Assembly: GCF_000160695.1 (NCBI RefSeq)
Contig: NZ_GG694007.1
Span: 280,911-344,910, forward strand
DNA length: 64,000 nucleotides
Source: Centipeda flueggei ATCC 43531
GTDB taxonomy: Bacteria > Bacillota > Negativicutes > Selenomonadales > Selenomonadaceae
Direction: 5' to 3'
Part shown: one piece after another, positions 1 to 64,000 of the stretch
Numbering within the stretch: the stretch's first letter is position 1
How the letters are laid out: every line of letters begins with the position of its first letter
Made by a program: the position numbers and the translations under genes
Notes under the pieces: model-generated
What the model was told of the DNA's origin: nothing
The model's database searches: none
The model's input: the letters and a program-made list of their open reading frames with translations, nothing else

Positions 1-84
1 GGAGGTGTCCTCCTTCGCACGGGTGCGCCGCGCAGATGATGCGGGCACTGCTCCGCCGCTGCCATAGATTTTCTCAAGTTCCAT
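1..84 (-). CDS. N-terminal fragment of an unknown protein (runs off window)
   Basis: The reverse strand opens with ATG at 84 after a good ribosome-binding site (GGGAGGG about 6 bases upstream) and stays open for 28 codons to the window edge. The visible protein starts MELEKIYGSGGAVPASSARR and is polar and Ser/Ala/Arg-rich, with no signal peptide or membrane segment. That is too little to assign a family. The clean start makes a real gene likely. Confidence 0.55.
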   Translation of the reverse strand, partial: MELEKIYGSGGAVPASSARRTRAKEDTS

Positions 85-228
85 TTCAATCCCTCCCTTC
101 TTGCTTCCTGTGCTGTACAATTGTCCTTACCATTTCTATCGGAAAAAAATTCCCTTTCTTAACAAATCTCCTTGAATCCCCGTATGCTGTCCGATGGTAT
201 AGAATCGTGCAAAAAAGGAGCCGATGAA

Positions 229-318
229 ATGGGCGAACGGCTTTCCTTTGCCTCAAGCTATATGGAGGGAACGCACGCGGGATGTGGAGCGGCTGACTGC
301 GGTGTTATAAAGAAAAAA
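229..318 (+). pseudogene. possible remnant of the N-terminus of an L-threonine aldolase
   Basis: After an AAGGAG site, ATG at 229 reads MGERLSFASSYMEGTHA. This resembles the start of low-specificity L-threonine aldolases (LSF..DYMEGAHP...LERL in members I recall). The similarity continues only in a shifted frame (DVERLTAVL, then a stop), so a frameshift and truncation are inferred. No downstream part of the enzyme remains. A chance 40-codon frame is the alternative. Confidence 0.25.
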
Positions 319-323
319 TCCGC

Positions 324-352
324 TTGCATCGGAGCAGGCGGGCTGTTATAGT
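324..352 (+). promoter_or_regulatory. promoter of antisense RNA A1
   Basis: TTGCAT at 324-329 and TATAGT at 347-352 are separated by exactly 17 bp. The promoter faces the 3' end of the small toxin gene at 420-512. The related module near 53.4 kb has the same arrangement. Confidence 0.6.
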
Positions 353-358
353 AAGCAT

Positions 359-454
359 AGAAAGAACCGTCCTTGACGGCATCTTTCCAAGGTTGCTTAA
401 TATTCTTTCGAATAACCGCTCACTCGGTCAAAAGCTGGGCGGTTACTTTTTTTA
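359..454 (+). ncRNA. antisense RNA of small-toxin module A1
   Basis: The predicted transcript runs from about 359 to a rho-independent terminator: stem AACCGCTCA / TGGGCGGTT at about 414-444, followed by ACTTTTTTT. A small 5' hairpin (CCGTC-CTT-GACGG) and the following ATCTTTCCA are shared with the RNA of the second copy near 53.5 kb. It overlaps the 3' third of the toxin frame on the other strand, the geometry of type I antitoxin RNAs whose target overlap is at the 3' end. The RNA is predicted from sequence only. Confidence 0.6.
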
Positions 455-512
455 TCGCTAAAATATAGCCTGTGGCAGCGACCAACAAGAGAATCGCACC
501 GATTTCAGACAT
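420..512 (-). CDS. small hydrophobic peptide, type I toxin-like, family A copy 1
   Basis: A 30-residue peptide beginning MSEIGAILLLVAATGYILAI, which is one short hydrophobic helix, then a basic/polar tail (KKVTAQLLTE). The Shine-Dalgarno stretch is inside a hairpin (CCCCC-GAAA-GGGGG), so translation should be restrained. The copy at 53388 is almost identical over 20 residues but stops after ITQKK. Here an indel lets the frame run through the terminator stem of the antisense RNA. A MITE lies immediately upstream and seems to have taken the -35 site of the toxin promoter. A membrane-acting toxin is inferred from architecture. I do not recognise a named family. Confidence 0.6.
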   Translation of the reverse strand: MSEIGAILLLVAATGYILAIKKVTAQLLTE

Positions 513-600
513 ATCCGCTCACCCCCTTTCGGGGGAAAGACACCGCCGCGGGATTGCTCCCGCCCAGGACGTTTCAATGATATGACAGCACAGTCGAATC

Positions 601-769
601 TAAGGGAACACTGATAAATTCAGCACCGCCATCTTAGCACATCTTTTTTGTCCGCTTTTCGTTAGCAAATCCTCCACATAGCTTTGGCTATGCGTCCGGT
701 TTGCTGCCTCAATCGGACGAAAAAATCTGCGCCAATCTGACGGACTTCATTTTATCAGTGTTTCCCTAA
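601..769 (+). mobile_element. MITE-like element, copy 1 (subtype 1)
   Basis: A 169-bp non-coding element bounded by imperfect terminal inverted repeats (TAAGGGAACACTGATAAA left; complement of TTTATCAGTGTTTCCCTAA right). The interior folds as a long hairpin (AGCAAATCC...CATAGC...GCTATG...GGTTTGCT). Near-identical elements occur at 53602 and, as a second subtype, at 44226 and 61356. There is no coding capacity, so it must be mobilised in trans if it is mobile at all. Confidence 0.7.
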
Positions 770-816
770 AGCACAAACATATTTTCGCCCTTGGATCCAT
801 CGCGTCCAAGGGCGTT

Positions 817-1923
817 TTATATGACCGACCGCTTGAATTTCCGCACGGCGGTGCCGAAGAAGACGAGGATAAAGAGGGCGAGAAAGGCGGTCTGCTGATA
901 GAGCGCCGTGAGGCCGCCGCCCTTGAGGAAGATCATGCGCAGGATCTCGATGTAGTGCGTCATGGGGATGGCAAGGCTGAGGTATTGAAAGAATGTGGGC
1001 ATCGCCTCGCGCGGGAACATGAAGCCCGAGAGGAGGATGCCCGGCAGGAGGGTCGCAATGCTCATGAGGCCTGCCTGCAGCTGGTTCTGCGCGAGCGATG
1101 CGATCATGAGCCCCATCGTGAGCGAGGCGAGCAGGAAGAGGGTCGTGAGCGCATAGAGGAGCAGGATGCTCCCGCGCAGGGGCACGCCGAAGACCGCAAG
1201 GGCGATGAGGACGCAGATCGTCGTCTGAATGTAGCCGAGGATGATGTAGGGCAGGATCTTGCCGATGAGCAGTTCCCATATATGCAGCGGCGTTACGAGG
1301 AGCTGCTCAAGCGTGCCCGCCTCGCGTTCGCGCACGATGGACATGGAGACCATGAGCACCATGGTGATCGAGAGGATGATGCCCATGAGTGCGGGCAGCA
1401 TGTAGTAGGCGGTGACGGCATCGGGGTTGTACCATGCGCGGATGCGCACGTCGTAGGCAGGCGCAGCCACGGGCGCCCCGCGCACAGCGACGGGCTGTAC
1501 CCGCATGCCAAGCCCCGTCAGGGCGGCGATGGCAGAGGTCGAGGCGATGGAGTCCGAGGCGTCGACAATCGCCTGAATCGGCACGGTGTGCCCCGCGTTT
1601 GCCTCCCGTACAAGATCGGGCGGAAAGACAATGCCGATCTTTGCATCGCCGCGCTCGATCCGCTCGTTCAGCTCATCGTAGCTCCACGCGATATAGCGCA
1701 GGTCGAAATAGCCGCTTGCCGTCATTGCCGCGAGGAAATTGCGGCTCTCCTCGCTCCGCGACTGATCGAATACGACCGTGGACTGGTGCCGCACGTCCGT
1801 ACGGATGGCAAAGCCGAACACAACGAGGTAGATGACGGGCAGGAGGAAAGTCACGCCGATCGTGATCGGGTCGCGCCGCATCTGAATGAGCTCCTTCGCG
1901 AGCAGTGCAAGAATGCGCGTCAT
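817..1923 (-). CDS. ABC transporter permease, ABC-2 type (YbhR/YhhJ-like)
   Basis: A 368-residue membrane protein with one N-terminal membrane segment (residues about 20-42), a long extracytoplasmic domain, then a cluster of five membrane segments in the C-terminal half. That is the layout of ABC-2 permeases in HlyD-coupled exporters. The start MTRILALLAKEL was chosen because its ATG overlaps the stop of the ATPase gene (ATGA). It is the last gene of a three-gene minus-strand operon with ATPase 1920-2849 and HlyD protein 2839-3831. The substrate is unknown; relatives export drugs or other hydrophobic compounds. Only one permease is present, so it presumably homodimerises. Confidence 0.85.
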   Translation of the reverse strand: MTRILALLAKELIQMRRDPITIGVTFLLPVIYLVVFGFAIRTDVRHQSTVVFDQSRSEESRNFLAAMTASGYFDLRYIAWSYDELNERIERGDAKIGIVFPPDLVREANAGHTVPIQAIVDASDSIASTSAIAALTGLGMRVQPVAVRGAPVAAPAYDVRIRAWYNPDAVTAYYMLPALMGIILSITMVLMVSMSIVREREAGTLEQLLVTPLHIWELLIGKILPYIILGYIQTTICVLIALAVFGVPLRGSILLLYALTTLFLLASLTMGLMIASLAQNQLQAGLMSIATLLPGILLSGFMFPREAMPTFFQYLSLAIPMTHYIEILRMIFLKGGGLTALYQQTAFLALFILVFFGTAVRKFKRSVI

Positions 1924-2849
1924 CCCTGTGCCTCCCTCTGCCGCCGGTCGTAGTAGATAAAGACGTCCTCCATCGTGAGCTCCCACGGTGCCGCGTGCAG
2001 CTGCTCCGGCAGCACAGTCTCCCGCGGAACGAGTGCACGCACCTGCCGTCCGAATACATAGACCTCATCGCAGGGCACACCCGCCGCCCGCAGCGCCGCC
2101 GCCCCCTCCTCCGCACTGTCCTGCGGCAGGATGTAGAGCCGCGCGGGCAGCTCCTCCTTGAGCGCAGACGGGGAACCGGAGGCGATCTTCTTCCCGCGCT
2201 GCAGGAAGGCAATCTCATCGCAGTGCTCCGCCTCATCCATAAAATGCGTCGTGACAAAGATCGTCGTCCGCTCCGTGCCCGCCATCTCCGAGAGCAGGTT
2301 CCAAAAGAGCCGCCGCGAGGTCGGGTCAACGGCGGAGGTCGGCTCGTCGAGCACGAGGAGCGCGGGATGGTGGAGAATCGCGCAGCCTAGCGCGAGGCGC
2401 TGCTTCTGCCCGCCCGAGAGGCCGCCCGCGAGCACGTCGGCGCGGTCCGTGAGCTGCATCCGTGCGATCACCTCCGCGACGCGCGTGCGCCGCTCCTCCC
2501 GCGGCAGACCATAGAGCCCGCCGTAGAACATCATGTTTTCACGAACGGTCATATTCGCATAGAGGCTGAACCGCTGCGACATGTAGCCGAGCGCCTGCCG
2601 CGCGCGCTCCGGATGCACGGCGGTATTGCAGCCGAGCACGAATGCCGTGCCGCTCGTCGGCGGGAGGAGCCCGCAGATCATGCGGATGGCCGTGGACTTC
2701 CCCGATCCGTTCGAGCCGATGAAGCCGTAGATCGCCCCGCGCGGCACGGAGAGATTCAGCCGGTCCACCGCAGTGTAGCTGCCGAATACGCGCGTGAGGT
2801 CGTGCGTCTCGATCACGGGCGCATCGTCCGCGCGCGGCTCACGTTCCAT
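1920..2849 (-). CDS. ABC transporter ATP-binding protein (drug-export type)
   Basis: A single nucleotide-binding domain: Walker A GSNGSGKST (near residue 47), signature LSGGQ, Walker B LLVLDEPTS, and a switch His in VTTHF. The last roughly 80 residues form an accessory C-terminal segment as in YbhF/CcmA-type exporters. It powers the permease encoded immediately downstream, whose start overlaps this stop codon. ATG at 2849 (MEREPRADD) was chosen. It overlaps the end of the upstream HlyD gene by 11 bp, so the three genes are probably translationally coupled. Confidence 0.88.
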   Translation of the reverse strand: MEREPRADDAPVIETHDLTRVFGSYTAVDRLNLSVPRGAIYGFIGSNGSGKSTAIRMICGLLPPTSGTAFVLGCNTAVHPERARQALGYMSQRFSLYANMTVRENMMFYGGLYGLPREERRTRVAEVIARMQLTDRADVLAGGLSGGQKQRLALGCAILHHPALLVLDEPTSAVDPTSRRLFWNLLSEMAGTERTTIFVTTHFMDEAEHCDEIAFLQRGKKIASGSPSALKEELPARLYILPQDSAEEGAAALRAAGVPCDEVYVFGRQVRALVPRETVLPEQLHAAPWELTMEDVFIYYDRRQREAQG

Positions 2850-3831
2850 TCCGGGGCTCCAAGTCCACATCCGCGGGCATGCCGGGCTTTAGAATGCCCG
2901 CGGCATTATTCACCGCGACCTTTACGCCAAAGACGAGGTTCGCGCGCTCGTTCTTCGTGATGCTCTGGCGCAGGGTAAACTCCGCCGCATCGCTGATCTC
3001 CTTGATCGTGCCGTCCAAAGGCTCCGTCTGTCCGTCGATGTAGACCTTCGCCGGATCCCCGATGCGCAGATCGCCGAGCACGTCGGTCGGCACATAGACC
3101 TTGACCCAAACGTCCTGCGGGTCGATGAGCGTTGCAATCGGCGTGCCCGCACGGACAAACTCGCCCCGTTCATAGTTCTTTGACAGGACGATGCCGTCCT
3201 TCGGCACGCGGACCGTGAGATCGCTGACTGCAGAGGCGTCGATTTCGAGGATTGCCTGCTGGCGCCGCACATCCTCCTCCGCCATGCGGATATCCTCGGG
3301 ACGGCTGCCGCTCTCCGTGAGCGCCTGTTCCTGCTGTGCCGCGCGCAGGTTCGCATTCGCCGCGTCGCGCGCCTCGCGCAGCCCATCAAATGCCTGTTGG
3401 GAGATTGCTCCGCCTGCAATGAGCTCCGCGCCGCGCGCATAGTCGGCATCTGCTTTCTCTGCGGCTGCGCGTGCGGCATTCGTCCGCTCCGCCGCCGCAC
3501 GAATCTCCTCCGCACGGTTGCCGCTCTGCGTCCGCTGGAGGCTCGTCTCGGCATGAGCGAGCGCCGCCTCATCGCGCAGAACTGCGGCGTCCAGATCACG
3601 CCGGCCGATGCGTGCCGCTGGATCGCCGGCACGCACCGTCATCCCCTCCTGCAGAAAGAGCTCCTCGATGCAGCCGCTCTCCTTCGTGCTGACCTCCACC
3701 CGCGTCGCCTCGACCGTCCCCGTGAGGAGCTGCGCGCGCAGCTCCTGCGCCGCGTATTCGCGATGAGCAAATACAGCGAGCAGGATAAGCGCGAGAAGGA
3801 GCAGAACGATCCGTGCCATCTTCATCTTCAT
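2839..3831 (-). CDS. HlyD/EmrA-family periplasmic adaptor (membrane fusion protein)
   Basis: The protein starts with a basic stretch and one membrane anchor (about residues 5-22). A split biotinyl-lipoyl domain follows (GTVEATRVEVSTKESGCIEE ... DLTVRVPKDGIVLSKNYERG) flanking an Ala/Glu-rich coiled-coil hairpin, then a beta-barrel domain. The ATG at 3831 follows GGAAAGGAG; the longest frame begins nine codons earlier without support. It links the ABC exporter to the cell envelope, which fits a diderm host. No TolC-like outer-membrane gene or regulator lies beside it. Confidence 0.88.
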   Translation of the reverse strand: MKMKMARIVLLLLALILLAVFAHREYAAQELRAQLLTGTVEATRVEVSTKESGCIEELFLQEGMTVRAGDPAARIGRRDLDAAVLRDEAALAHAETSLQRTQSGNRAEEIRAAAERTNAARAAAEKADADYARGAELIAGGAISQQAFDGLREARDAANANLRAAQQEQALTESGSRPEDIRMAEEDVRRQQAILEIDASAVSDLTVRVPKDGIVLSKNYERGEFVRAGTPIATLIDPQDVWVKVYVPTDVLGDLRIGDPAKVYIDGQTEPLDGTIKEISDAAEFTLRQSITKNERANLVFGVKVAVNNAAGILKPGMPADVDLEPRNGT

Positions 3832-3980
3832 GCAGCGCTCTCCTTTCCGCAAAATCATATAATCTTATACAGTATATCATTGGCGTGCGCTCAGAGGAAT
3901 TGATATGCGATTAAAATGGTCTGGTGCTCCTCAGGGTCTTCAAATTTTTCTCCTGCGATTCGAACAAACATAGTTTCACT

Positions 3981-4016
3981 CAAAAAGAGCCTATCCGCAG
4001 ACAGGCTCTTTCTTTT
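3981..4016 (-). terminator. terminator downstream of mnmG
   Basis: AAAGAGCCT / AGGCTCTTT stem with A and T tracts on both sides. It can end the mnmE-mnmG transcript on the minus strand, just after the mnmG stop. Confidence 0.8.
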
Positions 4017-4025
4017 TATCTGAAA

Positions 4026-5906
4026 TTACGATGTACGCCGCGCCCTCTCGAGGTATACGAGCAGGACGGAGATGTCGGCCGGCGAGACGCCGCTGATGCG
4101 CGACGCCTGTCCGATGCAGCGCGGGCGGACGGCGGAGAGTTTCTCTGCCGCCTCGAGGCGCAGGCTGCCGATTGCCGCGTAGTCTGTATCGGCGGGGATG
4201 CGGCGTGCCTCAAGCCGCTCCATGCGCGCGATCTGCTCCTCCTGTTTCCGTATGTAGCCGTCGTAGCGCGCCATGATCTCGACCTCCTCGCGCACGTCGT
4301 CGGCAAGCGGCGGGAGGTCAAAGACGGCGGCGAGTACACGGTAGTCGCCCTCGCGTGCAAGCAGGGCAAAGAGGGTCATGGGTGTCCGCAGCGGAGAGAT
4401 GCCCGCGCCTGCGAGCAGCGCCTCTGTCTCGGCGCTCGGGCTGAGCCGCCGCTCCCGCAGGAGACGGAGCGCCGCATCGATCGCGCCGCGCTTTGCCGTA
4501 AAACGCGCCCAGCGCGCATCCGAGACGAGTCCGATGCGGCGTCCGATGGGCGTCAGCCGCAGGTCGGCGTTGTCCTGCCGCAGGACGAGACGGTACTCGG
4601 CGCGGCTCGTCATCATGCGGTACGGCTCCTCTGTTCCCTTCGTCACGAGGTCGTCGATGAGAACGCCGATGTAGCCGTCGCTGCGCCGCAGGATGAGCGG
4701 CTCCTCTCCCATGCAGGCACGTGCGGCGTTGATGCCCGCAACGAGGCCCTGTGCCGCCGCCTCCTCGTAGCCGCTCGTCCCGTTCGCCTGTCCCGCAGAG
4801 TAAAGCCCTGCGATCTCTTTGACCGCGAGGCTCGCCTCCAGCTGCAGCGGGTCGAGGCAGTCGTACTCGATGGCATAGCCGGGGCGCATCATGCGTGCAT
4901 GGTGCATTCCCGGAATGGTGCGGAGAAACTCCTCCTGCACATCTGTCGGCAGACTGGTAGACATACCCTGTACATATATTTCATTGGTATGCAGTCCCTC
5001 CGGCTCAAGAAAGAGCTGATGCCGCTCCTTGTCGGGGAAACGCGCGATCTTCGTCTCGATCGAGGGGCAGTAGCGCGGACCGATGCCCTCGATCACCCCG
5101 TTTGCCATCGGCGCACGGTGCAGATTTGCACGGATGACGGCATGGGTCGCCTCGTTCGTGTAGGTAAGGTAGCAGGGGGTCTGCGCGTCGGGCATCGCAT
5201 CCGTCAGGAAGGAGAAGGCAGGTGCATCAGGGTCGCCCGCCTGCAGTGCCGTTTCCGCGAGGTCGAGTGTGCGGCGGTCAACGCGCGCGGGCGTGCCTGT
5301 CTTGAACCGCATGAGGCGAAGCCCTGCCGCGCGAAGGGACTCCGAGAATGCCATGGCAGGACGCTGGCCGTTCGGCCCGCCGTCATAGATCGTCTCGCCG
5401 AGGATGATGCGCCCGCGCAGATAGGTCCCCGTCGCGAGGATGACGGCGTGTGCCGTCAGGCGTTCCCCCGTCTCGCAGACAACGCCGGTCACACGCTTTT
5501 CTCCCGTGCGCTCCTCCGTGATGAGCTCCGTTACGAGCAGCTGGCGCACGTCGAGGTTTTCCGTGTTCTCGAGCGTCTCCTTCATGATGCGCTGATAGAG
5601 GAACTTGTCTGCCTGCATGCGCAGGGCATGGACGGCAGGTCCCTTGCCCGTGTTCAGCAGGCGCCGCTGGATGCTCGCCCGATCTGCCGCGATGCCCATC
5701 TCACCGCCGAGCGCGTCGATCTCGCGGACGAGGTGGCTCTTGCCGGGGCCGCCGACGGATGGATTGCACGGCATCATGGCGATGTTGTCCAGCGACAGTG
5801 TTACAATGAGTGTACGCTGTCCCATGCGTGCCGCGGCAAGTGCCGCCTCGACGCCCGCATGGCCTGCGCCAATGACGATGATGTCGTAGTTTGTACTGCT
5901 GTTCAC
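4026..5906 (-). CDS. mnmG: tRNA uridine-5-carboxymethylaminomethyl synthesis enzyme MnmG (GidA)
   Basis: 626 residues, full length for the family. An N-terminal FAD-binding Rossmann motif (VIGAGHAGVEAA) is followed by the conserved NPSVGGPGKSH segment. Later come a second dinucleotide-binding region, the GQANGTSGYEEAAAQGL region and a helical C-terminal domain that binds MnmE. With MnmE, encoded 54 bp upstream, it installs the cmnm5 group on wobble U34 of several tRNAs using FAD and methylene-tetrahydrofolate. It is the last gene of the rpmH-side operon and ends at a strong hairpin. Confidence 0.97.
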   Translation of the reverse strand: MNSSTNYDIIVIGAGHAGVEAALAAARMGQRTLIVTLSLDNIAMMPCNPSVGGPGKSHLVREIDALGGEMGIAADRASIQRRLLNTGKGPAVHALRMQADKFLYQRIMKETLENTENLDVRQLLVTELITEERTGEKRVTGVVCETGERLTAHAVILATGTYLRGRIILGETIYDGGPNGQRPAMAFSESLRAAGLRLMRFKTGTPARVDRRTLDLAETALQAGDPDAPAFSFLTDAMPDAQTPCYLTYTNEATHAVIRANLHRAPMANGVIEGIGPRYCPSIETKIARFPDKERHQLFLEPEGLHTNEIYVQGMSTSLPTDVQEEFLRTIPGMHHARMMRPGYAIEYDCLDPLQLEASLAVKEIAGLYSAGQANGTSGYEEAAAQGLVAGINAARACMGEEPLILRRSDGYIGVLIDDLVTKGTEEPYRMMTSRAEYRLVLRQDNADLRLTPIGRRIGLVSDARWARFTAKRGAIDAALRLLRERRLSPSAETEALLAGAGISPLRTPMTLFALLAREGDYRVLAAVFDLPPLADDVREEVEIMARYDGYIRKQEEQIARMERLEARRIPADTDYAAIGSLRLEAAEKLSAVRPRCIGQASRISGVSPADISVLLVYLERARRTS

Positions 5907-5960
5907 GTATATATTTTCCCCTATTTTTATAACATAAATCTGATTTTATTTGTGTTATGT

Positions 5961-7340
5961 TTACTTCCCAATGCAGAACTCGCTGAAGATGCGGTCGATC
6001 AGGTCGGTATCGACGGTCTCGCCGAGGATCTCGCCGAGCGCGTCGTAGGCGGCGCGCAGGTCGATGGAGACGAAGTCCGTCCCAAGGTCTGCGGCGAGGG
6101 TCTCTGCCGCCGCCGCGAGATGCGCCTCTGCGCGGCGCAGTGCCTCGATTTCGCGCTCCTTGTTTGGGAGCGCCCCATCGCTGAGGTCGCCCTCCCGCTG
6201 AACGATGTGCGCGGCGATCTCCTCCCGCAGGGCATCAAGCCCCGTGCCCTCCTGCGCCGAGATGCGGAGGACGGGCGCAGCGACGGCGGCAAAGTCCTCC
6301 GCACTCAGTACGGAGGGGCGATCCTCCTTGCTGCAGAGGATGATAATGTCTGCCGCTGCCGCCGAAAGGCGCGCAAGGAGCGCGTGATCCTCCGCGGTCA
6401 GCGGCTCTGACGCGTCAAAGACGGCAAGGATCAGCTCTGCATCCGTGAGATGCTGCTCGGTGCGTGCGACGCCGATCTGCTCGACGGCGTCCTCTGCCGC
6501 GCGCAGTCCTGCCGTATCGAGAAGCCGCAGGGGGATACCCGCCACGCTGATCTCCTCCTCGATGATGTCGCGCGTCGTGCCCGGCACGTCGGTGACAATG
6601 GCGCGTTCCATGCCGAGGAGGGCGTTGAGGAGGCTCGATTTGCCGACGTTCGGGCGGCCGACGATGACGGTCTTGACCCCGTCGCGCAGGATGCGCCCCG
6701 TATCCGCACCCGCGAGCAGGCGGCGGACGGCGGCAGAGGCGGCGTCGATCTCCGCCGCAAGGTGTTCGGCGGAGGCCGCGGGAATGTCGTCCTCAGGGAA
6801 GTCGATCCCTGCCTCGATGTGCGCGACGGCACCGAGGATCTGCGTGCGGATGTCCGTCACTGCATGGGAGAATGCACCTGCGAGCCGCTCCCGTGCGGCA
6901 TGCGCGGCGCGTGTGCTCTTTGCCGCGATCAGCTCCATGACGCTCTCGGCGCGCGCGAGGTCAAGCCGCCCATGGAGAAAGGCGCGCTTCGTGAACTCTC
7001 CCGCCTCTGCGGGACGCGCGCCCGCCTCCCATGTCCTGAGGAGCACCTCGCGCAGGACGACCGCGCCGCCGTGACACTGCAGCTCTGCCGTATCCTCGCC
7101 CGTATAGGAGTGCGGCGCACGCATATAGAGGAGGATGCACTCGTCGATCACCGTGCCGTCCGCCGCGACGATGTGTCCATAGCGCGCCGTATAGGGTGCC
7201 ATGTCACCGAGCGTGCCGCCCGCCGCAGGCCGAAAGACGCGGCGCGCAACGCCGAGCGCATCCTCTCCGCTCACGCGGATGATGCCGATGCCGCCCGCGC
7301 CGTGCGGGGTCGCGATCTGGCTGATGGTGTCCTCGGTCAT
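5961..7340 (-). CDS. mnmE: tRNA modification GTPase MnmE (TrmE)
   Basis: 459 residues from the ATG at 7340, which follows AAAGGG. The N-terminal tetrahydrofolate-binding domain is followed by a helical domain and an inserted G domain with P-loop GRPNVGKS at about 228-235 and switch region DVPGTTRD. The protein ends CIGK, the catalytic C-terminal Cys motif. It is the GTP-driven partner of MnmG in U34 tRNA modification. A spacer of 222 bp separates it from jag, the widest gap in this otherwise tight gene string. Confidence 0.97.
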   Translation of the reverse strand: MTEDTISQIATPHGAGGIGIIRVSGEDALGVARRVFRPAAGGTLGDMAPYTARYGHIVAADGTVIDECILLYMRAPHSYTGEDTAELQCHGGAVVLREVLLRTWEAGARPAEAGEFTKRAFLHGRLDLARAESVMELIAAKSTRAAHAARERLAGAFSHAVTDIRTQILGAVAHIEAGIDFPEDDIPAASAEHLAAEIDAASAAVRRLLAGADTGRILRDGVKTVIVGRPNVGKSSLLNALLGMERAIVTDVPGTTRDIIEEEISVAGIPLRLLDTAGLRAAEDAVEQIGVARTEQHLTDAELILAVFDASEPLTAEDHALLARLSAAAADIIILCSKEDRPSVLSAEDFAAVAAPVLRISAQEGTGLDALREEIAAHIVQREGDLSDGALPNKEREIEALRRAEAHLAAAAETLAADLGTDFVSIDLRAAYDALGEILGETVDTDLIDRIFSEFCIGK

Positions 7341-7562
7341 GACACGCGCCCTTTCTATCATTATTTGATGAACTGTGCAAAAAAAGGCTGCTGCACGAAG
7401 GTGCCCCTCCGTATAACAACCCTATAAGTATCTGCATCAAAATATCAAGACTGCATACTCCACGCAAACACCTTGTTGCACAAGCGTGCGTGCGCTTGCA
7501 CGCTTATGATCAGCAATTCCCTAGGAGTATTGCCGTCCCTATTTCTCAGTGGAGCTAGGCAG

Positions 7563-8594
7563 TCACTGTTCGTACGGCTCATAGCCGTCCTCGCTGCGTC
7601 CGTAGCGGCGGCGCTTCGGGACGATAACGACGTAGCGGCGCGGATTCTCGCCCGCGCTGTAGGTCGTGACACGGCGATTGTCCTGCAGCGCCATATGAAT
7701 GATCTTGCGCTCGTGGCGGCTCATCGGCTCGAGATGAATCTCCTCGCCGATGCGGCACGCCTTGTCCGCGAGATGTCCGGCAAGACGCGTGAGTGTCTCC
7801 TCACGACGTGAACGGTAGTCCTCCACATCGAGGATAACGCGTGCAAAACCGCTCTCAGGAATCTTGTTGACAACAAGATTCGTAAGATACTGCAGGGCAT
7901 CGAGCGTCGCACCGTGCTTCCCGATGAGGATGCCCAGGTTCTCCCCGTGCATATTGAAGACTGTCCCCGTAGGCGTATCGGTGCGGTGCAGTGTAACGGA
8001 GAGCCCCATCGCGGCAAAGATCTTGCCGAGGAACCCCTCGGCCGCCGCTGCCATCTCATCCGTCAACGGAAGGAGTGATGCATCGCTGCGCTCGCGGCGC
8101 GGACGCGGAGCATAGCTGCTCCCGCGCTCTCCCTCACAGCGGCAGCGTTCCTCACCATAGCCGCTGCGCCCCATCTCACCGCGTGCGGGACAGGCATCCC
8201 GACGGAGGGCACGGTCACGCCGCTCCGCATCGCTGCGGCGCGAAGCATCTGTGCCCGCACTGCGGCGTGCAGAAGAACGCAGATCCGTATGAAATCGCTT
8301 GGAACGCGGGTCAAATCCGTCGTCTGCCGGGCGCACGGGCGCGTTCTCCTCGCGCGGTGAAGCGGTAACGGTCGGTGCCGGCGGATTCTGAATCTCGGTG
8401 TGCTGTGGGCGGATGATGGGGCGCGTCGTAACACGGATACGTGCATCACGTTTCCCCCAGAGTCCGAGGAAACCGCTCGACGGCTCCTGCACAATCTCAT
8501 AGGTGACCTCCTCGCGGCCGCAGCCGAGCTTGTCGAGAGCCGCTGCAAGGGCATCCTCGACTGTCCTTCCTGTGGTCTCAATGATCTCCGCCAT
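7563..8594 (-). CDS. jag: RNA-binding protein Jag (KhpB/EloR)
   Basis: 343 residues with the Jag N-terminal domain (residues 1-50: MAEIIETTGRTVEDALAAAL). Next is an unusually long charged Arg/Ser-rich linker (about residues 80-200). A KH domain (HGENLGILIGKHGATLDALQ) and a C-terminal R3H domain (SRHERKIIHMALQ) follow. The family binds RNA together with KhpA and affects cell elongation in other Firmicutes. It begins one base after the yidC stop, in the conserved yidC-jag pairing. Confidence 0.95.
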   Translation of the reverse strand: MAEIIETTGRTVEDALAAALDKLGCGREEVTYEIVQEPSSGFLGLWGKRDARIRVTTRPIIRPQHTEIQNPPAPTVTASPREENAPVRPADDGFDPRSKRFHTDLRSSARRSAGTDASRRSDAERRDRALRRDACPARGEMGRSGYGEERCRCEGERGSSYAPRPRRERSDASLLPLTDEMAAAAEGFLGKIFAAMGLSVTLHRTDTPTGTVFNMHGENLGILIGKHGATLDALQYLTNLVVNKIPESGFARVILDVEDYRSRREETLTRLAGHLADKACRIGEEIHLEPMSRHERKIIHMALQDNRRVTTYSAGENPRRYVVIVPKRRRYGRSEDGYEPYEQ

Positions 8595-9269
8595 TCAGAT
8601 CGCCTCCTTTGCCGCGGGTCCCTCGCTGCGGTACATCCACCACTGCTGGATGATCTGTACAACATTCATTGTGACCCAGTAGAGGACAAGCCCCGATGGG
8701 AAGGTAAGGCTGATCCAGCCGATAAATAGCGGCATGACGGTCATCATGATCTTCATCTGACCCGTCATCTCACTGGAGGTCATTTTCTGCTGGAGAAAGG
8801 TGGTCGCCGCCGAGAGGACGGGCAGGATATAGTAGGGATCCGGCTCGCTCATGCTCGGCAGCCAGAAGAACGCCGCTGCCTCTGCACTCGGAAAGGTGAA
8901 ATTGAAGAGGGCATAGTACATGCCCATGAGGATCGGCATCTGCACGAGGAGCGGCAGACAGCCGGCGAGCGGGTTGACCCCTGCCTCGCGGAAAAGCTCG
9001 CCTGTCTTCTGCTGGAGCATCTGCGGATCGCTCTTGTACTTTTCCTGGATTTTTTTCATCTTTGGCTGGATTTCCTGCATCGCCTTCATGGATTTCACCT
9101 GCTTGACGGTGAGGGGATAGGTCACGAGCTTGATGAGGATGGTCAGAAGGATGATGGGAAAGCCGTAGCTCTCAAGTCCTGCGGCACTGGTAACGCTGTA
9201 AAACGCACCAAGGATCACCTGCAGGATGTGGATGATGGGCGCAAACAGATTGCTGAAAAATTCGATCAA
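8595..9269 (-). CDS. yidC: membrane protein insertase YidC
   Basis: 224 residues, the short YidC/Oxa1 form. Five membrane segments are visible, with the basic loop after the second (KQVKSMKAMQEIQPKMKKIQ) and the conserved LPLLVQMPI and PSGLVLYWVTMN segments. It inserts membrane proteins alone or with SecYEG. No lipobox is seen at the start. The stop codon abuts the jag start, so the two are co-translated. Confidence 0.96.
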   Translation of the reverse strand: MIEFFSNLFAPIIHILQVILGAFYSVTSAAGLESYGFPIILLTILIKLVTYPLTVKQVKSMKAMQEIQPKMKKIQEKYKSDPQMLQQKTGELFREAGVNPLAGCLPLLVQMPILMGMYYALFNFTFPSAEAAAFFWLPSMSEPDPYYILPVLSAATTFLQQKMTSSEMTGQMKIMMTVMPLFIGWISLTFPSGLVLYWVTMNVVQIIQQWWMYRSEGPAAKEAI

Positions 9270-9404
9270 GGGTAGTTCCTCCTACAATTGGGACGTCTGA
9301 TAAAGCCAAAGTTCGTTGTATTTTGGATACGGCCGTATCTATTAAGAAAGATGCTGCTTCAAACGCAGCAAAAAGCATGACCTCCAGAAATGACAATCAT
9401 TTCG

Positions 9405-9614
9405 TTATGGTACGGGATCATAACCGCCCTTATGGAAGGGATGACAGCGCAGAATGCGCCGCAGCGCCATCCGTCCGCCGCGCCACGCACCGTAGCGCGT
9501 GACCGCCTCCAAAGCGTACGCCGAGCAGGTTGGATAGTAACGGCAGTGCGGCAGAAAAAGCGGCGAAATCGCCGCACGATAAAAGCGAATGAGGAGGAGC
9601 AGCAGATGCTTCAT
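9405..9614 (-). CDS. yidD: membrane protein insertion efficiency factor YidD
   Basis: 69 residues carrying the family pattern [23 protein letters not shown] and [13 protein letters not shown]. It is a small membrane-associated partner that helps YidC insert proteins. The start overlaps the rnpA stop by 4 bp. About 135 bp of untranslated sequence separates it from yidC, with a short hairpin (GCTGC...GCAGC). Confidence 0.95.
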
Positions 9615-9997
9615 CGATGCTTCCCCCTATTCTGCTCCCCGCCGGCGAAGATCCCCGCGCGGCGGGCGAGACGGCGCAGATCCTCGGCGGCATCCTGCAT
9701 CTTGCCGTCGGCGAGACCCGCGCGCCCGATGAGAAGAATTCCGATATCACTGCGCAGCTCGTGCTGCAGACCGCGATACGCTTCACGCAGGAGACGCTTC
9801 GTGCGATTGCGCACAGCGGCACAGCCGAGTTTTTTCCCGGCGGCAAAGCCAACTTTCCCCGCAACGCGCGGATCGCGCAGGACATAGAGAATCATATGCC
9901 GTCCCGCGGCAGAATGCCCCTTTTGGTAGACACACTGGAAGTCACTGCGCCGCTTGATCATCTTGCTGCGCGGCAGTGTATATTTTTTCTGTTTCAT
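9611..9997 (-). CDS. rnpA: ribonuclease P protein component
   Basis: 128 residues from the start [17 protein letters not shown]. The family signature [13 protein letters not shown] is intact, preceded by [18 protein letters not shown]. It is the protein subunit that helps the RNase P RNA mature tRNA 5' ends. The longer frame starting 42 bp upstream lacks a ribosome-binding site and overlaps a hairpin (GGTCACC...GGTGACC), so the internal ATG at 9997 is preferred. Confidence 0.95.
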
Positions 9998-10051
9998 ATT
10001 CGTTAAAAAAGAGGTCACCTGCGGTGACCCCCTGCTCAAAGTCCAGCGAAA

Positions 10052-10186
10052 TTACGCCGAAAGTTTCTTTCTTCCGCGCTGACGCCTTCTCTTGAGTACG
10101 AGGCGACCGCCTTTCGTCTTCATGCGCTCACGGAATCCATGTGTCTTCTTTCTCCAATGATTGTTGGGCTGGAATGTTCTCTTCAC
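10052..10186 (-). CDS. rpmH: ribosomal protein bL34 (GTG start)
   Basis: 44 residues beginning [20 protein letters not shown] and ending with the basic run [13 protein letters not shown]. This is a full-length, typical L34, translated by hand because it is short. It starts at GTG (10186), seven bases after GGAGGTG. It is the first gene of the minus-strand operon that continues through rnpA and yidD. Confidence 0.97.
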
Positions 10187-10266
10187 CTCTCGTCACCTCC
10201 TTTTCTGTCTCAAATGCACGGCACCGCATGCCGCACAGGAATTTTTCTGTGTATGACTCAGCGCAC

Positions 10267-10296
10267 ATTATAGACGAAAAAAAGCCCTGATGTCAA
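10267..10296 (-). promoter_or_regulatory. strong promoter of the rpmH-rnpA-yidD-yidC-jag-mnmE-mnmG operon
   Basis: On the minus strand the perfect hexamers TTGACA (10296-10291) and TATAAT (10272-10267) are separated by 18 bp. The leader to rpmH is about 75 bases. It diverges from dnaA. Confidence 0.88.
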
Positions 10297-10431
10297 GGCA
10301 CGACGCGGCAATTTTACCGTTTTTTCCATTGGTAAGACTAAAGCACCTGTTGATAAGCTCACGTTTTTTTGCTAAAATATCCACGGTTCATTGTGGAAAA
10401 CCTGTGAAAAAAACTGTGCATTGCATTTCAT

Positions 10432-10498
10432 CGGCACGTATTATCGTGCCGTTCGCATCACTGGAGTTATCCACAAGTGTGGGTAAGTCTGTGGATAA
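10432..10498 (+). promoter_or_regulatory. dnaA upstream region: palindrome and DnaA boxes
   Basis: CGGCACG-TATTAT-CGTGCCG at 10432-10451 is a perfect 7-bp inverted repeat. DnaA boxes follow: TTATCCACA (10467-10475), a one-mismatch TGTGGGTAA (10478-10486) and TGTGGATAA (10490-10498), ending 43 bp before the dnaA start. Autoregulation of dnaA and a part in a bipartite origin are the usual roles. No convincing -35/-10 pair was found for dnaA itself. Confidence 0.75.
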
Positions 10499-10541
10499 GA
10501 ATTATTGTTGACAAAAAAATTTTGTGAAGGAACAGAATCGC

Positions 10542-11963
10542 ATGTCCGAAGAAAAGAATCTCACCTCCCTGTGGCAAAAAGTATTAAAAGAAACTGACGG
10601 TATTCTGCCCAAAGAAGCCATCAAACAGTGGATTCTGCGCATTGTTCCCATCTCGCTGGAAAACAACGAGCTGGTGCTTGCCGTCGCAGACGAATTTACA
10701 AAACAATACATCGAGCCGCGCTATCTCGTTCTTCTGGGCGATGCCGTACACCAGGCACTCGGTGCCAAATACAAGATCACCCTCATTGTCGCTCCTGTCG
10801 CCAGTGAAGAAAAGGACAACGCCGAAATCGAGCCGGCTGCCCCCGCATCCCTCAAAGAACCGGCGGAAGAGGCTGCCCCCGCGCAGGGCAGTCTTCCGCT
10901 CACGCCGCCCGAAACACACGCGGCAGCACCGGACGACACGACGACACTGAACCCGAAATACACCTTTGAGGCGTTCGTCACAGGCCGCTCGAACCAGTTC
11001 CCCTACGCGATGGCAAAGGCAGTCGCCGATGCGCCGGGACTGCCCTCGCACAATCCGCTCTTTATTTACGGCGGTGTGGGACTTGGCAAGACCCATCTCA
11101 TGCATGCGGTCGGACACAAGATCCTTGCCGATGACCCCAAAAAACGCGTTCTCTACATCGCAAGCACAGACTTTACAAACGAATTCATCCGCTCCATCCG
11201 CGAGAAAAACATGGATGCATTCCGGGAGAAATACTACAGCATTGACGTGCTGCTGATCGACGATATTCAGTTCTTTGCGGGACAGGAGCAGACGCAGACG
11301 GAGTTCTTCCAGACATTCAACAAGCTGCGTGACAACGGCAGCCAGATCATCCTGACCTCGGATCGTCAGCCGCAGGATGTCAAGGGGCTCGAGGATCGTC
11401 TGATCTCACGCTTTGCGGGCGGTGCGCCCGTGGACATCCAGCCGCCCGAGTTCGAAACGCGCGTTGCGATCCTTCAAAAAAAAGCACAAAGCGAAGACGT
11501 CGACATTCCTGCCGATGTGGTCACCTATATTGCCAGCCGCGTGGACAGCAACATCCGCGAGCTCGAAGGGGCACTCACGCGTCTCATCAAATATGCCTCA
11601 ACGATGCGGATGCCGATCGACGAGACGACCTGCGTCGCCGCGCTCGGCAACTATCTGCGCGGAGAAAAGGGACGCCGCATCACGATGGAGATGATCGAGC
11701 GCATCGTCTGCACGCATTTCAAAGTGACGAGCGAGGACATCCGCTCCACCAAGCGCAGCAACGACATTGCTTATCCGCGCCAGATCGCCATGTACCTATG
11801 CCATGAGCTGACGGACGTCTCATGGCCGACCATCGGCGGTTTCTTCAACAAGGATCACTCGACGATCATCCACGCACATAAAAAGATACAGAAACTCATC
11901 GAGTCCAATCCTGCCACCGATACCCTCATCAAATCACTCAGCACGCAAATCCGCGGAATCTAG
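10542..11963 (+). CDS. dnaA: chromosomal replication initiator DnaA
   Basis: 473 residues. Domain I is at residues 1-85, followed by an acidic Pro/Ala-rich linker to about 135. The AAA+ domain has Walker A GGVGLGKTH (near 177-185) and Walker B VLLIDDIQF. The C-terminal DNA-binding domain has the signature region LCHELTDVSWPTIGGFFNKD. The ATG at 10542 follows GAAGGAA; an in-frame GTG 18 bp upstream lies on that site. It binds the boxes on both sides of the gene and opens the origin downstream. Confidence 0.98.
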   Translation: MSEEKNLTSLWQKVLKETDGILPKEAIKQWILRIVPISLENNELVLAVADEFTKQYIEPRYLVLLGDAVHQALGAKYKITLIVAPVASEEKDNAEIEPAAPASLKEPAEEAAPAQGSLPLTPPETHAAAPDDTTTLNPKYTFEAFVTGRSNQFPYAMAKAVADAPGLPSHNPLFIYGGVGLGKTHLMHAVGHKILADDPKKRVLYIASTDFTNEFIRSIREKNMDAFREKYYSIDVLLIDDIQFFAGQEQTQTEFFQTFNKLRDNGSQIILTSDRQPQDVKGLEDRLISRFAGGAPVDIQPPEFETRVAILQKKAQSEDVDIPADVVTYIASRVDSNIRELEGALTRLIKYASTMRMPIDETTCVAALGNYLRGEKGRRITMEMIERIVCTHFKVTSEDIRSTKRSNDIAYPRQIAMYLCHELTDVSWPTIGGFFNKDHSTIIHAHKKIQKLIESNPATDTLIKSLSTQIRGI

Positions 11964-12062
11964 ACCGTGACAGAAACATGTGGAAAACTCTGTGCAGAGA
12001 CCGATGCAATTCCTGTGTATGAACTGTGGACAATGAAAACATACAGCGGAAAATGTGCATCG

Positions 12063-12185
12063 TGTGGATAAATCCGACACAAAATCCACGTTTTATCCAC
12101 ACCATCCCGACCGCAGCCACAGGAAAAAATCCTGTTATCCACATATCCACAGTCCCTACTACTATTACTACTATCTTTATTTATA
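12063..12185 (+). other. oriC: oriC: DnaA boxes plus DnaA-trio unwinding element
   Basis: The dnaA-dnaN gap holds boxes TGTGGATAA (12063-12071), TTATCCACA (12093-12101) and TTATCCACA (12135-12143), with a near-match ATATCCACA adjoining at 12143. Only five bases (12151-12155) separate the last box from CTA-CTA-CTA-TTA-CTA-CTA (12156-12173), which reads as TAG repeats on the other strand, then an AT-rich stretch. Box pair, short GC spacer, DnaA-trios and AT-rich DNA is the basal unwinding arrangement described for Bacillus. Confidence 0.85.
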
Positions 12186-12228
12186 TCAAGACGCAATAAA
12201 AAAACTACCCCACGCGAAAGGAATACGT

Positions 12229-13371
12229 ATGAACATCACCCTGTCGAAAAACGAACTCATCTCAGCACTGCAGATCGTCAGCAAGGGACTTTCGACCAAA
12301 CCGCAGACACCAATTCTCTCGGGCGTCTACATGAGCGCGAAAGAAGGACAGCTCGAACTGCAGTCCACAAACTATGAACTGGGCTTCATCGTCACGATTC
12401 CCGCGGAGATCCGCAGCACCGGGACAGCCGTGCTTCCCGGAAAGTATCTCACGGAATTTGCACGCAAGCTGCCCGCCGAGGAAGTCTCGATCAACACGGA
12501 GAGCTCCGACGGACTCGCTGAGATCTGCTCCGGTACGGCACGATTCACTCTTCGTACCATGGAGGTAACAGATTTTCCTGTACTTCATCGTATTGACGGA
12601 ACACTGCATTTTACAATCAAAGACAACGTTCTTGCACGCCTTGTCAAAAAATCTGCCTTTGCCTGTCTCAAAGAGGAACAGCGTGACCGCCGTCCGATCT
12701 TCACAGGATGTCAGCTTGAGGTCGATGGACATAAGGTCACTTTCGCCGCAACGAACGTGCATCGCCTTGCGGTCAAGAGCGAATCGCTCGAAACTGAAGC
12801 AGGGCAGATCTGCATCATCATTCCGGCACGCTTTTTAGAAGAAGTGACACGGACAATGACCAGTGATGTGCCATCTGATGTCAATATATCGTGCACTTAT
12901 AATCAAATTAGTATCTCATTTGACAACATCTATATGACATCGCGTCTGATCGAAGGAACATTCCCCGACTATCGCCGTGTCATTCCGCAGGACGCGAATA
13001 TCCGCACGAAGGTGACGCTTGATGTCGCGACATTTTCGGCTGCTGTCGAGCGTGCCTCGCTTATTGCACGTACCGATCAGTACAACATCGTCAAACTCAG
13101 CTTTGCGGATGGAACGATGCGCATCTCCTCAAATAGTCCTGAGATCGGTGAGGCGGAAGAGACGATTGCAGCACAGGTTGAGGGCGATGACGTGACAATT
13201 GCATTCAACGCATCCTATTTGATGGATGCGATGAAGTCCCTCGACAGCGATACGTGCATTCTCTCTCTGCAGGGGTCGAACGAACAGGGGGTCAATCTCT
13301 CGCCGATCACGATCCGTGAGGAGGCAGATCCGAACTATATCTATGTGGTAACGCCTGTGAGGACGCACTGA
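12229..13371 (+). CDS. dnaN: DNA polymerase III beta subunit (sliding clamp)
   Basis: 380 residues from the ATG at 12229 (MNITLSKNELISALQIVSKG), preceded by GAAAGGAA; upstream in-frame codons lie inside oriC. Three clamp domains in tandem fit the usual length (about 370). The C-terminus keeps the PITIREEADPNYIYVVTPVR pattern, here extended by TH. The ring tethers polymerase to DNA. The next gene starts within five bases, so the dnaN-S4-recF string is probably co-transcribed. Confidence 0.97.
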   Translation: MNITLSKNELISALQIVSKGLSTKPQTPILSGVYMSAKEGQLELQSTNYELGFIVTIPAEIRSTGTAVLPGKYLTEFARKLPAEEVSINTESSDGLAEICSGTARFTLRTMEVTDFPVLHRIDGTLHFTIKDNVLARLVKKSAFACLKEEQRDRRPIFTGCQLEVDGHKVTFAATNVHRLAVKSESLETEAGQICIIIPARFLEEVTRTMTSDVPSDVNISCTYNQISISFDNIYMTSRLIEGTFPDYRRVIPQDANIRTKVTLDVATFSAAVERASLIARTDQYNIVKLSFADGTMRISSNSPEIGEAEETIAAQVEGDDVTIAFNASYLMDAMKSLDSDTCILSLQGSNEQGVNLSPITIREEADPNYIYVVTPVRTH

Positions 13372-13375
13372 CGTG

Positions 13376-13609
13376 ATGGACATCGAAATTCAGACGGACA
13401 TGATTCAGCTGGATCAGTTTCTGAAACTCGCAGGAGCAGTTTCGAGCGGCGGCGAGGTCAGGGCACTCCTTACGGAGGGCATGATCCTGCGCAACAACGT
13501 GCCGGAGACAGCACGGCGCAGGAAGCTCGTTCCTGGTGATGTCATTACGATTAACAGCAGTGATGCGTACCGTGTCGTGCGTGTGCAGCAATGCAGATCA
13601 CAGAGCTGA
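13376..13609 (+). CDS. yaaA: S4-domain RNA-binding protein (YaaA/RlbA type)
   Basis: 77 residues from ATG at 13376, with GTG directly before it as an alternative start. The S4 pattern is clear: IQLDQFLKLAGAVSSGGEVR, then LTEGMILRNN and RRRKLVPGDVITI. It occupies the fixed place between dnaN and recF found across Firmicutes and overlaps recF by 19 bp. Its role is poorly known; RNA or ribosome binding is expected from the domain. Confidence 0.9.
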   Translation: MDIEIQTDMIQLDQFLKLAGAVSSGGEVRALLTEGMILRNNVPETARRRKLVPGDVITINSSDAYRVVRVQQCRSQS

Positions 13610-14724
13610 CGCTGCGCAGCTATCGCAGTTATGAGACGCTGCACCTCGCGTTTGACCCGGGGGTGCAGATCTTCCTCGGGGCGAATGCGCAGGGCAAGAC
13701 GAATATCATCGAGGCGCTCTACTACGCCGCCTTCGGGCGCTCCCATCGCACCTCCAGCGATGCGGAGCTCATTCGCGTGGGGGCAGATGGAGCGCATATC
13801 GCCCTCTCCTTCCGGCGGCATGATGTGCCGGGAGCACTTTCCTTTACGTTTGCACGCGGGGCGCGGAGGCGCATCGAGTACGCGGGAGAAAGTCTCCGTC
13901 AGCGCGATCTCGTTGGTATTCTGCCGATGGTGCTCTTTTCTCCTGAAGATCTCTTTCTCGTCAAGGGAGCGCCTGCGCTCCGCCGCCGCTATCTCGATGC
14001 GGAGCTCTCGCAGGCAAGTCCCGCCTACTATGGGGAGCTTCTGCGCTATACGCGCATCTTGAAACAGCGCAACGCGGTGCTGAAGGATATCCGTGAGCGG
14101 CTTGCCGCACCGGACGATCTCCTCCCCTGGGATGCACAGCTTGCAAAGAGTGCCGCCTACATTGTGACGCGGCGCACATCGGCAGTTGCGCAGCTCGGTG
14201 CGCTCTCTGCACGCGTGCAGTCGGTGCTTGCGGCCGGTGAGGAGCTGACGCTCGTCTATGACATCGCAGGCGCTGCGCCGGAAAGCGGCGCGAAAGACGA
14301 CATGACAGAGCAGCTTTATCTATGGTATAATAAGATGCTACGCGAGGGGCGTGCGCGTGATATTGCACGCGCGGCGACGGGCGTCGGCCCGCATCTCGAT
14401 GATCTCGTGCTCCGTGTCGGCGGGATGAACCTCCGAAGTTTTGGTTCGCAGGGGCAGCAGCGTACGGGCGCACTCGCGCTGAAACTCGCGGAGCTCTTTT
14501 ACCTGCAGGAGAACGTTGGCGAGGCACCGATCCTCCTCCTCGACGATGTGATGAGTGAGCTCGACGCCGACCGCCGCCGCGCCCTTCTCGACTTCATCCG
14601 CCATGAGAACATCCAGACCTTCATCACTGCGACCGATGCGGCGTATTTCCCCGCAGAGCGCATGGGAACGTATCGGTACGTGGAGGCGGGGAAGGTGCGG
14701 GATGAGGAATCACGAATAGAATAG
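13591..14724 (+). CDS. recF: DNA repair and recombination protein RecF
   Basis: 377 residues. Walker A is GANAQGKTNIIEA near residue 30, the ABC-like signature FGSQGQQRTGALALKLAE is near residue 290, and Walker B is ILLLDDVMSELD. This SMC-like ATPase loads RecA at gaps with RecO and RecR. The start overlaps the S4 gene, so expression is likely coupled to it. Confidence 0.96.
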   Translation: MQITELTLRSYRSYETLHLAFDPGVQIFLGANAQGKTNIIEALYYAAFGRSHRTSSDAELIRVGADGAHIALSFRRHDVPGALSFTFARGARRRIEYAGESLRQRDLVGILPMVLFSPEDLFLVKGAPALRRRYLDAELSQASPAYYGELLRYTRILKQRNAVLKDIRERLAAPDDLLPWDAQLAKSAAYIVTRRTSAVAQLGALSARVQSVLAAGEELTLVYDIAGAAPESGAKDDMTEQLYLWYNKMLREGRARDIARAATGVGPHLDDLVLRVGGMNLRSFGSQGQQRTGALALKLAELFYLQENVGEAPILLLDDVMSELDADRRRALLDFIRHENIQTFITATDAAYFPAERMGTYRYVEAGKVRDEESRIE

Positions 14725-14780
14725 ACTCTTGGATTGGCGTAGATTTTCCGCTGATGTATTGAAAAAGAGGAGGGACAGAC

Positions 14781-15689
14781 GTGCGTACGACACTTGGCAC
14801 AGCGGATGCGGGCGACGATGTGCGCGCCGCGATTCATCGCCTCGGCCCCTCCTTTGAGCGCGACTACATTACCCATACGACCATTTCTCATTGGGCGGAC
14901 ATCATGGGGGAGATGGTCGCACGTCGCGTGCGTGCCGTTGCAGTAAAGGACAAGAAGCTCTTTCTCTATGCGCCCGATGCCGTCTGGAAGAACGAGATGC
15001 GCATGAGTGCGCCCGAGATCGTCCAGCGCGTCAACAACTACGCAGGCGGGCGTATGGTGACGGAAATTGCCTTTGCACGCACGATGCGCCCCATCATGGA
15101 GACAGCAGACAATGCCGCGGCGGAGACGCCTGCTGCCTATCGGCGTGCGCTCGCACAGACGGGGCTGACGGATGCAGAGATTGCGCACGGGGCGGCACTC
15201 GCCTCTGCTGCATCGGACAGCGACCTGCGCACGCATATTGAGCGCGCGTATCTGACGACGCGCAAGGCGCGGCACCTCAAGGAGGCACGAGGGCTCACCC
15301 CCTGTCCCGTCTGCGGACGGTTCGTCAGCGGTGCCTGCATGGACTGCCGCCGCAGCGAGGAGCGCGGCCTGCGGCGCGAGGTACGTGCCATCCTGCGGCG
15401 TGAGCCGTGGGCAAAGCTCGCGGACATCACGCGGTGGATCCCATCGGCGGATGCACTCATGGTCGGCAGTGAGCGTGCCGACCTCATCCGCAGCATTGCG
15501 GGACGCACGGAGTACACGGCACAGGACAGCGAGAATGCGCGCCTCCTCACCATGCTGCACCGCGGCCTGCCGCCCGAGCAGGTCACACCGAAGAAGATAC
15601 AGAGCACCTTCTGGGAACTGCGCAACGAGCTCATCACCACGCGTGAGTTCTGGGAAGAGATGAAGCAGCGCAGGGCGAAGAAATCGTAG
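14781..15689 (+). CDS. DciA-like DUF721 protein with zinc ribbon
   Basis: 302 residues from GTG at 14781, after GGAGGGA. Residues about 20-110 match the DUF721/DciA fold (WADIMGEMVARRVRAVAVKD, KLFLYAPDAVWKNEMRM). A zinc ribbon with CPVCGR and CMDCRR lies at about residues 174-191. A basic helical C-terminal part with tryptophans follows. DciA is the ancestral loader of the DnaB helicase, and its position between recF and gyrB supports a replication role. The zinc ribbon and the roughly 110-residue tail make it longer than simple DUF721 proteins. Confidence 0.8.
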   Translation: MRTTLGTADAGDDVRAAIHRLGPSFERDYITHTTISHWADIMGEMVARRVRAVAVKDKKLFLYAPDAVWKNEMRMSAPEIVQRVNNYAGGRMVTEIAFARTMRPIMETADNAAAETPAAYRRALAQTGLTDAEIAHGAALASAASDSDLRTHIERAYLTTRKARHLKEARGLTPCPVCGRFVSGACMDCRRSEERGLRREVRAILRREPWAKLADITRWIPSADALMVGSERADLIRSIAGRTEYTAQDSENARLLTMLHRGLPPEQVTPKKIQSTFWELRNELITTREFWEEMKQRRAKKS

Positions 15690-15990
15690 GGGGTGACACC
15701 CATGATTCTCAGTATTGATGAAATCCGTGATAAAATCCGCCCCATCTGCGAGAAATACAAAATTGAAAAGGTATGGCTCTTCGGCTCGTATGCACGCGGT
15801 GAGGCGCGTGAGGACAGCGATGTGGACGTCTACGCCGAGTCGAGTAATCATGTGAGTTTGTTGGATTTGATTGCATTTCGCATGGATCTAGAGGATGCTG
15901 TTGCAAAGGATGTAGATATGATTACGCGCATTCCGAATGAGTATCCGATTTTTGCAAAATATGTGGAAAGAGACAAGGTGTTGCTCTATG

Positions 15991-18448
<2,458 letters not shown>

Positions 18449-18469
18449 TTTAGAAATTGAGATAGAAAA

Positions 18470-18500
18470 ATCCCCTTGACGCCATGTGTGTCAAGGGGAT
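18470..18500 (+). terminator. inverted repeat after gyrB
   Basis: ATCCCCTTGAC / GTCAAGGGGAT stem with a 9-base loop, 21 bp after the gyrB stop. The T run after it is weak. It probably ends or stabilises the dnaA-gyrB transcript. Confidence 0.55.
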
Positions 18501-18504
18501 TCTG

Positions 18505-18533
18505 TTGTCATACGTATGTTCCTGTGCTATACT
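18505..18533 (+). promoter_or_regulatory. promoter of small-toxin gene B1
   Basis: TTGTCA (18505-18510), 17 bp, TATACT (18528-18533). It gives a leader of about 53 bases containing the Shine-Dalgarno hairpin. Confidence 0.6.
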
Positions 18534-18592
18534 AAATGTAAACACTGTCGAAAGGGCGGTCGAATCTTGCCCCCGGAAAGGGGGCGATTGGT

Positions 18593-18661
18593 ATGGGAAC
18601 CTACGAATTCTTGACGTTTCTCGTTGTGTTTGCCATATTGATCATATCGGTGAAACGATAA
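18593..18661 (+). CDS. small hydrophobic peptide, type I toxin-like (holin-like), family B copy 1
   Basis: A 22-residue peptide starting MGTYEFLTFLVVFAILIISV and ending KR: a single hydrophobic helix with a basic end. The (M)xTYExL start followed by a hydrophobic run resembles the Firmicute 'putative holin-like toxin' peptides (Hol_Tox). Its Shine-Dalgarno is buried in the hairpin GCCCCC-GGAAA-GGGGGC. A terminator hairpin follows within 10 bp and a convergent promoter faces it. The copy on the other strand at 48999-49067 differs at five of 22 residues, all conservative or at position 2, which indicates purifying selection. Confidence 0.72.
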   Translation: MGTYEFLTFLVVFAILIISVKR

Positions 18662-18748
18662 AAGAGAAAACCCCGCCTTGCGTCTACCAAACCCTGGCGG
18701 GGAAATCTCGCTCATTATGGGGGCGACCGCTAGGCAGTGCCCTTTTGT
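18662..18748 (-). ncRNA. antisense RNA of small-toxin module B1
   Basis: Predicted minus-strand RNA of about 85 bases, from about 18748 to the bidirectional hairpin CCCCGCC / GGCGGGG (18671-18702). It overlaps the toxin 3' untranslated region. Its 5' part folds as GGGC-ACTGC...GCGGT-GCCC, a stem kept in copy B2 despite loop changes. A CGCCCCC run in it can pair with the GGGGGCG Shine-Dalgarno of the toxin. Predicted from sequence only. Confidence 0.62.
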
Positions 18749-18754
18749 ATCTCT

Positions 18755-18783
18755 ATTCTATCATCTGCACATAACGCCGTCAA
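18755..18783 (-). promoter_or_regulatory. promoter of antisense RNA B1
   Basis: Minus strand TTGACG (18783-18778), 17 bp, TAGAAT (18760-18755), directed toward the toxin gene. Confidence 0.68.
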
Positions 18784-18841
18784 GGATTTCCATGCGTTGT
18801 ATTCTTTTGGCGTATTTTATGATCTATATGGAGGAACAACG

Positions 18842-19534
18842 ATGAAGCAATTTCTCGATCAACTCGCTGTGCCGCATGGGGACTGGACGGCGCTTTTCTC
18901 TGCCTGCCTCGGCAAGATGATGTGCGTTCAGCAAGCCTGTGCCGAGTACGTGGTGAAAAACGAGGACTGGAACATCGACCTTGGGCGTGGCGTTATATTC
19001 TTCGGCATGCGGGAGTATCCGATTCAGTTCATTGGAAGTGAGTCCAAGTCAAGCGGCACATGGCTATGGGGATGGGAAAACATCAATCACTTCCCCGACG
19101 AGATTATCCGGCTTGCCAACGAGACAAAGGCATGCGGCGAGGAATGGCATCTGGAGGCCCTGACAGCAGCAGAGTTCGATCTGAACGATATCTATAACGG
19201 TCACAACCTCTCCATCGTCACCTGCGGACTGGCGGACGGATACGCCTACTATCGCTGCCCACATAACGGCGGCGCATTCTTCGTCGGCCTGTCGGATGTG
19301 CCGGATGCGGTCTTTGATCCCGTTGATTTTTCGCGCTTTATTTCGACGGTGTCACAGTGCATCCAGCAGTTCGATGTGGATCACCGCCTCCTGGTTGAGG
19401 GATTCCTGCGCTGGAATCAGACGCCGTACGAGTGGCACGGGTCACGCATCACGGCACATTTTACGCAGGATCTCATCATCGCCTTTGAGGATGTGGATGG
19501 CTCACAGCGCATCTCCGCCATGCGGAGTGTTTGA
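18842..19534 (+). CDS. DUF6882-like cytoplasmic protein of unknown function
   Basis: 230 residues from ATG 18842, after GGAGGAAC. There is no signal peptide or membrane segment. The GTWLWGWENINHFPDEI segment (Trp-rich, then a Pro-containing helix start) resembles DUF6882-family proteins, and several aromatic-rich strands follow. No catalytic motif is evident. It stands alone between the B1 toxin module and a strong terminator. Such proteins often lie among accessory or polymorphic-toxin-associated genes, but the function here is unknown. Confidence 0.65.
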   Translation: MKQFLDQLAVPHGDWTALFSACLGKMMCVQQACAEYVVKNEDWNIDLGRGVIFFGMREYPIQFIGSESKSSGTWLWGWENINHFPDEIIRLANETKACGEEWHLEALTAAEFDLNDIYNGHNLSIVTCGLADGYAYYRCPHNGGAFFVGLSDVPDAVFDPVDFSRFISTVSQCIQQFDVDHRLLVEGFLRWNQTPYEWHGSRITAHFTQDLIIAFEDVDGSQRISAMRSV

Positions 19535-19544
19535 CTTCGATCAG

Positions 19545-19584
19545 AAATCCCCTTGATGCAGCATGGCATCAGGGGGATTTATTT
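19545..19584 (+). terminator. terminator after the DUF6882-like gene
   Basis: AAATCCCCTTGATGC / GGCATCAGGGGGATTT, a 15-bp near-perfect stem followed by ATTTATTT. Confidence 0.8.
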
Positions 19585-19729
19585 ATGCCGTATACGTGTT
19601 TCTGTGATCGTGTAGTTTTCTCAAAAGAAGATATTGTATCTATTGAAATTATATTTTTTCTGTGGTATTTCTAGTATAATCAATGAAATTATAAATGCTC
19701 TCTCTTTTCTGCAAAAGGAAGTGATCGCT

Positions 19730-20512
19730 GTGTCTTTATCCATCATTCAAAAAATGAACGAAATGCTCCTCACTGAGATGCCGGAGTATCGTGCGAAGGC
19801 GGCGGAGGTCGGTGTGTCGGGAGAGCAGCAGCGGCGGCTTCTGCGTGCTCTGATGAATGTGCGTCCGCCGCGTCCGCTTTCGGGAGACTTTCTGGCGCTG
19901 CAGGATCAGCTGCTCTCAGCGGAGTGCGAGGCACGCGGCGTGGTGGATGTGACGACGCTCCCATCCGCCGCCTCTGATGCGCGTATTGCCCTCTGGCAGG
20001 GCGACATTACGCGGCTCAATGCGGATGCCATCGTAAATGCGGCGAATTCTGCTCTGCTCGGCTGTTTTATCCCCTGTCACCGCTGCATCGACAATGCGAT
20101 TCACTCGGCGGCGGGGCTGCAGCTGCGCGCGGCATGCGCTGCGCTGATGGAGGAGCAGGGACATCCAGAGGAGACGGGAACTGCGCAGATCACGGAGGGG
20201 TACAATCTCTCTTCGCGGCACGTCATCCATACGGTCGGACCGATCGTCAGCGGTGCTCTGACAGATCGTCATCGGGCGCAGCTCGCCTCCTGCTATCGTT
20301 CCTGTCTCTCCCTTGCCGCGGAGCATGGTCTCAGGAGCATTGCGTTCTGCTGCATCTCGACGGGGGAGTTTCACTTTCCCCGTGCAGCAGCGGCGGAGAT
20401 CGCCGTGCGTGAGGTGCGGGATTTCCTCACGCGTGATACGTCCATAGAACGTGTCGTTTTCAACGTGTTCAAGGACGAGGACCGGCACATCTACGAAAGG
20501 CTTTTGTCATGA
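19730..20512 (+). CDS. zinc-dependent macrodomain ADP-ribosyl hydrolase
   Basis: 260 residues from GTG 19730, after AAAAGGAAG. A helical N-terminal region (1-90) precedes a macrodomain with IALWQGDITRLNADAIVNAAN. The zinc-site pattern CFIPCHRCIDNAIHSAAG follows, then RHVIHTVGPIV and CCISTGEFHFPRAAAAEIA. This is the Zn-macrodomain class that removes ADP-ribose added by SirTM sirtuins. It overlaps the sirtuin gene by ATGA. An AT-rich promoter region with TATAAT precedes it. Confidence 0.9.
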   Translation: MSLSIIQKMNEMLLTEMPEYRAKAAEVGVSGEQQRRLLRALMNVRPPRPLSGDFLALQDQLLSAECEARGVVDVTTLPSAASDARIALWQGDITRLNADAIVNAANSALLGCFIPCHRCIDNAIHSAAGLQLRAACAALMEEQGHPEETGTAQITEGYNLSSRHVIHTVGPIVSGALTDRHRAQLASCYRSCLSLAAEHGLRSIAFCCISTGEFHFPRAAAAEIAVREVRDFLTRDTSIERVVFNVFKDEDRHIYERLLS

Positions 20513-21399
20513 CGGAATCCATCACACGCATCACCGATGCGCTCCGCGCGGCGGACTGCGTGCTCATCGGCGCGGGTGCAGGACTCAGCACCTCAGCGGG
20601 CTATGACTATGCGGGTACGCGGTTTATGACGTATTTCGCAGATTTTCACGAGCGATTCGGTATGACGGACATCTACAGCGGGGGCTTTTATCCCTTTCCG
20701 TCACGCGAGATTTTCTGGGCGTGGTGGAGCAGGAGCATCTACGTCAACCGCTATGCGCCGATACCGGAGAGCGATGTCTATCCGAATCTCCTCCATCTGG
20801 TTCGTGAAAAGGATTATTTTGTCCTGACGACGAATGTCGATCATGCCTTTCAGCGGACGGGGTTCGATAAAAAGCGTCTCTTTTACACGCAGGGGGATTA
20901 TGGTCTCTTTCAGAGCAGTCAGCCGGCGGGGGGTACGGCGCATCGCACCTATGACAACGAGGATGCCGTACGTGCGATGCTCACGGCGCAGGGATTCACG
21001 TTCGCTGCCGACGGGGCGCTCATCGTCTCCGCGCCGAATGCGCTGCGGATGGAGATCCCGACGGAGCTCATTCCCCGCTGTCCCGATGATGGTGCGGAGA
21101 TGACGACGAATCTGCGTGCAGACTCCTCCTTTGTCGAGGATGCGGGATGGCATGCCGCCGCCGCACGCTGTACGGACTATCTTGCGCGGACGGAGGGGCG
21201 GCGGACACTCCTCCTGGAGCTCGGCGTGGGGATGAATACGCCCGGCATTATCAAGTATCCGTTCTGGCGCATGACGGCAGAGCGCACGGATGTGACACTC
21301 GTGACGGTGAGCTGTGATGCGTATGTGCCGAAGGAGATTCGTGATCGGAGTATTGTGCTTGGCAGAGATATTGGAGCGGTGCTGAGAGAGCTTGTTTGA
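20509..21399 (+). CDS. class M sirtuin (SirTM), protein ADP-ribosyltransferase
   Basis: 296 residues. The NAD-binding start VLIGAGAGLSTSAGYDYAGT and the TTNVDHAFQRTGF segment define a sirtuin. The altered motif around TTNVDH, the region RCPDDGAEMTTNLRAD in place of a canonical four-Cys zinc finger, and the pairing with a Zn-macrodomain mark the SirTM class. SirTM ADP-ribosylates lipoylated GcvH-L in organisms with the full operon (GcvH-L, LplA2). Neither partner gene is adjacent here; the next gene starts after a terminator and belongs to another system. Either the target lies elsewhere or this pair has a different substrate. Confidence 0.88.
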   Translation: MTESITRITDALRAADCVLIGAGAGLSTSAGYDYAGTRFMTYFADFHERFGMTDIYSGGFYPFPSREIFWAWWSRSIYVNRYAPIPESDVYPNLLHLVREKDYFVLTTNVDHAFQRTGFDKKRLFYTQGDYGLFQSSQPAGGTAHRTYDNEDAVRAMLTAQGFTFAADGALIVSAPNALRMEIPTELIPRCPDDGAEMTTNLRADSSFVEDAGWHAAAARCTDYLARTEGRRTLLLELGVGMNTPGIIKYPFWRMTAERTDVTLVTVSCDAYVPKEIRDRSIVLGRDIGAVLRELV

Positions 21400-21400
21400 A

Positions 21401-21448
21401 GGGCTGTTGCACGAGAATTTTAGCGTCGTGCAGCAGCCGCTTTTTTTG
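21401..21448 (+). terminator. terminator after the macrodomain-sirtuin pair
   Basis: GGCTGTTGCACGA / TCGTGCAGCAGCC, a 13-bp stem followed by GCTTTTTTT. Confidence 0.88.
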
Positions 21449-21480
21449 TGTGTCTTGTATTTTGCATGATATCGATTTTC

Positions 21481-21509
21481 TTGTCCCATGCGTGCGCCTA
21501 TGCTATACT
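21481..21509 (+). promoter_or_regulatory. promoter of the AAA+ operon
   Basis: TTGTCC (21481-21486), 17 bp, TATACT (21504-21509). A roughly 110-base very AT-rich leader follows, reaching to the first gene of the five-gene operon. Confidence 0.6.
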
Positions 21510-21627
21510 ATTTTCTATATCATCAACGGGATATGCATATTCCATAATACAATAACTTATAATATGAAATTACACATAATAAAATAAAATAAATTATAAA
21601 TAATAACACAAAATATGGGGAGAGAAG

Positions 21628-23349
21628 ATGAGCGATACCATTTACATCGAGCCGGATCTGTCGTATCTGGAGGATCGCCTGGATGCGCTCGGCGACTTTG
21701 TCGGTGCGGCGCAGTCGGAGATCCATGCCGTCGGGCGAAGTGTCGATGATCTGCGTGGGGACGTAGAGACGCTGACGCAGGATTTTCATACCTATGCGGC
21801 AAAACAGGAGCTGACGAACCGCATCCAGCTCGCGGAGATCCGTCTGGTGAAGCTGCGGCAGGAGATCGAGCACCGATTCGGCCACTATGCGGAGATCCGC
21901 CGCATGGCGCGCGGCATTCTGGAGGCAAATGATCTCGCGGTCGTGCGGCAGGATACGCTGCGTGCGGCGGCAGAGGAGCTCATGCTTCGTGCGCCCGGCT
22001 ATTGGCTGGCACCGGCACTCGTTGCGCTCGCGGCGTGGATCAGCGACGAGGAGGAGGTCGCAAACCGCGCATGCGCGGAGGCACTGCACCGCGATGATGA
22101 GCGAACGTCACTCTTTTTTGCACTGGTCTGCCGCCGTTTCGGCCGGAAAGAGACGAGCCTGCACTGGCTGCAGCGCTACTTTGCCGGACTGGATGGGGGG
22201 GCGCTTGACCGCAAGGCGGGCATCGTCATCGATGCCTACGTGTCGGGGCTCCTCGGACGCGATGCAGACGGGCTCATCCGCCGCCGGATCGACGGCTGGA
22301 TCGATCGGTTCAGCAGGGTATATAGTTTTGCCGATGCACAGGAAAAACGCTGGTATGAGGCGATGAAGGCAATGTGTCCGGATCCGCCCGCAGAGGGCAG
22401 TTTTCCCTATCTGAGAGTGCACACCGACAGATCGGTGTCGGAGGCGCTGGAGCGTACGCTCTCGTGTGCGCGTCTCTATGAGAAACTCAGCACACATTTT
22501 CAGCAGATCGTCGCGCAGACGGCGCCGCCCCGCACGCTGAAACAGCAGCTGGACAGCATCCTGGAGCGTCTGGCCGCCGACTTTGATGCGGCGGAAAAGC
22601 CGCTGCACATGGAGTCGATCCTTGAGAAGCTGGTCATCCATGAGGGCGGCAGGGAGGATCGTGCGCGCAGAATTTTAGCGGAGAAGGTAAAGGCCTTTGA
22701 CGAGCGGCGCGACTTCATGCAGCTCCTGTCGGATGCGGCGATGCACCCGCAGGAGATGCAGGCGAGCCCCGCGCTGCAGAAAATGGCGCTTGCCCTTGGG
22801 CGTGATTCGATTCTTTCCGCCTTTCGCGATATTGTCGCGGAGAATCGCGCCGCCATCCCGCAGACCATCAAATTTAGGATTCTTGCATTTGATAACGAGA
22901 CGGAAGACGGATCCAATGAGGAAAAACTGCTGCGGTTATTTGTCACGTGGAACGATCTTAAGCGCATGATCCGCATGCGCCCCTATGAGCTGTCCTCACA
23001 GGAAAAACTCTTTCGATGGATATGGCTCCTCCCCGTGCTGCTCGGTCTCTACGGCGGGGAGGTATACTGGACGGCGCTCGGCATCGCCGCCGGCGCGGTG
23101 ATCTTTAACGCGTACATCAAGGCGAAGAAACGCATGGACAGCATCCATACGAGCATTACGGAGGAGTATCAGAAACAGGAGGAGGAGGGCAAGCAGATGC
23201 TCCGCGGGGTGATCGCGGAGATCGTGGACTACCGCACGGAGATCGCGCGGCTCGATGCGGAGAGCGAGAAGGTCATTGACTTCCTGCAGGGACTGAACCC
23301 GGCGCAGTTCATAGGAAGCGCGGACGGCAGCCGCCGTGTGCGGGTGTGA
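21628..23349 (+). CDS. coiled-coil membrane protein of the AAA+ operon (unknown)
   Basis: 573 residues, not recognised. Residues 1-85 are predicted coiled coil (heptads through YLEDRLDALGDF and LAEIRLVKLRQEIE). Residues 95-430 look wholly helical and repeat-like, rich in Arg/Asp/Leu. Residues about 465-492 form one membrane hairpin or two short membrane segments (WIWLLPVLLGLYGGEVYWTA). The final 80 residues are again coiled coil (EEYQKQEEEGKQML). First gene of the operon, after GGGGAGAAG. The architecture suggests a membrane-anchored scaffold for the AAA+ protein encoded three genes later. No catalytic motif was seen. Confidence 0.6.
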   Translation: MSDTIYIEPDLSYLEDRLDALGDFVGAAQSEIHAVGRSVDDLRGDVETLTQDFHTYAAKQELTNRIQLAEIRLVKLRQEIEHRFGHYAEIRRMARGILEANDLAVVRQDTLRAAAEELMLRAPGYWLAPALVALAAWISDEEEVANRACAEALHRDDERTSLFFALVCRRFGRKETSLHWLQRYFAGLDGGALDRKAGIVIDAYVSGLLGRDADGLIRRRIDGWIDRFSRVYSFADAQEKRWYEAMKAMCPDPPAEGSFPYLRVHTDRSVSEALERTLSCARLYEKLSTHFQQIVAQTAPPRTLKQQLDSILERLAADFDAAEKPLHMESILEKLVIHEGGREDRARRILAEKVKAFDERRDFMQLLSDAAMHPQEMQASPALQKMALALGRDSILSAFRDIVAENRAAIPQTIKFRILAFDNETEDGSNEEKLLRLFVTWNDLKRMIRMRPYELSSQEKLFRWIWLLPVLLGLYGGEVYWTALGIAAGAVIFNAYIKAKKRMDSIHTSITEEYQKQEEEGKQMLRGVIAEIVDYRTEIARLDAESEKVIDFLQGLNPAQFIGSADGSRRVRV

Positions 23350-23358
23350 GGTGGTATC

Positions 23359-23625
23359 ATGAGCAAGAGAAATGTTTTCCCGTCATTTGCGGAGGAAGTG
23401 CGTCAGAAACAGCTTGCCGCGAGGCATGCGGAGATGGATGCCTTCGCCGCTGTACCTGCGGCATCAGACAAGGCAGAGGATGGAGTCACGCATGGTGCGG
23501 CGGCGCAGATGAAACGCCTTTCCTCTGCTGCGGCGGACAGGGCAAAGGATGAGGTGCTTGCGGCGGGACTGCCCGCGTGGAACCTGGAGCCGCCGTCTAC
23601 CCCGGTGCGCAGGAGGCGGCAGTGA
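23359..23625 (+). CDS. small charged protein of the AAA+ operon (unknown)
   Basis: 88 residues starting MSKRNVFPSFAEEVRQKQLA, Ala/Lys/Glu-rich and probably disordered, with a basic end (STPVRRRRQ). It starts 9 bp after gene 1 and its stop overlaps the next start (GTGA), so the three genes are tightly coupled. No domain was recognised. It could be an adaptor peptide. Confidence 0.55.
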   Translation: MSKRNVFPSFAEEVRQKQLAARHAEMDAFAAVPAASDKAEDGVTHGAAAQMKRLSSAAADRAKDEVLAAGLPAWNLEPPSTPVRRRRQ

Positions 23626-24071
23626 ATACGCCGCCCATGACGTATGCGGCATGGGTGACGGTACTGGATCGTCTTGCCGCGGGGATGGAGGATGAGGCCG
23701 TGCTGCATGAGATGCGTGCGGGTTCACTCGCATGGCAGAGCGGCGTTGCCGAGCGGTTTACACAGCGGTTCTCCGATGCGGTGAATGTGCGCATCAACCG
23801 TGCGTCGGATCATTTTTCCCGAGCGATGGGACATGCGTCGGATGTATCCGCGACGATCGGTGCGCTGCTTTCTCTGCGGCGGACGCTCCGCTTTCTCCGC
23901 GATGTTGTCGATATCCCCGCCCTCCCTGCGGAGACGCGCGGGAGTTTTATCGCGCTCGTGCAGGACGCGGCAGACCGTATGCAGGAGAGTCTGGAGGACT
24001 CGGCGCAGCGTGACCGCAGCGGGCGGATGGCGAGCATCGTGCGCGGACATCGCGTGAATATGCTCCGCTGA
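23622..24071 (+). CDS. helical protein of the AAA+ operon (unknown)
   Basis: 149 residues from GTG 23622, six bases after AGGAGG. It is all-helical by eye (MTYAAWVTVLDRLAAGMEDE, then RTLRFLRDVVDIPALPAETR), with no membrane segment or known motif. The GTGA overlap with the preceding gene argues for one functional unit. It ends 60 bp before the ATPase gene. Confidence 0.55.
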   Translation: MNTPPMTYAAWVTVLDRLAAGMEDEAVLHEMRAGSLAWQSGVAERFTQRFSDAVNVRINRASDHFSRAMGHASDVSATIGALLSLRRTLRFLRDVVDIPALPAETRGSFIALVQDAADRMQESLEDSAQRDRSGRMASIVRGHRVNMLR

Positions 24072-24131
24072 AATGCTTGCGGGGAGGACACAGTCTGTAA
24101 TAGAATCCGATATGATGATACGGAGGTTTTG

Positions 24132-25703
24132 ATGAGCGCACGAAATGAATGCAAAGAGCTCCTTGCGCGCTATGCGACGGCGCGCATTCCCTTTATCGCG
24201 CTTCATACCGTGGAGCGTGCGCGGGCACTGCATCTGCTGAAGGAGACAGCGGAGGAGATCGCCCAGCCCTTTTACATCCATACGCTCTCCAAGGGGGTCT
24301 ATGACCTCACGACGGAAAAGGTGCTGTGCGACGATAAATCCGTCTATGGCGCAATCGACTTTATGGGCGAACAGATGAAACACCGCGCCAATCTCACGCT
24401 CGTTCTTACGGAGATCCCCGACCTTTCGTCGGACACGAGCGACGCGCGTCAGCTGCTCGACCTTGTGACGCTTGCGAACGAGACGGGCGGGCAGATCATT
24501 GTCCTCACGGCGTCTGCCGTCTGGAACCGCCTGCAGCGGCTCGGTCTGACACTGTCCCTGCCCCTCCCGGACGAGGAGGAGATGGAACAGATCGTGCGCG
24601 GCTACATCGACGACTATCGGCGTGAGATCGCGGTGGAATGGGACGCGGCGGACATCCGCGAGGCGGCGTCCATCCTCAGCGGCGTCACGGCGATTGAAGC
24701 GGAGAATGTCATGGCGGCACTCGTGGCGAAGCGTTCCATCCGCAAGGAGGATATGGACGAGGTGCGCACGGCAAAGGATCGCCTTTTCTCCGACATCTCG
24801 GGACTGGAGAAGATCACGGTCGATGCGGGGGCGTGCGATGTCGGCGGCCTTGCGGGGCTGACGGAGTGGCTCGGGGAAAAGCGTCTCCTCTTTACCGCTG
24901 AAAAGCGCAGTATCCTGCGGGAAAAGGGACTCAAGTCGCCGCGCGGCATCCTCCTCGTCGGCGTGCCGGGCTGCGGCAAATCGCTCTCCGCAAAGGCGAT
25001 TGCGGCGCAGTGGAAGCTGCCGCTCTACCGTCTCGACTTTGCGACAGTGCAGGGCAGCTACGTCGGGCAGACCGAGCAGCAGCTGAAGGATGCGCTCACG
25101 ACGGCGGAGAACGTCGCGCCGTGCATTCTCTGGATTGATGAGATCGAAAAGGGGCTTTCGGGGGCGGGCAGTACGAATGACGGCGGCGTCTCCACGCGCA
25201 TGGTCGGGCAGTTCCTTTTCTGGCTGCAGGAATGCCGCAAGCAGGTCTTTGTCGTGGCGACGGCGAACGATGTGTCGATGCTGCCGTCGGAGCTTCTGCG
25301 GCGCGGGCGTTTCGATGAGCTTTTCTTCGTCGATCTGCCGACGGCGGAGGAGCGTCATGACATCCTGCAGCTCTATATGCGCAAGTATCTCGGACTGGAT
25401 TTCGCGGGGGCGTTTGCCGATACGCTCGTCGCCATGACGGACGGCTTTACGGGGGCGGATCTTGAGTCCACCGTGCGTGATCTCGCCTATCGCGTCATCG
25501 CGAATCCCGCCTTTCGTCTGACGGAGGAAAATCTGCGCGCGGCGTTCGGCAACGTTGTCCCGCTCTCTGCCACGGCACCGGAGAAGATCGCCGCCATCCG
25601 CGACTGGGGCCGCGAACGCGCCGTCCCAGCGAGCGGACGTCCCATCGGTGCAGCAGATCTGCCGCCCTCTGCCGAGAAGCGCACACGCCGTGTGTTGGTA
25701 TAA
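24132..25703 (+). CDS. Ycf46/Vps4-like AAA+ ATPase
   Basis: 523 residues from ATG 24132, after CGGAGG. The N-terminal part (1-240) resembles the Ycf46 type: an apparently degenerate first ATPase-like domain (FIALHTVERARALHLL, NLTLVLTEIPDL). The AAA+ core has Walker A GVPGCGKS (277-284), Walker B CILWIDEIEK (331-340), sensor VATAND (375-380) and arginine finger RRGRFDE (390-396). The pore-loop region is FATVQGSYVGQTE. COG0464-type proteins remodel or unfold partners as hexamers. The likely clients are the four proteins encoded with it. Confidence 0.85.
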   Translation: MSARNECKELLARYATARIPFIALHTVERARALHLLKETAEEIAQPFYIHTLSKGVYDLTTEKVLCDDKSVYGAIDFMGEQMKHRANLTLVLTEIPDLSSDTSDARQLLDLVTLANETGGQIIVLTASAVWNRLQRLGLTLSLPLPDEEEMEQIVRGYIDDYRREIAVEWDAADIREAASILSGVTAIEAENVMAALVAKRSIRKEDMDEVRTAKDRLFSDISGLEKITVDAGACDVGGLAGLTEWLGEKRLLFTAEKRSILREKGLKSPRGILLVGVPGCGKSLSAKAIAAQWKLPLYRLDFATVQGSYVGQTEQQLKDALTTAENVAPCILWIDEIEKGLSGAGSTNDGGVSTRMVGQFLFWLQECRKQVFVVATANDVSMLPSELLRRGRFDELFFVDLPTAEERHDILQLYMRKYLGLDFAGAFADTLVAMTDGFTGADLESTVRDLAYRVIANPAFRLTEENLRAAFGNVVPLSATAPEKIAAIRDWGRERAVPASGRPIGAADLPPSAEKRTRRVLV

Positions 25704-25721
25704 TAGATAAGGAGTTTTGTC

Positions 25722-26213
25722 ATGCCGCGCCCCATGCTGCATCGTTCCTCCGCAACGGAGACCCATACGAATCCGCTCAGCCTCATGTCAGCACCGAAAG
25801 CAAAGGAGATGACCGAAGAACAGAAGACCGAGATATATCATCTGCTGAAAAAGCAGCGCTCCAAGGCATATATGGATGCGATTCATCAGCTGGATGCGGG
25901 CGGACATGTGATGAATGCCGCCGCGTGCGAGGCAATCCGCGCCGCCGTCGCCGCAGAGTTCCAGGCGCCGGGCGAGATCAGCATACTCCCCATCGGTATC
26001 GTCGCAAAATGCTGTCTCGGCGGTACATATGAGGTGCATACGTTCAGCATGTCGGGCGGGATCATCGAGCACTATCAGAAGGGAGAGCCATTGCCGGACG
26101 GCATGGAGCGCGCCCGTGCCCTCGCGATGCACGGCGCCTACGCGTTCATCGAGGTCTATTCCGACATACTCCGTGTGATCGGGAAGGACGGAAGCGTCGC
26201 CGTTGTGCGGTGA
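25722..26213 (+). CDS. last protein of the AAA+ operon (unknown)
   Basis: 163 residues from ATG 25722, after GGAG. A flexible polar start (about 1-28) precedes a helical segment (TEEQKTEIYHLLKKQRSKAY) and a mixed alpha/beta part with ISILPIGIVAKCCLGGTYEVH and a hydrophobic helix AHGAYAFIEVY-like near the end. No family was recognised. The 18-bp spacing to the ATPase gene supports a common function. Confidence 0.55.
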   Translation: MPRPMLHRSSATETHTNPLSLMSAPKAKEMTEEQKTEIYHLLKKQRSKAYMDAIHQLDAGGHVMNAAACEAIRAAVAAEFQAPGEISILPIGIVAKCCLGGTYEVHTFSMSGGIIEHYQKGEPLPDGMERARALAMHGAYAFIEVYSDILRVIGKDGSVAVVR

Positions 26214-26280
26214 ATCTATCTGTATTTCCCTGAATATGTATCTTTTCGCCGAGGGATTGCCAAGCGGCGGAAAGGAGATA

Positions 26281-26333
26281 AAAGAAGGACGATGGTATGA
26301 GGATGCAGCCCTCGCACGATCGTCCTTCTTTTA
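26281..26333 (+). terminator. terminator of the AAA+ operon
   Basis: AAAGAAGGACGAT / ATCGTCCTTCTTT stem with a 25-base loop, followed by TATTG. It ends the operon and isolates it from the sialic-acid cluster. Confidence 0.75.
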
Positions 26334-26346
26334 TTGCCGTTTTTGT

Positions 26347-26412
26347 TAAGGAAGCACGGATAAATTCGGCACGACCATCTTAGGGAAGTACGGATCAACT
26401 CAGCATGGCCGA
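26347..26412 (+). mobile_element. two tandem MITE end fragments
   Basis: TTAAGGAAGCACGGATAAAT and, 37 bp later, TTAGGGAAGTACGGATCAAC are both degenerate left ends of the MITE family, without the central hairpin or the right end. They are a decayed insertion scar in the 350-bp gap before nagB. The rest of that gap is terminator, operator and promoter. Confidence 0.5.
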
Positions 26413-26467
26413 TTGCAATTCTTTTTTTAAAAACGAAATATATTTTCTTTTATCGCTGAGAAAAAAT

Positions 26468-26523
26468 AAAATTCAATTATTTTATGAAAAATAATTGAAT
26501 TTTGTCTAAGATTATGTTATATT
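26468..26523 (+). promoter_or_regulatory. promoter and 16-bp inverted-repeat operator of the sialic-acid operon
   Basis: AAAATTCAATTATTTT (26468-26483) and its exact complement (26488-26503) form a perfect 16-bp inverted repeat with a 4-base gap. Its right arm covers the -35 hexamer TTGAAT (26495-26500). After 17 bp comes TATATT (26518-26523). The position suggests repression by the RpiR-family protein encoded at the far end of the cluster (36011-36853). That assignment is inferred. Confidence 0.75.
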
Positions 26524-26564
26524 GTAGTAGATTTCAGACGAGTTTTATCGAAAGGAGAATTGCG

Positions 26565-27311
26565 TTGCGTATTATTTATACCGACACCTATCAGAATATG
26601 AGCAAGGAGGCGGCAAAGATCCTTGCGGGGCAGCTCTGGGTCAAACCGGACTCGGTTTTGGGGCTTGCCACAGGCAGCACGCCGGTCGAGCTCTATCAGA
26701 ATCTGGTTTGGCTGCATGAGGCCGTGGGGCTGGATTTCTCCGAGGCAACGTCGTTCAACCTGGACGAGTATGTCGGCCTGCCTGAGGACGATCCGCAGAG
26801 CTATCACCGCTTTATGCACGAAAATCTCTTTGACCATGTGAATATAAGGAAGGATCACATCTTCTTCCCAAACGGCATGGCAAAGGATGCAGACGCCGAG
26901 GCGGCGCGCTACGAGGCGGCGATTGCGGCGGCGGGCGGCATCGATATGCAGCTCCTCGGGATCGGGCGCAACGCGCACATCGGCTTCAATGAGCCGGGCG
27001 AGGCGTTCGCACGGACGACGCACAAGGTGGTGCTCAAGAAGAGCACCATCGAGGCAAATTCACGCTTCTTCTCCTCTCCTGATGAGGTGCCGCGTGAGGC
27101 GATGAGCATGGGCATCGGCACGATCTTTCATGCACGCCATATCGTCCTTATGGCAAGCGGCGCAGAGAAGGCAGAGGCGGTGCGCGATGCGGTATGCGGA
27201 ACGATTACACCGCGCGTTCCCGCCTCCATCCTCCAGCTGCATCCGCAGGTCACACTCATCGTTGACCGTGAGGCGGGCGCGCTGCTGCGGGAATCGAGTG
27301 ATACGAAATGA
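26565..27311 (+). CDS. nagB: glucosamine-6-phosphate deaminase
   Basis: 248 residues from a TTG start at 26565, seven bases after AAAGGAG (MRIIYTDTYQNMSKEAAKIL). Conserved GLATGSTPVELYQ, TSFNLDEYVGL and LLGIGRNAHIGFNEPG segments are present, and the length fits the family. It converts glucosamine 6-phosphate to fructose 6-phosphate and ammonia, the last step of amino-sugar entry into glycolysis. It is the first gene of the operon and overlaps nagA by ATGA. Confidence 0.96.
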   Translation: MRIIYTDTYQNMSKEAAKILAGQLWVKPDSVLGLATGSTPVELYQNLVWLHEAVGLDFSEATSFNLDEYVGLPEDDPQSYHRFMHENLFDHVNIRKDHIFFPNGMAKDADAEAARYEAAIAAAGGIDMQLLGIGRNAHIGFNEPGEAFARTTHKVVLKKSTIEANSRFFSSPDEVPREAMSMGIGTIFHARHIVLMASGAEKAEAVRDAVCGTITPRVPASILQLHPQVTLIVDREAGALLRESSDTK

Positions 27312-28456
27312 GAGCCATCCAAAACGGCGTTCTCATCCTGCCGAACGCGGACGGACATTTTACCGCGCAGGAGGGTCTTGTCCTCTGCTATGATGAACGC
27401 ATCACGAACATCCTGCCGGCGGCAGAGTTTCATGCGGCAGATGCCGAAATGGTGATTGATGCGGCAGGTGCGTATGTTGCTCCCGGATTTCTGAACGTCC
27501 ACATTCACGGATGTGACGGCGCGGATACAATGGATGAGGACGCAGATGCCCTCCGCCGCATCGCCGCATTTCAGGCGCGGACGGGTGTCACCTCCCTCCT
27601 GCCGACCACGATGACTTGTGCCTTTGATGCCGTAGAGCGCGCACTTGTGCGTATCCGCCGCGCGATGAACGCCGATGGCACGGGGGCGCGCGTCCTCGGT
27701 GCACACATGGAGGGCCCCTTCATCAGTCCCGCGAAGAAGGGAGCACAGGACGAACAGTACATTCTGCCGCCCGCATTCGCGAAGATCGCGCCCTATGCGG
27801 ATGTCATCAAGATCATCACGATCGCGCCCGAGATGCTGACAGAGGAGGACTTTATTGCGCAGTGCCGCACGCACGGCATCATCGTCTCGCTTGGCCATAC
27901 GGCGGCGGACTATGAGACCGCACGCGCAGCAATCACGGATGGTGCGGCACACATAACGCATCTCTGCAACGCCATGACGGGGCTGAATCACCGCTGTCCC
28001 GGCGTTCTCGGCGCGGCGCTCGACAGCGATGCGAACTGTGAGCTGATCGTCGATAACGTCCACGTCCACCCTGCCATGCAGCGCATCATCTACGCGGCGA
28101 AGCGCGGTGCGCACATCATCCCCATCACGGACTCCCTGCGTGCCTGCGGGCTCGGCGACGGCGTCTCGGAACTCGGCGGGCAGAAGGTATTCGTCAAGGG
28201 GACGCTTGCGACACTCGCAGACGGCACCATCGCGGGCAGTGTGCTCTGCCTGAATCACGGACTTTCGATTTTTCGTGAGAACACGGGCGCATCCATCCCC
28301 GCTGTCGTGGAGACGGCGACGCGCACCCCGGCCGAGGAGCTCGGTGTCTATGATCGTCTCGGCTCGCTCACGGTCGGAAAATACGCCGATATTGCGATCT
28401 TCGATGAGCAGTTCCGGATACACCGCACAGTGATTGGCGGGCAGGATTGTTTTTGA
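27308..28456 (+). CDS. nagA: N-acetylglucosamine-6-phosphate deacetylase
   Basis: 382 residues. The amidohydrolase metal site is visible as NVHIHGCDG, HMEGPF, LGHTAAD, THLCNAM and ITDSLRACG. It releases acetate from N-acetylglucosamine 6-phosphate and supplies NagB, with which it is translationally coupled. About 60 bp of AT-rich sequence follows before nanE. Confidence 0.96.
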   Translation: MRAIQNGVLILPNADGHFTAQEGLVLCYDERITNILPAAEFHAADAEMVIDAAGAYVAPGFLNVHIHGCDGADTMDEDADALRRIAAFQARTGVTSLLPTTMTCAFDAVERALVRIRRAMNADGTGARVLGAHMEGPFISPAKKGAQDEQYILPPAFAKIAPYADVIKIITIAPEMLTEEDFIAQCRTHGIIVSLGHTAADYETARAAITDGAAHITHLCNAMTGLNHRCPGVLGAALDSDANCELIVDNVHVHPAMQRIIYAAKRGAHIIPITDSLRACGLGDGVSELGGQKVFVKGTLATLADGTIAGSVLCLNHGLSIFRENTGASIPAVVETATRTPAEELGVYDRLGSLTVGKYADIAIFDEQFRIHRTVIGGQDCF

Positions 28457-28519
28457 AGAATAAATATATAACAATTACTAAAAATAGAAATAAATTCAAA
28501 TAAATTGGAGGCTATTTCA

Positions 28520-29191
28520 ATGAATTTCTTTGACAAGGTCAAGGGAAAGCTCATTATTTCCTGTCAGGCACTCGCGGACGAACCGCTCTGCAGTCCGTTC
28601 ATCATGGGGCGCATGGCACGTGCGGCAAAGGAGGGCGGCGCCGTCGGCATTCGCGCACAGAGTGTGGCGGACATCGATGAGATCCGTGCCGTCACCCAGC
28701 TGCCCGTGATCGGTCTTATCAAGCAGACCTATGCGGACTCGGAGATCTATATCACGGCGACCATGCGCGAGGCGGAGGCATTGATCGGGACGGGCTGCGA
28801 GATGATCGCCCTCGATATGACGAATCGTGAGCGCCCGCAGGGGACGGATGTGCGTGATCTCATTGCACGCATCCATGCGGCGCATCGCCTCGTGCTCGCC
28901 GATATTTCGACCTATGAGGAGGGCATGAAGGCAGCGGAGCTCGGCGCGGATGCCGTCTCGACCACGATGTCGGGCTATACGCCGTACAGCCCGCAGATCG
29001 CGGGGCCGGACTTCGCGCTGATGCGCCGCCTTGCAAAGGATGCGCCCGTGCCTGTCTTTGCGGAGGGGCGCATCAATACGCCGGAGGAACTGGTGGAGGC
29101 GATGCAGACGGGCGTCTTCGGCGCGATCGTCGGCTCCGCCATTACACGTCCCCAGCTGATTGCACGGCGCTTTACCGAGGCGATTGCATAA
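28520..29191 (+). CDS. nanE: N-acetylmannosamine-6-phosphate 2-epimerase
   Basis: 223 residues from ATG 28520, after TTGGAGG. The NanE TIM-barrel pattern is clear: LIISCQALADEPL, GAVGIRAQSVADI, PVIGLIKQTY, ALDMTNRERP and PVFAEGRINTPEE. It converts ManNAc-6-P to GlcNAc-6-P for NagA. A hairpin (GCGCAGTATC...GATACTGCGC) in the following gap may tune relative expression of nanA. Confidence 0.96.
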   Translation: MNFFDKVKGKLIISCQALADEPLCSPFIMGRMARAAKEGGAVGIRAQSVADIDEIRAVTQLPVIGLIKQTYADSEIYITATMREAEALIGTGCEMIALDMTNRERPQGTDVRDLIARIHAAHRLVLADISTYEEGMKAAELGADAVSTTMSGYTPYSPQIAGPDFALMRRLAKDAPVPVFAEGRINTPEELVEAMQTGVFGAIVGSAITRPQLIARRFTEAIA

Positions 29192-29270
29192 ATAGAGATG
29201 CGCAGTATCCCGCAAGTGATACTGCGCGGTGAGGCTATTCTTTCTATTTCATCCAAAAGGAGAAATTATT

Positions 29271-30146
29271 ATGAGAGATCTTAAGGGACTTTATTCCGCA
29301 CTGCTCTGCTCGTTCCACGAGGACGGCACGATCAACGAGAAGGGACTGCGCCAGATCATCCGCCACAACATCGACCACAACAAGATGGACGGGCTCTATG
29401 TCGGCGGCAGTACGGGCGAGAACTTCATGCTCTCGACGGAGGAGAAAAAGCGCATCTTTGAGATCGCGAAGGACGAGGCAAAGGACGATGTCACCCTCAT
29501 CGCGCAGGTTGGTTCGATCAACCTCAAGGAGTCCATCGAGCTTGCGAAGTTCGCGACGGATCTCGGCTATGATGCGCTCAGCGCAGTCACGCCGTTCTAC
29601 TACAAGTTCAGCTTTGATGAGGTACGCCACTACTACGAGAGCATCATCTCAGATGTGGACAACCGCATGATCATCTACTTCATCCCGTTCCTCACAGGAG
29701 TCAACATCAGCATTCCGCAGTTTGAAAAACTGTTCGCGAACAAGAAGATCGTCGGCGTCAAGTTCACGCAGGGCGACTTCTACCTCCTGGAGCGCATGCG
29801 CAAGGCGTTCCCGGACAAGCTCATCTTTGCCGGATTCGATGAGATGCTCCTCCCCGCGACGGTACTCGGCATCGACGGTGCAATCGGCTCGACCTACAAT
29901 GTCAACGCGGCGCGCGCCCGTCAGATCTATGAGCTCACCCGTGCAAACAAGATCAGCGAAGCACTCGAGGTACAGCACATTACGAACGATCTCATCACGG
30001 ATATCCTCGATAACGGTCTCTACGGAACGATCAAGCTGCTTCTCGCGGAGCAGGGCATCGAGGCAGGCTGCTGCCGTGAGCCGATGAAGCCGTACACGCC
30101 GGAGATGCGTGCACGCGCCAAGGAGATCTACAAGAAGTATTTCTGA
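29271..30146 (+). CDS. nanA: N-acetylneuraminate lyase
   Basis: 291 residues from ATG 29271, after AAAAGGAG. DHDPS-fold aldolase with GGSTGE at 45-50, the Tyr in YFIPFLTG (Tyr136) and the Schiff-base lysine in VGVKFTQGD (Lys164). The sequence YFIPFLTGVNIS is typical of sialate lyases rather than dihydrodipicolinate synthases. It splits Neu5Ac into ManNAc and pyruvate. Confidence 0.95.
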   Translation: MRDLKGLYSALLCSFHEDGTINEKGLRQIIRHNIDHNKMDGLYVGGSTGENFMLSTEEKKRIFEIAKDEAKDDVTLIAQVGSINLKESIELAKFATDLGYDALSAVTPFYYKFSFDEVRHYYESIISDVDNRMIIYFIPFLTGVNISIPQFEKLFANKKIVGVKFTQGDFYLLERMRKAFPDKLIFAGFDEMLLPATVLGIDGAIGSTYNVNAARARQIYELTRANKISEALEVQHITNDLITDILDNGLYGTIKLLLAEQGIEAGCCREPMKPYTPEMRARAKEIYKKYF

Positions 30147-30247
30147 GAAGATTGGTATCGTGTGCAGCCGCATCCAAAGCCTTCCCCGCACGTCGGGGGA
30201 GGGGCGCGCTGCTTCCCCCATTCACATCACAATAGGAGGAGATTTTC

Positions 30248-31795
30248 ATGCATGAGGGATTTACCTGGATTGATACGGCAGTCCTCATCATCTACCTGCT
30301 CGGCGTCCTCCTGGCAGGTCTCTACTATTCAAAAAAGGAAATGAAGGGCAAGGAGTTCTTCAAGGGCGACGGCACCATCCCCTGGTACGTTACCTGTGTC
30401 TCCATCTTCGCGACGCTGCTCAGCCCGATTTCCTTCCTTGCCATCCCGGGCAACTCGTATCACGGCTCGTGGATCTTCTGGTGGGCGCAGCTCGGTATGC
30501 TGTTCGCCATCCCGCTGACGATCCGCTACTTCCTGCCGATCTACAGCCGTCTGGAGATCGATACGGCGTATCACTACCTCCAGAAGCGTTTTGAGAGCGG
30601 CAAACTCCGTATCCTCGGCGCGCTCATGTTCATCGTCTTTCAGCTCGGACGCATGTCCATCATCATGTATCTGCCGTCCGTTGCACTCGCGGAAGTTACG
30701 GGGATCGATGTCAACCTGCTGATCGTCGTCATGGGGGTCATCGCCATCATTTATTCCTACTCCGGCGGACTCAAGGCGGTGCTCTACACCGACTTTATCC
30801 AAGGAACGGTTTTGATTGTCGGCATCGCCCTCTCGCTCGTCGTCATGATCGGCAGCATCCACGGCGGCTGGGGAACGGTCTGGGATACACTCACCACAGG
30901 GCATAAGTTCCTACTCGAAAACGAGGTCTGGTTCAGCCCCGATATCGTATCAAGCAGCGTCTTTATTACCTTTATCGGCGGCGGTCTCGTCACGTTCGCA
31001 TCCTATGTATCCAGTCAGGACATCGTCCAGCGGTTCACCACGACGACCGACATGAACCAGCTGCGCAAGATGACACTCGGCAATGGAGTCATTTCCATCT
31101 TTGCTGCGACGGTGTTCTTCCTCGTCGGTACCGCACTCTTCGTGTTCTATCAGCAGAACCCCGGCCTTCTCATGACCGACCGGCGCGATCTCGTGCTGGC
31201 GGCGTACATCACATACGAGCTGCCCACGGGTCTGACGGGCATCCTGCTGGCCGCGCTCTTTGCCGCCGCGCAGTCCACGCTCTCCACGGGCATCAACTCC
31301 GTGGCGACAAGCTGGGTGCTCGATATCCAGTCCGTGCTTCATCCTGAGATGCCGATGAAAAAGCAGACGCGCATCGCGCAGTTCATCTCGCTCGGCATCG
31401 GTATCCTCTCCATCGTAGTTGCCATCATCATGGCAGGCAGCGACATCCGCTCGGCGTATCAGTGGTTCAACAGCTTCATCGGGCTTGCACTCGGTGCACT
31501 CGCAGGCGTCTTCGTTCTCGGTGCATTCAGCCGCCATGCCAATGCGGCAGGTGCTGTCGCAGGCTTCCTCGTATCGACGGCAGTGGTCATCTACCTGAAG
31601 TACTTCGTCCCCTCCGTTTCGTTCTGGTCGTATACCCTCATCACCATCGCTCTCACGCTTGGGGTCGGTACGATCGTCAGCCGCCTCACAGCACCCGGCT
31701 ATACGGCACCTGCGGGTACGACGGTCTATGATACGCGCGGCGCGTCCCGCTGCGATGGGCAGGAGGATGCGGCAGTGTGTCACGTACATAAATAA
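30248..31795 (+). CDS. sodium:solute symporter, probable sialic acid transporter
   Basis: 515 residues with about 13 membrane segments. The SSS-family signatures are visible (YYSKKEMKGKEFFKGDGTIP after the first segment; GGLKAVLYTDFIQG near residue 180). Position between nanA and yhcH/nanK points to Na+-driven sialic acid uptake (NanT/SiaT of the SSS type). A GC-rich hairpin in the preceding 100-bp gap may separate its mRNA segment. The substrate is inferred from context. Confidence 0.85.
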   Translation: MHEGFTWIDTAVLIIYLLGVLLAGLYYSKKEMKGKEFFKGDGTIPWYVTCVSIFATLLSPISFLAIPGNSYHGSWIFWWAQLGMLFAIPLTIRYFLPIYSRLEIDTAYHYLQKRFESGKLRILGALMFIVFQLGRMSIIMYLPSVALAEVTGIDVNLLIVVMGVIAIIYSYSGGLKAVLYTDFIQGTVLIVGIALSLVVMIGSIHGGWGTVWDTLTTGHKFLLENEVWFSPDIVSSSVFITFIGGGLVTFASYVSSQDIVQRFTTTTDMNQLRKMTLGNGVISIFAATVFFLVGTALFVFYQQNPGLLMTDRRDLVLAAYITYELPTGLTGILLAALFAAAQSTLSTGINSVATSWVLDIQSVLHPEMPMKKQTRIAQFISLGIGILSIVVAIIMAGSDIRSAYQWFNSFIGLALGALAGVFVLGAFSRHANAAGAVAGFLVSTAVVIYLKYFVPSVSFWSYTLITIALTLGVGTIVSRLTAPGYTAPAGTTVYDTRGASRCDGQEDAAVCHVHK

Positions 31796-31855
31796 TTCGT
31801 TGCTATTCATTACGCCCGGCGCAGCTGCGTCGGGCATTTGTCAAAGGAGAGTTTT

Positions 31856-32305
31856 ATGATCTACGGCAGCATCCATCATGAAGATACCTATTCCTTCCTC
31901 CCGCCGCGCATTCGGCAGGCACTTGACTTTGCACGGACGCATGACCTCGGTGCGCTCCCCACAGGGCGCTGCGAGATCGCGGGCGACGATGTCTATGTCA
32001 ACATTGCGCACTATACGACGGGGGAGCGCAGCGAAAAGATCTGGGAGGCGCATCGTGCCTACATCGACATCCACGTTCTCGCCGAGGGCACGGAGAAGAT
32101 CGATGTCAGCCTGATCGAGCGGATGGAGACACATCCCTACGAGGCGGACAAGGACTATGTGCCGGCAGACGGCGCCGTCACGCAGACCACCGTCATGCGC
32201 CCCGGGGATTTCCTTGTCTGCTTCCCCGAGGATGTGCATCGTTCGGGGGTGAAAGTGGATGCACCGGCGCCGCTGAAAAAGGGCATCTTTAAGGTTCGTG
32301 TATGA
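31856..32305 (+). CDS. YhcH/NanQ-family protein (sialic acid catabolism)
   Basis: 149 residues from ATG 31856, after AAAGGAG. The YhcH/EbgC beta-barrel pattern is present: HRAYIDIHVLAEGTEKIDV and the C-terminal DFLVCFPEDVHRSG with probable metal-binding Glu/His. Family members (NanQ in E. coli) assist sialic acid use by promoting anomer conversion. A GC-rich hairpin (GCCCGGCGC...GCGTCGGGC) precedes it. Confidence 0.88.
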   Translation: MIYGSIHHEDTYSFLPPRIRQALDFARTHDLGALPTGRCEIAGDDVYVNIAHYTTGERSEKIWEAHRAYIDIHVLAEGTEKIDVSLIERMETHPYEADKDYVPADGAVTQTTVMRPGDFLVCFPEDVHRSGVKVDAPAPLKKGIFKVRV

Positions 32306-32323
32306 TCATGGGAGGGAGAGACC

Positions 32324-33211
32324 GTGTATCTCTGTATTGATATCGGCGGTACGGCGATCAAATACGGCGTGACCGATGCGGCGGGGACATTTGCTGCGCA
32401 TGGTTCCATGCCCACCGAGGCACAGGAACACGGCGGCCCCGGCATCGTGCGCAAGGTCAACGCACTCGTCCGGACGGCACAGGAGAAGCACGCACTGCGC
32501 GGCGTCGCGATCTCCACGGCGGGCATGGTCGATCCTGCCGCAGGGTCGATTCTCTATGCCCTTGAGGCATCGATCCCACGGTATCAGGGGGTCAACTGGA
32601 AAGCCGTCATGCGCGAGAACTTTGACCTCCCTGCCGCTGTCGAGAACGACGTCAACTGCGCCGCGCTCGGCGAGCTGTGGAAGGGGGCAGGACGCGGCGC
32701 GTCCTCATTCTTTGCCATGACCGTCGGCACGAGCATCGGCGGCTGTCTCGTCATGGACGGGCGCGTTGTGCACGGTGCCGCAGGGAGTGCGGGGGAGATC
32801 GCCTATATGCGCGTTCCGGGCGGAAGACTCCATGAGCGCTGCTCGGCAGCGGGGCTCGTCTCAGCCGTCTGCCGCGCAAAGGGGCTTCCTGACGGCAGCC
32901 TTGACGGACATGACGTGTTTGACTTTCTTGCCAAAGGGGATCCTGCGGCGCAGGAGGAGGTGGCACTGCTCATCGAATCCCTTGCGGATGCCGTCACGAA
33001 CGTTGTCTGCGTTGTGAATCCGGAGCGCATCGTGCTCGGCGGCGGCATCATGGCGCAGGAGGCCGTGCTGCGCCCGCGCGTGGAGGATGCCCTCCGTACA
33101 CGGCTTTCTCCGCCCGTCTATGCGGCGACAGAGCTCTCCTTTGCTGCAACGGGAAATGATGCGGGCATGCTCGGGGCGCTCTACCACTTCCTTCAGGAAC
33201 AGGGAGTATAG
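32324..33211 (+). CDS. nanK: ROK-family kinase, probable N-acetylmannosamine kinase
   Basis: 295 residues from GTG 32324, after GGAGGGAG. The ATP-binding start YLCIDIGGTAIKYGVTDAAG, the catalytic ENDVNCAALGE and GTSIGGCLVMDG are ROK features. The Cys-rich zinc motif of many ROK kinases is reduced (RLHERCSAAG). It phosphorylates ManNAc made by NanA, giving the NanE substrate. The assignment rests on operon position. Confidence 0.88.
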   Translation: MYLCIDIGGTAIKYGVTDAAGTFAAHGSMPTEAQEHGGPGIVRKVNALVRTAQEKHALRGVAISTAGMVDPAAGSILYALEASIPRYQGVNWKAVMRENFDLPAAVENDVNCAALGELWKGAGRGASSFFAMTVGTSIGGCLVMDGRVVHGAAGSAGEIAYMRVPGGRLHERCSAAGLVSAVCRAKGLPDGSLDGHDVFDFLAKGDPAAQEEVALLIESLADAVTNVVCVVNPERIVLGGGIMAQEAVLRPRVEDALRTRLSPPVYAATELSFAATGNDAGMLGALYHFLQEQGV

Positions 33212-33320
33212 ATCCAATCAGTGCTTCCTATATAACATGCCCTCAAAAAGCGGGAACAATCAAGCTTCTTTCGGGGGCACTTTCGGGGGCAGACGACCGG
33301 CACACAAAGGAGAAAACAAT

Positions 33321-34268
33321 ATGAAACTCTCATGGCATCGCACTGCGATCGCGGCACTCATTGCACTTGCACCGCTTACGGCTGCGGCCGCACCCGCCGA
33401 AGTCGGCACACCTCCGATCGCGTGGCAGTCGGTCGGCACACTCTCCCCCGCCGCAGGATACGCGGAGAACATCGGCGTTGCGGGTCTCGTACAAGGGACG
33501 TTCGGCGACTGCATCATCGTCGGCGGCGGCGCGAACTTCCCCGCGGGCGGGCCGCTCACGGGCAGGGCAAAGGTGACCTATCCCGACGTCTACGTCCTGC
33601 GTGCTACGACAGCAGGGCTCACCGAGACGGATCACGCGCAGATGCCGTACCCCGTCGGCTACGGCGTATCTGTGACGACACCGGACGGCGTGCTCTACTT
33701 CGGCGGCAGTACGGACGAGACGGGGGCGCGTGCCGTGACACGGTTCACTGCGCCGAACGGCAAGCTCCGCACAGAGACGCGGCCCGCGCTGCCCTTTGCC
33801 CTGCAGAACGGTGTCGCCGCCTATGACAAGGGCACAGTGTACCTCGGCGGCGGCAAGCAGGACGGCACACTCAGCAAGAAGTTCTACACCTACGATGTCA
33901 AGACAGGGATGCTGTCATCTCTCCCCGACTTCCCCGGCGAGCCACGCGAGCAGTCCGTTGCGGAGTTCCTCGGCGGGCGGCTCTATGTATTCAGCGGCGG
34001 CGCGAACGTAGCGTACACGGACGGCTATGCCTACGATCCGAAGACACGCGCATGGACAGAGATCAAGGGGCCGAACGTGGACGGCACGCCCGTCTCGCTT
34101 CTCGGTGTGCGTTCTGTGCGGCTCAATGCGGATGAGATGCTGGTCGTCGGCGGCTTTAACCACGAGATCTACAACTGGGCCGTATCGAATCTAAGCACCC
34201 TGCAAGGCGAGGAAAAATACGCCGAACCGCGGAGGCGTGTCGTCCCTCTGACCGAGCACCTGTCCTGA
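33321..34268 (+). CDS. N-acetylneuraminate epimerase-like Kelch protein, apparently C-terminally shortened
   Basis: 315 residues from ATG 33321, after AAAGGAG, with a signal peptide (about 1-26, ending TAAAAPAEV). Kelch-like repeats are visible (IIVGGGANFPAGGP, LYFGGSTDETGA, VYLGGGKQDGTL, LYVFSGGANVAY, MLVVGGFNHEIYN). It is related to NanM and the cyclically permuted mutarotases, which interconvert sialic acid anomers outside the inner membrane. Similarity ends near LQGEEKYAEP. Family members continue some 50-70 residues through a last blade, but here 13 unrelated residues and a stop follow, right before the flavoprotein gene. A deletion or fusion is inferred. Confidence 0.75.
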   Translation: MKLSWHRTAIAALIALAPLTAAAAPAEVGTPPIAWQSVGTLSPAAGYAENIGVAGLVQGTFGDCIIVGGGANFPAGGPLTGRAKVTYPDVYVLRATTAGLTETDHAQMPYPVGYGVSVTTPDGVLYFGGSTDETGARAVTRFTAPNGKLRTETRPALPFALQNGVAAYDKGTVYLGGGKQDGTLSKKFYTYDVKTGMLSSLPDFPGEPREQSVAEFLGGRLYVFSGGANVAYTDGYAYDPKTRAWTEIKGPNVDGTPVSLLGVRSVRLNADEMLVVGGFNHEIYNWAVSNLSTLQGEEKYAEPRRRVVPLTEHLS

Positions 34269-34284
34269 TGAGGAGAAAGACCAC

Positions 34285-35910
34285 ATGATTGTTTCATCCC
34301 AAGACCACTGTGACGTGCTGGTGATCGGCGCGGGCATCGCCGGGATCTGTGCGGCGATTGCGGCGGCAAAAGAGGGCTGCGCCGTCGTGCTCACGAGCAG
34401 TACGGAGATCTTTTCCGGCTCCAGCTTTTTCCCGGGGACATGGGGACTGGGGCTGATCGGTCCTGTGGACGCGGCGGACGAGGACGACCTTGCCGCAAGC
34501 ATTGCGCGGGTCGGAGCGGGGATGACGACACCCGCGCTCGTCAAAACCTTCGTACACAAGATCAATCCCTCGATCAACGCGCTGAAAGCATGCGGCATCC
34601 GGCTACGGACCGCAGAAAAATCCGATGAAAAAGAGTTTATCCCCTGTTTTGACCACAAGCGGCGAAATTGGAATGGTCTGGAAGCCGCCCGTATGCGTGC
34701 CGTCTTCCAAAAGGAGCTGTCGGAATACGGGGTGCGGCGCTGCCCCCATCATGAGGCATTGGAACTCGTTCAGCGCAGCGGACGCGTGTGCGGCGCAGTG
34801 TTCGCGGCGAAGAACCGCCTCCTCGCCATTCGCAGCAAGGCGGTCGTCCTCGCCACGGGCGGCTACAGCGGGCTGTTTCAGAACTGCCTCACGACCGCCG
34901 ATGTCACAGGGACGGGGCACGCCTTGGCACTGCGGGCAGGGGCGCGGCTCATCAACATGGAGTTCATGCAGATGATGCCCGGCTTCCTCTCCCCTGCGCC
35001 AAAGACCGTATTCAATGAAAAGACCTTTCGTTTTGCCACCTTCCGCGACGCGGACGGAAACGACATCTTGGCGCATCTGCCGAACCGCGCCGCACTGCTG
35101 GCGCAGCGATCCACGCACGGGCCGTTTACCGCTGCGGGCGCGGATCGCGCGGTCGACTTCGCCATTGCGCGCGCGGAGAAAAGCGGCGGGGCGTATGTGA
35201 GCTATTCGGACGAGATGAAGCAAAATCCGCCCGAGTTTATCGCGACCTATTTCGACTGGCTGCACGAGAAAAAGGGGCTGACCCCGAACGATCCCGTGCG
35301 AATTGGGATGTACGCCCATGCAGCGAACGGCGGCATCGTGATCGACAGCGATGCCGCAACGGATGTCCCCGGCCTTTATGCCTGCGGCGAAGTGACCGGC
35401 GGGATGCACGGGGCGGATCGGATCGGCGGGCTGTCCAGTGCAAACGGGCTTGTATTCGGAGAGATCGCGGGCAAATCCGCCGCCACAGAGGCGCGCGGCA
35501 CAATGGCTGCGGACGATGAGCTCCTCCTGCACGCGCACAGCATTCCCGATGCACACGCCATACGCAGCCGTCTCCACAGCGTAATGACAGAGAACGCCAT
35601 GATCGCACGCAGCGCGGAGGGGCTGACGCGGGCAATCCGCTTCTGCACGGACGCACGGGAGGAAATGGAGCGTAATGCCCCCGCGACAGCTGCAGCGGAT
35701 GCCGCCGCAGCCCTCCGCCTGTCCGCCCAGCTGCGGACGGCGACGGCAGTTCTGACAGCAGCTCTGCTGCGACGGGAAAGCAGGGGCGCACACTACCGCA
35801 CGGATCACCCCGACACACTGAAATCGGAGGAAAAGAGGATCATCGTTACCGAAACGAACGGCGCGATCACGGCGCGGCACGAAAGTTCCGAAGAACGCAC
35901 GCATGAATAA
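34285..35910 (+). CDS. FAD-dependent oxidoreductase, fumarate reductase/aspartate oxidase-like
   Basis: 541 residues. The dinucleotide motif DVLVIGAGIAGICAA is at the N-terminus. The substrate/FAD segment has MYAHAANGGIVIDSDA, and GLYACGEVTGGMHGADRIGG follows. A helical tail ends with RRESRGAHYRTDHP. These are features of the FrdA/SdhA/NadB family. It has no twin-arginine or lipid-attachment signal, so it is probably cytoplasmic. It is the last gene of the sialic-acid operon, 16 bp after the shortened nanM. A role in that pathway is not obvious. Confidence 0.78.
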   Translation: MIVSSQDHCDVLVIGAGIAGICAAIAAAKEGCAVVLTSSTEIFSGSSFFPGTWGLGLIGPVDAADEDDLAASIARVGAGMTTPALVKTFVHKINPSINALKACGIRLRTAEKSDEKEFIPCFDHKRRNWNGLEAARMRAVFQKELSEYGVRRCPHHEALELVQRSGRVCGAVFAAKNRLLAIRSKAVVLATGGYSGLFQNCLTTADVTGTGHALALRAGARLINMEFMQMMPGFLSPAPKTVFNEKTFRFATFRDADGNDILAHLPNRAALLAQRSTHGPFTAAGADRAVDFAIARAEKSGGAYVSYSDEMKQNPPEFIATYFDWLHEKKGLTPNDPVRIGMYAHAANGGIVIDSDAATDVPGLYACGEVTGGMHGADRIGGLSSANGLVFGEIAGKSAATEARGTMAADDELLLHAHSIPDAHAIRSRLHSVMTENAMIARSAEGLTRAIRFCTDAREEMERNAPATAAADAAAALRLSAQLRTATAVLTAALLRRESRGAHYRTDHPDTLKSEEKRIIVTETNGAITARHESSEERTHE

Positions 35911-35925
35911 TATGAGGGTCTACAG

Positions 35926-35963
35926 GAAAAACGCCGCTCTGCGTGGACGGCGTTTTCTTTTTC
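35926..35963 (+). terminator. terminator of the sialic-acid operon
   Basis: AAAAACGCCG / CGGCGTTTT stem followed by CTTTTTC, 16 bp after the flavoprotein stop. Confidence 0.85.
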
Positions 35964-36010
35964 AAAAAAATCTGCTATGATGAAAGGCAAGAATTGCATG
36001 AGGTGATCCA

Positions 36011-36853
36011 ATGAAGATACTCAGCCGGCTTGATGATCTGCCGTTTCGCGTCTCGAAGGGCGACCGCAAGATTATCGCCTGCATCCGTGCTCATCTCACG
36101 GAAATCCCGCGCATGACCATCCGTGAGATCGCCCATGCGAGCGGCACGGCAGAGGCAACCTGCACGCGCTTCGTGCGGAAGATGGGCTTTGCGGGACTCA
36201 GTGATTTCAAGGCGGCACTTGCCGCGGAGGGAGCAGAGCTGGGACGCTATCTCGACCGCGGGAATATCCAAAATGGGGAGACACCGCGTGAGACGGCGCG
36301 CAAGCTGCTCTCCGCGAACGTGATCGCCCTCGAAAAGACGCAGGACATCATCGCGGATGAAACGATTGACCGCTGTGCCCGTCTTCTCATCGGCGCACAG
36401 CGGATCGCGTTCATCGGACTGGGCTATTCGGGGATCATTGCGCAGGACTCCTGTTTCAAGTTTCTGCGCATTGGCATGAACTGCATCGCGCCGCGCGATA
36501 ATCACACGATGCGGATGATCGCCGCCATCATGGAGCCGGGCGATGTTATTGTCGCCATTTCGCACTCGGGTGAGACGGCGGACATCCTTGCAACGGTCGA
36601 TATCGCCCGCGCACGCGGCCTGCGGGTCATCTCCCTGACGGAGCATCATCCCTCGCGGCTGCGCAGCGCCTCCGATGTGAGTCTTACCTACATCGCGGCG
36701 GAAACCCCTCTTGAGACGGGCTCCATCGCCTCCAAGACGGCGCAGTTCTTCCTCGTTGATCTTGTCTACACCGAGGTGCTGAAGATCCTTCCGCCAAGTG
36801 CCATGGAAAAGCGCATCCGAACAACGGCGGCCGTGCGGGAGACGAAAGAGTAG
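36011..36853 (+). CDS. RpiR-family transcriptional regulator (probable sialic-acid regulator)
   Basis: 280 residues. The N-terminal HTH-RpiR domain (MTIREIAHASGTAEATCTRF, RKMGFAGLSDFK) is followed by a SIS sugar-phosphate-binding domain (RIAFIGLGYSGIIAQDSCFK, VIVAISHSGETADILATVDI). It has its own gap and -10-like TATGAT after the operon terminator. By position it should sense an amino-sugar phosphate and act on the inverted repeat before nagB. A 199-bp gap follows, with no clear feature apart from a TATAAT before dsdA. Confidence 0.85.
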   Translation: MKILSRLDDLPFRVSKGDRKIIACIRAHLTEIPRMTIREIAHASGTAEATCTRFVRKMGFAGLSDFKAALAAEGAELGRYLDRGNIQNGETPRETARKLLSANVIALEKTQDIIADETIDRCARLLIGAQRIAFIGLGYSGIIAQDSCFKFLRIGMNCIAPRDNHTMRMIAAIMEPGDVIVAISHSGETADILATVDIARARGLRVISLTEHHPSRLRSASDVSLTYIAAETPLETGSIASKTAQFFLVDLVYTEVLKILPPSAMEKRIRTTAAVRETKE

Positions 36854-37052
36854 AAACGGTCCATCGGAGCATAGAAAAGCCCCTCCCCTGCGTATCCTTT
36901 GCCGCGGCGGAACCCGCACCGATCATGACGCCGCTGCCAATCCATCGTTTAGGCAAATACGGGTAAAAGGCTATTGTTATTTCTTTTCGCGGTCATTCGT
37001 TCATGATATAATCACCATAAGATAAGCCTTTCATTTATCATAGGAGAATGAT

Positions 37053-38381
37053 ATGAATACAGATGCTTTTATCGCAGGGGATCATGGACTTGCTGCTGTC
37101 CGCAGTGCAGAGGAGACGGTATGGATCAATCCGCGTCTCTTGCCCTTTGATGTGGTGGACGGATTGTCGCAGCTCGTCGTCTCGGATGACGATATTGCGG
37201 ATGCGGCGGCGCGGCTCCGTCGGTTTGCGCCCTTGGTCCGCCGTGCCTTTCCGGAGACGGAGGAGACGGATGGTCTCATCGAGTCGCCGCTCCGCGCCGT
37301 CCCTGCGATGCAGAAACGGCTTTCCGATGGATACGGGGCACAGATCCCGGGGCGTCTTTTGCTGAAGATGGACAGCCATCTCGCGATTGCGGGCTCGGTG
37401 AAGGCGCGCGGCGGGATCTATGAGGTGCTGAAGCATGCGGAGCGGCTGGCGATGGATGCGGGTCTGCTGGCGCATGATGATGACTATGCGAAGATCGCCG
37501 ATCTGCGTGACTTCTTTGCGCGCTATACCATGCAGGTCGGCTCGACAGGCAATCTCGGCATGTCCATCGGCATCATGAGTGCGGCGATCGGGTTCCATGT
37601 GCGCGTTCACATGTCGGCCGACGCGAAGCAGTGGAAGAAGGATCTCCTGCGCGCGCACGGCGTGGAGGTGATCGAGTATGCGGATGACTACTCGCGTGCG
37701 GTGGCGGAGGGACGGCGTGCCTCGGATGCGGATCCCATGAGTCACTTTGTCGATGATGAGAAGTCCGTCGATCTCTTCCTCGGCTATGCTGTCGCGGCAG
37801 AGCGTCTTGCGGCGCAGCTGAGGGCACAGGAGATCACGGTGGACCGTGAGCATCCGCTGATCGTCTATATCCCCGCCGGGGTCGGCGGAGCGCCGGGCGG
37901 TGTATCCTATGGCCTGCGGCGTCTCTATCATGATGATGTGCACTGTTTTTTCGTGGAGCCGGCACAGTGTCCCTCGGTTCTCCTCGGGGTCGCGACGCAG
38001 CGATTTGAGCGTGCCAATGTTCACGATTTCGGCATCACGGGAAAGACGGATGCGGACGGGCTTGCCTGTGCCAGTCCGTCGAGTCTCGTGACGCGCATCA
38101 TGACAAATCACATGGCAGGAGTCTTTACCGTCTCCGAGGCACATCTCTATGACTATCTGCGCGATCTCGATGCGAGCGAGGGGATCCGCATCGAGCCGTC
38201 GAGCTGTGCGGCGTTCGCGGGCCCTGTGGGGCTTCTGCGCTGCCCTGCGGCGCGTGACTACTGTGCGGCGCACGGTCTGACGGAGGAACGTCTCCATCGT
38301 GCGGCGCATATCGCATGGGCGACGGGCGGGCGGCTCGTGCCGGCGGAGGTCTGGGAGGAGTATTTAAGGACATATCGGTGA
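37053..38381 (+). CDS. dsdA: D-serine ammonia-lyase
   Basis: 442 residues. This PLP enzyme of fold type II has the lysine motif SHLAIAGSVKARGG, VGSTGNLGMSIGI for phosphate binding and the glycine loop PAGVGGAPGG. It converts D-serine to pyruvate and ammonia, and the length matches DsdA. ATG follows AGGAGAA. It stands alone without a DsdC-type regulator or transporter nearby. Confidence 0.94.
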   Translation: MNTDAFIAGDHGLAAVRSAEETVWINPRLLPFDVVDGLSQLVVSDDDIADAAARLRRFAPLVRRAFPETEETDGLIESPLRAVPAMQKRLSDGYGAQIPGRLLLKMDSHLAIAGSVKARGGIYEVLKHAERLAMDAGLLAHDDDYAKIADLRDFFARYTMQVGSTGNLGMSIGIMSAAIGFHVRVHMSADAKQWKKDLLRAHGVEVIEYADDYSRAVAEGRRASDADPMSHFVDDEKSVDLFLGYAVAAERLAAQLRAQEITVDREHPLIVYIPAGVGGAPGGVSYGLRRLYHDDVHCFFVEPAQCPSVLLGVATQRFERANVHDFGITGKTDADGLACASPSSLVTRIMTNHMAGVFTVSEAHLYDYLRDLDASEGIRIEPSSCAAFAGPVGLLRCPAARDYCAAHGLTEERLHRAAHIAWATGGRLVPAEVWEEYLRTYR

Positions 38382-38406
38382 CCATCGTCATGCATTTGTT
38401 TGAATG

Positions 38407-38449
38407 AAAAAGCACTCCGTTTCTCGCGGTGAGAAACGGAGTGCTTTTT
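38407..38449. terminator. bidirectional terminator between dsdA and the relE remnant
   Basis: AAAAGCACTCCGTTTCTC / GAGAAACGGAGTGCTTTT: an 18-bp perfect stem with A and T tracts on both sides, suited to both converging transcripts. Confidence 0.88.
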
Positions 38450-38714
38450 AGTCGTAGACTTCGCGGCGATGTGCAACGGCAAGGACAAGGATAATGACCT
38501 TATCGTCCTGAATATCGGCAATGATGCGGTAGTCGTTCACACGGTAGCGCCACTATCCGCTTCGATTGACAGTCAGTGGTTTTCCATGAATCCGTGGATT
38601 GCTGCATCCTTCGAGGTTTCTGCGAATCCAAGCGATGATCGTCGTATAGACATGGCGATCAAGTTTTTTTATAGATTTTTTTGCCTGTGCACTGAAAACA
38701 ACGTGATAGCTCAT
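38448..38714 (-). pseudogene. RelE/ParE-family toxin interrupted by an amber codon
   Basis: Reading from ATG 38714 (overlapping the antitoxin stop as ATGA) gives MSYHVVFSAQAKKSIKKLDR, continuing to NPRIHGKPLTVNRSG. A TAG then stands at 38555-38553 (codon 54). In the same frame WRYRVNDYRIIADIQDDKVI and ILVLAVAHRREVYD follow to a TAA. Relatives have Leu or Gln in place of the stop. All the C-terminal catalytic strand residues lie after it, so the toxin should be inactive unless the amber is suppressed. The reading frame is otherwise intact, so the mutation looks recent. Confidence 0.85.
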
Positions 38715-38932
38715 GAAAGGCCTAATTCTTTTTCGACGTCTTCCAGTGTATAGGTGACGGGGTTTGCACGGAAGTCCGCCATGGCTTCCTCATAGGTCTG
38801 ACGATCGAGTTCATCCTCTATGCGCTCGCGCATCGATGCTGCAGCAAAGTCGGAGAGGGTCATGCCGCGGCGTGCAGCGTGTTTTTTAAAGAGTTTTGCT
38901 TCGTGTGTTTTGAGATGGATGGCAACGGACAT
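38711..38932 (-). CDS. RelB/DUF6290-like antitoxin
   Basis: 73 residues starting MSVAIHLKTHEAKLFKKHAA. A ribbon-helix-helix-like N-terminus is followed by an acidic C-terminal helix (VTYTLEDVEKELGLS) that would wrap the toxin. It overlaps the toxin start by ATGA and lies 59 bp downstream of gyrA on the same strand. With its toxin broken, it survives as a lone antitoxin and possible autorepressor. Confidence 0.82.
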   Translation of the reverse strand: MSVAIHLKTHEAKLFKKHAARRGMTLSDFAAASMRERIEDELDRQTYEEAMADFRANPVTYTLEDVEKELGLS

Positions 38933-38991
38933 GAAATCAACTCCTTTTCCCGTGATGCCCTATACTATGATGTGATCTGCATGGAGTCCGC

Positions 38992-41439
38992 TCACTCACC
39001 TGCGCTGTCGACGATGCGGTTCATGGTTGCCATGGAGGCGACGCGGTCGCTTTCGGCGATGGTCATGAGTTTGACGCCCTGGGTGTTGCGGCTGATGAGG
39101 GAGATCTCGTCGACGCTGGTGCGGATGACGATTCCCTCGGTGGTGATGAGCATGAGTTCCTGGTTCTCGCGCACGACGCGGATGCCGACGACGGGGCCGG
39201 TCTTTTCAGTGACCTTCATGTTGATGAGTCCCTTGCCGCCGCGCGTCTGGGTGCGGTACTCGGAGGCGGTAGTGCGCTTGCCGTAGCCGCCCTCGGTGAC
39301 GGTGAGCACCTCGGAGTCGCTGCGCAGGACGTCCATGGCAACAACCTCATCGCCGTCGGCGAGGGTGATGCCGCGCACGCCGCGCGCAACGCGCCCCATG
39401 GAGCGTACGCCTTCCTCGGGGAAGGTGATCGCCTTGCCGCCGCGCGTGCCGAGCATGATGCGGTTCTCGCCGTCGGTGAACTTGACGCCGATGAGCTCGT
39501 CGTCTTCGTCGAGGTTGACGGCCTTGAGGCCGTTCCTGCGGATGCTGCCGAATTCGGAGAGCGGCGTTTTCTTGACGACGCCGTGCTTCGTTCCGAGGAA
39601 GAGGTAGCGGTCGGCGCGGAATTCCTTGACCTGGATGACGGCGGTGATGCGCTCGTCATTCTCGACGGCGAGGAGGTTGATGATCGCCGTGCCCTTCGCC
39701 TGCCGTCCGCTTTCGGGGATTTCATAGGATTTCAGCACGAAGGCACGCCCGCGGTTCGTAAAGAAGAGGATATCGTGATGCGTGGTGGTGATGAGGAGGT
39801 CGCTGACGATGTCGGTTTCCTTGGTCCCCATGCCGCGCACGCCGACGCCGCCGCGCCGCTGGCGGCGGTAGGTATCGAGCGGGATGCGCTTGATGTAGTT
39901 GTTCAGGGTGAGGGTGACGACGACGTCCTCCTCGGCGATGAGGTCTTTGATGTCCATCTCACTCGCATCAAAGGTGATTTCTGTGCGGCGTTTGTCGCCG
40001 TATTTGTCACGTACTTCGATGAGCTCGTTTTTGATGATGGCAAGCACCTTCATGCGGTCGGCGAGGATGCCCTTGAGCTCCTCGATCAGCTTCAGCACCT
40101 CTTGGTACTCCTCCTCGATCTTTTCGCGCTCGAGGCCGGTGAGGCGCTGGAGACGCAGGTCAAGGATGGCCTGCGCCTGTTTCTCGGTGAGCTTGAAGCC
40201 GTCCATGAGTGCCGTGCGTGCGATGTCTGCCGTGCGGCTCTCGCGTATCGTTGTAATGACAGCGTCCAGATGGTCGAGTGCTATTGTCAGTCCTTCGAGG
40301 ATATGGGCACGTGCCTCTGCCTTTGCCAGTTCATAGCGGGTGCGCCGCGTGATGACCATTTCCTGATGGTCGATGTAGTGCTCAAGGACATGCTTGAGGT
40401 TCATGATGACCGGCTGGCCGTCGACGAGGGCGAGCATGATGACGCCGAAGCTGTCCTGCAGCTGTGTGTGTTTGTAGAGCTGGTTGAGGATGACGTTCGG
40501 TGCGCTGTCGCGGCGCAGTTCGATGACGATGCGCATGCCGCTGCGGTCGGATTCGTCACGCAGGTCGGTGATGCCGTCGATCTGCTTGTCGCGGACGAGC
40601 TCGGCGATCTTCTCGATGAGGCGTGCCTTGTTGACCTGATACGGCAGCTCGGTGACGATGATGCGCGGTTTTCCATTGCTCATCGTTTCGATGTGGGCGC
40701 GTGCGCGCATCTTGATGACGCCGCGTCCTGTGGTATATGCCTTGCGGATTTCCTCGGTGCCGAGGATGAGCCCCGCCGTCGGGAAGTCGGGTCCCTTGAT
40801 GACACCCATGAGCTCGTCGATGGTGGCATCGGGGTTGTCGATGAGCATGAGGGTACCGTTGATGACCTCGACCATGTTGTGCGGAGGGATGTTGGTCGCC
40901 ATGCCGACAGCGATGCCCGCCGTGCCGTTGACGAGGAGCTGCGGGAATTTTGCCGGGAGGACGGTCGGCTCTTTCTCCGAGCCGTCGTAGTTGTCCGTAA
41001 AGTCAACGGTTTCCTTGTCGATGTCGCGCAGCATGAGTTCGGCGATCTTCGACATGCGCACCTCGGTGTAGCGCATGGCGGCGGCGGAGTCACCGTCGAC
41101 GGAGCCGAAGTTGCCGTGGCCGTCCGCGAGCATGTAACGCATGGAGAAGTCCTGTGCCATGCGGACGATGGCATCGTAGACGGAGCTGTCGCCGTGCGGG
41201 TGGTATTTACCGAGAACTTCACCGACGATGCGCGCCGATTTCTTGTACGGCTTGCTGCTCGTCATGCCCGAGCCCTGCATCGCGTAGAGGATGCGGCGGT
41301 GCACGGGCTTCAGGCCGTCGCGTACGTCAGGAAGCGCGCGCGCGACGATGACGCTCATTGCATAGTCGATGTACGAGTTCTTCATCTCGTGTTCGAGGTT
41401 GACGGGGACGATGCGCCCCTGTCCAAAGTCCAGATCCAA
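38992..41439 (-). CDS. gyrA: DNA gyrase subunit A
   Basis: 815 residues from a TTG start at 41439, placed 5 bases after GAGAGGTG ([20 protein letters not shown]). The longer frame has ATG 41466, but that lies only about 8 bases from the predicted transcription start and has no ribosome-binding site. The breakage-reunion domain has [20 protein letters not shown] with the catalytic tyrosine near RYTEVRMSK. The C-terminal beta-pinwheel carries the GyrA box QRRGGVG. Full length. gyrB is 22 kb away on the other strand. Confidence 0.96.
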
Positions 41440-41480
41440 AATGTCACCTCTCCGTGTTCGTTTCATAAAAATACATACTA

Positions 41481-41509
41481 AGTATAGCATTTTCGCGGGG
41501 AAAAGTCTA
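41481..41509 (-). promoter_or_regulatory. gyrA promoter
   Basis: Minus strand TAGACT (41509-41504), 17 bp, TATACT (41486-41481). Transcription would begin near 41474, which favours the TTG start of gyrA at 41439. Confidence 0.62.
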
Positions 41510-41686
41510 TGTTTGGGGGCGTGGGGTAACACCGTATTGCGCAATGAGGTGTTCGCTTAGGAGCCGCGCACAGCATCGTCTCACGATATTTTGTCAAAAG
41601 TCGGGGGCTCTTTGCTGAGAGAGGGGAGAAAAGGGATTCTTCTTCTTCCCGTCGAATAGAGGTTATATTGCGAAAGGCGGGATGGT

Positions 41687-43411
41687 ATGGACGATGTGCA
41701 GGCACTGCGGCAGGAGATTCTCCTGCGTGCCAATGATCTCTATGAAAAGAGGGAGTATGCGCGTGCGGCGGAGGTCGCGCAGGAGCTGCTGACGGTTCTG
41801 CCCGAGGATGCGGAGATGCGCTATATTCTCGCCGCCGCGCTGACGCAGACGGGGGCGTACGAGGCGGCGCGGGCGGAGGTCGCACGCATTCGCGCCGTGT
41901 GTCCCGATCATGCGGGCGCGGCGCGGCAGGAGGTCTATATCGACCGCGCGGAGGGGAGGCTCGCGACGGAGATCGCACATCTGCGCGCGCTGATCGATAT
42001 GCTGAAACGGCGCATGGCAGAGGAGGAGGAGCGCCGTGCGCACGATGCGGTGTTTCTTGCGAGTGCGTACAGTCTCCTCGGTTCGGCACTGACGGAGGCG
42101 GGGGAGGCACAGGAGGCGGTCGCGGCGTTTCTCGCGTCCGCACAGCTGGAGACGGAGCGCGCACAGCGGGCGGTGGAGTACAGCAACGCGCTCTTTGCTG
42201 TGAACTATCTTCCGACCCATCTGCGCCCCGCCTATGCAGGGCTTGCGCGCGTCTATGATGCGCTCTTTGCCGATGTCCTGCCGCGGGCGGGGGTGGCGGA
42301 CGCCGTGCGCGGGCATGCGCGCATCCGCATCGGCTATATCTCGCCCGATCTCTGTGTGCATCCCGTCGGGCGGCTCGTGCGTCCGCTCCTCACGCAGTAT
42401 GACCGCACCCAATTTGCCGTCCATTGCTACGCGCGCTGCGCAGAGGATGCGCTCTCCGAGACGTTCCGTGCCGCTGTGGATGTGTGGCATAATATCCGCG
42501 GCTGCTCTGCGGCAGAGGCGGCGGCGCTCATCCGCCGTGACGAGGTGGATATTCTCGTCGATCTCGCGGGGCATACGCAGGGGAATGCGCTGCCCGTTCT
42601 CGCGTTCCGCCCCGCACCCGTGCAGGTGACGGGGATCGGCTACTTTAACACGACGGGGCTCTCTGCGGTGGACTATGTGCTCTCGGATGTGTATGTCGAT
42701 CCGCCGGGGGCGGGAGATGATGCGATGACGGAGGAGATCCTCCGCCTGCCGCACAGTCATTTCTGCTGTACGCTGCCCGATGATCTGCCCCCTGTCATGC
42801 CGCCGCCGATGGAGCAGAGAGGATGCGTGACGTTCGGTTCATTTAATAATTTCAATAAGGTGACGGATGAGGTGCTTTGCCTCTGGCGGCAGGTGCTGGA
42901 TGCGGTGCCGGGGGCGCGTCTCCTGGTCAAGGGCAAGATCTTTGATCATGCGGAGGGTCGCACGATAGTCGCGGAGCGTCTCGCGCGCTGTGGAATTCCC
43001 GCCGCGCGTGTTGAGATGCGCGGGTTCAGCCGCGGTTATCTGGCAGAGTACGGGGATGTGGATATCGCACTCGATCCGTTTCCCTATACGGGCGGCATTA
43101 CGACCTGTGAGGCGCTCTCGATGGGCGTACCCGTGGTGACGCTCGCAGGGGCGAGCCACGGCGCACGGTTCGGTGCGAGCCTCCTCACGAATGCACATCT
43201 CCCCGAGCTCGTCGCGCAGACGCCGGCGGACTATGTGCGGATCGCGGCGGGGCTTGCCTCCGATCCTGCCACCCTGCGTGCTCTGCGGATGAATCTGCGC
43301 ACGATGCTGCGGCACGCACCGCTGACGGATGCCGCAGGCTATGTGCATGATGTGGAGGACGCATATCGATCGATCTGGGCGAGATTTGTGCGTACGGCGG
43401 ACGGTACGTGA
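41687..43411 (+). CDS. TPR-containing GT41 glycosyltransferase (O-GlcNAc transferase-like)
   Basis: 574 residues. Residues 1-190 form TPR-like helical repeats. From about 220 (IRIGYISPDLCVHPVGRLVR) the GT41 catalytic region follows, with VDILVDLAGHTQGNALPVLA, PVQVTGIGYFNTTGL, the nucleotide-binding TFGSFNNFNKV and DIALDPFPYTGGITTCEALS. Bacterial homologues modify Ser/Thr of proteins such as flagellins or surface proteins. No flagellar gene is in view. A lipoprotein gene begins 10 bp downstream. The acceptor is unknown. Confidence 0.88.
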   Translation: MDDVQALRQEILLRANDLYEKREYARAAEVAQELLTVLPEDAEMRYILAAALTQTGAYEAARAEVARIRAVCPDHAGAARQEVYIDRAEGRLATEIAHLRALIDMLKRRMAEEEERRAHDAVFLASAYSLLGSALTEAGEAQEAVAAFLASAQLETERAQRAVEYSNALFAVNYLPTHLRPAYAGLARVYDALFADVLPRAGVADAVRGHARIRIGYISPDLCVHPVGRLVRPLLTQYDRTQFAVHCYARCAEDALSETFRAAVDVWHNIRGCSAAEAAALIRRDEVDILVDLAGHTQGNALPVLAFRPAPVQVTGIGYFNTTGLSAVDYVLSDVYVDPPGAGDDAMTEEILRLPHSHFCCTLPDDLPPVMPPPMEQRGCVTFGSFNNFNKVTDEVLCLWRQVLDAVPGARLLVKGKIFDHAEGRTIVAERLARCGIPAARVEMRGFSRGYLAEYGDVDIALDPFPYTGGITTCEALSMGVPVVTLAGASHGARFGASLLTNAHLPELVAQTPADYVRIAAGLASDPATLRALRMNLRTMLRHAPLTDAAGYVHDVEDAYRSIWARFVRTADGT

Positions 43412-43421
43412 GAGGTGTGAT

Positions 43422-44228
43422 ATGAAGCGTCGTTTCTGTCTTTCGGTGCTCGCTCTGTTCTGCTCCGTGCTGTCGGGCTGCGATTTTTTCGTCACGGAAA
43501 ACAGCGATCCCTATACGGCGGATGAGGTCGCCGCGATGGTGAATGGAAAATTTCATGCCTATGGGGCGCAGGTCGTGCCGGAGGGAGTGCAGACGCTGCG
43601 GGAAAAGCCCTTTCAGAGGAATCGTTATGCGCTCTATGATGCGGGGAACGGGATCCGCTTTACCGCTGCGGCGGAGATTCGGCGTGCACAGTTCCCCTAT
43701 CCCTTCCTTTACCGCGATACGGATGCCGCTGCGGCGTATGCGGAAGGCTATTTCGCCCATCTCTATCCCGCAGTGAATGCTGCCGCGGCTGACGTTCATC
43801 TCACGGCGGCGTCCCCCGAGGAGGCGGCAGCGCTGCGCGGGAATCATGTGATGCACGAGGGAGAGCCGCTTTTTGATCGGGGCGATTTTATCTTTCTCCA
43901 TGAGGCACGCGGAGCGGATGCTGTGGATCTGTGCCGTGCACTGCACGCGCTCTATCGCCCGCAGGGCGACGATACACTCCTCACGGAGGCACATGGGCGC
44001 AGGATAACATTCTGCTGTTTGCCGGAGGGCACGGAGGAGCAGGCGCGCGCGGTGCCGATCATGACGTTCTATCTGCGGGCGGGAGAGGACTGGGCGCAGA
44101 CGCTGCAGGCGAACCCGGGGCACTCGTCGGGGGAGAAGGATGCCGCACTCCTGGAGGAGCGGCTGGCGCAGTATTTTGAGGTGCGGCTGAAGGCGGCGAA
44201 GGCGCACGTGAGAGATTATCGGAAATAA
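43422..44228 (+). CDS. lipoprotein of unknown function
   Basis: 268 residues from ATG 43422. The signal peptide ends in a lipobox (LFCSVLSGCDFF), so Cys20 should be lipidated. The remainder is a soluble mixed domain with no motif I recognise. It begins 10 bp after the glycosyltransferase gene and is presumably co-transcribed, so it could be a target of that enzyme. Its TAA stop codon is the outermost triplet of a MITE (44226-44392), so the insertion may have defined or trimmed its end. Confidence 0.72.
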   Translation: MKRRFCLSVLALFCSVLSGCDFFVTENSDPYTADEVAAMVNGKFHAYGAQVVPEGVQTLREKPFQRNRYALYDAGNGIRFTAAAEIRRAQFPYPFLYRDTDAAAAYAEGYFAHLYPAVNAAAADVHLTAASPEEAAALRGNHVMHEGEPLFDRGDFIFLHEARGADAVDLCRALHALYRPQGDDTLLTEAHGRRITFCCLPEGTEEQARAVPIMTFYLRAGEDWAQTLQANPGHSSGEKDAALLEERLAQYFEVRLKAAKAHVRDYRK

Positions 44229-44392
44229 AGGAATCGCTGATAAAATGAAGTCCCTTGGATTGGTGCAGATTTTTTGTCCTGTCAAGGAGACAAACCGGAC
44301 GCATAGCAGAGGCTATGTGGAGGATTTGTCGACACAGACAGGGCGGAAAAGATGTGCCAAGATGATGGGCTGAATTTATCAGTGTTTCCTAA
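44226..44392 (-). mobile_element. MITE-like element, copy 2 (subtype 2, inverted)
   Basis: A 167-bp element beginning TAAAGGAATCGCTGATAAAA and ending TTTATCAGTGTTTCCTAAA. The central hairpin is of the second subtype (CCTGTC...GACAAACCGGACGCATAGC...GCTATGTGGAGGATTTGTC...), matching the copy at 61356 in opposite orientation. Confidence 0.72.
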
Positions 44393-44394
44393 AT

Positions 44395-44447
44395 AAGGGA
44401 CTGCTGTACGAAGTTTGCAGCTTCGTGCAGCAGTCCCTTTCGTTTTC
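44395..44447. terminator. terminator between the lipoprotein gene and malic enzyme
   Basis: AAGGGACTGCTGTACGAAG / CTTCGTGCAGCAGTCCCTT: a 19-bp nearly perfect stem, with TTCGTTTTC on the plus side and only a short T run on the minus side. It serves convergent transcripts. Confidence 0.78.
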
Positions 44448-44455
44448 TATATTAC

Positions 44456-45700
44456 TCAGCTGACGGTGTGCCCGAGCAGTTCGCGCGTGTGGGCGGCGAC
44501 GGCGGACGGGGTGATGTCAGTGCGGCGTGCGACGCCCGTGTTGAGTGCCGCCTCAGCGACAGCAGCAGCGACGGTCGGTGCGACGCGCGGGTCGAGCGGG
44601 CTCGCGATGATGTTGGTCTCGTTCAGCTCGGACTCGTGGATGAGGGAGGCAATCGCGCCGGCGGCGGCAATTTTCATCTCCTCGTTGATTTCCTTTGCGC
44701 GTACGTCCAGCGCGCCGCGGAAGATGCCCGGGAAGGCGAGCAGGTTGTTGACCTGGTTCGGGAAGTCGGAGCGTCCCGTGCAGACGATGCGTGCGCCTGC
44801 CGCCTTTGCCTCGTCGGGCAGAATCTCGGGGACGGGGTTCGCCATCGCCATGACGACGGGGTCCTTGCTCATGCTCTTGATCATCTCGGGCGTGAGGCTG
44901 CCGGGCGCGGAGACGCCGATGAAGATGTCTTTGCCCTTGATGACCTCGGCGAGGGTGCCCTGCTCCTTCTGATGGTTGGAGACTTTGGCGATGCTCTCCT
45001 TGTACGGGTTCATGTTCTTTTCGCGTCCCTCGTAGATCGCGCCCGTCGTGTCGCAGAGGACGACGGTCTTGATGCCGTAGGCAAAGAGGAGGCGGGCAAT
45101 CGCCTGTCCTGCCGCACCTGCGCCGTTGATGACGATGTTTGCCGTCTTGAGGTCACGCCCGAGGTACTTGTATGCGTTGAGGAGGGCGGAGACGACGACG
45201 ATCGCCGTGCCATGCTGGTCGTCGTGGAAAACGGGGATGTCGAGGGTCTTTTTGAGCTCGTTCTCGATGTCAAAGCACTGCGGTGCCTTGATGTCCTCGA
45301 GGTTGATGCCGCCGTAGGTCGGTGCGATGAGCTGGCAGACCTTGACGACGTCCTCGACCTTTTCGCTGTTCACGCAGACGGGGACGGAGTCGACGCCCGC
45401 AAAGCCCTTAAAGAGGATCGCCTTGCCCTCCATGACGGGGAGTCCTGCGCCCGCGCCGATATTGCCGAGGCCGAGGACGGCGGTGCCGTTCGTGACGACG
45501 GCGACCATGTTGCCCTTGCTCGTGTAGTCGTAGATCTTCTCGGGATCCGCCTTGATCGCGAGGCACGGTGCGGCGACGCCGGGCGTGTAGGCGCGGCTGA
45601 GGTCGTCGCGCGTCTTCAGCGGGACAGTCGGCGTGATGCCGAGCTTGCCGTGGTGGTTCTTATGAAGGTCGAGTGATTCTGCATCAAATTTGCTTCCCAT
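44456..45700 (-). CDS. NAD(P)-dependent malic enzyme
   Basis: 414 residues, the short prokaryotic malic enzyme without a phosphotransacetylase tail. The substrate/metal region has [15 protein letters not shown] and [19 protein letters not shown]. The Rossmann motif is [16 protein letters not shown] and [10 protein letters not shown] is conserved. It decarboxylates L-malate to pyruvate with NAD+ or NADP+. It stands as a single gene on the minus strand. Confidence 0.94.
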
Positions 45701-45814
45701 GGTCGATTGTCCTTTCTCTTGGGGGTTCCCTCTATGTGGCCCTCCCTGCTGCCGTTTTCACGGTTCCCCTTCTTCATGGGGGAGACGGGAGTGCGTTATG
45801 TCTGTGTGATTCGA

Positions 45815-47116
45815 TCAGTTTTCCTTGCCGGGGCTGCCGCCGCTGCGCTGTGGTGCCGCTGTGTCGCCGCCCCCGCTGTCCGCATTGCTGCTCTGGCGTG
45901 TGCTCGCGTGGCGGCCGCTGTTCCCGCTGTCGGAGTCGGTCGATTTTTTCGGTGGGGATGTGTCGGTGCTCTGGGATTTGCTCCCCTTGTCGCTGTTCTT
46001 TCGCTCAGTGGATTTGCGCTCGGTCTTGCTGCTGTCATCGGAGGAGGAGCGCTTGCGGCTCCGCGTGTCGAGTGCCTCGTCTCCGCTGACGCGGCGGCCG
46101 ATGCTGTTGTCCCCCTCAGGCACCTCGGTGGCGCCGGCGGGGATGGAGTTCTCGTACTCGCGGATGGCGCGCTCCATGCGGCTGCGCTCGTTGGCGTTCA
46201 GGCTGATTCCGAGGGCGTTTACGATGTTGCGCCGCAGCTGCTCCATGTCGGGGATCCAGTAGCTGATGCCCTCGATGTAGAGCGGACGCCCCGGCACCAT
46301 GTCGGTGCGCAGTCCGTTTGCCTGTGCCTGTTTCAGCGTGCCGATAAACTCAAGCATCTGGCGGACGCTGAGGTCGGTCTTGACACTGTCGATGACGCTG
46401 CTGATGATCCCCGGAAGGCGCGGGAGAATGGCCGGGGTGGTGACCGCATCAACGCAGGCACGCATGAATTTCTGCTGGCGTTTGACGCGGCCGATGTCGC
46501 CCTCCTCGTCACGGTAGCGGACGTAGGTGACGGCGGTCTTGCCGTCCATGTGCTGACGTCCCGGGCGCAGGTCGATGACGAGTCCTCCGTCGTCGTCCCA
46601 CGGATCCTCGTAGTACATGCGTTTTTCGACGTCAATGTCGATGCCGCCGATGGCGTCGATGATTTTCTGAAAGGCATGCGTATTGATGATGACGTAGTGA
46701 TCGATGCGGATGCCGAGGAAGTCTTCGACGGTGCGCTGAGTGAGTTTTTCGCCGCCGTAGGCGTACGCGGCGTTGATTTTGTCGTAGCCGTTCTTCGGGA
46801 TGGCGACACGTGTGTCACGCGGGATGGAGAGGAGTGCCGCCTCATTTTTGTGCGGGTCGATGGTTGCGACCATGAGGGTATCGCTGCGTCCGACATCGTC
46901 CGTGCGCTCGTCGACGCCCATAATCATGATGGTTGCCTTGTCCTTGGCAGTAAGCAGCTCATCCTTCTGTTCGTCCTTGGCACGGTCGAGCAGGCTGCTC
47001 TGGGCAAAGAAAACGCCCGCAAGTGCTGCGAGGACGAAGATGAGAATGGTGCCGAGCACGACGTAGGGCCAGACTTTTTTCTTTGCAGAACGCCTCTTCG
47101 GTGGTAGTGTGGTCAA
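45815..47116 (-). CDS. LytR-CpsA-Psr (LCP) family cell-wall glycopolymer transferase
   Basis: 433 residues. A short cytoplasmic basic end and one membrane anchor (about 16-38) are followed by an LCP domain with IMIMGVDERTDDVGRSDTLM, LLSIPRDTRVAIP and YDKINAAYAYGG. The conserved polyprenyl-phosphate Arg cluster is in YVRYRDEEGDIGRVKRQQKF. Residues about 345-433 are a Ser/Thr/Lys/Gly-rich disordered tail, unusually long. LCP enzymes attach polymers from lipid carriers to peptidoglycan; in a diderm Negativicute the polymer is uncertain. Confidence 0.9.
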   Translation of the reverse strand: MTTLPPKRRSAKKKVWPYVVLGTILIFVLAALAGVFFAQSSLLDRAKDEQKDELLTAKDKATIMIMGVDERTDDVGRSDTLMVATIDPHKNEAALLSIPRDTRVAIPKNGYDKINAAYAYGGEKLTQRTVEDFLGIRIDHYVIINTHAFQKIIDAIGGIDIDVEKRMYYEDPWDDDGGLVIDLRPGRQHMDGKTAVTYVRYRDEEGDIGRVKRQQKFMRACVDAVTTPAILPRLPGIISSVIDSVKTDLSVRQMLEFIGTLKQAQANGLRTDMVPGRPLYIEGISYWIPDMEQLRRNIVNALGISLNANERSRMERAIREYENSIPAGATEVPEGDNSIGRRVSGDEALDTRSRKRSSSDDSSKTERKSTERKNSDKGSKSQSTDTSPPKKSTDSDSGNSGRHASTRQSSNADSGGGDTAAPQRSGGSPGKEN

Positions 47117-47199
47117 TGCAGAATCGGTCCTTTCCTCCCCTGTTTCATGGTGCGGCGCATGTATTCCGCGCCGTACGGTTGCGCTTCGCGTGCGTGTAG

Positions 47200-47229
47200 A
47201 TTATACTGTAGAAATCACGCGGAGTGCAA
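47200..47229 (-). promoter_or_regulatory. promoter of the LCP gene
   Basis: Minus strand TTGCAC (47229-47224), 18 bp, TATAAT (47205-47200), 84 bp before the LCP start. The rest of the 308-bp gap up to the CYTH gene shows no further gene. Confidence 0.68.
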
Positions 47230-47424
47230 ACCAACTCAGTATTCCATAATATATAGCAAACGCGTCGAATATGCAAGGGATACTTCATGAGAGGGCATGG
47301 AAATTATTTGCTGTGTGCCGCTGACGTATCGTTCGGAACAGGCAGATGGGAGCGCATCCGATGAGGCTGCGCGGCATGTTCTGCTGCGGGAGAAAGAAGC
47401 CTGTCGTCGGATTGGAGGGAAAAT

Positions 47425-47928
47425 ATGGGCGTTGAGATTGAGCGCAAATTTACCGTGCGGGCGGACTTCTGCCCACAGAGCGCAGGGACGGAGATCGCAC
47501 AGGGCTATCTCTCGCGCGATCCGCAGCGGACGGTGCGCGTGCGCATGGCGGGCGCGCGCGGCTATCTGACGGTCAAGGGGGTGACGCACGGCGCGTCGCG
47601 TGCCGAGTATGAGTATGAGATTCCCCCCGAGGATGCGCGGGCGATGCTCGCGCTCTGTGACCCGCCGCTCGTGGAGAAGACGCGCTATGTCATGGATGCC
47701 GCAGGGCGCCGCTGGGAGGTCGATGTTTTCCACGGAGCGAACGCGGGGCTTGTCGTTGCGGAGGTGGAACTGCCGTCGGAGACGGCGGAGGTCACGCTGC
47801 CCGCGTGGGTGGAACGCGAGGTGACGGGGGAGAAACGCTACTACAATTCGGCACTGATTGTACATCCTTATCGCTGTTGGACGCCGGCAGAAAAAGGCAA
47901 ATATCCACCCTCTCCTGTGGACAAGTGA
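47425..47928 (+). CDS. CYTH-domain (triphosphate tunnel) protein
   Basis: 167 residues from ATG 47425, after GGAGGG. The tunnel-enzyme signature EIERKF stands at residues 4-9. Alternating charged strands follow (RTVRVRMAGARGYLTVKGV, EYEYEIPPEDA, VAEVELPSE), as in inorganic triphosphatases/CYTH phosphatases. The likely substrate is inorganic triphosphate or a nucleoside triphosphate. It precedes the DnaA-box cluster. Confidence 0.88.
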   Translation: MGVEIERKFTVRADFCPQSAGTEIAQGYLSRDPQRTVRVRMAGARGYLTVKGVTHGASRAEYEYEIPPEDARAMLALCDPPLVEKTRYVMDAAGRRWEVDVFHGANAGLVVAEVELPSETAEVTLPAWVEREVTGEKRYYNSALIVHPYRCWTPAEKGKYPPSPVDK

Positions 47929-47985
47929 CTCCGTATAGGCTACAAAATATAGAAAATCACACAAAATATATTCCTATATATGGGG

Positions 47986-48129
47986 TTATCCACTAATTTA
48001 TCCACATTATCAACAGAAATCGGAGGGTCGTTCGGAAAAATTATGCACATTGTTGAAAGATGTGTGGATAAAGGAAGTTTCGGGGTTTTGAACAATTTTA
48101 TCCACAGAGTTTTGCACAGCTGGGGATAA
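47986..48129 (+). promoter_or_regulatory. DnaA-box cluster distant from dnaA
   Basis: Within 144 bp: TTATCCACT (47986-47994), TTATCCACA (47998-48006), TTATCAACA (48007-48015), TGTGGATAA (48063-48071), TTATCCACA (48098-48106) and TGGGGATAA (48121-48129). Three are perfect and three have one mismatch. AT-rich blocks flank both sides (47941-47982, 48133-48168). No DnaA-trio repeats follow the boxes. It could titrate or reactivate DnaA (datA/DARS-like) or regulate mgtC. It fills most of the 250-bp gap between the CYTH and mgtC genes. Confidence 0.8.
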
Positions 48130-48180
48130 CTTATGAAAAGATATATATAGAATATATATTATTTATAGGAGGAAGCTTTG

Positions 48181-48864
48181 ATGGCGGAGTGGGAAGTCTG
48201 TCTGCGACTTGTGCTCTCCTGTGTGATGGGAGGCATTATCGGTTATGAACGGCAGATGCGGAACAAGTCGGCAGGGCTGCGGACCAATATGCTCGTTGCG
48301 CTCGGCTCATGCCTCATCATGATTATGTCGCAGGCGATCTATGACAATGTGGAGGGAAAGACGAATGCCGATCCCGCGCGCCTTGCGGCGCAGGTGGTCT
48401 CGGGCATCGGCTTTCTCGGTGCGGGCGCGATCATGAAGGAGGGGCTGACGGTCACGGGCCTGACGACAGCGGCGACGCTCTGGGTGGTTGCGGGCGTCGG
48501 GCTTGCGGTCGGCGCGGGCTTCTACCTTGGGGCAAGTGTGACGACGGCGATTGTGTTTCTCATCCTCGGGAATCTCTCGCGGCTCGATGCATGGGTCGAT
48601 CATGAGCGCCTGCTCTCGCTCTCCATCCACACGATTGACCGCCCCGGTCAGATCATGCGCGTGAGTGCCTGCATTGAGGATCTGCACCTGCGCTCACGCG
48701 GGATGAAGGTGCGGACGGACGAGGACGAGGCGGAGACAGAGACGGGCGGTGAGCGGCGCATCTACCTGACGTTTGAGGTCTACAACCGCGAGAACATCAA
48801 GCCGTCCTTCATCGCCGATGCCCTGCGGCAGGTGGACGGCGTGCTGCGCGTCGATGTGGTGTGA
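48181..48864 (+). CDS. MgtC/SapB-family membrane protein
   Basis: 227 residues from ATG 48181, after AGGAGGAAGC. Four to five membrane segments carry the family signature (GGIIGYERQMRNKSAGLRTN, LAAQVVSGIGFLGAGAIMKE). A cytoplasmic C-terminal domain of about 80 residues with an ACT-like pattern follows. Homologues affect Mg2+ homeostasis or membrane ATP synthase. The DnaA boxes directly upstream could influence its expression. Confidence 0.9.
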   Translation: MAEWEVCLRLVLSCVMGGIIGYERQMRNKSAGLRTNMLVALGSCLIMIMSQAIYDNVEGKTNADPARLAAQVVSGIGFLGAGAIMKEGLTVTGLTTAATLWVVAGVGLAVGAGFYLGASVTTAIVFLILGNLSRLDAWVDHERLLSLSIHTIDRPGQIMRVSACIEDLHLRSRGMKVRTDEDEAETETGGERRIYLTFEVYNRENIKPSFIADALRQVDGVLRVDVV

Positions 48865-48873
48865 GCTTCGTGC

Positions 48874-48902
48874 TTGACGAAATCTGCGGATTGAAGTAAA
48901 AT
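48874..48902 (+). promoter_or_regulatory. promoter of antisense RNA B2
   Basis: TTGACG (48874-48879), 17 bp, TAAAAT (48897-48902), starting 9 bp after the mgtC stop and facing the toxin gene at 48999-49067. Confidence 0.68.
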
Positions 48903-48908
48903 AGACAT

Positions 48909-48996
48909 AGAAAAGGGCACTGCCGCTCAGCGGTTGCCCCCTTATACATGCGAGATACCCCGCCTGTTGTTTGGAGACGCAAGGCGGGGCTTTCTC
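48909..48996 (+). ncRNA. antisense RNA of small-toxin module B2
   Basis: Predicted RNA of about 88 bases ending at CCCCGCC / GGCGGGG (48958-48989), then CTTTCTC. The 5' stem GGGC-ACTGC...GCGGT-GCCC and a following C run match antisense RNA B1, while the loop differs. That suggests the fold and not just the sequence is maintained. It overlaps the toxin 3' untranslated region. Confidence 0.62.
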
Positions 48997-48998
48997 AT

Positions 48999-49067
48999 TT
49001 ATCGTTTAACGGATAAAACTAATACGGTGAACACAACGAGAAACGTTAAGAACTCGTAGGTCTCCAT
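48999..49067 (-). CDS. small hydrophobic peptide, type I toxin-like (holin-like), family B copy 2
   Basis: 22 residues starting METYEFLTFLVVFTVLVLSV and ending KR. It is the counterpart of the peptide at 18593, with Gly-Glu, Ala-Thr, Ile-Val, Ile-Val and Ile-Leu replacements. Its Shine-Dalgarno GGGGGG is paired with CCCCC in a hairpin (CCCCC-GAAA-GGGGG). Low-level translation and membrane activity are inferred from the type I architecture. Confidence 0.72.
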   Translation of the reverse strand: METYEFLTFLVVFTVLVLSVKR

Positions 49068-49123
49068 ATCAATCCCCCCTTTCGGGGGCTGAGTTACCAC
49101 TGCGCCTATCAGTGCCTGCTATG

Positions 49124-49152
49124 ATTATAGCAAACAAATGTATGCCATGTAA
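49124..49152 (-). promoter_or_regulatory. promoter of small-toxin gene B2
   Basis: Minus strand TTACAT (49152-49147), 17 bp, TATAAT (49129-49124). It lies back to back with the dCMP deaminase gene starting at 49170. Confidence 0.62.
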
Positions 49153-49169
49153 TACAGGGAGGAATCGTC

Positions 49170-49646
49170 ATGATCATCTCGTGGGATGAGTATTTTATGG
49201 GCGTGGCGCTCTTTTCCGCCTACCGCAGCAAGGATCCGCATACGCAGGTCGGCGCCTGCATCGTCAACGAGGACAAGCATATCGTCGGCGTCGGCTACAA
49301 CGGGATGCCGAACGGCTGCGATGACCATGAGTATCCATGGGGGCGGACGGGGGAGTTCGCCGAGCAAAAATACCCCTATGTCGTGCACGCAGAGCTGAAT
49401 GCCATCCTCAATGCGAGCACGTCATTGAAAGGCTGCCGTATCTACACATCACTGTTCCCGTGCAACGAATGCTGCAAGGCAATCATTCAGAGCGGCATTC
49501 GTGAGGTCATCTATCTCTCGGACAAGTACGCCACTGCCGACAGTACGAAGGCATCGAAGCGGATGCTCGCCTCGGCGAATGTCACCTGCCGCCGCATGGA
49601 GACGGAGCTGACGGAGGTGCCGGTTCGCTTTACGCCGGAGGAGTAA
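49170..49646 (+). CDS. deoxycytidylate (dCMP) deaminase, ComEB-like
   Basis: 158 residues. The zinc deaminase site is visible: HAELNAILNA (His and the proton-shuttling Glu) and LFPCNECCKAIIQSGI (two Cys ligands), plus the dCMP-specific start SWDEYFMGVALFSAYRSKDP. It deaminates dCMP to dUMP for thymidylate synthesis. ATG follows GGGAGGAATCG. A clear terminator follows. Confidence 0.94.
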   Translation: MIISWDEYFMGVALFSAYRSKDPHTQVGACIVNEDKHIVGVGYNGMPNGCDDHEYPWGRTGEFAEQKYPYVVHAELNAILNASTSLKGCRIYTSLFPCNECCKAIIQSGIREVIYLSDKYATADSTKASKRMLASANVTCRRMETELTEVPVRFTPEE

Positions 49647-49659
49647 GTCGTTCCATTGT

Positions 49660-49690
49660 ATAAAAAGAGCCGCATGGCGGCTCTTTTTGT
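49660..49690. terminator. terminator after dCMP deaminase
   Basis: AAAAAGAGCCGC-ATG-GCGGCTCTTTTT, a 12-bp perfect stem usable from both strands. Confidence 0.9.
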
Positions 49691-49707
49691 ATGCGGCGCT
49701 GCGGCGG

Positions 49708-50217
49708 TCATTCTCTCGGGAGAAGCAGCTCAAAATATTCCTCCGTATGACAGCAGATGTCCTCTTCGGCAGGGAGCTCTTCATGTGTGAGTTCTCCTCT
49801 GCGGTCAGAGACGGAGATTTTGATGCTCGCGTAGGGGATATGGAGATACATGCGGGTGATCTCTTTGCCGTCGCTTGAGAGAAAGAGGGTATAGACGCCT
49901 TCATAGGGGAGGAAGAAGGCTGATGCGAAATCATACGTCTCTCCCGCATGAAACGTCTGCCCGCCGTGGTCGACGAAGTCCCGTCGGATACGCAAACGGT
50001 CTCCTGCCTGTATGTGTCCGAAGGAAAATATCTGATTGTCGGCACTCTGCACCGTACGGTAGAACGCATAGGGGGACAGTTCTTCCTTCTTCTGCCGGAG
50101 ATATGCATCATGTGCCTCTTGTTTGTGCCGCTGTCTTACACTGTAGAGATAGGCGGCAAGAAAGAACGAGCCGAAGAGGATGGCGGCGATGATGGAAAAG
50201 AAGAGAAAGGGGGTCAT
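49708..50217 (-). CDS. single-pass membrane protein of unknown function (DUF3601-like?)
   Basis: 169 residues. One N-terminal membrane segment (about 3-25, FLFFSIIAAILFGSFFLAAY) is followed by a basic stretch and a soluble domain. The domain pattern RIRRDFVDHGGQTFHAGETY then FFLPYEGVYTLFLS recalls small DUF3601-type domains, but this is a weak visual match. The soluble part would be cytoplasmic if the basic stretch follows the positive-inside rule. Function unknown. Confidence 0.6.
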   Translation of the reverse strand: MTPFLFFSIIAAILFGSFFLAAYLYSVRQRHKQEAHDAYLRQKKEELSPYAFYRTVQSADNQIFSFGHIQAGDRLRIRRDFVDHGGQTFHAGETYDFASAFFLPYEGVYTLFLSSDGKEITRMYLHIPYASIKISVSDRRGELTHEELPAEEDICCHTEEYFELLLPRE

Positions 50218-50235
50218 GTTTCCTCACCTGCATGG

Positions 50236-50267
50236 AAAAGGAGCTGCACAGCAGCTCCTTTTTTGTT
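50236..50267. terminator. terminator between the DASS gene and the membrane protein gene
   Basis: AAAAGGAGCTGC-ACA-GCAGCTCCTTTTTT, a 12-bp perfect stem 15 bp after the transporter stop on the minus strand. Confidence 0.88.
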
Positions 50268-50281
50268 CCGTTGTATCGATG

Positions 50282-51829
50282 TTACCCGACGAGCCATACC
50301 ACGAAGTAGAGCACGAGCGGGATGGTCACGCAGAAGATGCCGATGAAGTCGATGTAGACACCGGTCTTGATCATCTTTGTGATGGGAATGTAGCCCGATG
50401 CATAGACAATTGCATTCGGAGGTGTAGACACAGGAAGCATGAAGCCAAGCGACGAAGAGAGGGCGATACCGATCGCGACGTGGATCGGGCTGAACCCTGC
50501 GGATACCGCTGCGGTAATGGCGAGCGGGCCAATCATGTTCGTCGCCGCCGTGTGACTGGTCAGCTCGGAGAGGAGCAGCGCCATCACGCAGAAGATCGCG
50601 ACGAGGGCGAACTCGGACGGCTCACCGCCGAGCATCCCGACAATGCGGTCGCCGACCCACTGCGAGAGCCCCGTCTTATACATCATGCCGCCCATCGCGA
50701 GGCCGCCGCCGAAGAGGATGAGCGTGCCCCACTCGATGCCCTGCACGGCCGATTTCCACTCGAGCGTGAACTTGCGCTCCTTGAAGTTGATCGGCAGGAG
50801 GAAGAGGAGCAGCGCGCCTGCCATTGCCGCGACCGCCTCAGGGAAGAGGTGGTTGTACATCTTGAGGAGCGGTGAGGTGCTGCCGAGCATCATCGAGAGG
50901 ATGCCCGGGAACACCCAGAGAAAGACGGCGACGAGGAAGCAGACGAGCGTGTTCTTCTGTGCGCGCGTCCAGCCGCCGAGCTCGGCGACACGCGCGCGGA
51001 TGAACTCCTCCGCGCCGTCGATGCGCTCGACATCGGGCGGGAACATACGGATGAGAACAATATAGGCGATAATAAAGTATGCCACCATTGCAATGGCGCC
51101 CCACGTCATCCATTCGAAGAAGGAGATGTGGATGTTTGCCATCTGATCGAGGAAGCCGAGCATGATGATGTTCGGCGGAGTGCCGATCGGAGTCAGAACG
51201 CCGCCGATCGAGCAGGCATACGCCGTCATGAGCATCAGCCCGGTCGCGTACTTGTAGTTGTGCAGGTCGATCTCCTTGCCGTTCGCGGCCATCATTTCCT
51301 TGACGGCAGACAGCAGGCCGAGGGCGATCGGGAACATCATCGCGGCCGTCGCCGTATTGCTCACCCAGCCGGAGCAGAGTGCTGCGGCAAGACCGATCGC
51401 GAGGAAAATGCGGCGCGGATTCGAGCCGACCCACGAGCGCGAGAGCAGCCAGTAGGCAAAACGCTTGTCGAGTCCATGATCCATCATCGCCTTGGCGAGG
51501 ATGAATCCGCCCATGAAGAGGAAGATCATCGGATTGGCGAATGCCGCATAGGCATCCTTTGCCGTGACCACGCCTGTTACGACAGCGAGCGTCGGCCCGA
51601 TGAGGGACGTGACGGGGATGGGTACGGGTTCCGTGATCCACCAGAGTGCCACCAGAACCATGATGGCGAGCAGCTTGTGTGATGCAAGCGTCAGTCCGTC
51701 AATCGGCGTCAGGAGCACCAGAATCGCAAGGATTGGCGCACCGAAAAGACCGACGAGACGACGTGTGCGATCAAACTTTTGCTCCGCCTCATGAATCTGT
51801 TGGGCTTCTTTGCTTTGATCTCCGCTCAT
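50282..51829 (-). CDS. DASS (SLC13) sodium:dicarboxylate/anion symporter
   Basis: 515 residues from ATG 51829, after GAAGGAGG. About 11-12 membrane segments. The two DASS signatures are present: SNTATAAMM with TPIGTPPNII in the first half, and LTSHTAATNMIGPLAI with LPVSTPPNA in the second. It probably imports malate, succinate, fumarate or tartrate. Together with the malic enzyme gene about 5 kb away it could serve dicarboxylate use, but that link is only inferred. Confidence 0.9.
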   Translation of the reverse strand: MSGDQSKEAQQIHEAEQKFDRTRRLVGLFGAPILAILVLLTPIDGLTLASHKLLAIMVLVALWWITEPVPIPVTSLIGPTLAVVTGVVTAKDAYAAFANPMIFLFMGGFILAKAMMDHGLDKRFAYWLLSRSWVGSNPRRIFLAIGLAAALCSGWVSNTATAAMMFPIALGLLSAVKEMMAANGKEIDLHNYKYATGLMLMTAYACSIGGVLTPIGTPPNIIMLGFLDQMANIHISFFEWMTWGAIAMVAYFIIAYIVLIRMFPPDVERIDGAEEFIRARVAELGGWTRAQKNTLVCFLVAVFLWVFPGILSMMLGSTSPLLKMYNHLFPEAVAAMAGALLLFLLPINFKERKFTLEWKSAVQGIEWGTLILFGGGLAMGGMMYKTGLSQWVGDRIVGMLGGEPSEFALVAIFCVMALLLSELTSHTAATNMIGPLAITAAVSAGFSPIHVAIGIALSSSLGFMLPVSTPPNAIVYASGYIPITKMIKTGVYIDFIGIFCVTIPLVLYFVVWLVG

Positions 51830-51879
51830 TTTCTCAGCCTCCTTCAATGGTAATCGATAATCCCATTATTTATATTGTT

Positions 51880-51909
51880 ATTATACGAAATTTTGAAGTC
51901 TTTTTGCAA
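51880..51909 (-). promoter_or_regulatory. promoter of the DASS transporter
   Basis: Minus strand TTGCAA (51909-51904), 18 bp, TATAAT (51885-51880). A TATAAT at 51954-51959 on the plus strand probably serves the divergent dehydrogenase gene. Confidence 0.65.
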
Positions 51910-51999
51910 CACTTTTCTTAACCGATGGAATGACTTTTTTTCCTCGGTTCTGTTATAATGAACACGATGAAATAAGTTTGTGAAAAGAGGAGGAGTTTC

Positions 52000-53184
52000 A
52001 TGCAGAGCTTTACCTATCATTGTCCGACGGAGATCATCTTCGGGCGGGGGGCGGAGGATAGTGTTCCCGCAAAACTGCGTGCGGCAGGGGCGCATCGCGT
52101 GCTCATCCTTCACGGCAGGGGCAGTGCGGAGCGATCGGGGCTGCTCTCGCGCATCGAGATGCAGCTGACCTCGGCGGGGCTTGCCTTCCTCGTCATCGGC
52201 GGCGTACAGCCAAACCCGCGTGTCGCGTTCGTTCGCGAGGCGATCCGTGAGGGCCTCGCGGCGGATGTGAACTTCGTCCTTGCCATCGGCGGCGGCAGTG
52301 TGATCGACTCGGCGAAGGCGGTCGCCCACGGCATCGCGAACCCTGACGTGGACATTTGGGATATCTGGACGAAGAAGGCAGTGCTGACGCGCACGCTGCC
52401 CGTTGCGTCCGTGCTCACCATTCCCGCTGCAGGCAGTGAGACGAGCGACTCCGCCGTGCTGACGAATGAGGATACGGGGCAGAAGCTTGGGCTGAACGCG
52501 CCGCTTAACCGTCCCGTCTTTGCCTTCATGAACCCGACGCTTGCCTTTACCCTGCCGCGCGAGCAGATCGCTGCGGGGGCATCGGATATCATGATGCACA
52601 CGATGGAGCGCTTCTTTACGGATGTCAAGGAGCCGAATGTCTTTACCGACCGCATTGCGATCGATCTTCTGCGCACTGTGATGGAATCCGTGCGACGCCT
52701 TCTCGTCTCGCGCAAGGACTACGATGCGATGAGCGAGCTCATGTACTGCGGCAGTATATCGCACAGCGACTTGACAGGACTTGGACGCGGTAAGGATTTC
52801 TCCGTACATAAGCTGAGCCATCCGCTCTCTGCACGCTATGATGCCACACACGGGCGTGCGCTCACCGCGCTCTGGGGATCGTGGGCGCGGTTTGCCTATC
52901 CCTACGACCCGGCACGCTTTGCCCAGTTCGCCGCCGACCTCTTCGGCATTGATGCTGGCACGGACGAGGAGCGCGCACGTGCGGGCATCCGTCACATGGA
53001 GGAGTTTTTCACCTCCATCGGAATGCCGACGAGCATCGGCGGGCTGGGAATCGGCACCCTCTCGGCGAGGACGATCGAACAGCTCGCAGACGATGCGACG
53101 CAGGAGGACCGCATCCGCATCGGCGTATTCCACCCGCTCACACGCGCCGACGCCATCGCCATCTACACGGCGGCAAATCACTAG
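52000..53184 (+). CDS. iron-containing alcohol dehydrogenase (butanol-dehydrogenase-like)
   Basis: 394 residues. The NAD(P)-binding region has FVLAIGGGSVIDSAKAVAHG. The metal ligands are in AAGASDIMMHTMERFF (Asp, His), DFSVHKLSHPLSARYDATHG (two His). Length and pattern fit the YqhD/BdhA-like branch that reduces aldehydes. ATG follows AGAGGAGG. It is a single gene ending at MITE debris. Confidence 0.9.
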   Translation: MQSFTYHCPTEIIFGRGAEDSVPAKLRAAGAHRVLILHGRGSAERSGLLSRIEMQLTSAGLAFLVIGGVQPNPRVAFVREAIREGLAADVNFVLAIGGGSVIDSAKAVAHGIANPDVDIWDIWTKKAVLTRTLPVASVLTIPAAGSETSDSAVLTNEDTGQKLGLNAPLNRPVFAFMNPTLAFTLPREQIAAGASDIMMHTMERFFTDVKEPNVFTDRIAIDLLRTVMESVRRLLVSRKDYDAMSELMYCGSISHSDLTGLGRGKDFSVHKLSHPLSARYDATHGRALTALWGSWARFAYPYDPARFAQFAADLFGIDAGTDEERARAGIRHMEEFFTSIGMPTSIGGLGIGTLSARTIEQLADDATQEDRIRIGVFHPLTRADAIAIYTAANH

Positions 53185-53222
53185 GGAAGTGCTGAATTTA
53201 TCAGTACCGCCCTCTAAGCAAT
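53184..53222 (+). mobile_element. MITE end fragment
   Basis: CTAGGGAAGTGCTGAATTTATCAGT... combines features of both MITE ends in about 38 bp and directly follows the dehydrogenase stop codon, which it overlaps (TAG). It is a decayed remnant. Confidence 0.45.
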
Positions 53223-53227
53223 CAGCA

Positions 53228-53276
53228 AAAGACCTGCCCAACGAAGTCATGCGGCTGCGCTGGACAGGTCCTCTTT
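53228..53276. terminator. hairpin after the dehydrogenase gene
   Basis: AAAGACCTGCCCAACG / GCTGGACAGGTCCTCTTT: an imperfect long stem followed by a T-poor tail. A probable terminator. Confidence 0.5.
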
Positions 53277-53289
53277 ATAGAAAATATGT

Positions 53290-53318
53290 TTGTTGTTTTT
53301 CCCTATATATGTTATATT
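53290..53318 (+). promoter_or_regulatory. promoter of small-toxin gene A2
   Basis: TTGTTG (53290-53295), 17 bp, TATATT (53313-53318). In copy A1 the equivalent -35 position is occupied by the edge of a MITE. Confidence 0.6.
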
Positions 53319-53387
53319 GAGAATGAAACGTCCTTGGGCGGGAGCAATCCCGTGGCGGTGTCTTTCCCCTGAAAGGGGGTGAGTGAG

Positions 53388-53462
53388 ATGTCTGAGATCG
53401 GTGCGATTCTTTTCTTGGTCGTTGCCACAGGCTACATACTCGCGATAACCCAAAAGAAATAA
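53388..53462 (+). CDS. small hydrophobic peptide, type I toxin-like, family A copy 2
   Basis: 24 residues starting MSEIGAILFLVVATGYILAI and ending TQKK. One hydrophobic helix with a basic tail. The ribosome-binding site lies in the hairpin CCCCT-GAA-AGGGGG. A terminator stem begins immediately at the stop codon and also serves the facing antisense RNA. Only two changes occur in the first 20 residues relative to copy A1. No annotated family was recognised. Confidence 0.7.
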   Translation: MSEIGAILFLVVATGYILAITQKK

Positions 53463-53543
53463 CCGCCCACTCTGACCAGTGAACGGTTGTTCAAAAAACA
53501 ATGCGCAAATCTGGAAAGATGCCGTCAAAGGACGTTTCTTTCT
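53452..53543 (-). ncRNA. antisense RNA of small-toxin module A2
   Basis: Predicted from about 53543 to the terminator AACCGTTCACT / AGTGGGCGGTT (53461-53488), then ATTTCTTTT. Its 5' hairpin CGTC-CTTT-GACG and following CATCTTTCCA match antisense RNA A1. It overlaps the toxin 3' end. Predicted from sequence only. Confidence 0.62.
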
Positions 53544-53549
53544 ATGATC

Positions 53550-53578
53550 ATTATAGCAAATTCATCCATTTTTTGCAA
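53550..53578 (-). promoter_or_regulatory. promoter of antisense RNA A2
   Basis: Minus strand TTGCAA (53578-53573), 17 bp, TATAAT (53555-53550), better than the facing toxin promoter, as expected for an antitoxin RNA in excess. Confidence 0.7.
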
Positions 53579-53583
53579 TATCT

Positions 53584-53605
53584 CGTTTTATCAGTGATTC
53601 CTTAG
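53584..53605 (+). mobile_element. MITE right-end fragment
   Basis: GTTTTATCAGTGATTCCTTA is a right terminal repeat without its element. It adjoins the next complete copy, indicating nested or tandem insertion beside the A2 antisense promoter. Confidence 0.55.
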
Positions 53606-53771
53606 GGAAGCACTGATAAATTCAGCACTGCCATCTTAGCGCATCTTTTTTGCCCGCTTTTCGTTAGCAAATCCTCCACATAGCCTCTGCTATGCGTCCG
53701 GTTTGCTGCCTCAATCGGGCGAAAAAATCTACGCCAATCTGACGGACTTCATTTTATCAGCGATTCCCTAG
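53602..53771 (+). mobile_element. MITE-like element, copy 3 (subtype 1)
   Basis: A 170-bp element, TTAGGGAAGCACTGATAAAT to ATTTTATCAGCGATTCCCTA. Its central hairpin is nearly identical to the copy at 601 (GCCCGCTTTTCGTTAGCAAA). The right end supplies the last codons and stop of the DUF457 gene on the minus strand. Confidence 0.75.
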
Positions 53772-54203
53772 AAAACAACTTCCTGCATAGACAATGCCGA
53801 TACATACAGCTGTGAATAGGTATTCCCGTAGTGAGCCGACGGTAAAGAGCCGTATCCCGATCTTCTGCGTCGGGAGAACGGCGGGCACCTTGCCGCAGAC
53901 CGCATCCTCCGCGATGTGGAGGAGTGCGCCGAGGAAGACCCATAGGAGCACCGTGAGGAATATCCTGCTCCCGATGTACGTTTCGCCGTGCAGGAGCGCA
54001 CCGATGAGGGCGAGATAGAGCATCGGCCAATGCGACCAGCCGCGGTGACGGCTGCGCCATGTACGCCATCCGACACTGCCGGGAGAGCCTTCCACCTTGT
54101 CCGGCAGGACGGCGCCGACGCATGCCGCCGCTGCCGCGAGCGGATCGCTGCTCACTGCGTAGGCAATCGTGCCCGTGAGTGCAGCGTGCGATACCCATGT
54201 CAT
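53757..54203 (-). CDS. DUF457 (YdjM-type) membrane protein, metal-dependent hydrolase family
   Basis: 148 residues with about four membrane segments. Family features are ALTGTIAYAVSS, AAACVGAVLPDKVEG, SRHRGWSHWPMLY and LHIAEDAVCG, with conserved Asp/His. The last four codons (LGNR) and the TGA stop lie in the terminal repeat of a MITE, so the native C-terminus has been replaced. No partner gene is evident, although the Rrf2 gene lies upstream on the same strand. Confidence 0.82.
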   Translation of the reverse strand: MTWVSHAALTGTIAYAVSSDPLAAAAACVGAVLPDKVEGSPGSVGWRTWRSRHRGWSHWPMLYLALIGALLHGETYIGSRIFLTVLLWVFLGALLHIAEDAVCGKVPAVLPTQKIGIRLFTVGSLREYLFTAVCIGIVYAGSCFLGNR

Positions 54204-54287
54204 GATGGCGTATTTCCTCCTCTGAAAATGGGGACGGGCATCGAATCTATACGGATAGATATTGTGCAGACAATAGCTGTTAAATAA

Positions 54288-54725
54288 CTATGTGTTTGCT
54301 CTTTTTCGTGCCTCTTTGATGACGTCGGCGAGAGTGGTCTCCTCCATTTCCTTTTCCATGGCGTGCTGGATGTCTGCGAGGCGATGGTCGAGTACATCGT
54401 GGATGTGGCTGCCGACGGGGCAGGCAGGGTTCGGATTCTCATGGAAGCTGAAGAGGGACTGACCGCTGATGCTCTCCACGGCACGGAAGATGTCGGCGAG
54501 CGTGATGTCGGTGAGTTCCTTGGCGATATGTGCGCCGCCCTCGCGCCCGCGCGCGACGGTGATGAGCCCCGCGCGGCGGAGCTGACCGAGGATGCGGCGG
54601 ATGACGACGGGATGTGCGCCGATGCTCCCCGAGAGCGACTCGCTTGTCGCGGGCTCGCGTTTGCCGAAAAGATCGACGCAGATGAGGATGTGGACGGCGA
54701 TGGTAAAGCGGCTCGAAATCTGCAT
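54288..54725 (-). CDS. Rrf2-family transcriptional regulator
   Basis: 145 residues from ATG 54725, after CGGAGG (MQISSRFTIAVHILICVDLF). A winged helix with ATSESLSGSIGAHPVVIRRI and LITVARGREGGAHIAKELTD. The usual three-Cys Fe-S cluster site is not complete: only one Cys (NPACPVGSH) stands in that region, as in YwnA-type members. It therefore probably does not sense through a [2Fe-2S] cluster. Targets are unknown. Confidence 0.88.
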   Translation of the reverse strand: MQISSRFTIAVHILICVDLFGKREPATSESLSGSIGAHPVVIRRILGQLRRAGLITVARGREGGAHIAKELTDITLADIFRAVESISGQSLFSFHENPNPACPVGSHIHDVLDHRLADIQHAMEKEMEETTLADVIKEARKRANT

Positions 54726-54791
54726 ATTGTACCCTCCGTTGTTCGATATTCGTATCATACAATGGATGGAGGGGAAATGCAAGGGCCTTCT

Positions 54792-55304
54792 CTACGCCAA
54801 GTCCTCGGCAAAGCGAAGCTGGCGGCGCACATCGTTGAGGAGTTTGAAGTGGAGGGCGCGCCCCTCGCGCATGTGGCGCTCCAGTGTGCCGAACGCCCAC
54901 AGGCTGTGGATGATGTCACCGTTCTGCAGGGCAATGTCGCTCCCCGTGCCGCGCCGCCGCAGGACGAGAGCGGCGTATGCCGTGTTGATGTAGCCGATGC
55001 CGCCGCGGCGCGCATTGTACATCTTGACCGGGGTGAGGACGCAGCCGTGCAGGATGGGGAGGATGATGTTGCGGCGCCGCGCCATGAGGCGGGCGGCATT
55101 TCGCCGAATGAGGGAGAGTGCCTTGTCTTCACGCTCGGCGAGGCAGGCGAGTACGTGCTCCGGCGAAGCACAGAGCATCAGACTGTTCTCCCGGGCACAG
55201 ATCACGGCGGTTTGCGCCGTGTCCTCCTGCGTCGGGATGAGGGCGAGGATGTCCGCCGGAGCGGGCAGACGCTGCATCAGGCATTCTCTTTTCGTACGTT
55301 TCAT
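54792..55304 (-). CDS. hypothetical protein, possibly regulatory
   Basis: 170 residues from ATG 55304, after AAAGGAG (MKRTKRECLMQRLPAPADIL). Cytoplasmic, with basic regions and a beta-rich C-terminal half (NIILPILHGCVLTPVKMYNA, then GYINTAYAALVLRRRGTGSD and IALQNGDIIHSLWAFGTLER). The strand order and the 'nucleic-acid-like' basic strands recall ComK or LytTR domains, but this is only an impression and no motif is decisive. It is a single gene on the minus strand, 66 bp before Rrf2. Confidence 0.6.
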   Translation of the reverse strand: MKRTKRECLMQRLPAPADILALIPTQEDTAQTAVICARENSLMLCASPEHVLACLAEREDKALSLIRRNAARLMARRRNIILPILHGCVLTPVKMYNARRGGIGYINTAYAALVLRRRGTGSDIALQNGDIIHSLWAFGTLERHMREGRALHFKLLNDVRRQLRFAEDLA

Positions 55305-55556
55305 AGTGGATCTCCTTTGCTTTGGAATCACGGTCAAAATCATGATCTGTGACTCCATGACTCCTGCCTGCCGTTGGCGAGACGCACAGGCACGGGACAC
55401 AATGATGGATCTCCTGTTCCTTTCTGAGTGCTATTATAGAGAAAATATGTTCGCATGTAAAGAAAATTTTGCATGGCGGCTCTTCTTTTGTTTTGCTGCG
55501 GCAGGTATCTGAGTGTAAGCCGCTTACGAGAGACGAAAACGAAAGGAGTGAGATTT

Positions 55557-55772
55557 ATGGCACGCAAAGAAGCAGCAAGCAAGCTCACGCTGAAGGTGAT
55601 TACAGGGGTCGGTGCTGACGGCAAGAACCTCTATAAGAACCGCACGATTGCGGGGGTTGCTCCCGTGCTTACGGATGCGGATGCACTCGCGGTCGGACGT
55701 GGGTTCGCAGATCTGCAGAAGCACGGGCTCGATCAGGTGATGCGCACGGATACGGCTGTCCTGACGGACTGA
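55557..55772 (+). CDS. DUF1659-family protein
   Basis: 71 residues from ATG 55557, after AAAGGAG. A small beta-rich protein (KLTLKVITGVGADGKNLYKN; RTIAGVAPVLTDADALAVGR). It is encoded directly before a DUF2922 protein, a pairing I know from many Firmicutes. Function unknown. Confidence 0.82.
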   Translation: MARKEAASKLTLKVITGVGADGKNLYKNRTIAGVAPVLTDADALAVGRGFADLQKHGLDQVMRTDTAVLTD

Positions 55773-55818
55773 GTGCCGCGCGGCAGACGGTTGATGAACG
55801 CAGAAAGGAGGAATGACG

Positions 55819-56037
55819 ATGTCGACGAAGAAACAGCTCCGCATGACGCTGGCGCTCTCGACGGGCAAGAACCACACGGTCAGTCTGATGGATCCGAAGG
55901 ATGATCTGACAAAGGCGGCGGTGGAGTCCTGCCTGCAGGATGTCATCGCGAAGAAGGCGATCATGCTCGGTGAGGCATACCCTGTCTCCATCAAGGACAT
56001 CAGTGTCCAGACGGTAGACAGTTCCAAGCTTGCCTGA
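55819..56037 (+). CDS. DUF2922-family protein
   Basis: 72 residues from ATG 55819, chosen over ATG 55813 because the AAGGAGG is too close to the first. The pattern KQLRMTLALSTGKNHTVSLM and DPKDDLTKAAVESCLQDVI is that of DUF2922. Partner of the preceding DUF1659 gene. Function unknown. Confidence 0.85.
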   Translation: MSTKKQLRMTLALSTGKNHTVSLMDPKDDLTKAAVESCLQDVIAKKAIMLGEAYPVSIKDISVQTVDSSKLA

Positions 56038-56057
56038 GTACTGCATCGGCAGAGAGA

Positions 56058-56090
56058 AATACTGCATGGATGCCCATGCAGTATTTTTAT
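56058..56090 (+). terminator. terminator of the DUF1659-DUF2922 pair
   Basis: AAATACTGCATGG / CCATGCAGTATTT, a 13-bp stem followed by TTATG. Confidence 0.88.
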
Positions 56091-56170
56091 GTCTGCATCG
56101 CGCTTTCGCTGATGGAGGAGGGGAACGGCTTGCACTTTTCGTGTGTTTTTGGTAGAATCAAAGAATCACT

Positions 56171-56247
56171 GCGGTTGTAGCTCAGATGGATAGAGCATCT
56201 GCCTCCTAAGCAGAGGGTCGCGCGTTCGACTCGCGCCAATCGCACCA
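56171..56247 (+). tRNA. tRNA-Arg (anticodon CCT)
   Basis: Acceptor GCGGTTG pairs with CAATCGC. The D arm is TAGCTCAGATGGATAGAGCA. The anticodon stem TCTGC / GCAGA encloses the loop CTCCTAA with CCT at 56205-56207. The T arm is GCGCG-TTCGACT-CGCGC, and CCA is encoded. It reads AGG codons. Confidence 0.96.
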
Positions 56248-56259
56248 TGTCAGCAGACC

Positions 56260-56291
56260 AAAGACTTCTCATCGTGAGGAGTCTTTTCTAG
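56260..56291 (+). terminator. terminator after tRNA-Arg
   Basis: AAAGACTTCTC / GAGGAGTCTTT stem followed by TCTAGATTTTT. Confidence 0.85.
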
Positions 56292-56323
56292 ATTTTTCCC
56301 ACATAAGAAGGGAGCGATAGGCA

Positions 56324-57136
56324 ATGAAGAAGCAAATGGCGGCGGCACTGACGGCTGTACTCATGCTTAGCGGTGTCTCGGCGGTCCAGGCGGCGGACAT
56401 GGAGACGGTGACGGAAGCGGAGCTGCAGGATATCGCCAAGGCGGATATGGAGAGTGCGGAGCCCAAGCTTTTCCCGTGGCTGCATGTCGAGGACCATCGC
56501 CGTGCACTGCGGACGAACGGGCGTGTCATTGCGTGGACGAGCTGTCCTGAGATCAAGGTGATCGGGGATGACTACCCCGTACTGAAGCATGCCCTGCGGG
56601 ACTGGAGCAATGAGCAGAAGCGCCGGAGTGAGGATGCGGCTGAGAGTATGGAGGAGGCGGCGCGTATGTTTGTGCCCTCTGCGCCGTATTATGATTCTGT
56701 GGTGGTGGACCGCTGGGGGCGGGTTGACGAGCAGGTCGTCAGCTTTGCCCTCTCCAGCGGCACCTATGACGGCGGTGCGCATCCCCAACATGGGATTACA
56801 GGGGTGACGCTGAGTACGGAGACGGGGGAGCCGGTTTCCATTGATGCGGTGATTACGAGCCGTGATGTGCTTCTGCTCGCATTGGCGGATGCCTTCCGCA
56901 AGCAGTACCCGGGACGTGAGCAGGACCTCTTCTCACATGATATTGACGAGACACTGAATGACTATCATGATGGCGGTGACTGGCAGAAGTATATCGATTG
57001 GATGCTCGATGCGAACAATGATCTCCATGTGTTCTACAATCCGTATGATATTGCCCCGTACTCTGCGGGCGGGTTTGAGCTGACGCTGCGGCATGATGTG
57101 TATCCTGAGGTGTATCGCCGCGATCTGACAGAGTAG
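56324..57136 (+). CDS. secreted DUF3298-domain protein (RsiV/PdaC-like)
   Basis: 270 residues. The signal peptide is residues 1-23 (AVLMLSGVSAVQAA). The DUF4163/DUF3298 pattern is visible: RWGRVDEQVVSFALSSGTYD, GGAHPQHGITGVTLSTETGE and DIAPYSAGGFELTLR near the end. Domains of this type bind sugars or lysozyme, or flank peptidoglycan deacetylases; here the domain stands alone. A terminator follows. Confidence 0.82.
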   Translation: MKKQMAAALTAVLMLSGVSAVQAADMETVTEAELQDIAKADMESAEPKLFPWLHVEDHRRALRTNGRVIAWTSCPEIKVIGDDYPVLKHALRDWSNEQKRRSEDAAESMEEAARMFVPSAPYYDSVVVDRWGRVDEQVVSFALSSGTYDGGAHPQHGITGVTLSTETGEPVSIDAVITSRDVLLLALADAFRKQYPGREQDLFSHDIDETLNDYHDGGDWQKYIDWMLDANNDLHVFYNPYDIAPYSAGGFELTLRHDVYPEVYRRDLTE

Positions 57137-57154
57137 AGCCGCATCATCCAATAG

Positions 57155-57190
57155 ACAAGCCCCTCGGCATGCAGCCGAGGGGCTTTCTGT
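57155..57190. terminator. terminator between the DUF3298 and zinc-ribbon genes
   Basis: AAGCCCCTCGGC-ATGCA-GCCGAGGGGCTT then TCTG, a 12-bp perfect stem for converging genes. Confidence 0.88.
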
Positions 57191-57201
57191 ATGTGGCCTT
57201 G

Positions 57202-57465
57202 TTACTTCTTCCCGAATCCGAACAGTGCCTTGAGTCTGCTGCCGATGCCCTCCGAGGGGGGTGCATCCGTGTCGGGCACGTCGTCATAGAGGTCGGCGTT
57301 CACGACCTTCGCCGGGGGCGCGTCGTTGCGGCTCTCTGTGTCATCGTCGCCGAGAGAGAAGCCCGCGCCGTAGTTCGGCGAGAATCCCGAAATAATGGGG
57401 ATGCCGCAGTGCGGGCAGGCGGCGGCAGAGGAGGGGACGAATTTTTCACATTTTGGGCAGTACAT
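57202..57465 (-). CDS. zinc-ribbon protein
   Basis: 87 residues from ATG 57465 (MYCPKCEKFVPSSAAACPHC); ATG 57468 is also possible. Two CxxC pairs form a zinc ribbon, followed by an acidic disordered region and a basic tail (RLKALFGFGKK). It overlaps the end of the preceding DUF805-like gene by 20 bp and so belongs to its operon. Role unknown. Confidence 0.75.
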   Translation of the reverse strand: MYCPKCEKFVPSSAAACPHCGIPIISGFSPNYGAGFSLGDDDTESRNDAPPAKVVNADLYDDVPDTDAPPSEGIGSRLKALFGFGKK

Positions 57466-58588
57466 CATGGACCTCGCTTTCCTCGGACGATTCCCTTCTA
57501 CAGGATATATCGTCATTTGCGAGCAGTCGGATAATACCGATGAGCGAGAGGATGCCGCAGAGTGTCCAGAGGAGGATGCTCGGCACGCCGATCATGCTGT
57601 CCACGGCCGACTGGAGCGCGCCGGCCGTGACAGTGCTGCCCTCCATCAGGACAGGACGGGCAAACGGCAGCGGTGTGATGAGGAGCGGGAGGAGAGCGGC
57701 AAAGGAGAGGAATGCCTCATAGGGGGAATGTCCCAGTGTGCGCAGGCGCTGCCGTATGAGCGGCAGGAGGGGAAGCGGAAAGAGCACGAAGGGGAGGATG
57801 GTGAGGAGGATGATGATGGATGGAAGGATTTCCACCGTCTCCGGAATCGTTGCTGCGAGTATGATGAGGACAGTGACGATGGCCTGCAGAACGAGCTGTG
57901 CCGCCGGCGGAAGGACAAGTCCCAGGGCGAGGAGGAGGAGGAGGCTGCGGCGGATGAACGCCGTACGCGTTACCGTCCCCGCAGTGGAGAAGTACGCTGC
58001 GCGCGTGGGCGGCAGTACCTCCTCGACGGGGGGATCGCCCCAGCGGTTCGCCTCCGGTTTTCCCTTTTTGAGGAAGAGCCAGCCGAGGCAGCAGGCGAGC
58101 GGGATAAAGAGGACGAAGAAGAGGAGCAGCAATATGCCGACGCTTGCGGCGGCGGCGGAGGCGAATGCCTCCGTCATTCCGTTCCATGGGGAAAAAGACG
58201 ACCCCATCGTCTCGGTGATGATGCCGATGAAGATACAGACGGGCAGGAGCATGAGGCAGAGGATGGGAACGCAGAGGAGGAGGAGGGGCGCCGCCCAGCC
58301 GCCGCTGTATCCCAAATCGTGCAGACGCCGCACGACGGCGGGGATGGCGAGCGGCGGGATGAGCGCGTAGAGGAGGAGGTTGAGTCCGAGGAACGCGGCG
58401 ATGTAGACGGGAAAGAAGACCTCTGCCGAATTGCGGAAAAAGCCCGTCGCAGTGGATGCGGTGAGCGGGAAGAGGAGGTAGCAGAGGGCGAGCATGACAA
58501 AGAAGACGCCGCCGCTGATGACGCCGAGCGTCAGGGCGAAATCGCGCCGCGTGAGCCTGCCCGTGAGGGAAAAGAGTGTGTGATTCAT
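57446..58588 (-). CDS. double DUF805-like membrane protein
   Basis: 380 residues from ATG 58588, after GAGG. Two units, each opening with a Gly-Arg-hydrophobic pattern (SLTGRLTRRDFALTLGVISG; STAGTVTRTAFIRRSLLLLL) and containing several membrane segments. The first has RRLHDLGYSGGWAAPLLLLC, the DUF805 signature. About eight membrane segments in all. It starts 7 bp after the single DUF805 gene 58596-59102, so the three genes 57202-59102 form an operon. Function unknown. Confidence 0.75.
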   Translation of the reverse strand: MNHTLFSLTGRLTRRDFALTLGVISGGVFFVMLALCYLLFPLTASTATGFFRNSAEVFFPVYIAAFLGLNLLLYALIPPLAIPAVVRRLHDLGYSGGWAAPLLLLCVPILCLMLLPVCIFIGIITETMGSSFSPWNGMTEAFASAAAASVGILLLLFFVLFIPLACCLGWLFLKKGKPEANRWGDPPVEEVLPPTRAAYFSTAGTVTRTAFIRRSLLLLLALGLVLPPAAQLVLQAIVTVLIILAATIPETVEILPSIIILLTILPFVLFPLPLLPLIRQRLRTLGHSPYEAFLSFAALLPLLITPLPFARPVLMEGSTVTAGALQSAVDSMIGVPSILLWTLCGILSLIGIIRLLANDDISCRRESSEESEVHDVLPKM

Positions 58589-58595
58589 GGCATCC

Positions 58596-59102
58596 TCAGC
58601 TGCGCGATACGCCGCTGTCATGCGATGTATTGCTGTCTGCCTGTACAGTATCTATTTCCGCGCTGTTTGTCGTATGGATGGCAGATGTGCTGAATACAGG
58701 CATCTCAGGCTCCGTGCTGAGCGGATCCGGGCCGTAGGCGTTCGGTCCCTCCGTGCCCTTCTTGAAGATGAGGTAGAGCGCGAAGAAGAAGCTGACGACG
58801 GGGACGAAGCTCAGCAGGATGAAGAATGCCGAGAGGTCGAGGTCATGCAGACGGCGGATCGCGAGGAGATAGCCTGAGATGATGAAGGGCAGGCAGAAGA
58901 TATAGGTCGCACCGAATGCGCCCATCATGGGGAGGTCATTCCCCATCTGTGCCGCTGCCGTGCCAAAAGCGATCGCCATCAGCAGGATATAGACCGCCGT
59001 CAGGGTGAGACCGAGGGCGAGGCACCGCAGGATGTAAGCCTTGCGGTTGAGGCGCCCCTCCCACGAGAAGAACATTTCCCGAATGTTGTCGATTTGGAAC
59101 AT
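58596..59102 (-). CDS. DUF805 membrane protein
   Basis: 168 residues starting MFQIDNIREMFFSWEGRLNR. Four membrane segments with the DUF805 signature AIRRLHDLDLSAFFILLSFV, then a polar Thr/Ser-rich tail. First gene of the small operon, after AAGGAG. Upstream, TTAGGGAATC...GATTCCCAA (59127-59169) may be a minimal MITE remnant. Confidence 0.85.
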   Translation of the reverse strand: MFQIDNIREMFFSWEGRLNRKAYILRCLALGLTLTAVYILLMAIAFGTAAAQMGNDLPMMGAFGATYIFCLPFIISGYLLAIRRLHDLDLSAFFILLSFVPVVSFFFALYLIFKKGTEGPNAYGPDPLSTEPEMPVFSTSAIHTTNSAEIDTVQADSNTSHDSGVSRS

Positions 59103-59242
59103 GATGATTCTCCTTTTCGTTGATTAGGGAATCACTGTCTGCATTTCCTTCATGGAAAACGATTCCCAAGCAAGTAATCATTGTAGCATAGTCGCCTGTG
59201 ATTCACAAGAAAAAGATATGACCTAGTATTAAAAGAGAAGGA

Positions 59243-59285
59243 GGAAATAAAAAGAGCACCGCGCGTGGCGGTACTCTCTTTGCCA
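59243..59285 (-). terminator. terminator after the first GGDEF gene
   Basis: Minus strand AAAGAGAGTACCGC / GCGGTGCTCTTTTT stem, then ATTTCC. Confidence 0.8.
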
Positions 59286-59318
59286 GCAAGGCTTGATTTG
59301 ACGGCGGGCGCATATTCC

Positions 59319-61040
59319 CTACGCCGCATCGATCTCGCTCTCGGCAGAGACGGTGTTGCGGCCCTTTTTCTTGGAGCGGTAGAGGGCGCGGTCGGCGCGT
59401 GCGATGAGATCGGACAGAGGATCATCTGCACCGTGCCATGTAGAGACTCCAAAACTCAGGGTAACGCCGCCCAGCCGATGTTCGAGGATGCCGCGGAGAT
59501 GATCGCAGAAGGCGACCATGGCATCGAGGTCATAATGCAGGCCGAGGAGGACGAATTCATCACCGCCGTAACGGATGAAGAGGTGGCGGCGGTCGATCTC
59601 ATCGTGGATGATGCCGGCGATCTCCTTCAGTACATGGTCGCCTGCCAAGTGGCCGCGCGTATCGTTGATGGTCTTGAAGTGGTCGATGTCGAAGATGGCG
59701 AAGGAGAACTTGAACCCTCGCTCACGCGCGAGTTCGGCAAAATTTTCAAAGCCGCTTTCAAGCTGATGGCGGTTGTAACAGCCCGTGAGGAAATCGCGCT
59801 GTGCAGCACTCTGCGACGCTGCCAGCTCCAGTGCGAGCACCTCGTTCTTCCGCACCATTGCCGCCTGCTCCATCATCTGGAGACGGATGACGTGAAAGAT
59901 GAGCGGAACCATCGCATAGATGGAGAATATGGTGACAGAGAGCATACCGGAGAGCAGATGGTATTTCCAGTGCAGCGCATCAATGACACAGAACAGGGTG
60001 GAAGCAGCCACAGCGAATGTGCCGTAGCGGCAGGCGGGATGGAACTCCCAGTGCGAGCGTGCGAGGAAATAGATGAGCCCGAGAGAAGCGGCCAGGAGGA
60101 ACGGGTAGTAGAAATAGAGCAGCGCTGTGTACCCGCTCTTTCCTCCCATTTCAAAGACGGCTGCCGCGGCAAAGGCAGCCGCGAGGGCGTAGAGAATTTT
60201 TTGTACCTGTGTGCGGTAGTGCGGTGCGACAATCTCGTGCACGAGCAGCGCCCAGGTGATCGGCATGACGTAGAGCATGGTCAGATGCAGCTCCCACCAG
60301 AGGAGGGGCAGTCCGACGATGCGCGGGAAGAAGGAGGATATGCCTGCCGTCCACAGCATGGACGCGGCGAGGCAGGCGATGAGATAGATCTGGGTGCGGC
60401 GCAGCGCATCGCTCGGCGTGCGCCGCGAGAGATTGATGGTGAGGAATGCGATCATCGCGAGAGCGATGGAGAATGCTGCGGCATAGGTGGCGCTGGTGAG
60501 GCTGACGCTCGTGAGGAACTGCTCCGTTGTGTCAAAGGTCAGGTAGTCGACCGTTCCCAGCCAGCGCGGCTGATCGGAGTGCAGGAGCAGTGTCAGCCGC
60601 TGCCCTGCCATGGCATCACTCAAATGAACGCAGTGAAAATTGCGGCCGGTGACCGTGCCGTGTTCCGTCCAGTCGCCGTAACGGTAGACAAGGTCGCTGC
60701 CGAGGTAAACGCAGACGTCCTGATTCGCCGTGGAAAAGAGCATATTGCGCCCCAGGAAGTGCGGCGCATACGGGATCTTCCATGACAGACAGACCGTGTG
60801 TATCCCCTCTGGAATCGGCGGCCGCGTTGGGTACGAATAAGGATGCCACACCAGATCGTCGGCACGGAAATTCTCACGATCCGGCAGAGCCATGTCCTCG
60901 ATGACGGCATACTCCGCCGTCAGTCGGGGATCGAGGGGCGTCGCGAGCATCTGCCAGGTGCATAGGATCACGGCAGTCAACAGAGCGAGGCACAGAAATG
61001 TCCACACATTGCCATGCAGAAACGATCGGATATGGGTCAT
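59319..61040 (-). CDS. membrane diguanylate cyclase (GGDEF) with extracytoplasmic sensor, paralogue 1
   Basis: 573 residues from ATG 61040, after GAGGGAGGTG; the longer frame runs back into intergenic DNA. One membrane segment (about 10-30), an extracytoplasmic domain (to about 190; KIPYAPHFLGRNMLFS, CVYLGSDLVYRYGD), seven membrane segments (190-395), a short coiled coil, then a GGDEF domain with intact RYGGDEFVLL and DIDHFKTINDTRGHLAGDHV. The layout is that of 7TMR-DISM sensors. It should make cyclic di-GMP in response to an extracellular ligand. Its paralogue is encoded upstream on the same strand. Confidence 0.9.
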   Translation of the reverse strand: MTHIRSFLHGNVWTFLCLALLTAVILCTWQMLATPLDPRLTAEYAVIEDMALPDRENFRADDLVWHPYSYPTRPPIPEGIHTVCLSWKIPYAPHFLGRNMLFSTANQDVCVYLGSDLVYRYGDWTEHGTVTGRNFHCVHLSDAMAGQRLTLLLHSDQPRWLGTVDYLTFDTTEQFLTSVSLTSATYAAAFSIALAMIAFLTINLSRRTPSDALRRTQIYLIACLAASMLWTAGISSFFPRIVGLPLLWWELHLTMLYVMPITWALLVHEIVAPHYRTQVQKILYALAAAFAAAAVFEMGGKSGYTALLYFYYPFLLAASLGLIYFLARSHWEFHPACRYGTFAVAASTLFCVIDALHWKYHLLSGMLSVTIFSIYAMVPLIFHVIRLQMMEQAAMVRKNEVLALELAASQSAAQRDFLTGCYNRHQLESGFENFAELARERGFKFSFAIFDIDHFKTINDTRGHLAGDHVLKEIAGIIHDEIDRRHLFIRYGGDEFVLLGLHYDLDAMVAFCDHLRGILEHRLGGVTLSFGVSTWHGADDPLSDLIARADRALYRSKKKGRNTVSAESEIDAA

Positions 61041-61158
61041 GGGGGACACCTCCCTCTCGCGGATGGAAACGTGCAACAGAATATGCAATGTTCCTTTTGA
61101 AACATTATAACATATTGGGTTACTATAAAACAATAGAAAAAAAGATTCTTTCAAGTGT

Positions 61159-61282
61159 AAGGAATCGCTGATAAACAGCCCCTCACGTTGGCGCAGATGT
61201 TTCGTCGCGGCGGAGTTGCTGACAAGAATCGGGCAGCAGAGATGCGTCAAGAGACGGTGCCGGAATGATCCGTGCTTCCGTC
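61159..61282 (-). mobile_element. degraded MITE copy
   Basis: Starts TAAGGAATCGCTGATAAAC and ends near GATCCGTGCTTCCGTCAG. The central hairpin is mostly lost and the remainder diverged. It lies in the 480-bp gap between the two GGDEF genes, together with a terminator and an intact copy. Confidence 0.5.
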
Positions 61283-61287
61283 AGGCA

Positions 61288-61318
61288 AAACACAAAAAAA
61301 GGGCGCCGCCGCGCCCCT
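61288..61318 (-). terminator. terminator of the second GGDEF gene
   Basis: Minus strand GGGGCGC-GGC-GGCGCCC followed by TTTTTTT at about 61300-61294. It lies beyond the MITE that abuts the gene's stop codon. Confidence 0.8.
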
Positions 61319-61355
61319 TGTGGGTGTCATGGTTTTTTTCGGCATTCGCGCAGAT

Positions 61356-61524
61356 TTAGGGAAGCACTGATAAATTCAGCACCGCCGTCTTAGTACATCT
61401 TTTTCCCCCTGTCTGTGCCGACAAATCCTCCACATAGCTTTTGCTATGCGTCCGGTTTGTCTCCTTGACAGGACAAAAAATCTGCACCAATTCGACGGAC
61501 TTCATTTTATCAGCGATTCCCTAA
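61356..61524 (+). mobile_element. MITE-like element, copy 4 (subtype 2)
   Basis: A 169-bp element, TTAGGGAAGCACTGATAAAT to CAGCGATTCCCTAA. The central hairpin (CCTGTCTGTGCCGACAAATC...TCCTTGACAGG) matches the inverted copy at 44226. Its right end overlaps the stop codon of the GGDEF gene that begins at 63239. Confidence 0.75.
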
Positions 61525-63239
61525 CAGCACTCCGCCTCGTCCTCTTTGGAGACGGCATTGCGTCCCTTCTCCTTGGAACAGTAAAGCGCACGGTCAGCAC
61601 GTTCCATCAGATCGTGCATGGTATCGCCTGCCCCATGCCACGCCGATACACCGAAGCTTATCGTGATGCCGTCCATGGTCTCTGCGACGGCACAGCGCAG
61701 GGATTCGCAGAACGCTGCCATCTGTGTGAGGTCGTGATGGAGGGCGAGGAGGATGAACTCGTCGCCGCCGTAGCGGATGAAAATGTGGCGGCGGTCGATC
61801 TTGTCCTGTACGATTTCGGCGACACCCTGCAGGACGTGATCACCGCCGAGATGTCCGTGCGTGTCGTTGACCTCCTTGAAGTGGTCGATGTCGAAGATGG
61901 CATAGGAGAGCGCAAAATGATTTTTTTCGGCAAGATGGGAGAACTGGCTGAAGCTCGGCTGGAGCTGCAAACGATTGAATGCGCCCGTGAGAAAGTCGTG
62001 TTTTGCCTCCTCCTGCGTCTCCTGCAGTTCGCGTGAGAGGGTGCTGTTCTCCCGGACGAGCTGCGCTTCCTGCATCATCTGTTCGCGGATGAGGTAGAAG
62101 ACGAATGGGATGATGGCGTAGATCGAGAAAACTGTTGCTGAGAGTGTCGAGGTGAAGAGATGATACTCGAAATGGAGGGCATCGATCGCGACAAAGATCA
62201 TCAGCGAGACCGCTGCGATCGTTCCGTAGCGGCAGGCGGGATGCTTTGCCCATGAGGTGCCCAGGAGAACGAAGATGGGGTAGAGGAAGGTGACGGCGAG
62301 GATGGGGTAGAAGGCAAAGAGCATATTCATATAGCCGTTCAGCCCGAGTGCCTCCGCCGTTGTTGCGACGGCGAAGAGTGCGCCGTAGAGACCAAAGATG
62401 CCGGTCAGAGAATGCTTGTAGTTCGGCGGACTGATGTGTTCGATGATCTTGATGAAAAGCATCGGCATGAGGTAGAGCATGATGAAGTGGAGCTCCGCCC
62501 AGACCTGCGTCGTGCCGAAGAGTCGGGGGAAGACTGAGGAGGTGCCCGTCGCCCAAAAGATGATGCTCAGGAGGAAGGCAATGAGGTAAAGCTGCAGATG
62601 CCGTCGTCGGATATAACCGCGCCAGATGATATCCATGACGAGGAAGGCGATGAGTGCAGCGGCGATGGCAAGGCTCGCCGTGTAGATGGCATCGCTGATG
62701 CTGATTTTCTGGAAGAGGGTCAGCTCGCTGCCAATGAAGAAATAGTCTACGCTGCCAAGCCACCGGGCATAGTTCGTATGCAGGAGGAAAGTGATGCGTT
62801 TCCCCGCGAGGGACTGCTTCGCGTCGATGAAGTGCAGGGTGCGCCCATAGGGGTTGTGGAAACCGTCCCATTGACCGGTGGTGTAGATCAGACGGTCATC
62901 GAGGTAGACGCAGAGGTTCTGATTCGTCGTCGCCGCGAGGATGTGATCAATGGAGAGAGGTATATCCTGCGGGATCTCCCACGAGAGATAGACCGCCTTC
63001 ACATCGTCGGCAAGGGGGGGCACGGGGGACGTATAGGACTGCCAGTCCTGCTCCGCCGCGTGGAAACCAAGGATGTCGTTATGTGTGAGATCCTTGCCGA
63101 CGAGGGCGTACGAGCGAGCCAGATCAGTATACGGCATGGTATTGAGCAGCTGCCAGGCAAAGGCCATGGACCCGATGATTGCGGCGAACGCAGCCAGTCC
63201 AATGGCATTTTTCAGCGCGTGCTGTGCGGCTTCCTTCAT
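61521..63239 (-). CDS. membrane diguanylate cyclase (GGDEF) with extracytoplasmic sensor, paralogue 2
   Basis: 572 residues. Same layout as paralogue 1: membrane segment at about 12-32, extracytoplasmic domain (LSWEIPQDIPLSIDHILAAT, CVYLDDRLIYTTGQW), seven membrane segments, coiled coil, then GGDEF with RYGGDEFILL and DIDHFKEVNDTHGHLGGDHV. The active site is intact. The TAG stop belongs to the terminal repeat of the MITE at 61356-61524. The pair looks like a tandem duplication with diverged sensor halves. Confidence 0.9.
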   Translation of the reverse strand: MKEAAQHALKNAIGLAAFAAIIGSMAFAWQLLNTMPYTDLARSYALVGKDLTHNDILGFHAAEQDWQSYTSPVPPLADDVKAVYLSWEIPQDIPLSIDHILAATTNQNLCVYLDDRLIYTTGQWDGFHNPYGRTLHFIDAKQSLAGKRITFLLHTNYARWLGSVDYFFIGSELTLFQKISISDAIYTASLAIAAALIAFLVMDIIWRGYIRRRHLQLYLIAFLLSIIFWATGTSSVFPRLFGTTQVWAELHFIMLYLMPMLFIKIIEHISPPNYKHSLTGIFGLYGALFAVATTAEALGLNGYMNMLFAFYPILAVTFLYPIFVLLGTSWAKHPACRYGTIAAVSLMIFVAIDALHFEYHLFTSTLSATVFSIYAIIPFVFYLIREQMMQEAQLVRENSTLSRELQETQEEAKHDFLTGAFNRLQLQPSFSQFSHLAEKNHFALSYAIFDIDHFKEVNDTHGHLGGDHVLQGVAEIVQDKIDRRHIFIRYGGDEFILLALHHDLTQMAAFCESLRCAVAETMDGITISFGVSAWHGAGDTMHDLMERADRALYCSKEKGRNAVSKEDEAECC

Positions 63240-63379
63240 AGGGGTTCATTTCTCCTGCGTTGTTCTCCAATAAGGGATAAATGAAATAAATGTCAATATA
63301 CCACTGCATTATATCATAAAATACGGGTGCGTGTGGGAAAAAAATGAGAAAAGAGCAGGTCGTACGTTTACCAAGAGAA

Positions 63380-63424
63380 AAGAGACTGCGATATGAAGGT
63401 GTCCACCTCGTACGACAGTCTCTT
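63380..63424. terminator. terminator between the phosphohexomutase and GGDEF genes
   Basis: AAGAGACTG / CAGTCTCTT outer stem with an inner inverted repeat (AAGGTG-TCCACCT), 40 bp after the mutase stop on the minus strand, followed there by TTCTCTT. Confidence 0.65.
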
Positions 63425-63463
63425 GTGCCTTTCCCTCACGTGGGCGGCTGACATGGATGTGTT

Positions 63464-64000
63464 CTATGCGTGAAAGCCGGAGAGGTCGAGCGCGTCGAAT
63501 CCCGCGAGGAGCTCCCTGACCTCGCGCTCGATCCTGTCCGCACCGCCCGCTGCGTCCGCCTCGATGTTGAGCGGCATGTTCGGATCGTGCAGCGACATGC
63601 GCAGCAGCGCCCAGCCGCCCGGGAAGATGAGGCGCACGCCCTCATAGGAGGGAGCGGCGATCCTGAGGCCCTTGTCTTTGGCGCGCTGCTCGAATGCGGC
63701 GAGGACGTCCTTTCCGTATGCCTTGACGTCGTCGGTGCCCGTGATCTTGATGCGGATCTCGCGTGCCTCGGCGGGGTGGCGCAGATCCTTGATGAGGTCG
63801 CTGAGGGTTTTGCCCTCGGCGTGTGCCTTTGCCGCTGCGATGAGAAGCTTTACCGCGAGGTAGGCGCCGTCGTCGAGGTAGTAGTTCTCGCTGAGCGCAC
63901 CATGCCCTGAGGTCTCGATGGCGAGCGGGGAGGTTTCGCCCGCCTCGTTGCGGCGGATGCACTCGTTGATGACGTTCTTGTAGCCGCGCATGTAGCGCAG
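63464..64000 (-). CDS. C-terminal part of a phosphoglucomutase/phosphomannomutase (runs off window)
   Basis: The last 178 codons of an alpha-D-phosphohexomutase. The visible part has the sugar-binding IETSGHGALSENYYLDDGAY (domain 3) and the C-terminal phosphate-binding domain (RLIFPGGWALLRMSLHDPN, with the conserved R-x-S type motif). The frame is open to the window edge; the Met at 63991 is internal (LRYMRGYKN). The enzyme interconverts hexose 1- and 6-phosphates for nucleotide-sugar synthesis. Confidence 0.88.
   Translation of the reverse strand: MRYMRGYKNVINECIRRNEAGETSPLAIETSGHGALSENYYLDDGAYLAVKLLIAAAKAHAEGKTLSDLIKDLRHPAEAREIRIKITGTDDVKAYGKDVLAAFEQRAKDKGLRIAAPSYEGVRLIFPGGWALLRMSLHDPNMPLNIEADAAGGADRIEREVRELLAGFDALDLSGFHA

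Follow-up and report, generated by a model that had tools for sequence, protein, structure and literature searches.

Short-peptide genes paired with antisense RNA genes: a probable new family of RNA-silenced peptide toxins in Selenomonas

We describe a family of cassettes, called family A, in which the gene of a short hydrophobic peptide faces the gene of an antisense RNA. Judged from sequence comparison, family A is probably a chromosomal type I toxin-antitoxin family working like bsrG/SR4, and its cassettes look like a new Selenomonas family of RNA-silenced peptide toxins. The conservation of the peptide, of the promoters and of the complementarity between the two ends of the mRNA, and a decay that mostly hits the toxin first, support this reading. 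A sequence-only reading of the window (the whole stretch of 64,000 nucleotides analysed here) had described two such cassettes, each with its peptide, a hairpin at the Shine-Dalgarno (SD) sequence and a facing antisense promoter with a 17-bp spacer. These elements were all found again at their positions. The count of two is right for the window, and the genome holds two further copies outside it, four in all. Searches of an open-licence library showed no published study of such loci. The features of cassette 2 (53290-53578) are the following.

53290..53318, + strand: toxin mRNA promoter, TTGTTG-17-TATATT (PWM scan, score 10.8)
53325..53557, + strand: predicted full-length toxin mRNA, with a 3′ end inferred 14 nt past the antisense start
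53325..53335, + strand: 5′ arm 1 of the long-distance helix, partner 53528-53538 (also found by RNAalifold on 21 family A mRNAs)
53354..53367, + strand: 5′ arm 2 of the long-distance helix, reaching the pyrimidine tract, partner 53513-53526 (fold and RNAalifold)
53366..53378, + strand: SD-sequestering hairpin (predicted fold)
53388..53462, + strand: ORF of the toxin-like peptide, 24 aa, MSEIGAILFLVVATGYILAITQKK (ORF translation)
53447..53543, − strand: antisense RNA, putative antitoxin, ~97 nt (terminator stem 53488-53461, covariance model)
53513..53538, + strand: predicted mRNA 3′ hairpin, inverted repeat I20 (folds, RNAalifold)
53578-53550, − strand: antisense promoter, TTGCAA-17-TATAAT (PWM scan and consensus scan)

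The antisense promoter of cassette 2 scores higher than its toxin promoter (14.6 against 10.8), and the consensus promoter scan lists it; that scan lists neither the antisense promoter of cassette 1 nor the toxin promoter of either cassette. The covariance model of family A, which includes this locus itself, matches at 53447-53542. At the gathering threshold, Rfam finds one tRNA in the window and nothing else. The mRNA 53325..53557 folds at −83.7 kcal/mol (z −4.45), a value equalled by none of 200 shuffles. The two ends of the mRNA are complementary to each other, the 3′ one being a predicted terminator hairpin: in cassette 2, the 53513..53538 hairpin is the complement both of the 5′ hairpin of the antisense RNA and of the mRNA's own leader. 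This hairpin is absent from the terminator scan listing for the mRNA strand. The hairpin at the peptide stop codon is the terminator of the antisense RNA. An mRNA end at that place was considered and dropped, since the U-run lies on the antisense strand and, in cassette 1, a second hairpin is found on the mRNA strand; the mRNA more likely ends at this second hairpin. The features of cassette 1 (324-600) and of the two other modules of the window are listed below.

324-352, + strand: antisense promoter of cassette 1, TTGCAT-17-TATAGT (PWM score 11.5)
359..453, + strand: antisense RNA of cassette 1, as delimited (model match at 360-458)
380-366, − strand: terminator-like second hairpin of cassette 1, on the mRNA strand (terminator scan)
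512-420, − strand: peptide ORF of cassette 1, 30 aa, MSEIGAILLLVAATGYILAIKKVTAQLLTE, usual stop lost and C-terminus extended
601-776, no strand assigned: MITE of 176 bp, directly upstream of the toxin promoter region of cassette 1 (repeat search)
18593..18661, + strand: family B peptide ORF, MGTYEFLTFLVVFAILIISVKR, same architecture as family A
48999..49067, − strand: family B peptide ORF, METYEFLTFLVVFTVLVLSVKR, same architecture as family A

The two family A loci are reverse-complement repeats of each other within the window (I5, I6, I12, I14). The RNA of cassette 1 matches the covariance model with 78.8 bits, this locus being again part of the model. Its toxin promoter scores 6.2, against a family A mean of 12.3; with the MITE adjoining this promoter region and an ORF without its usual stop, the toxin half is probably dead. 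Four type I-like modules had been counted in the window: all four are present, though the toxin half of one is probably lost.

The peptide is under purifying selection. Its dN/dS is 0.11 over 21 family A copies, and the other two frames have a pN/pS of 1.07 and 1.69. Pooled dN/dS values are 0.11, 0.12, 0.20 and 0.28 for family A, family B, an intermediate family (I) and a family C of relatives (MSLYEKLSL...), respectively; A and B thus each hold a small hydrophobic peptide gene under purifying selection. Conservation of the RNA without the peptide, which would have spoken against a toxin, is not seen in the toxin-intact copies, given this dN/dS; 13 further loci do carry the RNA with the toxin gene missing or incomplete. 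Family A had been thought unrelated to B, with the same layout. The likeness of layout extends to all four subfamilies, which have one RNA anatomy in common, and the lack of kinship finds no support: in profile comparison, the intermediate peptides connect A (97.7% probability) with B (95.5%), against 1.6% in two reversed controls. The direct comparison of A to B gives 44% only, and that of I to C 53%.

Family A has no match in Pfam, PHROGs or PADLOC and only sub-cut-off matches in NCBIfam, so the peptide indeed stands outside the toxin families described in these four collections; NCBIfam sortase-signal and GG_III matches (1 of 14 members each) were set aside as short hydrophobic matches. Searched against Pfam, Fst-type peptides included, A, I and B have no match. 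The family C peptides do match Hol_Tox (PF16935, putative holin-like toxins) weakly, in 5 of 5 members with a best E of 2.2e-4, below the cut-off; they share the RNA layout, whereas A, I and B do not match this family, and none of the 14 genus genomes has a Hol_Tox match above the gathering cut-off. In the par locus (fst/RNAII) of pAD1, whose Fst-type peptide has no match in A, the genes are likewise convergent with overlapping 3′ ends; in its DNA the shared repeats have the same orientation, whereas those found here form an inverted repeat.

Four occurrences in its own genome and peptide profile matches in 13 of 14 genus genomes (0 to 4 per genome) place the cassette beyond chance. Matches were found in 19 of 300 genomes and 5 of 91 genera of a class-wide sample, and in 2 of 398 genomes of a phylum-wide sample, both of the same genus and one being the genome itself. 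No relative was found in plasmids, phages or viral contigs, so nothing found here suggests that the cassette resides on a plasmid or phage. Among 28 family A copies, 22 lie on the dnaA-bearing contig, all of them within 238 kb of dnaA, a count biased by how far such contigs extend. Five genomes (G002, G009, G011, G012, G013) have their chromosome in a single main contig, and there 9 of 9 copies lie within that distance, at four sites; this origin bias is a post hoc observation, and two genome lengths were rounded.

For the analyses below, 73 cassettes were retained, 62 toxin-intact and 11 toxin-damaged, the latter judged by eye (L011, L012, L020, L028, L031, L033, L035, L054, L097, L108, L109). 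L052 and L066 were classed as toxin-intact despite a weak toxin promoter (7.6). The set leaves out 2 of the 32 family A profile matches in the genus (L154, L160), partial or further matches of the class search (one in G177, two in G255, and L159 in G012), the four intermediates L156, L157, L158 and L160, 3 of the 28 matches of the family B search, and 16 of the 25 matches of the Hol_Tox-type search, several of them weak and inside long frames. L049 and L050 are without cassette.

The gene opposite the peptide gene, which has a separate predicted promoter and terminator, would give an RNA complementary to the toxin mRNA. In 62 of 62 toxin-intact cassettes the spacer of the best predicted antisense promoter is 17 bp long, against 35% of 1240 shuffled regions, a control added because the scan rewards this spacer. 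Scores have a minimum of 9.4 and a median of 14.2, while the shuffled regions average 5.9 and reach 9.4 in 5.3% of cases. In 50 of the 62 cassettes the antisense promoter has a higher score than the promoter of the mRNA (A 20/21, I 9/11, B 13/22, C 8/8). The RNA, estimated at roughly 90 bases from the window, comes to about 94-101 nt as delimited, and would end at the stop-codon hairpin according to the terminator scan; in L077 the scanned start lies ~19 nt before the hairpin motif.

Promoters of at least 9.4 are kept in 9 of the 11 toxin-damaged cassettes, and no toxin-intact one falls below this value. Of the 13 loci that carry the RNA but no complete toxin gene, 9 likewise keep such a promoter. 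Such loci fit an antitoxin, and an independent role of the RNA may account for them as well. L028 (8.7) and L159 (8.8) fall under the cut. Decay thus appears mostly toxin-first with the antisense promoter kept, bearing in mind that the toxin side is the larger target for damage and that a search with the RNA model finds only RNA-bearing loci. Together with the conserved membrane peptide, the sequestered SD and the strong antisense promoter, this decay upholds, by comparison, the view of a type I-like module.

We then consider the folds. The mean number of expected 5′-3′ pairs is 23.6 in A, 26.8 in I, 17.4 in B and 14.3 in C, with little pairing in some B members (0.6 in L092, 5.0 in L110). Within each of the four subfamilies, cognate ends pair better than non-cognate ones (permutation p 0.0002, 0.0002, 0.0008 and 0.0006), the test being easier for the 11-member I set, which includes two distant members. 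RNAalifold recovers the long-distance helix in both A and I, while in B it finds the outer six pairs; the covariation score of the I helix was reached by 0 of 500 shuffles. When the antisense region is blocked in the model, pairing between the pyrimidine tract and the SD goes up in 19 of the 21 mRNAs of A and in 10 of the 11 of I, but only in 10 of 22 B mRNAs, and C is mixed (3 up and 3 down of 8). In cassette 2, the SD hairpin has 3 pairs in the full-length fold (53368-53370 with 53374-53376) and 5 in the model with the 3′ end blocked or removed. A direct binding of the antisense RNA to the SD was dropped as an explanation for A: the match seen by eye is short, and longer in one B and one I member.

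These properties recall bsrG/SR4 of the Bacillus subtilis prophage SPbeta, where transcripts are also convergent with overlapping 3′ ends, as predicted here from promoter and terminator geometry, and where the SD also lies in a CCCC..GAAAGGGG hairpin. We computed that the SPbeta bsrG mRNA pairs its 5′ end with its 3′ part and has a similar SD hairpin. SR4 is reported to lengthen this hairpin from 4 to 8 bp (PMC6562991, PMC7430163), the change modelled here for A and I, and for the TxpA/BsrG family an SD sequestered in 4-5 GC pairs is described (PMC6562991, section 2.4), which the computed folds contain, with the 3 pairs of full-length cassette 2 aside. The peptides are shorter here (about 22-27 aa, BsrG 38), as are the antisense RNAs (about 97 nt, SR4 180). 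Here the hairpin predicted as terminator, which is also the 5′ hairpin of the antisense RNA, provides the 3′ arm of the helix; in the bsrG fold, a terminator hairpin distinct from this arm follows it. Closure of the full-length mRNA by 5′-3′ pairing, computed here and weak in some B members, is a trait of hok/Sok and aapA/IsoA: the Helicobacter aapA mRNA is closed in this way after transient SD hairpins (PMC6733600). In aapA, the anti-SD lies in the 3′ end and 3′ truncation yields the active form, whereas here the anti-SD lies in the leader and the antisense RNA covers the 3′ end of the mRNA. Removing this end in the model does not open the SD in A, which is unpaired at 0.11 in the full-length, 0.15 in the bound and 0.13 in the truncated form; since it stays closed in all three states, the models show no switch.

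We propose that the toxin would be a peptide of ~24 residues with one hydrophobic stretch. Its mRNA of roughly 220 nt may be shut to the ribosome in two ways: a GC hairpin would hide the SD once the leader is made, and in the finished mRNA a helix of ~20-25 bp would join the 5′ end to the 3′ terminator hairpin. The entire 3′ part of the mRNA is complementary to the facing antisense RNA (~97 nt), which in A has the stronger predicted promoter. Since the 5′ hairpin of this RNA is a copy of the mRNA leader, the RNA would compete with the leader for the mRNA 3′ end. Its binding would free the leader tract, so lengthening the SD hairpin, and the RNA duplex may become an RNase III substrate, as in bsrG/SR4. 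Toxicity, transcript ends, repression and duplex cleavage are what we infer in this scheme. More tentatively, the toxin leader may mimic the 5′ hairpin of the antitoxin, both competing for a hairpin that would be at once terminator, helix arm and antitoxin target, and bare antisense genes may guard against the toxins of relatives. A and B are also concentrated near the origin, and the common toxinless antisense genes with kept promoters would suggest such stand-alone antitoxins. The accounts of other type I systems consulted here offered no counterpart of this self-mimic switch.

The peptide could instead be a regulated membrane peptide that modulates a membrane complex, the antisense RNA setting its level; many short membrane peptides are regulators, and this one is conserved and very short. 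Alternatively, an independent role of the RNA could be why it outlives the peptide gene; bare RNA genes persist, also in G005, a genome without family A peptide match. We hold this unlikely, as the number of copies varies from 0 to 4 across the 14 genomes, toxin halves were repeatedly lost or damaged with the RNA promoter kept, and the architecture resembles bsrG. It also seems improbable that the two mRNA ends are complementary as a side effect, with no helix formed; the two RNAs would then share a 5′ hairpin because it stabilises them, because one factor binds both, or because an inverted duplication evolves in concert. The motif does lead both RNAs in every subfamily, cognate ends in A have a small advantage (−38.8 against −36.3 kcal/mol, with the cognate one ranking first in 2 of 21), and 61 of 500 column shuffles reach the pairing in A, most changes there being one-sided wobbles. 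But the advantage is found in all four subfamilies, I has two-sided changes, and differences between leader and antisense-hairpin motifs favour retention of G-U pairs in the mRNA (115 against 41 transitions, which are not independent, come partly from loose alignments and could reflect other causes of a U/G-rich leader). The bsrG helix is comparable too, at −33.6, a value beaten by the best of 300 shuffles (−34.5).

Last, a short mobile element could have spread by MITE-like transposition with peptide and RNA as passengers, and MITEs do adjoin both window cassettes. This is very improbable: the MITE is abundant genome-wide (at least 40 matches in 10 of 14 genomes) and was dropped as a carrier on that ground; only 6 of the 73 cassettes have it at most 260 nt upstream, 5 of these 6 toxin-damaged, and 1 has it downstream. 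Moreover, three shared sites account for 21 of the 28 A copies, by the stricter flank clustering adopted for A after single links had merged several sites.

If the preferred reading, a type I family of the bsrG/SR4 kind, is true, a compact toxin family is added to the Negativicutes. The genus would offer a natural decay series, from intact pairs through MITE-interrupted toxin promoters and a frameshifted toxin to bare antitoxin genes. The hairpin present in two copies, being easy to mutate, would allow a simple test of what keeps a toxin mRNA closed until the antitoxin appears. The bare antisense genes would show directly whether RNA antitoxins persist because they give immunity to foreign copies.

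Both family A cassettes that the sequence-only reading had placed in the window, each pairing a short membrane-peptide gene (the putative toxin) with a facing antisense RNA gene, are present at the positions claimed for them. Two more lie outside the window (C7:280911-344910 of the 2.16 Mb genome, G000) on the same contig, for a total of 4 in the genome. In each, a leader with a Shine-Dalgarno (SD) hairpin precedes the toxin ORF, which has 24 codons, or 30 in cassette 1 of the window. Facing this ORF, a predicted promoter of the type TTGNNN-17-TATANT would produce an antisense RNA of ∼97 nt, whose predicted 3′ end is a hairpin beginning at the toxin stop codon. The convergent toxin mRNA is predicted to be ∼220 nt long, with its 3′ end at a second hairpin. 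A toxin promoter was recognisable in 3 of the 4. The elements of the window are the following.

Cassettes and repeats in the window
near 324-600: family A cassette 1
601-776, 53603-53778 and 61357-61532: MITE, ∼170 bp, ends like AGGGAA.CACTGATAAA
44230-44364: the same MITE, inverted
53183-53208: lone MITE-like end AGGGAAGTGCTGAATTTATCAG (by eye); it flanks cassette 2 on the left, opposite the full MITE on the right
near 53290-53578: family A cassette 2
59334-59633 and 61536-61835: 300-nt repeat, 69% identity

In cassette 1, the MITE adjoins the region of the toxin promoter, whose score in our PWM scan is 6.2 (mean of family A, 12.3), and the ORF is missing its usual stop codon. Judged on its sequence, the toxin of this copy is probably dead and its antisense gene live. 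Therefore, the four type I-like modules counted earlier in the window are indeed there, but only three look complete. The MITE has at least 40 matches in 10 of the 14 genomes of the genus, and 1-2 in G001 and G009.

A profile built from four A peptides matched 13 of the 14 genus genomes and 18 of the 189 genomes of the taxonomic family; the matches in the 5 genomes outside the genus were weak, some being intermediates, and two had no cassette. Among named genomes, 9 of the 10 loci found by peptide search belong to Selenomonas or Centipeda, which points to a Selenomonas-like host. Outside the genus, L045, in a Clostridiales MAG (DUNN01000036.1), encodes a peptide ending AVLFLVVATGYILVVRQQAKK and has a similar stop-codon hairpin. 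Over the first 20 codons, the 21 toxin-intact A copies are 21 distinct nucleotide sequences with a pooled dN/dS of 0.11, and their other two frames gave pN/pS of 1.07 and 1.69; for family B, dN/dS was 0.12 (22 copies). An RNA conserved without its peptide, the outcome named beforehand as speaking against a toxin, is thus not what is found among toxin-intact copies.

Families A and B had been taken as unrelated, a view that the comparisons do not support. Looser searches brought up intermediate peptides (I), such as MSYYEFILVLILVTGYIICVKKK, and the genus also has a Hol_Tox-like group, C (MSLYEKLSLMLAAATLAVNIIFL). Profile comparison connected A to I at 97.7% and I to B at 95.5%, with reversed-sequence controls at 1.6%; direct comparison gave 44% for A to B and 53% for I to C, so that the peptide evidence by itself is chain-like. 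The RNA anatomy, common to all four groups, is a stronger link than peptide similarity. In each group, mRNA and antisense RNA start with the same kind of motif, as judged by eye: AACGUCC...UCUUUCC in A, GCACUG...GCCCCC in B, GAACC...CUUCUUC in I and GUGACUG...CUCCC in C. An identity-based alignment of the two RNA starts gave cognate means of 35.7, 44.4, 30.4 and 31.2 for A, I, B and C, versus 20.6, 23.9, 21.6 and 19.6 with shuffled leaders, although the top single shuffled leaders of A, B and C scored at least as high as their cognate means. Family C loci of relatives (L052-L058, L065 and L066, MSLYEKLSL...) have the facing-RNA layout of A. PF16935 had a sole, weak match in G000, inside a long frame.

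Since the genes are convergent, a 5′ motif common to both RNAs makes the toxin mRNA complementary to itself, 5′ end to 3′ end. In the 62 folded toxin-intact mRNAs, the expected number of 5′-3′ pairs averaged 23.6 (A), 26.8 (I), 17.4 (B) and 14.3 (C), and single B members had nearly none (L092, 0.6; L110, 5.0). Computed duplex energies (kcal/mol) were lower for cognate than for non-cognate ends of the same subfamily (A −38.8/−36.3, I −44.6/−32.0, B −36.2/−33.9, C −35.1/−30.4; permutation p 0.0002, 0.0002, 0.0008 and 0.0006), an advantage that is small in A and B; the I set includes two distant members. Against shuffled leaders, z was −4.6, −6.7, −3.6 and −5.2 for A, I, B and C. RNAalifold, without prior hint, returned the 5′-3′ helix for both A and I; for B it drew the six outermost pairs. 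With the 9 sequences of I, some of which are nearly identical, none of 500 shuffles reached the covariation score or the count of two-sided changes, and 70 of 500 reached the number of pairs with such changes. For A, the paired share of the 419 cells is 98.8%, compared to 47-62% when slid; within-column shuffles reached this pairing in 61 of 500 cases, since nearly all changes are one-sided wobbles. The transitions between the two motifs are non-independent and come in part from loose alignments; 115 of them preserve G-U pairing within the mRNA, as against 41 that fail to do so.

Among the loci compared, decay falls mostly on the toxin side. By eye, 11 of the 73 cassettes were toxin-damaged, on account of an altered peptide, a frameshift, a deletion, a poor promoter or a MITE lying in the promoter or leader. 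Taking as cut-off the lowest antisense promoter score of the 62 toxin-intact cassettes, 9.4, below which none of these falls, 9 of the 11 damaged ones keep their antisense promoter (exceptions: L020, 6.8; L028, 8.7). Searching with a covariance model built on the antisense RNA of family A, we obtained 49 matches in 14 genomes. The peptide searches had also found 36 of these as cassettes (28 of A and 8 intermediate); the other 13 had no complete toxin gene, L154 and L159 retaining its 3′ part. The antisense promoter of these 13 reached at least 9.4 in nine and 8.8 in one, and was absent in three. One bare locus, L155, is in G005, the sole genus genome in which the family A profile had no peptide match. 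Ten bare RNAs were compared with the antisense RNAs that the 73-cassette set has in the same genome; identity to the closest one was 66-88%. In G000 itself, L148 and L149 (C8:1062450 and 1067314, 5 kb apart; E-values 2.2e-4 and 0.00995) are intermediate-type antisense genes without a toxin gene, and a search of this genome for the intermediate peptide gave no match. Upstream of L148, 232 of 233 bases are identical to those of the intact cassette L158 of G003, so that a single site carries a toxin in the species of G003 but lacks it in that of G000; the two RNAs are different in sequence. In G002, the bare antisense gene L146 (C1:2334289-2334385) lies just upstream of the intact A cassette L016 (2334573), as if a tandem pair had lost one toxin. 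Tandem arrays were also seen, two A cassettes 288 bp apart (L019/L029, G001:C11:182 and 470) and three B cassettes spaced by 283 and 293 bp (L102, L093 and L111, G002:C1:27304, 27587 and 27880).

Family A occupies eight flank-defined sites, with 8, 8, 5, 3, 1, 1, 1 and 1 copies. Of its 28 copies, 22 share a contig with dnaA, all within 238 kb of it, as are 9 of 9 in the five genomes whose chromosome is on one main contig. Distances to dnaA were at most 155 kb in B (21 of 25 measurable) and 65-232 kb in C (7 of 9); I did not cluster there (165 to 641 kb, 4 of 11). We recognised this pattern in hindsight, and it partly reflects vertical inheritance.

An open-licence full-text search combining type I toxin-antitoxin with Selenomonas or Negativicutes gave, in the extracts returned, no paper on such loci, which is not proof of absence. 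The extract of PMC10910872 has both terms, in an entry of its reference list and in the legend of a figure about something else; PMC10880999 is, by its title, about thioredoxin systems.

We favour a type I toxin-antitoxin family like bsrG/SR4. Like aapA and hok, the full-length mRNA is, in computed folds, closed by its own ends (PMC6733600, in extract). In contrast to the aapA scheme as extracted, removal of the 3′ end in the models did not open the SD, so that this part of the scheme is not seen in them; the SD, in a hairpin of the type CCCC-GAAA-GGGG, stays largely paired in every modelled state. When folded, bsrG (SPBc2) showed a similar SD hairpin and a 5′-3′ helix of −33.6 kcal/mol; 300 shuffled leaders averaged −21.5 ± 3.7, and the best single one came to −34.5. 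In the bsrG fold, a separate terminator hairpin follows the helix; in the present cassettes, the predicted terminator hairpin doubles as an arm of the helix. According to extracts of PMC6562991 and PMC7430163, SR4 lengthens the SD hairpin of bsrG from 4 to 8 bp, and RNase III cuts the duplex. A similar lengthening appears in our models of A and I: with the antisense target blocked, pairing of the leader tract with the SD rises in 19 of the 21 mRNAs of A and in 10 of the 11 of I, compared to 10 of 22 in B; C, with 3 of 8 rising and 3 falling, shows no trend. By analogy with SR4, and as modelled, the antisense RNA, once bound at the 3′ region of the mRNA, would probably let the leader tract pair more with the SD and so lengthen the SD hairpin.

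Follow-up and report, generated by a model that had tools for sequence, protein, structure and literature searches.

The window analysed here is a stretch of 64,000 nucleotides from Centipeda flueggei ATCC 43531, in which five open reading frames on the forward strand, g1 to g5, form an intact operon with gaps of -4 to 60 bp. The first gene, g1 (21628..23349), encodes a 573 aa membrane/coiled-coil protein and is followed after 9 bp by g2 (23359..23625), a variable protein of 88 aa, which overlaps (-4 bp, GTGA) with g3 (23622..24071), a helical protein of 149 aa. A gap of 60 bp separates g3 from g4 (24132..25703), a 523 aa Ycf46-like AAA+ ATPase read from an ATG, with a TTG at 24129 possible too, and 18 bp further on lies g5 (25722..26213), an alpha/beta protein of 163 aa. 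The genes, short gaps and overlap are all as described in the first-pass annotation, which also proposed one promoter and one terminator. A putative sigma-70-type promoter with an extended -10 (TTGTCC-17 nt-TATACT) is well placed at 21481..21509; as the consensus scan gave one site against a chance mean of 2.3, a count not above chance, the single-promoter reading stands on the position of that site only. The terminator held up as a strong intrinsic hairpin with a T-rich 3' arm at 26274..26338 (MFE -37.8 kcal/mol, z = -7.6), whose widely spaced arms caused the consensus scan to overlook it.

Family scans of all five proteins recognised g4 alone. It is composed of a degenerate N-terminal half and an AAA core at residues 273-401 (Pfam AAA, 7.3e-30), a two-part Ycf46-like architecture seen over its full length (93-98% coverage against plasmid and cyanobacterial homologues), with 31-36% identity to the plasmid members; PHROG 8638 matches residues 121-501 (2.8e-98). 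Walker A (GVPGCGKS, residues 277-284, 24960..24983), Walker B (DE, 336-337), sensor-1 (N379) and the arginine finger (RRGR, 390-393) are present as previously noted, and nearly all ATPase motif positions are invariant in an alignment of 18 sequences; by sequence the ATPase is intact. The pore-loop-1 Tyr-Val-Gly (YVG, residues 310-312, 25059..25067) is similarly preserved, with Y310 and G312 invariant and V311 nearly so. The clade stands apart: its members are 53-87% identical to one another and at most 39% identical to the next clade. As a family of AAA+ proteins, Ycf46 is ancient and broadly conserved, occurring in plastids, cyanobacteria, plasmids and phages; the operon offers a compact, tractable system for the family, with substrates probably encoded next door.

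The AlphaFold2 model of g1 (mean pLDDT 82.4) consists of an N-terminal coiled coil, a helical-repeat domain, a beta-hairpin, a hydrophobic hairpin and a long C-terminal helix. The coiled coil is modelled as a single long helix (residues 12-103, 21661..21936), and a membrane hairpin is predicted at residues 457-497 (22996..23118) from the hydropathy of 15 homologues; it is weak in the present copy (KD 1.53), whereas most homologues have a stronger one (up to 2.5), and a divergent subgroup has more TM-like segments. Homologues range from 18 to 95% identity. A match to SlyX (E 0.002) was below cut-off and is put down to coiled-coil similarity. The earlier suggestion of a membrane scaffold, client proteins and a remodelling ATPase is upheld in part: the anchored coiled-coil protein and the AAA+ remodeller are supported, with g2, g3 and g5 as putative clients.

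The absence of any recognisable domain in the four partners was borne out: g1, g2, g3 and g5 belong to no family in Pfam, NCBIfam, PADLOC or PHROGs and are protein families new to all four. In Pfam, g2, g3 and g5 have no match and g1 has sub-threshold coiled-coil matches only, while PADLOC-DB (2023) defence models gave 0 matches for the four. A profile search of PDB sequences with g1, g3 and g5 returned designed coiled coils and annexins, none credible. Comparison of models by Foldseek, run for g1 against PDB and viral structures and for g5 against PDB, gave nothing at E <= 0.001; these two folds are unlike anything solved. The g5 model has a mean pLDDT of 74.7 with the first ~26 residues disordered, and alignment reveals four invariant residues, C97, H106, H117 and E144. 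Variable as it is, g2 ends in a near-invariant C-terminal motif, LPAWNLEPPSTPVRRRRQ (23569..23622), with the pattern [LF]PxW[DNS][LI]xPPxxxVRR, which is present in 20/21 operons and has only two poor look-alikes in other Ycf46-like ATPase loci.

The five genes are found together at 22 loci, ordered either g1-g2-g3-g4-g5 or g5-g1-g2-g3-g4. Sixteen of these are in Negativicutes, and the others include another Bacillota family, Fusobacterium, a Streptococcus satellite-phage record, plasmids of Comamonas and Komagataeibacter, and an IMG/VR contig. Searches of plasmid and phage collections with g1 and with g5 gave an identical set of five records, every one with the clade ATPase; none of g1, g3 and g5 was found at 107 loci of other Ycf46-like ATPases. 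Gene-gene distances correlate at r = 0.68-0.86, and the sequences show the genes to be co-inherited. As the genes recur jointly across phyla, at least three being spanned, they form a unit beyond chance, and the first-pass proposal of a conserved, uncharacterised operon withstands the two checks that might have overturned it, of co-occurrence and of belonging to an already known system.

Judged from sequence comparison, the operon is an accessory module moved horizontally. It is patchy, with g1 in 9/121 genomes of the family and 2/399 of a phylum sample, and four congeners have an empty Sir2-like/nagB site. Decayed copies occur in two genomes, and in two others g1 is frame-broken. The Streptococcus and Fusobacterium branches nest inside Negativicutes in trees, one operon is carried on a small plasmid, adjoining an IS3 transposase, and another is in a satellite-phage record. 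The Javan368 record stops exactly at the g5 stop codon and no att repeats were found in it, so the operon is a candidate cargo, unproven. Relative to the ATPase the partners change fast, with dN/dS of 0.37 for g1, 0.31 for g3 and 0.20 for g5 as against 0.12 for g4. Being patchy, mobile, decaying and present on mobile elements, the operon bears the genomic signature of defence, which fits other accessory functions too. The flanks are mostly housekeeping genes, and PADLOC on 78 flanking proteins gave few single-member matches, several of them generic (kinases, DUF1848), with no sign of enrichment; the operon appears to lie outside obvious defence islands. Hsp70/DnaJ neighbours at one locus were set aside as what looks like an ordinary dnaK-dnaJ locus.

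A basic-hydrophobic C-terminus is common to g1 (RRVRV; tail SRRVRV, 23329..23346) and g4 (RRVLV; tail RTRRVLV, 25680..25700). Such a tail is present in 19/20 g1 and 21/21 g4 proteins compared with 19/168 flanking ORFs. In Proteobacteria g3, too, ends in a short tail of the form R-[RK]-hydrophobic; g5 is the sole member that never has one. Partner tails echo the tail of their ATPase in other, unrelated Ycf46-like modules as well (GRTIDI/GRFIDF/ARFIDF, GRRIDF/GRTLDL and GRKLAIGD/KRKIILD), with an excess of shared tails in Ycf46-like neighbourhoods (20/677 vs 16/1336, p = 0.007). These tails provide a direct, cheap way to ask what the ATPase or a receptor recognises. A bolder reading, which we hold doubtful though conceivable, is that the operon represents a mobile, membrane-bound AAA+ conflict system of a new class, whose ATPase and partners are linked through one shared C-terminal peptide (R-x-hydrophobic-x-hydrophobic). 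With the rule also holding in the unrelated modules, the tail would show in general which proteins are the targets of Ycf46-family ATPases.

The five genes probably encode a single, ATP-driven membrane machine, a view with good support; as a multi-protein assembly it would sit at the inner membrane, on the side of the cytoplasm. The hydrophobic hairpin of g1 would be the anchor, with the coiled coil and helical-repeat domain shown to the cytoplasm. We infer that g4 forms a ring, which may thread or remodel a partner via its Tyr-Val-Gly pore loop. In the simplest view, the tails of g1 and g4, that of g3 in Proteobacteria and the g2 motif would be docking peptides for a common site, and g5, as the sole member never carrying a tail, is a candidate receptor. 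At the membrane, g1 and g3 may sense or answer infection, with g4 switching the state of the complex; the most plausible use would be in conflict, anti-phage or anti-plasmid. That the operon encodes one mobile membrane-anchored AAA+ remodelling machine, most likely in a conflict or defence role, is a serious possibility to which we give slightly less than an even chance. Against this reading stand the mostly housekeeping flanks, the lack of any PADLOC-known partner, the lack of classical effector domains (nuclease, NADase or other) in the operon, the unmatched folds of g1 and g5, the unproven cargo status in Javan368, and the solo g1 of S. felix taken up below.

The same machine could instead be an envelope or general stress device, one that maintains the membrane or controls protein quality, and would have spread for its benefit under stress and not against phages. 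The hairpin-anchored coiled-coil g1 fits a membrane scaffold, the flanks are not rich in defence genes, and Synechocystis slr0374 (Ycf46) lies within a stress-responsive operon and influences carbon utilisation (PMC7496141). However, very patchy occurrence even inside one genus, empty sites, decay, wide horizontal spread and the fast divergence of the partners relative to the ATPase make this reading rather unlikely. A further candidate is a chaperone, powered by the ATPase, that assembles or matures one particular cargo such as an enzyme or a component of a secretion apparatus, g2 being the adaptor and g5 binding the cargo. It is suggested by other Ycf46-like ATPases, which accompany DUF2997 and often DUF1257 or 4Fe-4S proteins, or adjoin a phage-baseplate-V gene. 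In injection systems, payloads are loaded by AAA proteins of the Pvc15 type (PMC11495950). As no constant extra cargo gene accompanies the five genes across loci, and sheath, tube and baseplate genes were not found in or near the operon, such a chaperone is distinctly unlikely.

It is less probable still that g1 is a membrane-permeabilising effector of alpha-pore-forming type, kept inactive by g2, g3 and g5 and triggered by g4. Its long helices, beta-hairpin and hydrophobic hairpin would suit such a role, and several Foldseek matches are to the pore-formers AhlB, SmhB and MakA, one with probability 0.96, but these have E >= 0.06 and TM ~0.2 over the query. The match to the AhlB/SmhB/ClyA fold is not significant (best E 0.065, TM 0.21), and homology was not accepted on matches so weak. 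In addition, S. felix retains g1 of the present lineage alone after a clean loss of g2-g5; this solo g1 is intact (pairwise dN/dS 0.106), from which it follows that g1 is not necessarily a toxin restrained by its own operon, though a second operon in S. felix still provides g3-g5.

A search of the literature found no description of the five-gene system. Some Ycf46-like plasmid relatives adjoin DUF1257 and/or DUF2997 genes, whereas the partner set of g4 is entirely different; with no such genes in the operon and no link at E <= 0.1 in profile comparison of g1, g3 and g5 with partners of other Ycf46-like modules, assignment to a Ycf46/DUF1257(Ycf35)/DUF2997 module was rejected. The AAA+ core of g4 matches IetA models of the IetAS anti-phage system (8.9e-33), but over residues 253-475 only and with 91 bits against the 510-bit NCBIfam cut-off, and there is no IetS subtilisin/serine protease partner; IetAS was therefore also rejected. 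Pvc15/Afp15 of extracellular contractile injection systems is likewise an AAA ATPase in a multi-gene machine, and a Treponema plasmid Ycf46-like ATPase adjoins a baseplate protein V gene, yet no sheath, tube or baseplate gene was found in or near the operon. The MoxR/vWA ternary NTP-dependent conflict systems (VMAP) are multi-component, accessory and AAA+-based (PMC10907252); they belong to another AAA+ clade and neither vWA nor MoxR is among the five genes, so the likeness is an analogy only. If its role is defence, the operon would add a multi-protein membrane system to those held in PADLOC-DB 2023, from which it is missing.

The five open reading frames proposed by the first-pass annotation lie at their reported positions: g1 (21628-23349, 573 aa), g2 (23359-23625, 88 aa), g3 (23622-24071, 149 aa, sharing a GTGA overlap with g2), g4 (24132-25703, 523 aa) and g5 (25722-26213, 163 aa), with intergenic gaps of 9, -4, 60 and 18 bp in order. 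Its terminator was recovered as a hairpin 3' of the operon (26274-26338; -37.8 kcal/mol, z -7.6), and position alone makes its promoter at 21481 plausible. g4 is the sole product recognised in Pfam, NCBIfam, PADLOC and PHROGs, as an AAA+ ATPase best placed in PHROG 8638 (2.8e-98); g1, g2, g3 and g5 have no family match in these four collections. As g4 aligns over nearly its full length with plasmid-borne ATPases, some of them beside DUF1257 (Ycf35) and/or DUF2997 genes, it is classed by sequence as Ycf46-like. No second family member was found in the genome, where the only other match covers the AAA core at 30% identity in a putatively FtsH-like protein. Identity to the window's g4 is 53-87% within the clade, meaning the g4-type ATPases of such operons, and at most 39% for the next ATPases. 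Some Ycf46-like ATPases may serve contractile injection systems, as suggested by one on a Treponema succinifaciens plasmid (L066 6058-9551) that adjoins phage baseplate assembly protein V and a 4Fe-4S protein.

The operon had been proposed subject to its genes co-occurring elsewhere, and class, family and phylum searches together with plasmid, phage and viral collections returned the five-gene set in 22 loci. Sixteen are in Negativicutes; the others are in one further Bacillota family (G515, with g4 split over two frames), Fusobacterium vincentii, the record of Streptococcus satellite phage Javan368, a Comamonas antarctica plasmid, two Komagataeibacter nataicola plasmids (entered as one locus) and one IMG/VR contig. 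The genes run g1-g2-g3-g4-g5 except in Comamonas, Komagataeibacter, the IMG/VR contig and G515, where g5 comes first (g5-g1-g2-g3-g4). Among plasmid and phage records, g1 and g5 match the identical five, each with a clade ATPase, and g1, g3 and g5 are absent (E <= 0.01) from 107 loci whose Ycf46-like ATPases fall outside the clade. g1, g3, g4 and g5 have correlated pairwise distances (r 0.68-0.86).

The operon is accessory and mobile. g1 occurs in 9/121 genomes of the family and 2/399 of a phylum-wide sample, and four congeners (G120, G037, G091, G097) have an empty site, with nagB coming directly after the Sir2-like gene that stands before the operon in the window. Copies are decayed in two genomes (G112, G185) and g1 is frame-broken in two more (G056, G181), draft-assembly error being possible. 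Streptococcus and Fusobacterium branches are nested inside Negativicutes in the ATPase tree, implying transfer. The Komagataeibacter copies are on small plasmids, one adjoining an IS3 transposase. In Javan368 the operon is at the distal end; as the record breaks off precisely at the stop codon of g5 and no att repeat was found in it, a location inside the satellite is not claimed.

The Sir2-like gene, probably of SirTM type, follows a macrodomain protein-ADP-ribose hydrolase (PRK04143, 7e-102; 19634-21399 for both); the two lie immediately before the insertion site and are likely to work as a pair in protein ADP-ribosylation. A DUF6882 protein (Pfam 4e-27) lies further upstream at 18818-19534. 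A MITE-like interspersed repeat of ~175 bp with terminal inverted repeats (GGGAA-CACTGATAAA... / ...TTTATCAGCG-TTCCC) and no Rfam match is present at 597-768, 44230-44397 (minus strand), 53600-53773 and 61354-61523, with fragments at 26346-26405, one of them a short way past the operon terminator; Selenomonas loci contain many copies.

A C-terminal tail ([RK][RK]x0-1[IVLM] within the last 15 residues) is found in 19/20 g1, 21/21 g4, 3/21 g3 (all proteobacterial-type) and 0/21 g5 proteins, versus 19/168 flanking ORFs; the stricter R-x-h-x-h end is found in 11/20, 16/21, 3/21 and 0/21, respectively, versus 5/208. The tail extends beyond the clade: R-x-[IL]-[DE]-h is the terminus of many other Ycf46-like ATPases, and in unrelated modules near-identical ends occur on neighbours: GRFIDF/ARFIDF (L073) and GRFIDF/ARVIDF (L072) on two HHH proteins beside a GGRTIDI ATPase, GGGRTLDL beside GGRRIDF (L070), and KRKIILD twice beside GRKLAIGD on an IncA/C plasmid (L068). 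Across Ycf46-like loci the tail occurs in 20/677 same-strand neighbours within 3 kb versus 16/1336 elsewhere (Fisher p 0.007), a modest excess for a pattern defined after the ATPase tails were seen and before the partner tails were; the strict form occurs in 3 versus 0 (p 0.038). The tail may be a docking or recognition peptide, and g5, as it never bears one, is the best candidate receptor in the operon.

The AlphaFold2 model of g1 (mean pLDDT 82.4, pTM 0.64) contains long helices at residues 12-103 and 479-554, a helical-repeat region (about 127-265) and a beta-hairpin (414-425); a hydrophobic hairpin spans about 457-497. Foldseek gave no match to PDB or viral models at E <= 0.001. In a divergent g1 subgroup (G191, G290, G195, G204) the N-terminal coiled coil is missing and TM-like segments are more numerous. 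The g5 model (mean pLDDT 74.7) consists of three helices followed by an alpha/beta unit, and Foldseek gave no fold match for it in the PDB; C97, H106, H117 and E144 are invariant. g2 varies in length and sequence, its C-terminal motif [LF]PxW[DNS][LI]xPPxxxVRR being near-invariant (20/21 operons) and preceded in some versions by a zinc-ribbon-like CxxC...CxxC pair.

The operon is a gene set that is co-inherited and mobile, encoding an intact AAA+ motor and a partner anchored by a hairpin. Its products may form a membrane-anchored complex in which g4, held by the tails, would thread or remodel a partner. Conflict or defence is tentatively the most likely purpose, although PADLOC, with few single-member matches among 78 flanking proteins, showed no obvious defence-island context. 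Against G107, g4 is 87% identical (dN/dS 0.12), while g1, g3 and g5 are 51, 62 and 49% identical (dN/dS 0.37, 0.31, 0.20); partners that diverge fast around a conserved motor are expected of conflict systems, but also of systems whose clients change. Stress or envelope maintenance, a role for which Ycf46 physiology offers the Synechocystis stress operon slr0373-slr0374-slr0376 (PMC7496141), is the less probable second reading, and an assembly chaperone is a distinctly unlikely third.

Selenomonas felix argues against a simple toxin and antidote. At its orthologous site g1 is intact (95% identical, pairwise dN/dS 0.106) and g2-g5 have been cleanly lost, so a g1 need not keep its own partners to persist; the dN/dS reflects mostly time preceding the loss. 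A second S. felix operon elsewhere has a copy of the MITE-like repeat inserted just upstream of its g2 region (L052 8490-8657, between g1 and g2), and that region has lost the LPxW motif. In the stretch replacing the macrodomain/Sir2 region upstream of the orthologous site stands a CRISPR array (L014 6115-6756) in which a 37-bp repeat (GTTTCAATGCCGCACGCAGCATTGTGTGTGTTGGGAC) occurs nine times and two spacers are duplicated.

Literature searches found no paper describing the operon. Identification of g4 as IetA was rejected (91 bits, cut-off 510), and IetS, present in IetAS, is absent here. The operon belongs with the Ycf46-like AAA+ modules, but its set of partners is new.
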